Below are positions 1 through 37,334 of a stretch of 37,334 nucleotides of DNA, in pieces (position 1 is the first letter of the stretch; every line of letters begins with the position of its first letter). Under the pieces are notes generated by a model, which saw only the letters and a program-made list of their open reading frames with translations, was not told the origin of the DNA and searched no databases. This DNA comes from Acidobacteriaceae bacterium (GTDB taxonomy: Bacteria; Acidobacteriota; Terriglobia; Terriglobales; Acidobacteriaceae). Position numbers and translations under genes: made by a program. Location of the stretch: assembly GCA_003142935.1 (NCBI GenBank), contig PLOG01000008.1, positions 1 to 37,334 of the forward strand, read 5' to 3'.

Positions 1-156
1 GGAGCGATGACGTTGCTGGTTCTAGCCGATAATCTTGCCGGTCCTGGTGTCCAGCGCGGCAAACAGGCTGGTCGTTCCGTGCCGCGCATAGTCGTGTGTG
101 CGGCGTTCGATCTGCCCAGGCCCCATGGGCAGCAGAGGAGCGGTGCGGTTCCGGCA
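1..156 (-). pseudogene. IS630-family transposase remnant, truncated by the window edge, with an internal TAG stop
   Basis: Minus-strand translation gives [48 protein letters not shown]. The THDYxRHGTTxLFAAL motif is typical of IS630-type transposases, and RHRS continues in frame after the stop (TAG at 22-24). Confidence 0.8.
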
Positions 157-270
157 ATCGCCGTCCTCGTCTCATGACCTCGCTCCTGTCATGTTAGACG
201 TCTCCCGCTGTTATTTGTTTATCGAATTAATGACTCATGGCACTCGTAAGTTATTGATTCTAAATATAAA

Positions 271-289
271 TGGCGGGAGGGAGGGATTC
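271..289. repeat. Candidate distal attachment site (att core), imperfect direct copy of the tRNA 3' end at 37315-37334
   Basis: TGGCGG-GAGGGAGGGATTC versus TGGCGGAGAGGGAGGGATTC: a single-base deletion, same orientation. Confidence 0.7.
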
Positions 290-342
290 ACATCGCAACA
301 TAAGCGATTAAGAATGAGGTTCATGCAAAATCGCGCGAAATA

Positions 343-363
343 AATACACCCAAAAGTACACCC
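343..363. repeat. Left copy of a 21-bp exact direct repeat, candidate integrase arm-type site
   Basis: AATACACCCAAAAGTACACCC, identical to 37180-37200. Confidence 0.7.
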
Positions 364-531
364 ATCAAGAATAGACTGAGAGGATTTGCTGGTAGTTGAA
401 GGCTGAACCTACAACAAGCTTATTCGCATTATGGACGTGTCGTGCCCGCCTGGATTAGTGATCTGATTCTGTTCGCCAGTGATTTCACTATTCGATTGAT
501 TTCAATGATAGCGCAGAGAGAAAAGTAAACT

Positions 532-1138
532 AACCTGTCGGCACGCACGATTCGCTGCACCCACGCCGTTCTATTCTCGGCATTACGGCAGGCAGTACGT
601 TGGAAACTCGTCCTGAGGAACCGGCCGAGGATATCGATCTACCGCGGCAGTTGCGGCGGCGATTCATCCTGTTCAATGTCCAGCAGGCTCAGCAGTTCAT
701 CGCGGCGATTTCGGGACACAAGTATGAGGCCTTGTTTGCTCTCGCGATCACCGCAGGCATGCGACCGAGCGAATACCTAGCGCTTAATTGGCCGGATTTC
801 GATCTCGCGCATGGCACGGTAAGCGTTTCGAAAACCCTTGAGTGGCGAAAAGGAGGATGGGGCTTCGAAGACACGAAACGGGAACGCAGTCGGCGCATGA
901 TCAAGGTGCAGAACTGGGTTGTAGCCCTTCTTCGCAAATTGGAGGATGAAGCCAGAACAGCGGAAACCAAGCCCAGGGACCTTGTCTTCATGTCGCACCG
1001 TGGAGGCCCGATCCAGAAAACGAGGTTCGTATGGCACTACTTCAAGCCACTGCCCAATTCAGTTGGCCTTCCGAACATCCGTCCCTAGGATCTGCGTCAT
1101 ACAGCAGCTACTCTCGCCCTGGCCGCTGGCGTCTCGGA
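532..1138 (+). pseudogene. Tyrosine site-specific integrase pseudogene (frameshift near 622, amber stop at 1086-1088, 3' truncated)
   Basis: LSARTIRCTHAVLFSALRQAVRWKLVLRN, then a frameshift, then PAEDIDLPRQLRRRF...ITAGMRPSEYLALNWPDFDL...NIRP*DLRHTAATLALAAGVSES. This is recognisable integrase sequence on both sides of the two lesions. Confidence 0.85.
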
Positions 1139-1472
1139 AAGCCGGACTGCTTCTTCCAATGAAGACTCCAGCAGGTTGCGGTACTCGTCGACCGTCCGTG
1201 CGCGGGCGAGAGCCACTTCGGCTTCTCCGCGGATATTGTTGACCGGCGTGCGCAAATCGTGAGCGATATCGGCCGTGAATCTGGAGATGCGCTCGAATGA
1301 CTCTTCAAGCCGCTCCAGCATTTCATTGAACTTTCCGGCCAGCGACGCAAGTTCCGATGGATAACCTTCTGACTCGATCCGTTCGCGCAGATTCGTCGAG
1401 GTGATTCTCCGCGCGGTTGCGGCGATCTCTTCGACACGCCGAATACAAAAGGGAGATCCCCCGGCAGAGCCG
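1125..1472 (-). pseudogene. Heavy-metal-type sensor histidine kinase, central fragment (HAMP and H-box)
   Basis: RRVEEIAATARRITSTNLRERIESEGYPSELASLAGKFNEMLERLEESFERISRFTADIAHDLRTPVNNIRGEAEVAL: H-box FTADIAHDLRTP. The catalytic domain is missing; the sequence runs into the integrase pseudogene. Confidence 0.85.
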
Positions 1473-2821
1473 CATAAGCGCTAACTTGTTTGAGAGGACG
1501 CTTGTTCCTGCGTTTTGCGCATGCGGGGCGCTTCGGCTAAGCCCTTGGCGATCTGGTCCCAGTTTGCCAGCATATCGCCCAGAGCAAGTGCCGGTTGGAT
1601 TGCTGCGGTGGTTTGGTGAAATGCAAAGGAAAACTCACGCCACCGGCTGGGAAGTCGCTTGCTGTGCCAATGGGTATCCCCAGGGGGAAAGTGCGCGAGC
1701 GTGCTGGATGAGTTTCTCGGTGAGTAAGGTGACGAACAGCTTTCCATAGAGCCATGCTTTAGCGCCGTCTTGATCGTATTTAGGCAAGTGGCCCAGCTGG
1801 GCGATTTGCTTGAAGCGTTTGAAGACCAGTTCGATTTGCCACCGAAACCGGTAGTGGTCAAGAACCTGTTGCAAGGAAAATTCCAGAGCAGGAAACGTTG
1901 TCAAAACCATGACATATTGCGCGTAGACCAAGGTTTCAGGTTGCAGTTGGGTGCCATGCTTGGAAGCATAGCGTCTAAGCTTTTTCTGGGCCAGTGCGAT
2001 GGCCATTTGACTCTTGCGAACCACGCACAGCCGGGCTGAAACAGGGGCATGGTCTTCGAAGGGAACCAAAACCTCCCATTGCTGCATTTGCCCCGTCGCG
2101 GAAATCGATTTCAATCGCTCCAACAATCCAAACTTGGATCCATTGGGTGCCTGTAAGAGGATGCCGTCTGGGTTGAGTCGGACGGTAAGGAAAGCTTTTC
2201 TGTCGGCAGCATAATGGATTCCACTGGCATGGCAGTAACCGCGATCGACAAGAACGTAATCCCGGGGCTTCAAGGGAAATTGCCGCAGCGATTCACCGCT
2301 TCCCTTTCCCTCCGCAGCGGTAATTTTGAAGTAGTCGCAAACCAGTGTGGGCCATTGCAGACTGTAGTGAATGCGCCATTGACTGCCCGTCTTTCCGGGC
2401 TCCTTTACCACCGTCGCATCGATCAATCGCAGCGTTGGAAGGGACGCCGATTCGGCGACAAGACCGCGTTCCTCAAACATCGCGCAACAAAGCCGATACA
2501 GCCAATCCTTGCTTTTGCGCAGCCGTTTGAGCAAGGCCACGTCGGAAAGTTCCGCAAGTTTTGCCTGTCGGGCCCTCACCACGGTCTCACGCATGGAAAA
2601 ACCGCACCCCAGGTGCAGCAACAGCGTGCGCATATAGTTTTCTTCACTTTTATCCTGACGTAACCCTTTCAGCGCCTCCGTCACTTTCGCCAGCTCTTTC
2701 CAGTTCGGCGGAAAAAAGGAAAGCAGGAGTTTCCAGTCCTCGTCAGAAGCATTGGCTGTCGTCATGCACCCAACACTATCAAAATCGTGCCACCATTGCA
2801 ATAAACAAGTTAGCGCTTATG
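1473..2821 (-). mobile_element. Intact-looking IS4-family insertion sequence, about 1349 bp
   Basis: 19-bp perfect terminal inverted repeats CATAAGCGCTAACTTGTTT (1473-1491 and complement of 2803-2821), flanked by the 11-bp direct repeat CGGCAGAGCCG (1462-1472 and 2822-2832). Confidence 0.9.
1635..2765 (-). CDS. IS4-family transposase (DDE)
   Basis: LRLIDATVV, YVLVDRGYCHASGIHYA and YRFRWQIELVFKRFK (Y-R-E-K signature). Start chosen at MTTANASDEDW; the ORF track starts upstream at a TTG. Confidence 0.9.
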   Translation of the reverse strand: MTTANASDEDWKLLLSFFPPNWKELAKVTEALKGLRQDKSEENYMRTLLLHLGCGFSMRETVVRARQAKLAELSDVALLKRLRKSKDWLYRLCCAMFEERGLVAESASLPTLRLIDATVVKEPGKTGSQWRIHYSLQWPTLVCDYFKITAAEGKGSGESLRQFPLKPRDYVLVDRGYCHASGIHYAADRKAFLTVRLNPDGILLQAPNGSKFGLLERLKSISATGQMQQWEVLVPFEDHAPVSARLCVVRKSQMAIALAQKKLRRYASKHGTQLQPETLVYAQYVMVLTTFPALEFSLQQVLDHYRFRWQIELVFKRFKQIAQLGHLPKYDQDGAKAWLYGKLFVTLLTEKLIQHARALSPWGYPLAQQATSQPVA

Positions 2822-3469
2822 CGGCAGAGCCGGAGGATCCTTACTGCCTTGCCGCGCAATCTGGTATCCCACCAGCGGGAACAGAACCGACGTCACCAGC
2901 AGAATGCCCCAGAACCACAGCCGATAGCGCGTCAGCAGCTCCTCTTCCTGCGAAACGTCGATGGCGATTTAAACCGTGTCGCTGTCAGTCGCCGGCGTGC
3001 CGACGGCAACCGTAGCGCTGGTGACCAGAAATGGTTTCCCATTTCTGCCCGCCATTGCAATCGAACGCTCGGAGTGGCCGTGGGTTCGGTTCGCCAGCTC
3101 CGCAAGATCCAACTGTTCGGACATGCCGGGCGTCGTCATGACCGGTGCGCCATGTTCATCGAGAAGACGAATGTAGAACTGCTGGTACCGGCGCGCCGCA
3201 GACTCCAGTTCAATCTCTTCACGCAGCCCATCTTCATCGTCCGGGCGCTCGCGCAGCATGGAGCGAAGCACGTGCAGCTTGTCGGCAAGAAATAGCTCAG
3301 TGCTTCGGTCCAGTTCCGTCCGCAGGACGATGTAGAGACTCGCCGTAGCCAGAATTACCATCAACAGGCACGCCAACGAGTAGGCCGCTGTCAGCCTGAA
3401 TGCCAGGGCCCGGCGCAGCCGTGGCGTGGCCGGCGAGCTATGTTTCGGCTTCAAAGACATAGCCGGCAC
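2822..3469 (-). pseudogene. Heavy-metal-type sensor histidine kinase, N-terminal part, with nonsense stop
   Basis: RLTAAYSLACLLMVILATASLYIVLRTELD...PATDSDTV* then in frame IAIDVSQEEELLTRYRLWFWGILLVTSVLFPLVGYQIARQG (TM2). Interrupted by the IS at 1473-2821. Confidence 0.85.
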
Positions 3470-3945
3470 CGCGAACCGTGTGAATCAGTTTCAGCGAAAA
3501 GGGATCATCCACCTTGCTGCGCAACCTTCGCACATTCACATCCACGACGTTCGTGTCACTGTCGAAGTTCATATCCCAAACCGATTCGGCGATCAGTGTG
3601 CGGGAAAGCACTTCGCCGGCGCGCCGCGCCAGCAGGGTCAGGAGCAGAAACTCCTTTGAAGTGAGTTCAAGCTTCCGGCCTCCACGCGTCGCCCGCTGGC
3701 GCAGCAGGTCGATCTCAAGATCTGCCATGCGAACGGTCTCCTGCGGGCGAGGCGTTGAGCGGCGCAGCAGGGAGCGCACGCGGGCCAGGAGTTCGGAAAA
3801 CGCGAATGGCTTCACCAGGTAGTCGTCGGCGCCCAACTCGAATCCGCGCACACGTTCATGCACGGCATCCCGCACCGTCAGCATCAGAACAAGTGCTTTC
3901 CTGCTCGCCTCGCGCAACCGCGCAAGAACCTGCCCCAAGGCGGGC
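3438..3945 (-). pseudogene. OmpR-family response regulator, N-terminally truncated
   Basis: [58 protein letters not shown]...[35 protein letters not shown]. The phospho-acceptor half of the receiver domain is missing; upstream residues do not match the family. Confidence 0.8.
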
Positions 3946-4783
3946 TCGCTCCTTTGCCATATCAAGGTTAAACGCGCTGGTTTTTGCGCCCGCGGTGGTG
4001 GCGGGGGCCGAAGAGGGGCTTTTGCAGTTCGTTTCGCGCGCCGCTGTCCAGAGGCCACAAAGGGCAGCGCATCGTGGAGAGTGTCCAGAGTCCGAGAGTC
4101 TGAACCACAGGGTTGGCCCTTTGATTGGCTTGGGCTTTCGTTGCGGTGAATCTGACCGCTTCGGGGCTAGGTTCTCTGCCCTGAGATCCTCATTGCAATC
4201 CGGGTGTTTTCAATCGATGGCTAACTTGAGGGTGTTGAACTCCGTAGAATCTGAAGGATCTCATAGCTACATAATCGATTTCACTCGCACGCCGACAATC
4301 GCGTGGTTTGCGGGAGCGCTCAGAGAATACTGAAACTATTGGGAGGTCTTGCAGGCCAAGCGCCTGGGTTGGCAACAGGAGTCTTTCCCAAGGCCAGTCT
4401 AGCGTGCTCTCAGGCTTCCGGATCGCATTCGAATCGCGAACAACTTGGGAGCTTACCAATCCATGGACCGGGAGTTCACAATATTCTCTTCAAGTGTTTC
4501 TTCTCCACTGGTACAAATCGAGCTGATCACGCAGTGGAACGATTTACTTGAACTAGCCTTTGTGTCACCGATAGTCAATGCGCAGTTTGCTGCATGTGTC
4601 AAGGTCCTGTGAGTTCTCTATAATGTCTGTGATAAGAGGTTCAACGGAGCCGAGTGATAAACGAACCGATCTCGGCGGCACTCGAGAGCTCTTACGCACC
4701 ACTGGCACAAATACCCAAACACGAATACCAGCTAATGAATAGAGCTTTTGGCCTTGCAATGCAATTTGTTGCGAGAAAACACT

Positions 4784-6697
4784 CTACGGCTTTGCTTGCG
4801 GCTCTGTCTTTCCGGCCGCTCCGCGTTCTGCGCAGGGTTTTCCGCCACATAGCTCGTCAGTAATGCCCACGCCTTCAGCGATTGTATAGATACAGTCGAC
4901 CGCCGGCAGCTTGACTGTCTGCTTGGCGCCGGAGGGCCAGTGAATCTCGACCGTGCCGGGATCGGTAGCATCGCCAAGGCCAAAGTGCAGCCTGCGATCG
5001 TTTGATGAGATGTAACTGCCGCTTGCCAGCACGTCCTGACGCTGGCGCATGCCGTTGGCGGTGAGATAGGCCGTGGCGCACGTCGCGTCGCGAGGACTCT
5101 TCGGACCTCCGATGAGTTTGAGCTCAACCCAGTGATGCTGATCGGGGTTCACATTACGCAGCAGCACAGGAAGACCGTCCATGCTATTGATGACAACATC
5201 GATTTTTCCGTCGTTGAACAGGTCGCCGAATGCCGCTCCGCGCCCAGGAACAACGACCGCAAGACCGGACCCTTCCACTGCCGGGACCAATTCAAACTTG
5301 CGCCGCTTGGTGAGTCCATCGGGGACATTGCGAAACAGCAAGGGCCGCTCGGCAAAGGAGGTTCCCCAGTCGTGCTTGTCCACCTGGGGATACACGTGGC
5401 CATTGACCATGAACAGATCGAGCCAGCCGTCGTTGTCGAAGTCGATAAAGCCGTCGCCCCAGCCAACAAAGGGGATGGTGGGCTGCGCAAGGCCGGTGCG
5501 GTAGCTTACATCCGTATAGCTCACATTGCCGTCGTTGTGGAAGAGCACTTTGTAGTCGTCGCCGAAGTCGGTGATAAAGAAGTCGACCTGGCCATTATTT
5601 TCATAGTCGCCCGCGGCGATGCCCATGGACGCAATCTCGCGGCCGTCGTTGTTGAGCGCGAAACCGGACCGGTAACTGTCGTCCTCAAAGGTGCCATCGC
5701 CCTTGTTGAAATAGAGGTAGTTGGGCATGGAGTCATTGCCCACCACGAGGTCAGGCTTGCCGTCGCCGTTGAGATCAATAAAGATCGAAGTAAAGCCGTA
5801 GTAGTGATCCTTGTCTTCAACGCGGGCCTTGGCAGTGACATCGGTAAAGGTGCCATCGCCATTGTTGTGAAAGAGGTGGTCTGGCTCGCCTTTGAGGCCG
5901 CGCGGGCCGCAATTCACAATTTCGCCGCGATACTGGCACGACCCGTGTCCCATGGCTTTGCTGCCGGAAATGGGAAGATTGTTGCGGTCGAAGTGCACAT
6001 ACCCGGATACATACAGGTCAAGGAGCCCATCGCCGTCATAGTCTCCCCATGCGGAGCCCGAGGACCAATTGCCGAGCGTGACTCCGGCTTTCTCAGCGAC
6101 GTCGGTAAAAGTTCCGTCGTGATTATTGTGATACAGACGGTTCTTGCCGTAGTTGCCCACAAAGATGTCGGGCCAGCCGTCATTGTCGTAGTCGGCAACG
6201 CTTACGCCGTAGCCCCAACGGTCATTGGTCACGCCCGCCTGCAGGGCGACGTTGGTGAAGGTGCCGTCGTGGTTGTTGTGGAACAATGCGGCATGCGGTG
6301 GCTCTTCCTTGCCGTCGAGCGCATCGAAAGTCGAGCCGTTGACGAGATAGATGTCGAGCCAGCCGTCATTGTCGTAGTCGAGCAGGGCAACGCCGGAGCC
6401 ATTCGTTTCGACAATGAAATTCTTCTCTGGCACTCCCATCTTGTGCCGCCAGCCGGATAGCCCTGCTGCCTTGGTAATGTCCTGAAAAACCACCGGGCCC
6501 GAATCGACAAATCCGCCCGCGGTAATGGGCCGTCTCTTTGCGTCGTAGACCGGGGCAGCCACAACGCCCGAGGCAATACCGCCCATCCCGCTCTGCACGG
6601 GGTGTGCTGGTGGTTGCTGTGCTTGCTGGGCCCGACAGTCTCCGGGTATTGAAAGAGTGGCTACCAACAGACTCCCCAACAAGCCGCGAATCTGCAT
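4784..6697 (-). CDS. CRTAC1-family FG-GAP/VCBS repeat protein with C-terminal ASPIC/UnbV domain, secreted
   Basis: Repeated xxDYDNDGWxDIxVxN...LYHNNHDGTFTDV motifs; C-terminal HHWVELKLIGGPKSPRDA...VEIHWPSGAKQTVKLPAV. Start at MQIRGLLGSLLVATLSIPGDCRA chosen because of an upstream GGAGGG; the ORF track extends to 6862. Confidence 0.88.
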   Translation of the reverse strand: MQIRGLLGSLLVATLSIPGDCRAQQAQQPPAHPVQSGMGGIASGVVAAPVYDAKRRPITAGGFVDSGPVVFQDITKAAGLSGWRHKMGVPEKNFIVETNGSGVALLDYDNDGWLDIYLVNGSTFDALDGKEEPPHAALFHNNHDGTFTNVALQAGVTNDRWGYGVSVADYDNDGWPDIFVGNYGKNRLYHNNHDGTFTDVAEKAGVTLGNWSSGSAWGDYDGDGLLDLYVSGYVHFDRNNLPISGSKAMGHGSCQYRGEIVNCGPRGLKGEPDHLFHNNGDGTFTDVTAKARVEDKDHYYGFTSIFIDLNGDGKPDLVVGNDSMPNYLYFNKGDGTFEDDSYRSGFALNNDGREIASMGIAAGDYENNGQVDFFITDFGDDYKVLFHNDGNVSYTDVSYRTGLAQPTIPFVGWGDGFIDFDNDGWLDLFMVNGHVYPQVDKHDWGTSFAERPLLFRNVPDGLTKRRKFELVPAVEGSGLAVVVPGRGAAFGDLFNDGKIDVVINSMDGLPVLLRNVNPDQHHWVELKLIGGPKSPRDATCATAYLTANGMRQRQDVLASGSYISSNDRRLHFGLGDATDPGTVEIHWPSGAKQTVKLPAVDCIYTIAEGVGITDELCGGKPCAERGAAGKTEPQAKP

Positions 6698-7262
6698 AGA
6701 CAGCACCCTCCGGGCTGAAGTATAGCGCATGAGCTCATAGCGCCGTTCCAAGGCTAGTATCTCAACGAAGCCTGCCTTTCGACAGTCGCTGATGTGCCTT
6801 TTGAAGGCAAAGCTTGACGCCCAATTCAGTTGATTCTCGGTTGCCGGCCTCACCGCGAGCACTTATCTTGCAGGCGGGATGATGCGGTACTGTTCTCTGC
6901 ACCCCACGTCTTGAGACTCTACGACGTAGCTCTTTCATTGCGGATCTGAGTACAGATTTCACACGGCGCTGGCAGAGGGCGAATACGGAAGATCTCTGTT
7001 TTCCATCTTCCTCTTGACGAGGAATGTAAAGAGCACAATCTTCGCGGAAGAGATTGTCCTCGATCTCGGTCGAGACCGAAGGATTTTGCCGGACCAATTA
7101 GCAACAGAACCACTTCCGACTCTGCACGGGCAAACTGTCTTGATGAAGAACTCATCCGAGAGCCATGCACAAATATATGTTGCGAGCTTAGCCTTCAAGA
7201 CCAATTCAAGCCACAACCTCCAAGGGTGGCTGCAATGTACTTAGCATGTATTTATCCCGTCC

Positions 7263-7292
7263 TTGACAGGGAAACAACCCCTCGGGTATAGT
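7263..7292 (+). promoter_or_regulatory. Candidate sigma70-type promoter for the TPR gene
   Basis: TTGACA (7263-7268), 18-nt spacer, TATAGT (7287-7292), about 26 nt before the ATG at 7318; GAGGGG in the leader could serve as Shine-Dalgarno. Confidence 0.55.
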
Positions 7293-7317
7293 CCCGTCAA
7301 TCGAGGGGCTCGTTGAA

Positions 7318-8715
7318 ATGCGCGGACTGGGCGGACCGACCGTCCGTGAAAGCATCAAAGTCAAACTACGTCCCGCTCGCGTTTACGAGATCAAATGTTC
7401 ATTACGCCCTTTGGTATCGAAGGAATCTGCGGGACATTCTGCGGTAGCACAAGTTGGGCGCTCCGGATCTGATTTGCAAACACCACTTCAATCTTGCTCT
7501 TTCATTAAGGTCATTCCATTATCAATCCGGCGTGATTTCATAATCATTGTCGCTTTGATATTTGCTGCAGGACTCTGTTTTGCAGAACAATCGCAGTTGA
7601 AGACGGCGAAAGTACTGCTTTCCAAGGGAGACCTCAAAGAAGCAGTGCCTTTGCTCCGGCAGATCGTCCAAGCCGAGCCGCAAAGTTCTGACGCGCATAT
7701 GCTCTTGGGAACGGCGCTCGCGTTACAAGGGCTTCGAACCGAATCGCTTGAAGAGATGCACTGCGCGGTGCGGCTGCAGCCGGACTCAGCAGTTGTACAT
7801 AATGCCTTGGGCCGTGTCTTGAGTCGGTTCCTCGAAGCTCCCGCTGCAAAGTCAGAGTTTGAGACTGCGCTTGCACTCGATTCGAACTTTGCAGAGGCTC
7901 ACGTGAACCTTGCACTGGTCCTCGCGCAATCGGGTGAGTTGCAGGCCGCCGGAGAACACCTGGACCGAGCAATTCATCTACAAGGCGAAACGAAAGCGGC
8001 AGCATACACACACTATCTGAGAGCGAAAGTGGCTCGTTCGCAGGATGATCTTTTGAGGTCAACAACGGAGCTGCAAAAGGCAGTTCAATTGCAGCCCGAC
8101 TACTCTCAAGCCTGGCTAGAGTTAGGAGAACTCCTCTTTCACACCCCTGACCGGCGTGGTGCATTAGAAGCGTTCAAGAAGGCCGTCTCGTTAAGCCCAA
8201 ACAACTCGGCTGCACAATCCAAGTTGGGCGAATTGGAATTGGAGGATGGGCAATCTGCGGAGGCTATCAAGCACTTAAAGCTGGCCATTTCATCCGGGGC
8301 GGAGAACAAAGCGGCACTCTATCTGCTGACTCGAGCATTGCGGAGGGAGGGCCAATTCGAAGAGGCCAAGCAAGTCGAAAAGCGAATGCTTGAATTACAA
8401 CACCGGGAAGACAGCGCATCCGAAGCTGCAGTTTCTGCATCCGACTTAAACAGTCAGGGAATGGCCCTGGAGAAATCAAATGATTCTCAATCAGCCTTGG
8501 CCAAGTACAAAGCTGCTCTCGATCTCGATCCCAGCGATGTTGTCTTTCGGCTTAACTACGCTCTTGCGCTGTGTCGCCTTGGCCGATGGAAGGAAGGGGC
8601 AGTGGAGTTGCGCGAGGTGTTAAGAGTGGATCCCGACAACTACGACGCTGCAAGGGCTTTGAACATCGCAAACGAGGAGTTGGCGAAAGAGCAGGCCATG
8701 TCCACTCCACACTGA
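7318..8715 (+). CDS. Tetratricopeptide repeat protein, membrane-anchored or secreted
   Basis: Hydrophobic segment DFIIIVALIFAAGLCFA followed by TPR-like repeats (DLKEAVPLLRQIVQAEPQSSDAHMLLGTALALQG; PDYSQAWLELGELLFHTPDRRGALEAFKKAVSLSPNN). Confidence 0.85.
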   Translation: MRGLGGPTVRESIKVKLRPARVYEIKCSLRPLVSKESAGHSAVAQVGRSGSDLQTPLQSCSFIKVIPLSIRRDFIIIVALIFAAGLCFAEQSQLKTAKVLLSKGDLKEAVPLLRQIVQAEPQSSDAHMLLGTALALQGLRTESLEEMHCAVRLQPDSAVVHNALGRVLSRFLEAPAAKSEFETALALDSNFAEAHVNLALVLAQSGELQAAGEHLDRAIHLQGETKAAAYTHYLRAKVARSQDDLLRSTTELQKAVQLQPDYSQAWLELGELLFHTPDRRGALEAFKKAVSLSPNNSAAQSKLGELELEDGQSAEAIKHLKLAISSGAENKAALYLLTRALRREGQFEEAKQVEKRMLELQHREDSASEAAVSASDLNSQGMALEKSNDSQSALAKYKAALDLDPSDVVFRLNYALALCRLGRWKEGAVELREVLRVDPDNYDAARALNIANEELAKEQAMSTPH

Positions 8716-8895
8716 TTACATGTGTGCCCGTCTGGATTCGGCGATGTTGAACAAATTGGATGCGGATTTCTCGCTGCGCACAGTGCTGGCGAGCACTGCC
8801 GACTCCTCTGCGAGCCAGATCCAGCATCTATTCCCCTGGAACCTTTCCGTCGCGCTTCAGACAGATTCTTTACAGGGGGCTTAGACACACTCTTG

Positions 8896-8924
8896 AGGTG
8901 TCCGCTAAAAACAAGCGGACACCT
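8896..8924. other. Perfect inverted repeat / hairpin downstream of the TPR gene
   Basis: AGGTGTCCGCT-AAAAACA-AGCGGACACCT; 11-bp perfect arms, 7-nt loop, no T-tract. Confidence 0.6.
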
Positions 8925-9222
8925 GCTGGACACTCTCATCCAGTCAAGGTGGGACCTTCGAACGCTTACCAGCAAAAAAACACCTAAGGAGGAACGTACC
9001 TGAGGTATTCTACAGTGCACCCTCATAGAAAGCATTTAATATCAATTGCTTGCGGAACAAGTGCCGCACGGTGCAGAACCTCGGTCAAACCAGTTCACCG
9101 CGAACAAGAACAGACGTCTGGCGCGCCGCACAAGGAAATGTCACGGCATTTGGTGGGGATAGGGCTGTCTTAGGAGGAGGCTTGATCGGAGGTAAATCGC
9201 GCTTGGCGATTAGACCATGTTC

Positions 9223-10617
9223 TTACCAGAAGTAAGTGGCCAGAATCTTCGCCTTGCTGGGCGAGTTATCCAGCACATCGGTCGATAGGACAACCTCCAA
9301 ATTCTTGTTCTGCCAGCCGCTTGGAGCTTTGGAATACAGCAGCGCAATCTGCTGCGGATCCGTGATGAACTTAGCGGCTGCCAAGGTACCCATCTCGCCA
9401 ATGCCCGCTACCGTGAGCAGCACCCCGTCCGTTTTGGAGTCGAAGACACGCGAAACAATCGCGTAATCCGTATCCTTAGTCTGCGTCCAAGACTGCTTGC
9501 TATCGGCTCGGTTCGCAATTTGCACGCCCCCCGCAAATACATAGCGCATAGAGTCGTTCATGCGCAGCGTCCATCTATTGTTGAAGGCCCCTAACATAAT
9601 GACCGGCCTCTCGCGGACGTCTTCAATTAGCACATCCTGACCAAAGCGGAGTTGATAGGGATAATTTTGCCGCGCCAGGAAGTTGGTAATTGCGATCAAG
9701 GCAGTCGCGTCCTCTTTCCGCAAGAGACCGTTGGAGGTGGGCGTGAGGGTGGCTACAATCTCCGGGTGCTCTTTCAAATCGACGACGAAATCCGCCCCAT
9801 TGTTCTGAATGTGGTGCTCTTCGGCAAACTTTTCCTGCGCGTCCATCGGGAGGATGTATGCGGGATTGGTTCCGGCACAGATGAGCGTGGGTTGAGGTTG
9901 ATGAATGAGAGGCGCCCAGAAGTCGGAATATGCGCGGTGGGAAGGCGATACAAAGGCGCCACGACCGACCCCGGCCAGAAAAAGCACAAGTAGGCCGCAA
10001 GCCGAGGCTCCCACAACCAACGTGATACCACGCCAGTGGCGCACCATCCAAGGCTGTCTTGGAGCGGGCTTATCCCCGGCGACTGGGGAGTCCTCGTGAT
10101 AAATGGGCGCTTCCGTAGCCTTATTGGCCTCGTTTGGGGACGAAACCAGCGACGTGCTTTCAGAACGCGGGGCCGGTGTGAACGGCTCACGCCATTCCCA
10201 TTGGGCGCGGTAGCTGCCACTAGGGATCTGGATTTGGACCGTGCATCCCGCCGACTCGTCTGAGGCGTAAAACTGAGCCAATCGCTTGCGGACCTCGGCT
10301 GCCCGTGCGCGGACCACTGGGTCGGTCCCCGGATCGTAGTCGGGTTTGCGGCCAAAGATCTCCGCGCCGATCACGCGCTCGCGCAACAATTCGCCTTGCC
10401 CCGCAAGCGAGTGCATGACGATGTATTTCAAGAGGCTCTGGCATTGATTGCTGGTCCGGAAAGGCAGACTCGACAGTATCTCTTTTAGAGTTTGACGTAC
10501 TGCTGCACCACTTGGCCCTCCCGACTCTGGCCCGGATGGAAAGGATGCGTCCTCACGGAAATCTTGGGCTCCAGCATTCAAAACAGGTTCCCTTGCTAAC
10601 GTTCCATATATTACCAC
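9223..10617 (-). CDS. Single-TM protein with an uncharacterised N-terminal domain
   Basis: N-terminal ILSSLPFRTSNQCQSLLKYIVMHSLAGQGELLRERVIGAEIFGRKPDYDPGTDPVVRARAAEVRKRLAQFY...IQIPSGSYRAQW; TM segment GITLVVGASACGLLVLFLAGV; about 260-aa C-terminal domain. Confidence 0.75.
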   Translation of the reverse strand: MVIYGTLAREPVLNAGAQDFREDASFPSGPESGGPSGAAVRQTLKEILSSLPFRTSNQCQSLLKYIVMHSLAGQGELLRERVIGAEIFGRKPDYDPGTDPVVRARAAEVRKRLAQFYASDESAGCTVQIQIPSGSYRAQWEWREPFTPAPRSESTSLVSSPNEANKATEAPIYHEDSPVAGDKPAPRQPWMVRHWRGITLVVGASACGLLVLFLAGVGRGAFVSPSHRAYSDFWAPLIHQPQPTLICAGTNPAYILPMDAQEKFAEEHHIQNNGADFVVDLKEHPEIVATLTPTSNGLLRKEDATALIAITNFLARQNYPYQLRFGQDVLIEDVRERPVIMLGAFNNRWTLRMNDSMRYVFAGGVQIANRADSKQSWTQTKDTDYAIVSRVFDSKTDGVLLTVAGIGEMGTLAAAKFITDPQQIALLYSKAPSGWQNKNLEVVLSTDVLDNSPSKAKILATYFW

Positions 10618-10891
10618 CGGTACTGTACCTCAATGAACCGCCCCCGCGCAACGCAGATTCTAGAGGCTTTATTGCAAACGCGCCGTAATGTACCTTACCA
10701 ATCTTCAAATCTGATTCTTTATTGGAGTCATTGATGCTCTGCACAGCCCGCTCAGTCGTCCGGCAGTTCGCGGATCAACTGGCTATCTGAAAGCTCGAGC
10801 ATTTCGACTTCAACACCTTGAGTGGTGGAATGCTCATGGAAACGCGAACGCTTGATCTGGCTCTGTTGGAGAAAGCGCTTGGGAGAAAAGG

Positions 10892-12523
10892 ATGACGACA
10901 AGGCGATCGTTCCTCATGTGCGTCGCAGGAGTTTCAGCAAATCAACTGCTGGCGCTCGGCCCAAAAGCGATAACGAACAGCTGGAACGTCTGCGACTTCG
11001 GCGCAAAGGGCGACGGCTTGACTCTGGATACGAGGGCGGTTCAGACGGCAATCGATTCTTGCAACGCTGCTGGAGGCGGATTTGTATACTTCCCAACCGG
11101 AGGTGCCTTTCTCATCGGCACAATCTATTTAAAAAGTCATGTCACCTTGCATGTGGATATTGGCGCCTCAATCATAGGCAGTATGGACAGGCTTCAGTAT
11201 GGCAAGAACACGGGATTGAGTCCCTATTACCCGGAAGAAATTGATCGCTGCCTCATCTATGCAAAAGGGGCAACAAACATAGGACTTGCCGGCGACGGCA
11301 AGATTGTGGGTAAGAGTTCAGACAGCTACGTTCAAGTTCCAGGGGCCACCGGCAGGGATGCCGAACAAAGGCCGATGCTGATCCGATTGGAGGAGTGCAC
11401 ACAAATCACAATTTCCGACCTCACAATGGAAAGATGTGGTTCATGGTGCATCCACTTGAAGAACAGCAAGGATATTTTCTTGCGCAATCTCCGTATCAAC
11501 AACGACCGGCAGGATGGTTTCGATATTGACGGCTGTGAGAACACCACGATCTCAGACTGCCACTTGGTATGCGGCGACGATTGCATTGCCGTAATGACCA
11601 GTTCTCCGGAGAGGCCGGTCCGGAATCTAACTATTAGCAATTGCATGATGCGGTCGCTCTGCTCGGGTTTGCGTTTTGGCCCGCTTTCAAAAGGGAACAT
11701 GGAGGATATAACCGTTTCGAATTGCGTTATATATGATTGCGATCTGGGCGGCATCAAACTGGGAATGTTTGAAGGGGCTGAGATTAGGAATTGTGTTTTT
11801 GACAATATTGTGATGGATCGAGTAACGGCTCCCATTAGCATGTTCGTCCTCACGTGGCCAGATATCGGATCGACGGATGCTCATCCGAAAATGATGCCTG
11901 TCGGGAAGATCCATCACATACAATTCCGGGGCATTAGAGCTGTTACCAAGCCAGGCCCTCCGGACCCTCGTCCCGATCAAAACAGCAGCATGTTTTTTCA
12001 CGGACATCCCGCCTCGGCGATCGAAGACATCCTTTTGACGGACATTGACGTGACAATCGCAGGTGGCGGAACAGTTCAGCAAGCCCGACGCAGAGACATG
12101 ATCGACGCGGATCGGATTGACTATCGGGAGGATGGTGGCGTCTGGACGGATCATAAGGACTCATGGGGCATTCCACCGGGCTACGGGCTATACGCGCGTC
12201 ATATGAAGAGACTCGTTCTGAACAACGTTTCACTTTCGTTGGCTCAGGCCGATGCACGGTCACCACTCTTCTTTCTTGACTCCCAGGATGTTTCGATCAC
12301 ACTGCTGCAAGCCGAATGCGCGCCGGAAGCTGCCATGGTCACAGTTCGAAACTGCTCCGACCTGACACTAGCCAGCACGGAACCCCGTACAAAAACAACA
12401 CTGCTGCGGTTGGAGGGAGAAAATACCAGTTCTGTTGAGCTTGTCAACAATGATAGCCGGCGCTATTCATCCCTTTTTGAGTGTGTCGATGGCGCCAACG
12501 CGAATATCGTGAAAAGCAACTGA
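10892..12523 (+). CDS. Glycoside hydrolase family 28 (polygalacturonase/rhamnogalacturonase-like), Tat-like signal
   Basis: MTTRRSFLMCVAG; WNVCDFGAKGDGLTLDTRAVQTAIDSCNAAGGGFVYFPTG; right-handed beta-helix repeats with DGFDIDGCENTTISDC and CGDDCIAV. Confidence 0.88.
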   Translation: MTTRRSFLMCVAGVSANQLLALGPKAITNSWNVCDFGAKGDGLTLDTRAVQTAIDSCNAAGGGFVYFPTGGAFLIGTIYLKSHVTLHVDIGASIIGSMDRLQYGKNTGLSPYYPEEIDRCLIYAKGATNIGLAGDGKIVGKSSDSYVQVPGATGRDAEQRPMLIRLEECTQITISDLTMERCGSWCIHLKNSKDIFLRNLRINNDRQDGFDIDGCENTTISDCHLVCGDDCIAVMTSSPERPVRNLTISNCMMRSLCSGLRFGPLSKGNMEDITVSNCVIYDCDLGGIKLGMFEGAEIRNCVFDNIVMDRVTAPISMFVLTWPDIGSTDAHPKMMPVGKIHHIQFRGIRAVTKPGPPDPRPDQNSSMFFHGHPASAIEDILLTDIDVTIAGGGTVQQARRRDMIDADRIDYREDGGVWTDHKDSWGIPPGYGLYARHMKRLVLNNVSLSLAQADARSPLFFLDSQDVSITLLQAECAPEAAMVTVRNCSDLTLASTEPRTKTTLLRLEGENTSSVELVNNDSRRYSSLFECVDGANANIVKSN

Positions 12524-12695
12524 GGGTTGGACGAGTGGAATGGCCGCGAACAAGGATTGACAGCTGGATTCAGAGCGATTGGGACAAAGTAAGAGTGGTA
12601 ATAAAAGGTCTTTGTACAGGCGTCCTTTTAGAAACGACGACAAAGGGAACAACACGGGTAACGAAATGACGCAGAAAGAATTTAAGGGGGATGAA

Positions 12696-15600
12696 ATGGA
12701 TTCAAGGCGCAGTTTGTCGATCTTTGTTCGCAGCTTAGGCTTGTCGGTGGTCATATTCCTCATGGCATATGCCCAATCGTGGTCGCAATCCGTAACGGGT
12801 CAGATCTCGGGAACTGTTACAGACACGACTGGAGCGGCGCTTCCGCAAGTAGAAGTAACCGCGAGGAACATCGCTACAGATATTACCAGGAAGGTTCAAA
12901 CCGGAAGCACGGGCTTATACATCATCTCCCTGCTTCAACCCGGTCAGTATTCATTGACATTTGTAAAGTCAGGCTTCGAGCATGCGGAGCAGCCAAGTCT
13001 AATCTTGCAGGTAAACCAGAGCCTCACGTTCGATGTGAAGCTTTCTGTTGGCCACGCCGCGGAAACCATTCAAGTGGACGCGGCGGCAGAACAACTACAA
13101 ACGACTTCCAGCGAACTTGGAACCGCGATCAATGAAACTGCGATCGCGGACCTTCCTCTTAATGGTCGCAACTTTACCCAACTGCTCACTCTGACGCCTG
13201 GAGCCACCCCGATCTCTACATCGCAGGCGGGCAGCATAGGTTCGGGAATGCAAGCCAACGTTGGCGTCCCCGGCAGCGCTTTCTCTCAACCGTCGATCAA
13301 TGGCCAATGGAACCGGAGCAACTTCTATCTCCTGGACGGGGTTACGAATACAAGCTGGTTTTCTAGCACTTATAACGTGCTGCCAATCGTCGATGACATT
13401 CAGGAATTCAAAGTGCAGTCACACAACAGCGATGCCCAATATGGCGGAGTCCTGGGTGGTGTAGTAAACGTGGTAACGAAGTCAGGAACGAATCAATATC
13501 ATGGGTCTGCGTGGGAGTTTCTTCGCAACAGTGCGCTTGACGCCAGAAATCCGTTTACCGATGCTACCTCGACCAAACCAGCTCCTTTTGAGCAGAACGA
13601 GTTCGGAACGTCTGTAGGAGGACCTCTTACGATCCCGAAAGTCTACAAAGGCAGTGACAGAACGTTCTTCTTTTTCGCGTACGAAGGCTGGCGATTCCGG
13701 CAACCATCCACTTCGTTTCTTCACGTACCGACGGCTGCCGAGCTAAGTGGCGATTTTTCCGCCGATCCATCGCCGATCTACGATCCAAGCACCACCGTGC
13801 TCAACAGCAACGGAACCTATTCGCGAACAGCATTTCAAGGCAACATCATTCCGTCGAACCGGCTGAGCGCCCTTGCCACGGGATTCTTTGCGAAGACTTA
13901 CGACGCACCCAACGTCACCAACAATCCGAACTACAACTATCTCAACAAGTCCTCCTCCAGGAACAGCAACGATACCTATACAGGCAGGCTCGATGAGCAC
14001 ATCGGGGCCAATGACTCGGCATGGTTTCGATACACCACGATGTCTCCGCACGACAGTTCGCAGGTCACTTCCATGGTTACCAGCTCCGCATACGAGAATC
14101 CGGTTGAGTGGGGCGTGGGAGAAACGCACATCTTTGGGCCCCATCTCGTGTTCGATGCGCGATTCGGATATTCCCACGAGAATTGGTTTTCAGGCGTCGT
14201 TCCAATCGGTGGAAATGCGGTTGATACTGCGCTTGGATTCACTGGAACCAAGGAGTATGGTGCTGTCGACCTGGAGTTAGCTGCGCCCTACGGCGATGCA
14301 AATATTGCGGGACCAGAGAATCTCAATGACCGGAACCTGAGTTTTTCAGGCACGCTGACATGGCTCCATGGAAGGCACAATATTGCTCTGGGCTATCAAC
14401 TCATGGAGCTTCAGTATGCCTGCTGCGCCACAGCGCCGGGTCTTGGCCAGCGGGACCAGTACGTCTTCGCGAATGCGCAGACAGCCAATCCTTCGAATCT
14501 TGGCGCGACCGGCAACTCTCTGGCATCGGCGTTGCTGGGGGTTCCGACCGGCATCTATTTTGCGGCACAAGACTACAAGTTCCATTTTCCGAGCTGGGCG
14601 CCTTACGTTCAGGACCAATGGCAAGTCACGAAAAAGCTTTCCTTGACGCTTGGACTGCGCTACGACTATTACAGCACTCCAGACCTTACCAAGGGTACGA
14701 CTTCAGAATTGGATCCGAGTGACGGAAGTTGGCTTATTGGTGGAGGGGTGCTGCCGCCTGCCTGCAGTTCCACGCAGAGCGCGCCCTGCATACCTGGGGG
14801 ATCCTTGGCGAACGTACCCGATGGTAACCACATCAAAGTTGCATCCAATCCGAATATTGGGCCTAACCCGGTCACGAGCAACTTCGGGCCCCGCATCGGA
14901 CTCGCCTATCAGCTCGATCCAACGACAGCCATTCGAGCCGGATACGGAATCGTGTACGATTCCTTAATTGGAATAACCCAGACTTTCCAAGGCAATGTGG
15001 GAAGTTGGCCGGACGCCACTAATACCCAGGCCGGGTACAATGCGTTGGGTCAGCCGCCGACCACGCTCACTAACCTGCAATCCGCAGCAACTTCCGCACT
15101 TCCTGCTGCTTCTCCGTGGAGTGATCAAAATTGGATGTACGATCCGAACAGAAAGAACTCGAGGTCCCAGCAGTGGAACCTTGAAGTTGAGAGGCAGATG
15201 ACGAGCAAGCTGCTCTTATCGGTCGGGTATGTGGGAAGCTATAACGATCGCCTCCCTACGACCGGCCTATTCAATGTATCCCCGACCGCGGGGTTGGGAG
15301 CTACCGGTGTGCCTTTTCCCTGGGCTACTACAGAGTTCATGGAAGAAGCGATCGGCGAGGCCAAATATAATGGCTTGCAGGTGAAGGCTGCACAGCGCTA
15401 TCAGAGCGGGCTTGAGTTCCTCGTCTCGTATACGTGGTCCAAGGTTCTCGAGGATGGTGGAAGTGGATTGTTCGGTGTCGAGAATGGGTCTGGAGGGTCT
15501 GGCGGTTATTCCGCTGTTCAAAATCTCAGCGACCTGAGCCACAACTGGGGCGTCGCAGGCTACGACATCAAGCAATACCTGTCCGTATCCGGTACCTATG

Positions 15601-16112
15601 AACTGCCAATCGGGATGGGGAAGCAGTGGCTGAATAAGGGCGGCGTGGCTTCGTACCTTCTCGGTGATTGGTCGGCAAACACTCTAGCAGTTCTTCGTTC
15701 AGGACAGCCCTTCAATTTGGACGTCAGCGGCGATGTCGCGAATATTGACAATCAAATAGGTTGGTTCAATTACGCGCGGCCCAACCAGGTCGGCAACCCG
15801 CACGTCTCACATCCTACTGCCAACGAGTACTTCAATCCTGCGGCTTTTGCTGTACCAGTGAACTCCTTCGGAAACACTGGGCAGGACTCACTCCGTTCAG
15901 CTCCTGTCTACGACGTCGACTTCTCACTCTTCAAGAAGTTCAGATTCGGAGAGGCAGGCTCTCTTGAGTTCCGGGCGGAAGCGTTTAACTTGTTCAATAT
16001 CCAGTGTCTGGGAGTTCCAGGTTCCGATATCGGGACCACGGACGCTGGTGTCGTGTCTAGCGTTGTGGAGAATCCAAGACAATTTCAATTTGGACTGAAG
16101 CTTGCATTCTAG
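12696..16112 (+). CDS. TonB-dependent receptor with N-terminal carboxypeptidase-regulatory-like domain (Oar-type)
   Basis: GQISGTVTDTTGAALPQVEVTARNIATD; plug-like LPLNGRNFTQLLTLTPGA; GVVNVVTKSGTNQYHGSAWEFLRNSALDARN; C-terminal FQFGLKLAF. Start chosen at MDSRRS, preceded by AAGGGGG. Confidence 0.88.
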   Translation: MDSRRSLSIFVRSLGLSVVIFLMAYAQSWSQSVTGQISGTVTDTTGAALPQVEVTARNIATDITRKVQTGSTGLYIISLLQPGQYSLTFVKSGFEHAEQPSLILQVNQSLTFDVKLSVGHAAETIQVDAAAEQLQTTSSELGTAINETAIADLPLNGRNFTQLLTLTPGATPISTSQAGSIGSGMQANVGVPGSAFSQPSINGQWNRSNFYLLDGVTNTSWFSSTYNVLPIVDDIQEFKVQSHNSDAQYGGVLGGVVNVVTKSGTNQYHGSAWEFLRNSALDARNPFTDATSTKPAPFEQNEFGTSVGGPLTIPKVYKGSDRTFFFFAYEGWRFRQPSTSFLHVPTAAELSGDFSADPSPIYDPSTTVLNSNGTYSRTAFQGNIIPSNRLSALATGFFAKTYDAPNVTNNPNYNYLNKSSSRNSNDTYTGRLDEHIGANDSAWFRYTTMSPHDSSQVTSMVTSSAYENPVEWGVGETHIFGPHLVFDARFGYSHENWFSGVVPIGGNAVDTALGFTGTKEYGAVDLELAAPYGDANIAGPENLNDRNLSFSGTLTWLHGRHNIALGYQLMELQYACCATAPGLGQRDQYVFANAQTANPSNLGATGNSLASALLGVPTGIYFAAQDYKFHFPSWAPYVQDQWQVTKKLSLTLGLRYDYYSTPDLTKGTTSELDPSDGSWLIGGGVLPPACSSTQSAPCIPGGSLANVPDGNHIKVASNPNIGPNPVTSNFGPRIGLAYQLDPTTAIRAGYGIVYDSLIGITQTFQGNVGSWPDATNTQAGYNALGQPPTTLTNLQSAATSALPAASPWSDQNWMYDPNRKNSRSQQWNLEVERQMTSKLLLSVGYVGSYNDRLPTTGLFNVSPTAGLGATGVPFPWATTEFMEEAIGEAKYNGLQVKAAQRYQSGLEFLVSYTWSKVLEDGGSGLFGVENGSGGSGGYSAVQNLSDLSHNWGVAGYDIKQYLSVSGTYELPIGMGKQWLNKGGVASYLLGDWSANTLAVLRSGQPFNLDVSGDVANIDNQIGWFNYARPNQVGNPHVSHPTANEYFNPAAFAVPVNSFGNTGQDSLRSAPVYDVDFSLFKKFRFGEAGSLEFRAEAFNLFNIQCLGVPGSDIGTTDAGVVSSVVENPRQFQFGLKLAF

Positions 16113-16131
16113 CTCGCAATAGCGAGGCTAG
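16109..16131 (+). terminator. Hairpin overlapping the receptor stop codon, possible terminator
   Basis: CTAGCTCGC-AATA-GCGAGGCTAG with a one-base bulge; no clear T-tract. Confidence 0.3.
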
Positions 16132-16246
16132 TTGCTTGCGCGGAGTTGGGCGAGGCAGAGCCAAACCAAGTAATGGCGAAGCCACCACCAAGTCCAACTC
16201 CGCGTGCTGAGGAATCAAACGCGATGGGTATCAGGTCGTGTTTGCT

Positions 16247-16520
16247 TCAAATCCAACGGCGCGCAGCGCGCGCACAAATCCGAGCTTCAGACAGCGACCA
16301 CGGGCCAGCTTCTTCGATTCTGCCGGCGGCTGCCAAGCCGGCAATTCGCCCTTCGAGAAGTGCAAGGTCCACAGAGCCGATTCCTGTTGGTTCTCCTGCG
16401 TAAAACACATTAGCGGCCGAGGTTCGTTGCAAATTCTCGGCAACGACGAAGCCATCCTCGATACGACGGCCCAGCTGTGCCGGCAATTCCAGGATGGGAA
16501 GGAAGGCGTGCGGTCAGAAA
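16247..16520 (-). pseudogene. Fragment of an FAD-dependent oxidoreductase
   Basis: AFLPILELPAQLGRRIEDGFVVAENLQRTSAANVFYAGEPTGIGSVDLALLEGRIAGLAAAGR: C-terminal FAD-binding signature without the rest of the enzyme. Confidence 0.65.
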
Positions 16521-16540
16521 TCTATTGATGGAGTCTCTTA

Positions 16541-16912
16541 ATGCGCTGGTGTTTCCACCTGTACGGCAATGAGGGGGATGGTCTATTGATGAGACGGACA
16601 GCATTCAATTCGAGCCAGATGAAGACAGGGGCCCGGAGTAAAACCTGGGTGTGGTCAGCAGAAGATGACTCCGCGAATCCAATGTGGCAAGGCTCGCTCT
16701 TCAGTGCGCCACTCCTCGTCCGCTTCCGGAAGAAGGGTGGAGAGGCACGCCAAGAGCAATTTGAGAAATACGTCTATGCAGTCTTAACGGACGATTTCTG
16801 GAAAGACTGTGACTCACTTTTTCTCTTGCGCGCACTTCGCCTGGCTCTGCCTCAGTTGAATGAACTTCGTTGGGAGGCGAGGATACAAATAGCTCAAGGA
16901 GTGCTTGGATGA
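16541..16912 (+). CDS. Hypothetical protein, stop overlapping the rhaB start (ATGA)
   Basis: 123-aa ORF whose TGA at 16910-16912 overlaps the ATG at 16909. No family recognised. Confidence 0.45.
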   Translation: MRWCFHLYGNEGDGLLMRRTAFNSSQMKTGARSKTWVWSAEDDSANPMWQGSLFSAPLLVRFRKKGGEARQEQFEKYVYAVLTDDFWKDCDSLFLLRALRLALPQLNELRWEARIQIAQGVLG

Positions 16913-18426
16913 GCGCGAGCGTGAGCTTTCTGGCTGTGGACCTGGGCGCGTCAAGCGGCCGGTTAATGGATTGTCGGTGGGATGGCGATCGGTTTGACCT
17001 CCATGAAATTCATCGGTTTCCGAATGCTGGGGTACGCTTCGGTTCAGATCTACATTGGGACGTACTAAGAATCTGGACGGAAATTCAGAACGGGCTGCTC
17101 AAACACAAATCTCTCCAGAATGGAACTCCAGTTGGAATCGGTGTTGATACGTGGGGTGTCGACTATTGCCTGCTGGATGACCGCGATCGCATGCTGGGGA
17201 ACCCGTTCCACTATCGGGATGCACGTACCAGCGGTATGCCAGACATGTTGAAATCCGTAATCAGTGGATACGATCTGTTTCGGGCCACCGGTGCCCAGAC
17301 AATGGAAATCAACACCAGCTTTCAACTGGCAAGCATGGTGGCCCAGCGGGATGGCCAGCTTCAGAACGCGCACACTCTCTTGATGATTCCGGATCTGTTC
17401 CAGTTCCTTCTTAGCGGAGAAAAGAGAGCTGAGTATACTGAGGCGACCACGACGCAACTCTATAATCTGCGCGGGCAATGCTGGTCACAGGAAGTTGTGG
17501 TGAAGTTTGGACTGCCCCCGCACATCTTTCCTGAAGTGGTGATGCCGGGCAAGATAATCGGAAAACTGCTGCCCAGTGTTCAATCCGATTTGGGGTTGGC
17601 ACACGATTTTCCGTGCATCGCAGTGGCCTCGCATGACACGGCGAGCGCGGTGGCAGCGATCCCGGAACTGGATGCGGGAAGCGCCTTCCTGAGTAGTGGA
17701 ACGTGGAGCCTGATGGGCGTGGCCGCTGACGAGCCGAATCTCTCCTATGAGGCTTTCCGCGGCGGCTTTACGAATGAGGGCTCGGCGGATGGGCGAGTGC
17801 TGTTGCTGAAGAACATGACCGGCTTGTGGATTCTCCAGGAATGCGTGCGGATCTGGGAGGCGGCCGGAAAGCAGATTTCATGGACAGAAATGGAAGAAGC
17901 GGGATTCAAGGCTACGCCATTCCGCAGTTTCATCGATCCATCGGCAAGTGAATTCCAATCGCCGGCGGATATGGCAACCGCGATAGGGAACTATTGCGCA
18001 CAGAGCAGGCAGCGGATTCCGGAAACGGTCGGAGAGATAGCGCGCTGTGTTTTTGAGAGTCTGAGCTTTGCCTATCGGGAAGTTGCTGAAGACCTGGAAC
18101 AACTCACTGACCGTCGACTTACGACGATTCGCATTGTGGGTGGGGGGTGCCTGAACCGGTCCCTGTGTCAGATGACGGCGGACGCCTCTGGGCGTCGAGT
18201 GATCGCAGGCCCTGTGGAAGCAGCCGCATTGGGCAATGCAATGGTGCAGGCTGTCGCCACAGGCCACATAAGCAGCCTTTCAGATGGGCAAGCAGTACTG
18301 AAGAAGTCTATTCAATCTCAAACATATCTTCCGGTAAGTGGCCAAGGCTGGCAAGCCGCATTTGAGAAGTACAAATCTGCCATTGCTCGAGTCCGGAGGC
18401 CAGAGCAAGTATCCAGCCAGGCGTGA
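16909..18426 (+). CDS. rhaB: Rhamnulokinase (FGGY kinase)
   Basis: FLAVDLGASSGRLMDCRWDGDRFDLHEIHRFPNAGVR...HWDVLRIWTEIQNGL...GVDTWGVDYCLLDDRDRMLGNPFHYRDART...GGGCLNRSLCQMTADASGRRVIAGPVEAAALGNAMVQA. Confidence 0.92.
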   Translation: MSASVSFLAVDLGASSGRLMDCRWDGDRFDLHEIHRFPNAGVRFGSDLHWDVLRIWTEIQNGLLKHKSLQNGTPVGIGVDTWGVDYCLLDDRDRMLGNPFHYRDARTSGMPDMLKSVISGYDLFRATGAQTMEINTSFQLASMVAQRDGQLQNAHTLLMIPDLFQFLLSGEKRAEYTEATTTQLYNLRGQCWSQEVVVKFGLPPHIFPEVVMPGKIIGKLLPSVQSDLGLAHDFPCIAVASHDTASAVAAIPELDAGSAFLSSGTWSLMGVAADEPNLSYEAFRGGFTNEGSADGRVLLLKNMTGLWILQECVRIWEAAGKQISWTEMEEAGFKATPFRSFIDPSASEFQSPADMATAIGNYCAQSRQRIPETVGEIARCVFESLSFAYREVAEDLEQLTDRRLTTIRIVGGGCLNRSLCQMTADASGRRVIAGPVEAAALGNAMVQAVATGHISSLSDGQAVLKKSIQSQTYLPVSGQGWQAAFEKYKSAIARVRRPEQVSSQA

Positions 18427-18595
18427 GGGCAAGCGGAAGAGGCAAGGAAACTGCACCGAGGAGCATCGAGTTTCGATCGATGCAGTGCGCAGGGTTACTA
18501 CTTCACCTCGGCAGCTCAGGCCACAAAGTTACATCAGTTGGAAAGAGACGAAGATTGGAAGTGGGAATAGATAGACGCTATTGGAGATTTGTTTG

Positions 18596-19912
18596 ATGCT
18601 GGTTCAAACCGTAGGTAAGGCACAGTACGAAAACCTGAATTCAAGTCGTTTAGTTCCCAAGGGTACGATGGCGCCCTTTGTGCTGGTAACAGCGCTGTTC
18701 TTTCTTTGGGGCTTGCCCAACAATCTGAACGACGTTCTAATCCGGCAGTTCATGAAGTCGTTTCAACTTACCCGCTTCCAGGCGGGATTGATTCAGTCTG
18801 CGTTTTATTGTGGTTACTTCGTATTGGCAACGCCGGCTGCTTTGCTGATGCGCCGCTTCGGCTACAAATCCGGAATGATCGCGGGGCTTTGCCTGTTGGG
18901 AACAGGAACGATCCTTTTCTGGCCGGCGGCCGTCGTTGGCCAATACTGGTGCTTTTTGCTGGCACTGTTTGTGATTGCCAGTGGTTTGTCCTTCCTTGAG
19001 ACTGCTTCTAATCCGTTTATAGCGCAACTCGGCGAGCCGGAGAGCGCTGCTAGAAGATTGAATTTCTCCCAGGCATTCAACCCGATCGGCGCGATTGCGG
19101 GCGTGCTGGCTGGCACTTTGTTTATCTTTTCCGGAGTCGAGTTGACTTCGCGGCAAATTGCCTCCATGAAGGCTGCGCAGACTTACAGCCAATATCTTCG
19201 TAACGAGACTCTGCGGGTAGTGAATCCCTACCTCCTGATTGGCGGCCTCGCCTTCTTCCTGGCATTCCTGATATGGCGCTGCCGCTTTCCTGCAGTCGCA
19301 ACTGAAAGCATCGACGGCTTCAGCGGAAACAGCAGTTTCAGTAATCTCCTGCACCACCCTCACTTCCTCACTGCTATTTGCGCGCAATTCATGTATGTCG
19401 GGGCGCAAGTCGGCACCTGGAGCTATTTCATCCAGTATGTGCAGGAGTATACGCATAGCCCTGAAAAAGTTGCCGGATACTTTCTCACGGGGACTCTCTT
19501 TGTGTTTGGCATTGGACGCTTCATCTCGTCAGCCCTCATGGGTAAGGTCAGCGCCTCTAAGTTGATGGGACTTTATAGTGTGATCAACGTTGTTCTTCTA
19601 ACGATAGGAGTTATGGCGCCCGGCTGGACGGGATTGTGGACGATCTTCCTTTCAAGCTTCTTCATGTCGATCATGTATCCAACAATCTTTGCACTTGGCA
19701 TTGAGGGCCTTAGAGGAAACACTAAGATTGCCGCATCTCTTATCATCATGGCGATCATCGGCGGAGCGATACTCACTCCGATCATGGGACTGATCTCCCA
19801 AAGAAGCGGGAGTATAGCCAATGCCTATTCGGTCCCATTGATCGGCTACATGTTTGTTGCTCTCTACGCCTTTTGGGGAGCACATCTGCGTCCGTTCAAA
19901 TACCAAAACTAA
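18596..19912 (+). CDS. FucP-family MFS sugar:H+ symporter
   Basis: FVLVTALFFLWGLPNNLNDVLIRQFMKSFQLTRFQAGLIQSAFYCGYFVLATPAALLMRRFGYKSGMIAGLCLLGTG; FLETASNPFIAQLG. Substrate not determinable from sequence. Confidence 0.9.
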   Translation: MLVQTVGKAQYENLNSSRLVPKGTMAPFVLVTALFFLWGLPNNLNDVLIRQFMKSFQLTRFQAGLIQSAFYCGYFVLATPAALLMRRFGYKSGMIAGLCLLGTGTILFWPAAVVGQYWCFLLALFVIASGLSFLETASNPFIAQLGEPESAARRLNFSQAFNPIGAIAGVLAGTLFIFSGVELTSRQIASMKAAQTYSQYLRNETLRVVNPYLLIGGLAFFLAFLIWRCRFPAVATESIDGFSGNSSFSNLLHHPHFLTAICAQFMYVGAQVGTWSYFIQYVQEYTHSPEKVAGYFLTGTLFVFGIGRFISSALMGKVSASKLMGLYSVINVVLLTIGVMAPGWTGLWTIFLSSFFMSIMYPTIFALGIEGLRGNTKIAASLIIMAIIGGAILTPIMGLISQRSGSIANAYSVPLIGYMFVALYAFWGAHLRPFKYQN

Positions 19913-19976
19913 TAAATGCAAAGGATCGAGCCGCTCCAGCACATGCTGGATCGGGGAATGGGGCCAGATTTCAGTT

Positions 19977-20729
19977 ATGCGCGCTTCACTTTTCATTACC
20001 TGCTATAACGACACGCTCTTTCCTGAGACAGGCCGCGCGGTGGTCAAACTATTGGAAAGACTCGGAGTCGAACTCGATTTTCATCCGAAGCAGACCTGTT
20101 GCGGCCAGATGCATGCCAACACGGGATTTCGAGCAGAAGCTTTCTCCCAAGCCAAGCGGCTTGTCCAGATGTATCAGGACACAGATACCGTGGTTATTCC
20201 TTCTTCATCGTGTGTGGCGATGTTCCGTGATCAGTATCCTGGGCTGCTTGAGGAGTTGGGCAATGAGGAACTTCGCAAGCAGTTCACGGCGCTGTTGCCG
20301 CGCGTATACGAACTGAGCGAGTTTCTGGTGGATAAGCTGAAAGTGGAAGACGTCGGCGCTTACTTTCCGCATAAAGTGACATACCACGCAAGCTGCCACG
20401 GTCTGCGTGCTCTCCATCTAGGGGACCGGCCGTGGAGGCTAATGAATAAGGTGCGCGGCATGGAGCAGGTGGCGCTTCCGAATCTAGATCGGTGCTGCGG
20501 ATTTGGCGGCACATTCTCGGTGAAGAACGCCGAGGTTTCGTCGGCGATGCTGGCGGTGAAGTTGCAGGATATTGTTGGAACCGGCGCTGAGTACTGCACG
20601 GCTCTCGATAATAGTTGCCTGATGCACCTGGGCGGCGCTATGCACCGGCAGTACGCGGGGATGAAGACGATCCATCTGGCCGAAATATTGGCGAGTACGG
20701 AAGCGTCGCCGATGGAGGTGCCGGCATGA
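19977..20729 (+). CDS. lutA: LutA, lactate utilisation Fe-S oxidoreductase subunit
   Basis: CCG-type motifs TCCGQMHANTGFRAEA and CCGFGGTFSVKNAEVSSAML; Cys-rich CYNDTLFPETGRAVVKLLERLGVE. Confidence 0.9.
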   Translation: MRASLFITCYNDTLFPETGRAVVKLLERLGVELDFHPKQTCCGQMHANTGFRAEAFSQAKRLVQMYQDTDTVVIPSSSCVAMFRDQYPGLLEELGNEELRKQFTALLPRVYELSEFLVDKLKVEDVGAYFPHKVTYHASCHGLRALHLGDRPWRLMNKVRGMEQVALPNLDRCCGFGGTFSVKNAEVSSAMLAVKLQDIVGTGAEYCTALDNSCLMHLGGAMHRQYAGMKTIHLAEILASTEASPMEVPA

Positions 20730-22183
20730 GTCACGGCAGCTACCATCCAATACTGGACCCGACAAAGGCGCCGGCTTTTCCTTCCGCAGTTTTACCGGTT
20801 TTGCGCAACCCACAACTGCGCAAGAATGTGGCGCATGCGATCGACGTGATCCAGGCCAAGCGCGGAAAGCTTGTAGCCGAGAAGACAGACTGGCAGGAGT
20901 TGCGCACGGCGGGAGCCGCGATTCGCGCGCATGCTCTCGAGAATCTTGGATTCTACCTCGAACAGTTTGAAGAGCGCTGCACGGCTGCCGGCGGAGTGGT
21001 CCATTGGGCAGCCGATGCGGCTGAGGCGCGGCAGATTATTGTGAAGTTGCTGCGCGAGGAGAATGCTTCAGAAGTCATCAAGATCAAGACGATGACTTCG
21101 GCAGAGATTCAGCTTAATCCGTTTCTTGAGTCTGCTGGAGTGCGGACTTATGAGACGGACCTTGCGGAGATCATTCTGCAGTTGGGCGAGGATGAGCCTT
21201 CGCATATTGTGGTGCCGGCGCTTCATGTGAATCGCAGCCAGGTGCGCGAGATCTTCTCGCGGACGATGGGTTTGAAAGATCTGTCGGATGATCCGAAGGA
21301 GCTGACCAACGCTGTCCGTACTTATCTGCGCCGCAAGTTTTTGGATATTCCGACGGCAATCAGTGGCGCCAACTTCCTTGTGGCGGAGACGGGCTCGGTG
21401 GTAGTCGTGGAGTCCGAGGGCAATGGGCGCATGTGCCTGACCCTGCCGCGGACGATGATTACGCTGGCCGGCATTGAGAAGGTGCTGCCGCGATTCCAGG
21501 ATCTGGAAGTGATGCTGCAGGTGCTGGCGCGCTCGGCAACCGGCGAACGGATGAATCCATACACGTCGGTATGGACAGGTGTGAAGCCTGGCGATGGTCC
21601 GCAAAAGTTCCATGTCGTTCTGCTGGATAACGGACGCTCGTCGATCCTGGCGAAGAAGACTGAGCGGCAGACTCTGCGTTGCATCCGCTGCGCGGCCTGC
21701 ATGAACGCCTGTCCGGTGTACAGGCAGACGGGTGGGCATGCGTACGGTTCGGTGTATCCGGGGCCGATTGGGGCGATTCTTACTCCGCAGTTGATGGAGC
21801 TGCATCATGCGCGGTCGCTGCCTTATGCATCGTCACTGTGCGGAGCCTGCTACGAGGTTTGCCCGGTAAAGATCAATATTCCCGAGGTGCTGCTGGAACT
21901 GCGATCGCGGGTCGTGAACCAGGGGCGCGACCAGGCTGGCCGGCTCTTTGACCCGATGTACCTGGGGTTAAGGATTGCCAGCCTGATCTTCTCAAGGGCG
22001 TGGCTCTTCCATACGGCGCAGTTCTTCGGGCGCGTGGGGCTGAGGTTTCTCAGGCGCAAGGATGGATGGATTCACTCGCTGCCCAGCATTGGCGGCAAAT
22101 GGACACAGACTCGGGATCTGCGCGGGCTGCCGAGTCAGACATTTCACGGCTGGTGGGCGGCTCGCAAAAGGGAGACGAAATGA
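20726..22183 (+). CDS. lutB: LutB, lactate utilisation Fe-S protein (LUD domain plus 4Fe-4S)
   Basis: EVIKIKTMTSAEIQLNPFLESAGVRTYETDLAEIILQLGEDEPSHIVVPALH; CIRCAACMNACPVYRQTGGHAYGSVYPGPIGAILTP; CGACYEVCPVKINIPEVL. ATGA overlap with lutA. Confidence 0.92.
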   Translation: MSHGSYHPILDPTKAPAFPSAVLPVLRNPQLRKNVAHAIDVIQAKRGKLVAEKTDWQELRTAGAAIRAHALENLGFYLEQFEERCTAAGGVVHWAADAAEARQIIVKLLREENASEVIKIKTMTSAEIQLNPFLESAGVRTYETDLAEIILQLGEDEPSHIVVPALHVNRSQVREIFSRTMGLKDLSDDPKELTNAVRTYLRRKFLDIPTAISGANFLVAETGSVVVVESEGNGRMCLTLPRTMITLAGIEKVLPRFQDLEVMLQVLARSATGERMNPYTSVWTGVKPGDGPQKFHVVLLDNGRSSILAKKTERQTLRCIRCAACMNACPVYRQTGGHAYGSVYPGPIGAILTPQLMELHHARSLPYASSLCGACYEVCPVKINIPEVLLELRSRVVNQGRDQAGRLFDPMYLGLRIASLIFSRAWLFHTAQFFGRVGLRFLRRKDGWIHSLPSIGGKWTQTRDLRGLPSQTFHGWWAARKRETK

Positions 22184-22851
22184 ACGTGCATGTCCAACCT
22201 CGGCCACGGTCGCGGCAAATGATTCTAGAACGCGTTCGTGCTGCCACTCACTCTGTCACCAAAGGGGCCGGCGAACTCGAGGACGCCTATGCAGCCTTGC
22301 CGCGCGGGTATGTTCGCAGCGGCGGGCTCAGCGGGGAAGCCCGCATTGCCTTAATGATCGAACGGCTCCGTGAATACGGCGCCGAGGTGATTGAGTGCGG
22401 GCCAGAGCAAGTCCAGGCCGCGATCGCCGCGCAACTCGCGTCGAGTGGGAAGCATACCTTTGTTGTGCCTGCGGGTTTGTCCGCCGCATGGCTGACTCCC
22501 GGTTTCGAATGGAAGATCGACCGTGATTTGATCGCTTCTGAGATTGAGCAGGCCGAGGGTGTTGTCACTGCGGCCTTTTGCGGGGTTGCCGATTCGGGCA
22601 CAATCGTGCTCCATCACTCCGCCGCTGAAGCACGTCGGGTGCTGACGTTACTGCCAGACTGGCACCTTTGCGTCCTGCGCGCCCGCCAGGTCGTGGAGAC
22701 GTTGCCTGAGTACTTCGCCCGCTGTGAGCAGGCACCAGGGCTCGCCACGTATATATCTGGGCCCAGCGCCACAGCAGACATTGAAATGACGCGCATCAAA
22801 GGCGTTCACGGACCGCGCCTCCTACATGTGGTCATGGTGCGCGACGAGTGA
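22180..22851 (+). CDS. lutC: LutC, lactate utilisation protein (LUD domain)
   Basis: GVVTAAFCGVADSGTIVLHHSAAEARRVLTLLPDWHLCVLRARQVVETLPEYFAR...ISGPSATADIEMTRIKGVHGPRLLHVVMV. ATGA overlap with lutB. Confidence 0.9.
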   Translation: MNVHVQPRPRSRQMILERVRAATHSVTKGAGELEDAYAALPRGYVRSGGLSGEARIALMIERLREYGAEVIECGPEQVQAAIAAQLASSGKHTFVVPAGLSAAWLTPGFEWKIDRDLIASEIEQAEGVVTAAFCGVADSGTIVLHHSAAEARRVLTLLPDWHLCVLRARQVVETLPEYFARCEQAPGLATYISGPSATADIEMTRIKGVHGPRLLHVVMVRDE

Positions 22852-23015
22852 TGATATTCGAAGGAAGGTCGACAGCAGAGCGTATTCAAGGCTGGATCGC
22901 AGACTGTTTCAGTGTTGGATGAGTTGCAATCGGGCGCATGCAGCGTCGTCGGAGGAGGCTCTTGGCTCATTGCAGCTTGCTGCCTCCGGTCGATAGCACT
23001 CATTCGATGGAACGG

Positions 23016-23525
23016 TCATGAGAAAGTCTGTTTCAGAAACCAGCAGCGGCGCTCAGTTTCGTCGATCCAGTTTTCGATCAGACTGGTGGTGGCGAAGTCG
23101 GAATGCTGTTCGCAGAGGCTGTGGGTGGATCTCAGACTTTCGGCTAGTAATTTGTTGACTGCGAGCAACTCCTGGAGCATGGCCTCTGGGGCGACGTCCT
23201 TCTCGTCGTTATCTCTGATGCGCTGCTGCCGTGCGATGTCACTGATGGAGCGCAGAGTGTCCCCCTGCAGTTTGCGGGCGCGTTCTGCGAGGGCGTCCGT
23301 CATCGCGAATATTTGGTCAGCATGCTCATCCAGCAGGAGGTGGTAGTCGCGAAAATGGGGACCGCGCATGTGCCAATGGAAATTCTTCGTCTTCAAGTAA
23401 ATTGCAAAGACATCAGCGAGAAGATGTTTAAGCTCAGCACAGATTGCGGCATGAGCCTCGCTTCTGGCCGTTGAATCGCTCGCCTCTGCTGTGCGTACCA
23501 TTTCTGTGGGGCGGTATGTATTCAC
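23016..23525 (-). CDS. dps: Dps-family ferritin-like DNA protection protein
   Basis: LKHLLADVFAIYLKTKNFHWHMRGPHFRDYHLLLDEHADQIFAMTDALAERARKLQGDTLRSI; Dps ferroxidase motif. GTG start after GGGAAGAA. Confidence 0.9.
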   Translation of the reverse strand: MNTYRPTEMVRTAEASDSTARSEAHAAICAELKHLLADVFAIYLKTKNFHWHMRGPHFRDYHLLLDEHADQIFAMTDALAERARKLQGDTLRSISDIARQQRIRDNDEKDVAPEAMLQELLAVNKLLAESLRSTHSLCEQHSDFATTSLIENWIDETERRCWFLKQTFS

Positions 23526-23612
23526 AGTTCTTCCCTTTTGCCGCATCAATCGCGGCAACTGTTGGAATTACGCTAACTGCTTGGAGATGTCCGGCGCGAG
23601 AGTTGCGTAGCA

Positions 23613-23870
23613 TTAAGACGTGGTTTTCGAGCCTGGAGCTAGGAAGCGTGTAACGGACTGTACGGTAATATCCCGGACTTTGGGGAACTCGCTTCCACAG
23701 CTGGCGAGGCAAACTCCGAGGATATCGAGCCACCCGTTCGCAACACAGAATGCGGCGTTCTCTCCGTAAGAGTCTCTTACTGAATGGAAAAGTGCAGAGA
23801 GCGCCCGTTCAGCCTCGTGAGCAAATAAGGCAAGCGCACCCGAACTCTCTGCATCCAAATTGGTGACCAA
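23613..23870 (-). CDS. Small hypothetical protein
   Basis: 85-aa ORF upstream of dps; no family recognised. Confidence 0.3.
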   Translation of the reverse strand: MVTNLDAESSGALALFAHEAERALSALFHSVRDSYGENAAFCVANGWLDILGVCLASCGSEFPKVRDITVQSVTRFLAPGSKTTS

Positions 23871-24099
23871 TGAACCGGTTTCTATGGTCTACTCCGATAG
23901 AGGTGACATCTGTGAGTTTCGCGCCGGTCGGGACCTCCATGCTGCCCACGTGAGCCGGCACGAAGAGCGGGCCAACGCCAGGGACTGGGCAGGCTGGTGT
24001 AGCCGGAGTCTCCACATATCGGCTTGGATTCTTCGAAGGGGTGCGCCACGTTCGTTTGTTGACGTCGGAATGAACGGACGCACTCGATCGAAGAGTGAG

Positions 24100-24801
24100 T
24101 CAGCGTGCGAGAGCGGGAGCTCCTACAGCTGCCTTCTTGATCACGGACGCGACAGCTTCAGGATTGGAGAGAAAGATCGAATGGCTGCCCAGAGTTTCCG
24201 TTACCTCCGCGCCGGCCCTCTCTGCCATTGCGCGTTGGGCTGGCGGAGGGATCATTTTGTCATCCTTCGTGACTAGGTACCAACTTGGCTTGGAGCGCCA
24301 CGCGGGCTGGCTGACAGCACCCTCTAACGCTGCAAGGCCCCATGGAACCTGCGAATCAGCCATGAACGAGGCCAGACTTGGCTTGACATCAGCAGCAAAA
24401 GAAGAGGGGAACTTCTCTTGGTCCAGCAACGAGAAACCATCGACCGGTGGCAGAATCGGCGGCACAGGAGCGTCGGGCGCTGGATTGGCGAGCAAGGACG
24501 CGACCGACTCACCCTTATCCAGAGCGAAGGCGGTGATGTAGACCAGGCCGACAACCTTGGGGTCGTTACCGGCCTCTGAGATTACCGCGCCGCCGTAAGA
24601 GTGGCCAACAAGAATGACTTCCTTCTTGGCTGTTGCGATTGCGCGCTTTGCCACGGCAACGTCATCCGCGAGTGTAATGGTGGGGTTTTGAACGACGATG
24701 ACATCGAAGCCGTCCTTCTTAAGGATGCTGTAGACGGGCTCCCAGCCGGAGCCGTCGACGAAGCCGCCGTGCACGAGAACAATTGATTTTGAGTTAGACA
24801 T
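24100..24801 (-). CDS. Alpha/beta hydrolase (cytoplasmic paralogue)
   Basis: IVLVHGGFVDGSGWEPVYSILKKDGFDVIVVQNPT...VILVGHSYGGAVISEAG; nucleophile GHSYGG. Confidence 0.88.
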   Translation of the reverse strand: MSNSKSIVLVHGGFVDGSGWEPVYSILKKDGFDVIVVQNPTITLADDVAVAKRAIATAKKEVILVGHSYGGAVISEAGNDPKVVGLVYITAFALDKGESVASLLANPAPDAPVPPILPPVDGFSLLDQEKFPSSFAADVKPSLASFMADSQVPWGLAALEGAVSQPAWRSKPSWYLVTKDDKMIPPPAQRAMAERAGAEVTETLGSHSIFLSNPEAVASVIKKAAVGAPALAR

Positions 24802-24972
24802 GATGCCTCCTTGATTTGGGGAAATGTTGGCACAGCTTTGCGAGTTGCAAGCCGGATGGCCTCAGTGCAGGAGCGTTCGCAAGGTGCGGATCAAAAAAGC
24901 TGGAGCCAAGCCCGTTCATCGGAGCAATGTAGCCTCTGAAGTGCGAGGCTCCAGCAAAACCTCACGCAATCA

Positions 24973-25785
24973 CTACATCGATGCATGGCTCCCGGCCGCC
25001 GCCTGCTCAATGATGGAAGCAACCGACTCGGGGTGCGAAAGGAAGACGGAATGGCTTGCCTTGACCTCAACGACTTTTGAACCAGCTCGTTTTGACATGA
25101 AACGCTGGGCGTCGGGTGGAATCATCCGATCTTCGGTGGTGACGAGATACCAGCTTGGCTTCGTCTTCCAGGCAGCGTCCGTGACCGTGCCACTCAATGC
25201 TTCCAGTCCCCACGGCACCTGTGAAGCCGCCATGAAAGCTGCGGTCTCGGGCTTTACGTCCCCGGCAAATGCTGCTGGAAGCTTTTCGCGATCTAGAAGC
25301 AAGAAGCCAGCCTGGGGCGGCAGAATCGGAGGGGGTGTCGAGCCCGGCGCAGGGTTCTTGACCAGAGAACCGACAGATTCGCCGTTGTCCAGTGCAAATG
25401 CGGTGATATAAACAAGTCCGACAACGTTCGGGTCAGTTCCGGCTTGACTGATGACCGCCCCGCCATACGAATGACCAACGAGAATGACGGGGCCATTCAT
25501 TGCGTCAATCGCTCTCTTCGTTACCGCAACATCACCTTCAAGAGTGATTGTGGGGTTTTGGACAACCGTGACGTTGTAGCCCTTGTTGGTGAGAATCTTG
25601 TAGACGCTCTGCCATCCGGAGCCATCGACGAATCCACCGTGAACGAGCACAACGTTCTTCACAGTTTGTGTGCTTGCCGTCGCGGCGTGGGCAACAGCCA
25701 TGCCGGAAAACATGAGCGCGATGACGGGCAATATCCGCCAAAGAGCTCGTTGAAGACTAGAGTTCAATGTTGTGGGATGCAACAT
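24973..25785 (-). CDS. Alpha/beta hydrolase (exported paralogue)
   Basis: Signal-like RILPVIALMFSGMAVAHAA; NVVLVHGGFVDGSGWQSVYKILTNKGYNVTVVQNPT; GHSYGGAVISQAG. Start chosen at MLHPTT; the ORF track extends to 26025. Confidence 0.88.
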   Translation of the reverse strand: MLHPTTLNSSLQRALWRILPVIALMFSGMAVAHAATASTQTVKNVVLVHGGFVDGSGWQSVYKILTNKGYNVTVVQNPTITLEGDVAVTKRAIDAMNGPVILVGHSYGGAVISQAGTDPNVVGLVYITAFALDNGESVGSLVKNPAPGSTPPPILPPQAGFLLLDREKLPAAFAGDVKPETAAFMAASQVPWGLEALSGTVTDAAWKTKPSWYLVTTEDRMIPPDAQRFMSKRAGSKVVEVKASHSVFLSHPESVASIIEQAAAGSHASM

Positions 25786-25966
25786 GATCAAACCTCCTGG
25801 TGTGAATTTGGTTAAACGCTCTGAAGCTTGCCCAGCATCGATCAACTTGCGATCTCGAAGCTGATTGTGACCTAACCCGACATTTGCAGGAAACCGCAAA
25901 TGGTCGACTTTTGAAATCAGTCTTTCGGCAGGTTGATCGCTCCGCCAAATGGCGGATCCTGAAGAT

Positions 25967-26356
25967 TCAGCGAAGGCGTTTAATTTGTCTTCTGCCAAAG
26001 AGGCGGGCATCGATGGACCAGGCACCGGGGCCGATCATCGCTAAGGTGGCTCCGAGGGTTGCCAGAATAAGCGGTGTCCATGGATCCCCAGTGCCTGGGA
26101 GTGCGATCCACAGCTCGCGGCACGCCACGGCGGTGCCAACCACCGGGGTCCATAGCCCGACAAGGATCAGTATCCCCATGCCGGCATCTAGAAATTGTGG
26201 ACCGACTGATCCGACCTGCTGCGTTGCACCAAGGTGCGCGACAGCGCCTGATACAAGGATTCCGGCGGTCACTAAGCGCTGGAGCATCAGGCCCAGGCCG
26301 GGCAATCCATTGGCGAAGGTAGAAAATAGCCGTTGCAGAGAGTTCTCCCCCAGCAT
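25967..26356 (-). CDS. DoxX-like small membrane protein
   Basis: Four hydrophobic segments; LGATLAMIGPGAWSIDARLFGRR C-terminus. Confidence 0.65.
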   Translation of the reverse strand: MLGENSLQRLFSTFANGLPGLGLMLQRLVTAGILVSGAVAHLGATQQVGSVGPQFLDAGMGILILVGLWTPVVGTAVACRELWIALPGTGDPWTPLILATLGATLAMIGPGAWSIDARLFGRRQIKRLR

Positions 26357-26433
26357 TCCACGCGCAGGTTAGGTCATTACAGCGCAAATTAAAACCGCTG
26401 AAATGAGGACCGGACGATCCTTCTTTTGGGGGG

Positions 26434-27066
26434 CTATAGTTCGATCATCCCACGCTTGAGCCCAATCGTGACGGCATGGGCACGGTCGTTGGCGCTGAGC
26501 TTCGAAAGAATGTTTGCAACGTGGCTCTTGACGGTCGCTTCGCCGATTGAAAGCTGATCGGCAATTAACTTGTTGGAGTTTCCGGCAGCAATCAGCCGCA
26601 ACACATCGATTTCGCGCGAGCTCAATGCATCGTCCGTCGCGTGTTCGGCCAGCTGCGCGGCGATGTCGGGTGGGATTCGCTTCTGTCCGGCATGGACCGC
26701 GCGTATCGTCTCCAAAAGCTCGCGATGTACATGGCCTTTCAGTATGTAAGCACGCGCGCCCGCCTTGAGCGCCTTTAGTATCTGTGCATCCCCGCTATAC
26801 GTCGTGAGCACAATGATGCGGGCATCATTGAATTCTCTCTGAATCTCGCTAATTGCTTCAGCGCCATTCATCTCAGGCATCTGAAGGTCCATCAGAGCTA
26901 CATCCGGACGGTGTAAGCGGTATAACTCGATCGCCTCCTGGCCGCCCGATGCCTCCGCAACCAACTTCATGTCAGCTTCCGCATTGACCATAGCTGCGAT
27001 TCCCTTGCGAAGAATCGGATGGTCATCCACGGTAAGGATTCGGATCAGGCCAGGCTGGCTATTCAC
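26434..27066 (-). CDS. NarL/LuxR-family response regulator
   Basis: IRILTVDDHPILRKGIAAMVNAEADMKLVAEASGGQEAI...DVALMDLQMPEMNG; C-terminal LSSREIDVLRLIAAGNSNKLIADQLSIGEATVKSHVANILSKL. GTG start overlapping the kinase TGA. Confidence 0.92.
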   Translation of the reverse strand: MNSQPGLIRILTVDDHPILRKGIAAMVNAEADMKLVAEASGGQEAIELYRLHRPDVALMDLQMPEMNGAEAISEIQREFNDARIIVLTTYSGDAQILKALKAGARAYILKGHVHRELLETIRAVHAGQKRIPPDIAAQLAEHATDDALSSREIDVLRLIAAGNSNKLIADQLSIGEATVKSHVANILSKLSANDRAHAVTIGLKRGMIEL

Positions 27067-30000
27067 AGTTTGCGCTCCTTGCGAAAGACGTTGAATCGAT
27101 GACCATTTGTTGAGGCCTCGTAGGCGATGGCCGCCGGAATCGTCAGTTCGACCTCCGTTCCTGCTCCGGCCTGGCTCCAAAAACTCAATTGCGAACCAAT
27201 TCGCTGCGCACGTTCACGCACTCCCGGCAGGCCCCAGTGCCCGGGGCGTCGGCTTTCTTCGAGGACTTCAGGGTCGATGCCTTTGCCATCATCGCGTATG
27301 CGCAATCGAAGTTGGTTTTTGTCGAATCGTATCTCCGCTTCGATTTGGCCGGCGCCAGCATGCTGAAATGCATTTCGCAGCACCTCGCGTGCAATCCTGT
27401 ACACCTCGTCCTGCAGTTCCTGGGTCAGCTTCTGTGGTTCTCCTTCCACGATTACACGGAAACCTGGCGATTCTTGATTTGGGTCCGGAACCGCCGCCAA
27501 CTCTTCAGCGGTCGCCTCAAGCAAGGTAGCCAAATCTCCCTCGGAAACCGGCTGCGATCTCAGATCCTGAATGGCATCGCGGCTCTCGGCGATCGCCTCT
27601 TCGGTCTCTGAAATTGCCTCATCGAGCGTCCGCATGGCGTCTGCAGGCCTGCGAGGCAACATGTTGCGCGTCGCTTGAAATTGAAACATGAGCCCTTGCA
27701 GGCTCTGCAGGAGCGTGTCGTGGAGTTCGCGTGCAATGCGTGTTCTTTCATTCACGCGAGCTTCAAGGGCGATGTTGAATTCCTGCTGCATCTGACGAAG
27801 CCGCAGGAGGTAAAAGCCCCATAACAACGCCAGAAGTATTGCACCGCACATCGCGCGAAACAAGTTTGTCTGATAGTAGGCCGGGGCGATGCTGAATTGC
27901 TGCGATGCGCCTTCCTTGTTCCAAAGTCTGCTGTTGTTCGAGGCAATGACGTGAAACCTATATATTCCTGGTTTCAGGTCGTTATAGAAGGCTGTCCGCC
28001 TGGTTCCCGGATCTTGCCATTGCGTGTCGTATCCCTCGAGCATGTAGCGGAAGAGAACTTTGGACGGCGCTACAAAGCTCAGGCCGGTATAGTCGAACTC
28101 CAGTTCGCGGGTTTTGGGCGGCAGGTGTAGATCGCTTTGAACGTCATAAACCTTGCGATCGGCGATCACCTGCTCAACGTGCACCGGTGGTATTACCGTA
28201 TTCTCCGGAAGATGGTCGGGATCGATCATCAACACTACACTTCGGTTTTGAAACCATAGCTTTCCATCTGGCGTGCGAACCGCTCCCGGATGAGAATAAG
28301 GAATTCCGGCCCTGAAGCCATCCGTAGCCACGAAGGTCGACATCTGAATCCGGCTTTCGGGATTTGCCCACCACCGTTCCAACTCTGACTTCTCGATTCG
28401 CACCAGACCACACTGCGCCAGTATCCAAAGATCGTTATGAAGATCTGAGACGGTAGCGTAGGTGGACGGGCACGGCAGGCCATTGCGCTCATTGAGAAAC
28501 TGTAAGTCTCCGTTCCTATACCCGACGACACCGAAGTTCGCAGCTCCCCACAGAGTGCCGTCTGAATCGAACGACATGTTGAAGATGCCTCCGACCCGCG
28601 AATACTTTCGAATGAGTGCTCCCATCGATAGCTCTTGCCACTCGCCGGTCTGAAAATGCATTAGTCTGCCGTCAAGCAGACTCACCCAGACGCCTCCATG
28701 CGGATTTGCAATCACGAAAAAAGCCGCAGGAATCTGGGGAGGCTTGAATTCTTGGCGAACCTCAAAGTTTTCAGTCTGGACTAATCGTGGATGAGGCCCG
28801 ACGATTTCGGCCCAGACGGCACGATCAGGATCCTCTGCAATGGAATCGACGACGTCTACTCGATCCCCCTTGAAAACAACGTGTAATCGGCCATTTACCT
28901 CCACCCCTAAACCGCCATCTCCCATGCCGAACCACAAGTTTCCGCTGTGATCTTCGAATATCACAGTAGAATTACGGCCTACCCCGGGGGGCATCTTTTG
29001 AGGGGTAATTGACGAGCCATGGATCGAATCCATGGACACGGTAGTCAAAACAGCCACCGAGCCATCACGGCGATCCAGAATCGCATTGATAGTCTCCGTG
29101 CTGAGTCCCTCAACGCTCGAATAAGTCACAATCGGCAAATCGCGAAAATGATCGACCCCCTCGCCAGTTGCAACCCAGATGCCACCCTCGCGATCCTGGA
29201 AAATCCGGTATATTGAGTTACCTGACAAGCCATCTTCATGGCCAAAATGGTCAACAATCTGACCATGGATACGGTAGATCCCTTGATTTACGGTTCCAAC
29301 CCATAAACAATGATCTCGGTCGATAAAGAGGGTGCTAACAGGGACCTTCGCGCCGTTGAAATTTGGCGCGGCGTAAGAACTCCATCGCCCATTCGAAAAT
29401 CGCAGCAGTCCATCGCCTGGGCCGGTCTGGTCCACCCCTGCCCAGACTGTACCCTGAGCATCAACTGCAACGCCCTCAATCACTCGGCTGGCATCGGATA
29501 CACTTGCGCCGGGCAGCAGATACTCTCCGATGAGCTTCCCCTGCCACTCAATCAGCGTGCCGTTTGCGCCAATCCAAAATCGCCCTTGCAGGTCAGTTGC
29601 GATTGAGCCTGCGGATGCAGTCTGAATCCCGGCGGATTCGCCGTAGCACTGCTCGCTATCAGCCAAAACTCTGCAGATCGGTCCTGTAAAGGTACGCATG
29701 TGCGACCGTGTAATCCATATCTTGCCGTCACGGTCTCCGGTGATCGCATCCACTTTCGCATTGGGGGCGGATATGCTGGTGAACTTCTCATTTGCCCAGT
29801 GCGCGAGTCCCGCCGCCGCGCCGATCCAGAGACTTCCATCCTTGGCAGCATAGAGGAAACTAATACTGGCGATGCCGGACGGATATCGTTGACCATCTGG
29901 CGGACTCCAAGCCAGAAAATTCAGCCCATCGAATCGATACAATCCGCTCTGCGTCCCAATCCAGATGTATCCATCCGACGTCTGTGCGAAGGCAGTCGGA

Positions 30001-30140
30001 CTTCCGCTTAGTGCTCCGTCCTGAACACGCCAGACCGTATGTCCGTACTGCGAAATACGGCTTCCGGGATTGAGCGCCAGCGGAGGCTGAGCCAATGTGG
30101 AGAGGGTGGCGAAGATCGAGAGCAGTCTCCTCAGTCTCAT
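27063..30140 (-). CDS. Two-component-regulator-propeller sensor histidine kinase (Reg_prop, Y_Y_Y, HisKA_3)
   Basis: Repeated GYIWIGTQSGLYRFDG, GSLWIGAAAGLAHW, GGIWVATGEGVDHF; Y_Y_Y-like LEFDYTGLSFVAPSKVLFRYMLEGYDTQWQDPGTRRTAFYNDLKPGIYRFHVIASN; RTRIARELHDTLLQSLQGLMFQFQ. Start chosen at MRLRRLLSIF; the ORF track extends to 30242. Confidence 0.92.
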   Translation of the reverse strand: MRLRRLLSIFATLSTLAQPPLALNPGSRISQYGHTVWRVQDGALSGSPTAFAQTSDGYIWIGTQSGLYRFDGLNFLAWSPPDGQRYPSGIASISFLYAAKDGSLWIGAAAGLAHWANEKFTSISAPNAKVDAITGDRDGKIWITRSHMRTFTGPICRVLADSEQCYGESAGIQTASAGSIATDLQGRFWIGANGTLIEWQGKLIGEYLLPGASVSDASRVIEGVAVDAQGTVWAGVDQTGPGDGLLRFSNGRWSSYAAPNFNGAKVPVSTLFIDRDHCLWVGTVNQGIYRIHGQIVDHFGHEDGLSGNSIYRIFQDREGGIWVATGEGVDHFRDLPIVTYSSVEGLSTETINAILDRRDGSVAVLTTVSMDSIHGSSITPQKMPPGVGRNSTVIFEDHSGNLWFGMGDGGLGVEVNGRLHVVFKGDRVDVVDSIAEDPDRAVWAEIVGPHPRLVQTENFEVRQEFKPPQIPAAFFVIANPHGGVWVSLLDGRLMHFQTGEWQELSMGALIRKYSRVGGIFNMSFDSDGTLWGAANFGVVGYRNGDLQFLNERNGLPCPSTYATVSDLHNDLWILAQCGLVRIEKSELERWWANPESRIQMSTFVATDGFRAGIPYSHPGAVRTPDGKLWFQNRSVVLMIDPDHLPENTVIPPVHVEQVIADRKVYDVQSDLHLPPKTRELEFDYTGLSFVAPSKVLFRYMLEGYDTQWQDPGTRRTAFYNDLKPGIYRFHVIASNNSRLWNKEGASQQFSIAPAYYQTNLFRAMCGAILLALLWGFYLLRLRQMQQEFNIALEARVNERTRIARELHDTLLQSLQGLMFQFQATRNMLPRRPADAMRTLDEAISETEEAIAESRDAIQDLRSQPVSEGDLATLLEATAEELAAVPDPNQESPGFRVIVEGEPQKLTQELQDEVYRIAREVLRNAFQHAGAGQIEAEIRFDKNQLRLRIRDDGKGIDPEVLEESRRPGHWGLPGVRERAQRIGSQLSFWSQAGAGTEVELTIPAAIAYEASTNGHRFNVFRKERKL

Positions 30141-31691
30141 TCTCCACTCCGGTGCGTTTGCCGTTCGTAGCGCGAACCGATGACCCTCGTCGATTGGGCG
30201 ATCCTCAAACGTGAGGATGCGAACAGTCTTATTGTTTACCACTTAAGACCTCCGCCGGGGAACGGCTGGAAGGGCTCTGATGAGTCCCAAACAGCATACC
30301 ACTCAAGAAGGTCGGCCTTCACTCGTGAGCAGAGGCGAGTCTCTGCAGCTCTCGCCGATTCGCTAGGAGCAATCTTCGTTGGTCGGCTGGGTGCGGTAAC
30401 CGGGTGGAAGATTGGCGTTTGCGTCAAGACGGTCCGGGCGAAGAAGCATCGTAAGCTCCTGGTCTGCAGGAAGAGAAGGTCAGCTTTCGCAAAACCGCCA
30501 ATGCAGTCACCGAAGTGCGGATCGGTACTGATGTGTCGGAATGTCGGCTTGTGTCCCGAGGTCGATTGAAGAGCTAACTTGTTCCTGGCAGCCTCGAGCC
30601 TCAGCGGGCGTCGTCGACTGTGATTGAACCCACACCTTCTGACACAGCCGGGTTGGGCAGATCTGGCTATTGATCTAATTGGGTTTTGCAGAGCGGGCTT
30701 TCAGACCCCTTTCGTCACGGGTGTTTCAGGCCGTTCCGCGGCGGGTGGTGGGTGCTTGTGTTTGGGGCGTTGGAATCCTTACCCGGATTCCGGCGCATGA
30801 TAAAGGATGTTATTACTCGCTACCTTGCCAAACCAGGATCACCTCTGCGCCGGTCGGAATGTCATATTGCACGCAGTAGCTGCCGAGCGCTAGCAGATAA
30901 ACATTGACCGCGCGACCGGCTCTGCGCCTGATGTTTTCACCGGGAGGCGTGAAAACCGTTCGCGAAAGGTAGTCAGTCTCTTATCAGGTGTGCCGCAGAC
31001 TGTGCCATGTCGCGCGTGGCGTGATGTGTCAAATCAATGTCTTAGATGACCAGATTAGCGTGCTTCCGTGCGGGCTTTCTTAAGGGTAAGTGCTTGATCC
31101 TATAGTGATGATACCCAGCGGTCCGAGCTAGGATATGTTGATCCGGCATCAGCCAGCCCGGGCCGCATGATTGCGAGTTTCGCGATGTTGTGCGTTGCCA
31201 GTGTGCAGGAAGTGTGCCGAGAAAATGGCGGGCCACTCAGACGGAAGGCGGTCGGGAGCTTCGCCGCGGCCGTCCTGCCATTGCCCGATAGAAATCGCTA
31301 AACAAGCCGATTGGGGTAGGCACACATCTGGCACACGAAACGGCTTCGGGAGACGAGTCCGCCCGGTGTTCGGGAGGAGTAGCCATTGATTCAAGCAAAT
31401 TACCGGTCACTACCTCATGATTCGATGTGCGCCAAATTCAACAGATTGTGGGATAAGTGAACAAGGAGTTTCTTTTCTTGGAGCGCAGAATGCTCTCGCG
31501 CCATGCCAAGTTTAGCGCGCTGCCCAGTCCCTCGCCCGCCTCCTTTTCTCTTTCTCCCCCACGGTTCGATTGATTGTGTTTCATGCGGTTTCCCCTACTC
31601 CATGCAATGAACCCACTGCTTCCTCCGGCATTTTAGTCAAGGCAAATCCTGTTCTTTCAGCTAGTTACAGAATTTCTTGTTTCTACAGTTC

Positions 31692-31708
31692 TGATGTATA
31701 CTACATCA
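31692..31708. promoter_or_regulatory. Perfect palindrome, candidate operator upstream of the ORF at 31724
   Basis: TGATGTA-TAC-TACATCA, 15 nt before the ATG. Confidence 0.45.
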
Positions 31709-31723
31709 CGAGAGGATAACGGC

Positions 31724-32149
31724 ATGCCCCCTCAGACGAAGACCGCAACCAGAGCGAAGCGCAGAGTCGTTTCTCCGGCAGAGAAGCGGACTCAGGTCCG
31801 GCTTACGGTGGATTCCAAATTCACCAAAACACATTTCAGCCAACTCTTTGCCGTGCTGAAAATCCGGAAAAAGAATGCGCTCGCTGAGCACATCATCATG
31901 AATTTCAAGAGCAAAGCCGCGCAGGCGCAACTCCTTGCGTTCTACAACAACCAGTGGCTGAACATCCCATTTCGAAGTATTGACACCTCTTTTGTGTTTG
32001 CGTTGACCTACGAGATTGTGGATGAGCTGGAGAGAGTCGGCGGGGAGATTCTCGGCGGCGTGAATAAGTCCAAGACTTTTCGCGTGATGGTGGCCTACTT
32101 GGCGGCCGTTCATAAACTCCAGACGCCAGCCCAATCCACATTCGCATAG
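31724..32149 (+). CDS. Hypothetical protein at the edge of the mobilization module
   Basis: MPPQTKTATRAKRRVVSPAEKRTQVRLTVDSKFTKTHFSQLFAVLKIRKKNALAEHIIMNF...; basic N-terminus; GAGAGG upstream of the ATG. Confidence 0.6.
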   Translation: MPPQTKTATRAKRRVVSPAEKRTQVRLTVDSKFTKTHFSQLFAVLKIRKKNALAEHIIMNFKSKAAQAQLLAFYNNQWLNIPFRSIDTSFVFALTYEIVDELERVGGEILGGVNKSKTFRVMVAYLAAVHKLQTPAQSTFA

Positions 32150-32278
32150 TTTCGTCTTCAGAACATTGTTCTGACGGCGACTGCATTCACGCGATGATTG
32201 TGGACGGCTTCCCGCCAATGGACCATAGCGCATTGCTCACGCACTTCGCAGTCGATGGCGGATTTCCAAGGCTATGAG

Positions 32279-34414
32279 CTATCTGCCACCACGTTCGTTG
32301 CTGAACGTTCTGAAATTGTTGCGCGATGCCAGATATGCAGCCTGCCGGAGTTGAGCAACCCGGTCGATAATTTCTTGCCGTTTCTCCTCGTGAATCGATA
32401 CTCTGAAAGCCGGTTGTCCCGAGGAAGACCTGACAAGGGCAATTGTTAGGTTGCCGTCGACATTCGCCTTCGGTTCTGGCTGTTGCGATGTTTTCAGGAT
32501 TTCGAGAAGTTGTCGGGACTGGGCGGCTGGCTGGAGACTCGCGAGGAGCAGGCGTGCATCTGTTTCGTCGGTGAAGATTAGATCCTCGATCTCCTCAGTT
32601 CTGAGCCTGGTTTCGATGGAATGCAGTCGCACAGCTCGGAGTTGGAGAGGATTCGCCAGGAGTTGTTCCTGGTGGAGGGCGCCTTGCATCTCCGGGTCCG
32701 TAAATTGGGCGAAGATGCCATGCTTGATCGCACACATAGTAACCATCCGCTTCCACTCTTCGCTTCCAGTACATGCGATCCGCGATCCGTATTTCTGGAC
32801 GGCCATCTCCAACCCGAAGACAATTGCCGCCTCGTCCTGGTTGAGTACGGTCACAAGGCGTCCGCGGTCGATGACGGAAACCCTGCCGTTCAGCATGTAT
32901 GACACGTCGCCGGTTTTCCGGTTGATCGTCCAAATACGTGTCGCAGCGATCTGGTTGGCAAGAATCTGTTGCTTCTGTTGGGCTGCAAGCTGCCGTTGCT
33001 CGAAGCCGGCCCAGTCGGTGCTGCTGTCATTGTCGGGAGATGGACCGATATGCAGCGCGTTTGATTCCAGCCGCGCATTGAGGCGCCGCTGATTGCGTAG
33101 ATCCGCATAATGCCATCCCCGAAGCTGCGCGGCAGCTCGCGCGTCTCCTTCGTCGGCTCTGTCCGCGACCCATGAGCGGAGATCCTTGGGGAATTGTTCT
33201 CGGCGCCTCTGTTGAATGGCCAGCTTCAGGGCGCGTACTTCGAGGACAGATTGAGCTGTTGCCTGGGAGAGCAGGACCTTCTTTTCCGGCCATGTCAGAG
33301 CGGACGCGCGAATCTCCCTCTTTTGTTGGCGCAAGACCTCAAGAAGATATTGCCTGCTTTCTCTGCCATCTGTTGTAAAGGCTTTGCACACTTCCCTTTG
33401 GCGGTTGCGATAGCGGTTATATTCATCCATCAGAGCAGATCGGTCTGCCCGTCGTTGCGCCTTGCGTTCATCCCTCTGTGCGGTATTACGCCCGCTCTGT
33501 GGTGCCGGATGTGGTGCGGTCTGTTGAAGGGATGTTGAGGCTGGTGTCCACGGCCCAAGAGCGGCTTCTGTCGCCTCACGGTTGATCTTTCCTGCAAAGT
33601 TGTGCCGGAATACGTCGGAGGCTTTCGCCCGGATGTTGTGGTCGATGGCGAGGACTGTGTATCCGCCCAACTCCCCCTTTTCAAGCCGGAGATGAGCCTC
33701 GGAGAGAAGGAGATGTAGATCGTCCCAGGTTACATTACGCCGGATGAGGAGTTGCTGTACGCGCGGGGCCACTTCCTTCCGGACAAAGGATTGCAGAGAT
33801 TCCTCATCGTGGTAATGTTCAAACTTTGCTGCTGCCCCTGTCGGCTGTTGCCGAGCGATTCTAAGCGCGTTACGTTCGGAACTTGAAGTGCGCACGGCCC
33901 GCTTCGATTCTTCATCCCAACGTGTCGGACCCGTTGTATGTGTCCAGCCATATTTCGCTTCGAGGACGCGCGCTGCGGAATCGAGAGTCAACCAGTTTCG
34001 ATAAGGTGTATGCGCTCTGAAGGTTTCCGGATGAACCTTGTTCACCATGATGTGGATGTGGAAGTGCGCTCTGTCATTGTGCGCGACAACCATATATTGA
34101 TGGTCTTGGTAACCGAGTACACGGAGAGTGTGCAAAGCACAGACGGTCCATTGCTCTCTGGTCGGACGTTCACAGGGCGGCCAGGACAGTTCATAATGAC
34201 AGAGCGCATCCTTACAGCGCGGGTTCAGAAATGCGATGCCCTCCATCTGTATCGCTACAGAGTCCAAACCGGCAATGTTGTCCGACAACACCACGTCTCC
34301 TCTGAGGAGAGGTTCGCCGGTGTCGGCGTCACGCTCGGTTGTCAGGTACGCGTGTAATCGCCTGAAGCTGCTGGAGTGTTGCCGGGCAGGTTGCACCTTG
34401 GCGATCATGTTCAC
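32279..34414 (-). CDS. mobA: Relaxase / mobilization nuclease (MobA/VirD2-like, probable MOBP)
   Basis: Three-His motif HFHIHIMVNKVHPET; N-terminal RRLHAYLTTERDADTGEPLLRGDVVLSDNI; ARVLEAKYGWTHTTGP. Confidence 0.85.
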   Translation of the reverse strand: MNMIAKVQPARQHSSSFRRLHAYLTTERDADTGEPLLRGDVVLSDNIAGLDSVAIQMEGIAFLNPRCKDALCHYELSWPPCERPTREQWTVCALHTLRVLGYQDHQYMVVAHNDRAHFHIHIMVNKVHPETFRAHTPYRNWLTLDSAARVLEAKYGWTHTTGPTRWDEESKRAVRTSSSERNALRIARQQPTGAAAKFEHYHDEESLQSFVRKEVAPRVQQLLIRRNVTWDDLHLLLSEAHLRLEKGELGGYTVLAIDHNIRAKASDVFRHNFAGKINREATEAALGPWTPASTSLQQTAPHPAPQSGRNTAQRDERKAQRRADRSALMDEYNRYRNRQREVCKAFTTDGRESRQYLLEVLRQQKREIRASALTWPEKKVLLSQATAQSVLEVRALKLAIQQRRREQFPKDLRSWVADRADEGDARAAAQLRGWHYADLRNQRRLNARLESNALHIGPSPDNDSSTDWAGFEQRQLAAQQKQQILANQIAATRIWTINRKTGDVSYMLNGRVSVIDRGRLVTVLNQDEAAIVFGLEMAVQKYGSRIACTGSEEWKRMVTMCAIKHGIFAQFTDPEMQGALHQEQLLANPLQLRAVRLHSIETRLRTEEIEDLIFTDETDARLLLASLQPAAQSRQLLEILKTSQQPEPKANVDGNLTIALVRSSSGQPAFRVSIHEEKRQEIIDRVAQLRQAAYLASRNNFRTFSNERGGR

Positions 34415-34737
34415 TCCGCCGTGTTCTTGTTGAAGGTGGCAAGTGCCGTGTGCAACTCCGATAGTACCGAGTTGAGTTCACGACGAAGTTCTTCTTCGTA
34501 GGGCAGGCCTTTTATCTCCATGAGCAGATGCTTTTGCAGTCCGAAGAGCTTGCTGAGTTCTGCGGCGACCTCCCGGCTTACTCTGGAACGTATTGGCCGG
34601 TTAAGAGCGCATTTACGAATGTATTCGCTGACCGTCAGGCCCGCGAGGTGAGCCTGTTGGCGAATAATTTCCTTCTCTTGGGACAAGAGTTTGATGAGCA
34701 ACCCTCGGCGATGTTCTGTCAGCTTTGGTCTTACCAT
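34411..34737 (-). CDS. mobC: MobC-like relaxosome accessory protein (ribbon-helix-helix)
   Basis: MVRPKLTEHRRGLLIKLLSQEKEIIRQQAHLAGLTVSEYIRKCALNRPI; GTGA overlap with mobA. Confidence 0.8.
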   Translation of the reverse strand: MVRPKLTEHRRGLLIKLLSQEKEIIRQQAHLAGLTVSEYIRKCALNRPIRSRVSREVAAELSKLFGLQKHLLMEIKGLPYEEELRRELNSVLSELHTALATFNKNTAE

Positions 34738-34739
34738 TT

Positions 34740-34875
34740 CTATGCTCCAATGGGGTCTCGGGGCGAAGCCCTGAGCAAGGTGCGCAGGCCCGAACCCGAG
34801 TAGCGAAGCGGGTTGGGTTGGGGCCGGTGGATATGCCAAAACGACCGTAGGGAGTTTCGGTATATCCAGCGCCTA
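34740..34875. other. Candidate oriT region upstream of mobC
   Basis: Inverted repeat GGATATGCCAAAA (34829-34841) / TTTCGGTATATCC (34855-34867), two mismatches. TATCCAGC overlaps its right end (34862-34870), one mismatch from the YATCCTGY core of IncP-type nic sites. Additional repeat AACCCG...CGGGTT upstream. Confidence 0.45.
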
Positions 34876-34949
34876 CCTTGCCTTCACGATTACCCGCTTT
34901 TTCATTTCCTTCAACATAGTAATACATATTTGACATAAGAAGTGTAGAT

Positions 34950-35303
34950 ATGGTTAAATTTCGTTTTATGGAGAATGAGACTCGTCGTAGGGCGCAGGTA
35001 CTCTCGTCGCACAATATCGAGGAGTTTCGTGCGTTTTTGAAGGAAAAAGCGAATGAACCTGCACCGCAACCTGCTTCGTACAGGATGGGCGGAATTGTAC
35101 GGGCGGTATTCCCTCAACTGTGTTTGCTGCGAAAAAGAGGATACACGCTCAATATGCTGGTCGGTCTTTTTGAGGAAAACGGCCTGAGAATCACCGCGAC
35201 TGCATTGTCGGTCTACATGAAGAAACTGAACGGGGAAGCGGAAGGGGTATCGGCAATCGAGGTTCGTAAACGGAGAACACAACCTTCCCCCCCTGGTTCG
35301 TAA
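34950..35303 (+). CDS. Small mobilization-region protein, possible -1 frameshift extension to 35413
   Basis: IEEFRAFLKEKANEP...IVRAVFPQLCLLRKRGYTLNMLVGLFEENGLRITATALSVYMKKL; divergent from mobC. Confidence 0.6.
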   Translation: MVKFRFMENETRRRAQVLSSHNIEEFRAFLKEKANEPAPQPASYRMGGIVRAVFPQLCLLRKRGYTLNMLVGLFEENGLRITATALSVYMKKLNGEAEGVSAIEVRKRRTQPSPPGS

Positions 35304-35412
35304 GCTTGCAGACACTTGGCAATGAAACCGGATGTGCCGCTGAAAGAAAGGGCTGCAACGATGATCCTGCCACGCAACAACCTTCGAACGAGTTTGGGAA
35401 GAAAAAGCTGTG

Positions 35413-35583
35413 ATGTTGGTTCAGACAAAAGGACATAACCGTGCGGCGCATCCTGGAGAAAAGCCAGACAAAAAGCGCGTGGGAATCAAAGTTGTCTGCG
35501 CTGGCTTGCAGATAGTTTCGATGGCACTTTGCTCTGTGGGCTTGGTAAATCCGCACGTAATTCAAATGCAACTCAATCAATGA
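35413..35583 (+). CDS. Small ORF (56 aa), possibly membrane-associated
   Basis: MLVQTKGHNRAAHPGEKPDKKRVGIKVVCAGLQIVSMALCSVGLVNPHVIQMQLNQ. Below the ORF-track cut-off; its stop abuts the alpA ribosome-binding sequence. Confidence 0.4.
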   Translation: MLVQTKGHNRAAHPGEKPDKKRVGIKVVCAGLQIVSMALCSVGLVNPHVIQMQLNQ

Positions 35584-35592
35584 GGTAAAGGG

Positions 35593-35823
35593 ATGCCGAG
35601 AAAGATTCTAAGACTGCCAATTGTGTTGGATCGCACCGGCCTATCACGAAGCACTGTCTATCAGCGTGTCACCGAAGGAAAGTTTCCAAGGTCGGTGTCG
35701 CTGGGTGCCAGGGCTGTCGGTTGGATTGAAGCAGAGGTCGAGGAGTGGATTGCCTGCCAGATAGAGGCCAGCCGGGAACTCTGCGGCCACAGAGCTGGCG
35801 TGAATCGTTCGTCGTCGAGATGA
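35593..35823 (+). CDS. alpA: AlpA-family regulator / excisionase-like HTH protein
   Basis: ILRLPIVLDRTGLSRSTVYQRVTEGKFPRSVSLGARAVGWIEAEVEEWI: canonical AlpA motif; GAGGTAAAGG before the ATG. Confidence 0.88.
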   Translation: MPRKILRLPIVLDRTGLSRSTVYQRVTEGKFPRSVSLGARAVGWIEAEVEEWIACQIEASRELCGHRAGVNRSSSR

Positions 35824-35912
35824 TGCCGGAAATGGATTCCAGCTTGCGCACTCATCTGGAATTAGATTGCAAAAAGTGGCCGAATTCTCTGATGGATGAG
35901 TTGACTGACTGG

Positions 35913-37139
35913 CTATGCCGCAGTTCCGCTAAACGGCAGCACCTTGCCGCCTCTCTGGGTGCGCTCCAGAAAATCCGCCCAGTCCTGCATCATCTTGGCG
36001 CGTGGCTCCAGATAGAGCGCATGGTTGTATGCCGCGCTCACCGCATTCCGGGGAGCGTGAGCAAGCTGCAACTCGATATGGTCATGCGCGTAGCCCTGCT
36101 CATGCAGGATGGTGGACGCCAGACCCCGGAAGCCGTGGCCGGTCATGCGCCCCTTGTAGCCCATGCGCTTTAATGCTGCCAGAATGGTGTTGTTGCTCAT
36201 CGGTTGGGCAGCATTGAGGTCGCCGGGAAAAAGCCATTCATTGCTCCCAGTGAAATCGCGCAACATCTCCAGCACCTCCAGAGACTGCCTGGCCAGCGGC
36301 ACAATGTGCGGAGTGCGCATCTTCATCCGCTCGGCGGGTATGTCCCAGCGGGCATTCTCCAGGTCAAATTCCCCCCACTTTGCTTCGATCAATTCGGTGG
36401 TGCGCACAAAGGTCATGGACATCAGTTTCATTGCCAACCGTGTGACCTGCTTTCCCTGATAGACCTCTATGCGTCTGAGCAGGGTCGGCAGCTCTTTGGC
36501 ATCAATGCGGGCATAGTTGGTTTTCGGCGAGGATTTCAGAATGTCGCTTGGGCGAATCTCGGTGGCCGGGTTACGCTTTGCATAACCGTGGGCGATGCCG
36601 TAGCGAAAAACCTGCCCCACCGTCTCCAGAGCGCGTTTGGCAATATCCCGCGCGCCGCGATCCTGAATCGCGTTGGCCATCGCCACCAATTCCGGCGCTT
36701 CGATCTCGGCAATGGGCCGCGCTCCCAAACATGGGAGAATGTCGGCCTCCATGCGCCGCCGGACCGAGTCCACATGGCGCGGGCTCTTCCCCTCCTCCCA
36801 ATGCTCCAGCCATTGTGTGGTAACGCTCTGGAAGGTGTTCTCGACCGCGATTTTCTCCGCAGTCTTTTCGGCCTTCCGTTGTGCCATCGGGTCAACGCCT
36901 GTCGCCAGCAGTTTCCGCGCCTCGGCGTGGCGTTCTCGGGCCAGCGCCAGAGGTACATCCGGATATTTGCCGAGGGACATGAGCTTTTCCTTGCCGTCAA
37001 ACCGATAGGACCAGCGCCACAACTTCCCGCCGGTTGGCTTGACCCAGAGGTACAGTCCGCCTCCATCGCCCATGCTGTAGGCTTTTTCCGCCGCCTTGGC
37101 CCGTTTGATCTCAGTATCGGTCAGTCCGGCCATACCCAT
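35913..37139 (-). CDS. int: P4-type tyrosine integrase (DUF4102 N-terminus)
   Basis: LTDTEIKRAKAAEKAYSMGDGGGLYLWVKPTGGKLWRWSYRFDGKEKLMSLGKYPDVPLALARERHAEARKLLATGVDP; catalytic FVRTTELIEAKW, HGFRG, SAAYNHALYL. Confidence 0.95.
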   Translation of the reverse strand: MGMAGLTDTEIKRAKAAEKAYSMGDGGGLYLWVKPTGGKLWRWSYRFDGKEKLMSLGKYPDVPLALARERHAEARKLLATGVDPMAQRKAEKTAEKIAVENTFQSVTTQWLEHWEEGKSPRHVDSVRRRMEADILPCLGARPIAEIEAPELVAMANAIQDRGARDIAKRALETVGQVFRYGIAHGYAKRNPATEIRPSDILKSSPKTNYARIDAKELPTLLRRIEVYQGKQVTRLAMKLMSMTFVRTTELIEAKWGEFDLENARWDIPAERMKMRTPHIVPLARQSLEVLEMLRDFTGSNEWLFPGDLNAAQPMSNNTILAALKRMGYKGRMTGHGFRGLASTILHEQGYAHDHIELQLAHAPRNAVSAAYNHALYLEPRAKMMQDWADFLERTQRGGKVLPFSGTAA

Positions 37140-37154
37140 TCCTCCTCGTCTAGG

Positions 37155-37200
37155 AAAAGTACACCCACTTCAAGAACATAATACACCCAAAAGTACACCC
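37155..37200. repeat. Right-end candidate integrase arm sites
   Basis: Two AAAAGTACACCC (37155-37166, 37189-37200); 37180-37200 is the exact 21-bp match to 343-363. Confidence 0.7.
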
Positions 37201-37239
37201 GTCAGAACACGGCTGCACCTGGATGCATCTGGACGCAGA

Positions 37240-37277
37240 AAGACGTAAAGCCTAGCATTTGCTAGGCTTTATGTCTT
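37240..37277. terminator. Strong hairpin between integrase and tRNA end, probable terminator
   Basis: AAGACGTAAAGCCTAGCA-TT-TGCTAGGCTTTATGTCTT: 18-bp stem with one mismatch. Confidence 0.55.
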
Positions 37278-37314
37278 TATATTGAATGTCTTTGGATGCT
37301 CTGGGAAGGGTTTC

Positions 37315-37334
37315 TGGCGGAGAGGGAGGGATTC
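37315..37334 (-). tRNA. 3' end of a tRNA gene (probably tRNA-Ser), truncated by the window; proximal att core
   Basis: Reverse complement GAATCCCTCCCTCTCCGCCA has T-arm, acceptor stem and encoded CCA typical of a tRNA-Ser 3' end. The rest lies outside the window. Confidence 0.65.

Follow-up and report, generated by a model that had tools for sequence, protein, structure and literature searches.

Integrative and mobilizable elements (IMEs) possess their own integration functions and borrow the conjugation machinery of another element (PMC5704250). The canonical MobP IMEs NBU1, NBU2, Tn4555 and Tn4399 come from Bacteroides; IncP helper plasmids are listed for several members of this class, and tandem accretion at shared sites is described for IMEs (PMC5704250). 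No described proteobacterial IME belongs to the canonical class, and acidobacteria are not named in the text of that review (PMC5704250). Integrative conjugative elements (ICEs) have been reported in acidobacteria (PMC3158045); a limited literature search found no described acidobacterial IME. Acidobacteria are dominant in many soils, and gene exchange among them is poorly described.

The stretch of DNA analysed in this study (the window) is the entire contig C155, 37,334 bases long, from a 5.2-Mb draft assembly of 219 contigs. Judged by the relatives sampled and the named matches, it probably comes from in or near the Acidobacteriaceae. Our analysis makes it highly probable that the window represents one element of about 37 kb (271/290 to 37334), an integrative and mobilizable element of MOBP type located in the 3' end of a tRNA-Ser(CGA) gene of a soil acidobacterium. 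Like NBU1, NBU2, Tn4555 and Tn4399, it combines its own integration functions and a MOBP relaxase with the absence of a coupling protein and mating pore; it differs from them in host phylum, in its large metabolic cargo and in its tRNA-Ser target (PMC5704250). It is thus a well-supported new example of an already known element type. The original prediction had read the whole window as an integrative mobilizable element with catabolic cargo, and this is backed by the family-wide tRNA siting of the integrase, by a gene block shared with an uncultured relative (L094), by the ends found on contigs C137 and C153 and by a related element in genome G098. An island with both ends, a relaxase, an oriT-like site and polysaccharide/sugar cargo offers a concrete, testable route for carbohydrate-use genes to spread in acidobacteria. 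The coordinates of the features are listed in the table.

Features of the window, with position, strand and supporting evidence. Percentages are identities.
Feature	Position	Strand	Evidence
Outer flank motif TTTAGAATCAATAACTTA, probable junction of another tRNA-associated class	247..264	-	Motif also after tRNA-Phe, -Ser and -Leu 3' ends elsewhere
Distal att core, copy of tRNA-Ser 3' end minus one base	271..289	-	Fuzzy match to right-end 20-mer
Distal end of element, inner side, conserved; includes arm repeat 343-367	290..491	.	88% match to C137, 75% to C153
Second tyrosine integrase, fragment	600..1088	+	PF00589 partial; PHROG integrase
IS with 37-nt terminal inverted repeats and DDE_Tnp_1 transposase, later insertion	1455..2839	-	Repeat search (I1); Pfam
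Cargo: FG-GAP/UnbV protein, TPR protein, 464-aa protein without assignment	4784..10617	.	Pfam; NCBIfam
Cargo: GH28 polygalacturonase-like protein, TonB-dependent outer-membrane receptor	10892..16112	+	Pfam
Cargo: rhamnulokinase-like FGGY kinase, FucP-type symporter, LutA/LutB/LutC-like lactate oxidation genes	16870..22851	+	NCBIfam; Pfam
Cargo: two-component-propeller sensor kinase, LuxR-type response regulator	26434..30242	-	Pfam
orf151, final gene of conserved block	31694..32149	+	78% in L094
mobA, TraI/MobA(P) relaxase with LPD7 domain	32279..34414	-	NF041893 above cutoff; PF03432; 76% in L094
mobC, NikA-like relaxosome accessory; likelier start ATG at 34737, ORF open from 34839	34411..34737	-	PF21983; NF041264 just below cutoff
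oriT-like site: imperfect inverted repeat 34829-34842 / 34854-34867, then nick-like CTACCTTGCC at 34873-34882	34829..34882	+	L094 comparison; DNA fold
orf117, small conserved mob-block protein	34950..35303	+	74% in L094
AlpA-type excisionase/regulator	35593..35823	+	PF05930; PHROG excisionase; 83% in L094
Tyrosine integrase (Arm-DNA-bind_3, Phage_int_M, Phage_integrase)	35913..37139	-	Pfam; 94.6% (amino acids) to L094 integrase
Arm-type direct repeat, integrase side	37180..37204	.	Repeat family D3; 96% to 343-367
40-bp palindrome followed by T-rich sequence, terminator-like, from element just downstream of tRNA	37239..37278	.	Self-complementary match
tRNA-side att core, 3' end of tRNA-Ser (CGA by comparison)	37315..37334	-	Contig ends inside tRNA

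The minus strand of 37315-37334 reads GAATCCCTCCCTCTCCGCCA. In four genomes of the same genus (G008, G124, G083 and G191) the tRNA-Ser(CGA) gene ends in exactly this sequence; the other isoacceptors, where read in these four genomes, differ from it. The right end of the window is therefore very probably the 3' end of a tRNA-Ser gene of the CGA isoacceptor, as judged by this comparison. ARAGORN called zero tRNA in the window because just 20 tRNA bases are present. The tRNA-Ser set of the same assembly comprises GGA on C5 and TGA on C165, while neither tRNA-Ser CGA or GCT nor the remainder of the cut tRNA was found elsewhere in it; the lack of a CGA gene elsewhere fits a tRNA truncated by the contig end. 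In G124, G083 and G191 the tRNA-Ser(CGA) gene has no adjoining integrase junction, and its surroundings are not conserved among genus members, with no synteny beyond the tRNA.

At 271-289 the left copy (TGGCGGGAGGGAGGGATTC) corresponds to the right-end 20-mer with one base deleted. Sixty shuffled windows gave 0 sites at two or fewer edits and a mean of 0.017 at three or fewer edits, and no third copy of the 20-mer was found in the window at up to three edits. The claim of the original prediction that the tRNA 3' end recurs on the left minus one base agrees with these shuffles and with the exact tRNA match within the genus; its placement of the integrase downstream of the tRNA in the same orientation also holds, the integrase start lying 175 bp from the tRNA 3' end. 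The window carries its own integrase, attached site-specifically, and flanking direct repeats; restoration of the target gene is visible over the 20 nt of the tRNA 3' end, where the contig stops. A 25-nt direct repeat has one copy just within each end (343-367 and 37180-37204). A chance repeat or an assembly artefact might be considered, since on the right the contig breaks off at a repeated sequence, the tRNA, and on the left within what looks like a fragment of an IS; we regard this as hardly credible given the shuffle expectation of zero at two edits, the independent homologues of both ends and a contig with zero N. By our reading, the integrase would have recombined the tRNA with an attP that itself bore a tRNA 3' end copy; this would restore the tRNA on the right and leave its displaced 3' end as the mark of the left end. 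AlpA probably acts as excisionase. In several integrase relatives, inverted repeats comparable to the 37239-37278 palindrome were seen by eye downstream of the tRNA, as though a new tRNA terminator came with the element.

Searching 200 genomes of the family with the integrase/att query revealed matches in 61, part of them through the tRNA end alone. At most of the integrase-bearing loci the tRNA just past the integrase start is Ser (TGA/GGA/CGA/GCT), Val, Gln or Arg, and at many of these loci, as in the window, a TTCC..ACATCC-like sequence was seen by eye after the tRNA. In one genome (G133) the integrase lies at tRNA-Ser(CGA) and the 20-mer is identical. This family search indicates that the integrase type marks tRNA genes throughout the family.

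Comparison with L094 (CAIMKZ010000006.1, uncultured Acidobacteriaceae MJ-time_bin-1738) revealed the block int-alpA-orf117-mobC-mobA-orf151 at a tRNA-Ser gene in the same order as in the window, with the amino acid identities given in the table for five of the products and a weaker match for mobC (44% over 81 residues). The two loci differ in their target, L094 sitting at tRNA-Ser(GCT) and the window at CGA, and in cargo, where relatives are limited to receptor-type proteins (about 26%) and the 464-aa protein (24-29%). No convincing distal core of the L094 element was found on its contig. It was predicted that mobA, mobC and alpA adjoin the integrase, and Pfam and NCBIfam profiles recovered AlpA, a NikA-like MobC and a TraI/MobA(P) relaxase there. 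The relaxase scored 291 bits against NF041893 (cutoff 250), placing it in the MOBP type. Orf117 gave zero Pfam or PHROGs matches. TraI/MobA(P) relaxases of mobilizable and conjugative plasmids belong to the same family as the window MobA; all 4491 plasmid matches fell below 60% identity, the best among the matches listed being 38%. Only two relaxase relatives were found in the genome collection by a search that picks up close relatives only, and a solved-structure search with MobA gave zero matches.

The relaxase is thus assigned above an NCBIfam cutoff, and the oriT-like site is proposed by comparison only. This site sits between orf117 and mobC, ahead of mobC; the stretch GGCAAGGTAGGCGCTG is identical in the window and L094, and the region gave a better DNA fold than its 200 shuffled versions (z = -2.7). 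The nick-like CTACCTTGCC may correspond to an IncP-type nick core, being similar, not identical, to the YATCCTG/Y-like sequence; its position and conservation fit. After excision, MobA and MobC may nick this site upstream of mobC, and the strand would exit via the mating channel of a helper conjugative element, which is invoked because the element has no channel of its own.

The predicted absence of T4SS genes was borne out: no T4SS or coupling-protein family was detected among the window ORFs scanned, which included only part of the small ones. The complete T4SS that an IME lacks is thus not seen among these ORFs, and neither are the VirB4 and coupling protein that accompany the relaxase in an ICE. 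An ICE that has lost its T4SS or has it on another contig is very improbable. MOBP relaxases of the same family as MobA do occur on conjugative plasmids and the assembly is fragmented, but this reading is largely refuted by the closed ends, since both lie within the contig with no T4SS domains found between them; moreover, the closest module, in L094, continues into cargo-type genes, and VirB4 gave no match in the same assembly. Any helper would therefore need to come from outside, and VirB4 is present in 7 of 21 genus genomes.

Analysis of related ends placed the left end of the window in a family. Positions 277-491 match C137:15167-15382 with 88% identity, and the C137 segment directly adjoins GAATCCCACTCTC, with which the 3' sequence of the genome's own tRNA-Ser(GGA) begins. 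That tRNA, on C5, is adjoined by a sister integrase 84% identical (amino acids) to the one in the window. Because C5 and C137 are not joined, we infer rather than observe that they are two ends of one island. C153 of the same genome carries a third distal end, 75% identical to that of the window. In G098, a 1.4-Mb contig has an integrase with 75% identity to that of the window next to a tRNA-type core at 172495, and a distal core with two bases missing at 181026; the outer motif follows both the tRNA and the distal core. This element (G098:C2:172495-181026) has the same end anatomy as the window, with AlpA near the distal end and the same outer motif TTTAGAATCAATAACTTACG. Unlike the window, it is 8.5 kb long, has other genes, gave no relaxase match and has a phage-like element on one side and the outer motif on the other. 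With both of its ends visible, this relative shows that the anatomy claimed for the window occurs elsewhere.

These ends bear on whether the element is still active. It is unlikely, though to be taken seriously, that the window is a former IME now fixed through base loss in the left core and a missing helper. The missing core base, the IS and integrase fragment at the left and an assembly without VirB4 are consistent with this. On the other side, the genes for the integrase, relaxase, MobC and AlpA have uninterrupted frames of normal length, and VirB4 is found within the genus. Departures from the tRNA sequence are also seen in other distal cores (two bases missing in G098, differences in the same part of the core in C153), which points to such changes being tolerated or to neutral drift away from the crossover. 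The left end is nevertheless eroded, and with its lost core base, IS and integrase fragment the element may be defective, leaving its present mobility uncertain.

The fragment of a second integrase and the IS near the left end are also in line with a composite origin, in which int and mob arrived on a smaller IME (about 31.6-37.3 kb) that inserted next to an older decayed cargo island, so that the outer ends are shared and the cargo moves only on outer-site recombination. Accretion is a known route (PMC5704250), and the L094 mob block with unrelated cargo shows that block and cargo are separable in evolution. We consider this origin rather improbable, as no internal core occurs at three or fewer edits, the left end belongs to the same family as the C137 and C153 distal ends, and its arm repeat matches the integrase end. 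With the window read as one element, a wider proposal is quite possible but tentative: an undescribed acidobacterial MOBP IME family in which one integrase lineage uses several tRNA-Ser isoacceptor genes, sugar cargo is swapped behind a fixed int-alpA-orf117-mobC-mobA-orf151 block, and accretion takes place beside elements of a second tRNA-junction class.

The flank outside the left repeat reads TTTATATTTAGAATCAATAACTTACG. Of 200 family genomes, 24 contain the pattern TTTANAATCAATNACTTA; the reversed control pattern gave 0 matches. Among the loci inspected, the outer motif lies directly after a tRNA-Phe, Ser or Leu 3' end in about eight and after tRNA-end copies in others; the remaining inspected matches have no such tRNA end adjoining. 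Positions 240-289 match the 3' end and downstream side of the genome's own tRNA-Ser(TGA) on C165 at 88%. Plain chromosome at 1-270 was ruled out by this match together with the motif after Phe, Ser and Leu tRNAs. Since the left flank matches another tRNA-junction class, it is probably an accretion site; the outer motif would be the junction of a second tRNA-targeting class, and the island would abut another such element or its remnant.

Several minor observations concern such junctions and the left contig end. By eye, the minus strand of window 1-150 contains an IS630-type transposase-like fragment within which the contig ends. On C165 (1-429, L010), an integrase-like frame stops 15 bp upstream of tRNA-Ser(TGA), pointing toward it. 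Phage-like genes (protease, capsid-like and tape-measure-like, by eye) occupy G098:C2 162624-172495 directly before the integrase relative, flanked by tRNA-Ser(GGA) and a second copy of that tRNA's 3' end. In G119:C1, three copies of the TTTAGAATCAAT.ACTTA motif occur within 79 kb (5185484, 5229536 and 5264149), the first after tRNA-Phe and the second after a tRNA-Phe end copy, which suggests a tandem island array.

The cargo also includes alpha/beta hydrolases. FucP and LutB scored above their NCBIfam cutoffs and the FGGY kinase below. Judged from these families, the use of pectin-derived deoxy sugars plus lactate oxidation is a plausible role, and the cargo would be a set for the use of pectin, deoxy sugars and lactate that includes its own regulators. 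Since fucP and lut genes are widespread in the family, and a further lut copy (79% identical) exists in the same genome, the cargo was dropped as proof of recent transfer; genes this common prove no transfer by themselves. A GC shift as an island sign was likewise not seen: the window has 52-58% GC against 56-58% in the compared part of C5, so composition gives no mark of foreign cargo. The 464-aa protein (9223-10617), which has no Pfam or NCBIfam match, has relatives beside TonB-type receptors twice on the L094 contig (C6 of G200, 27157-28380 and 48108-49433), and it is possibly a recurrent partner of such receptors.
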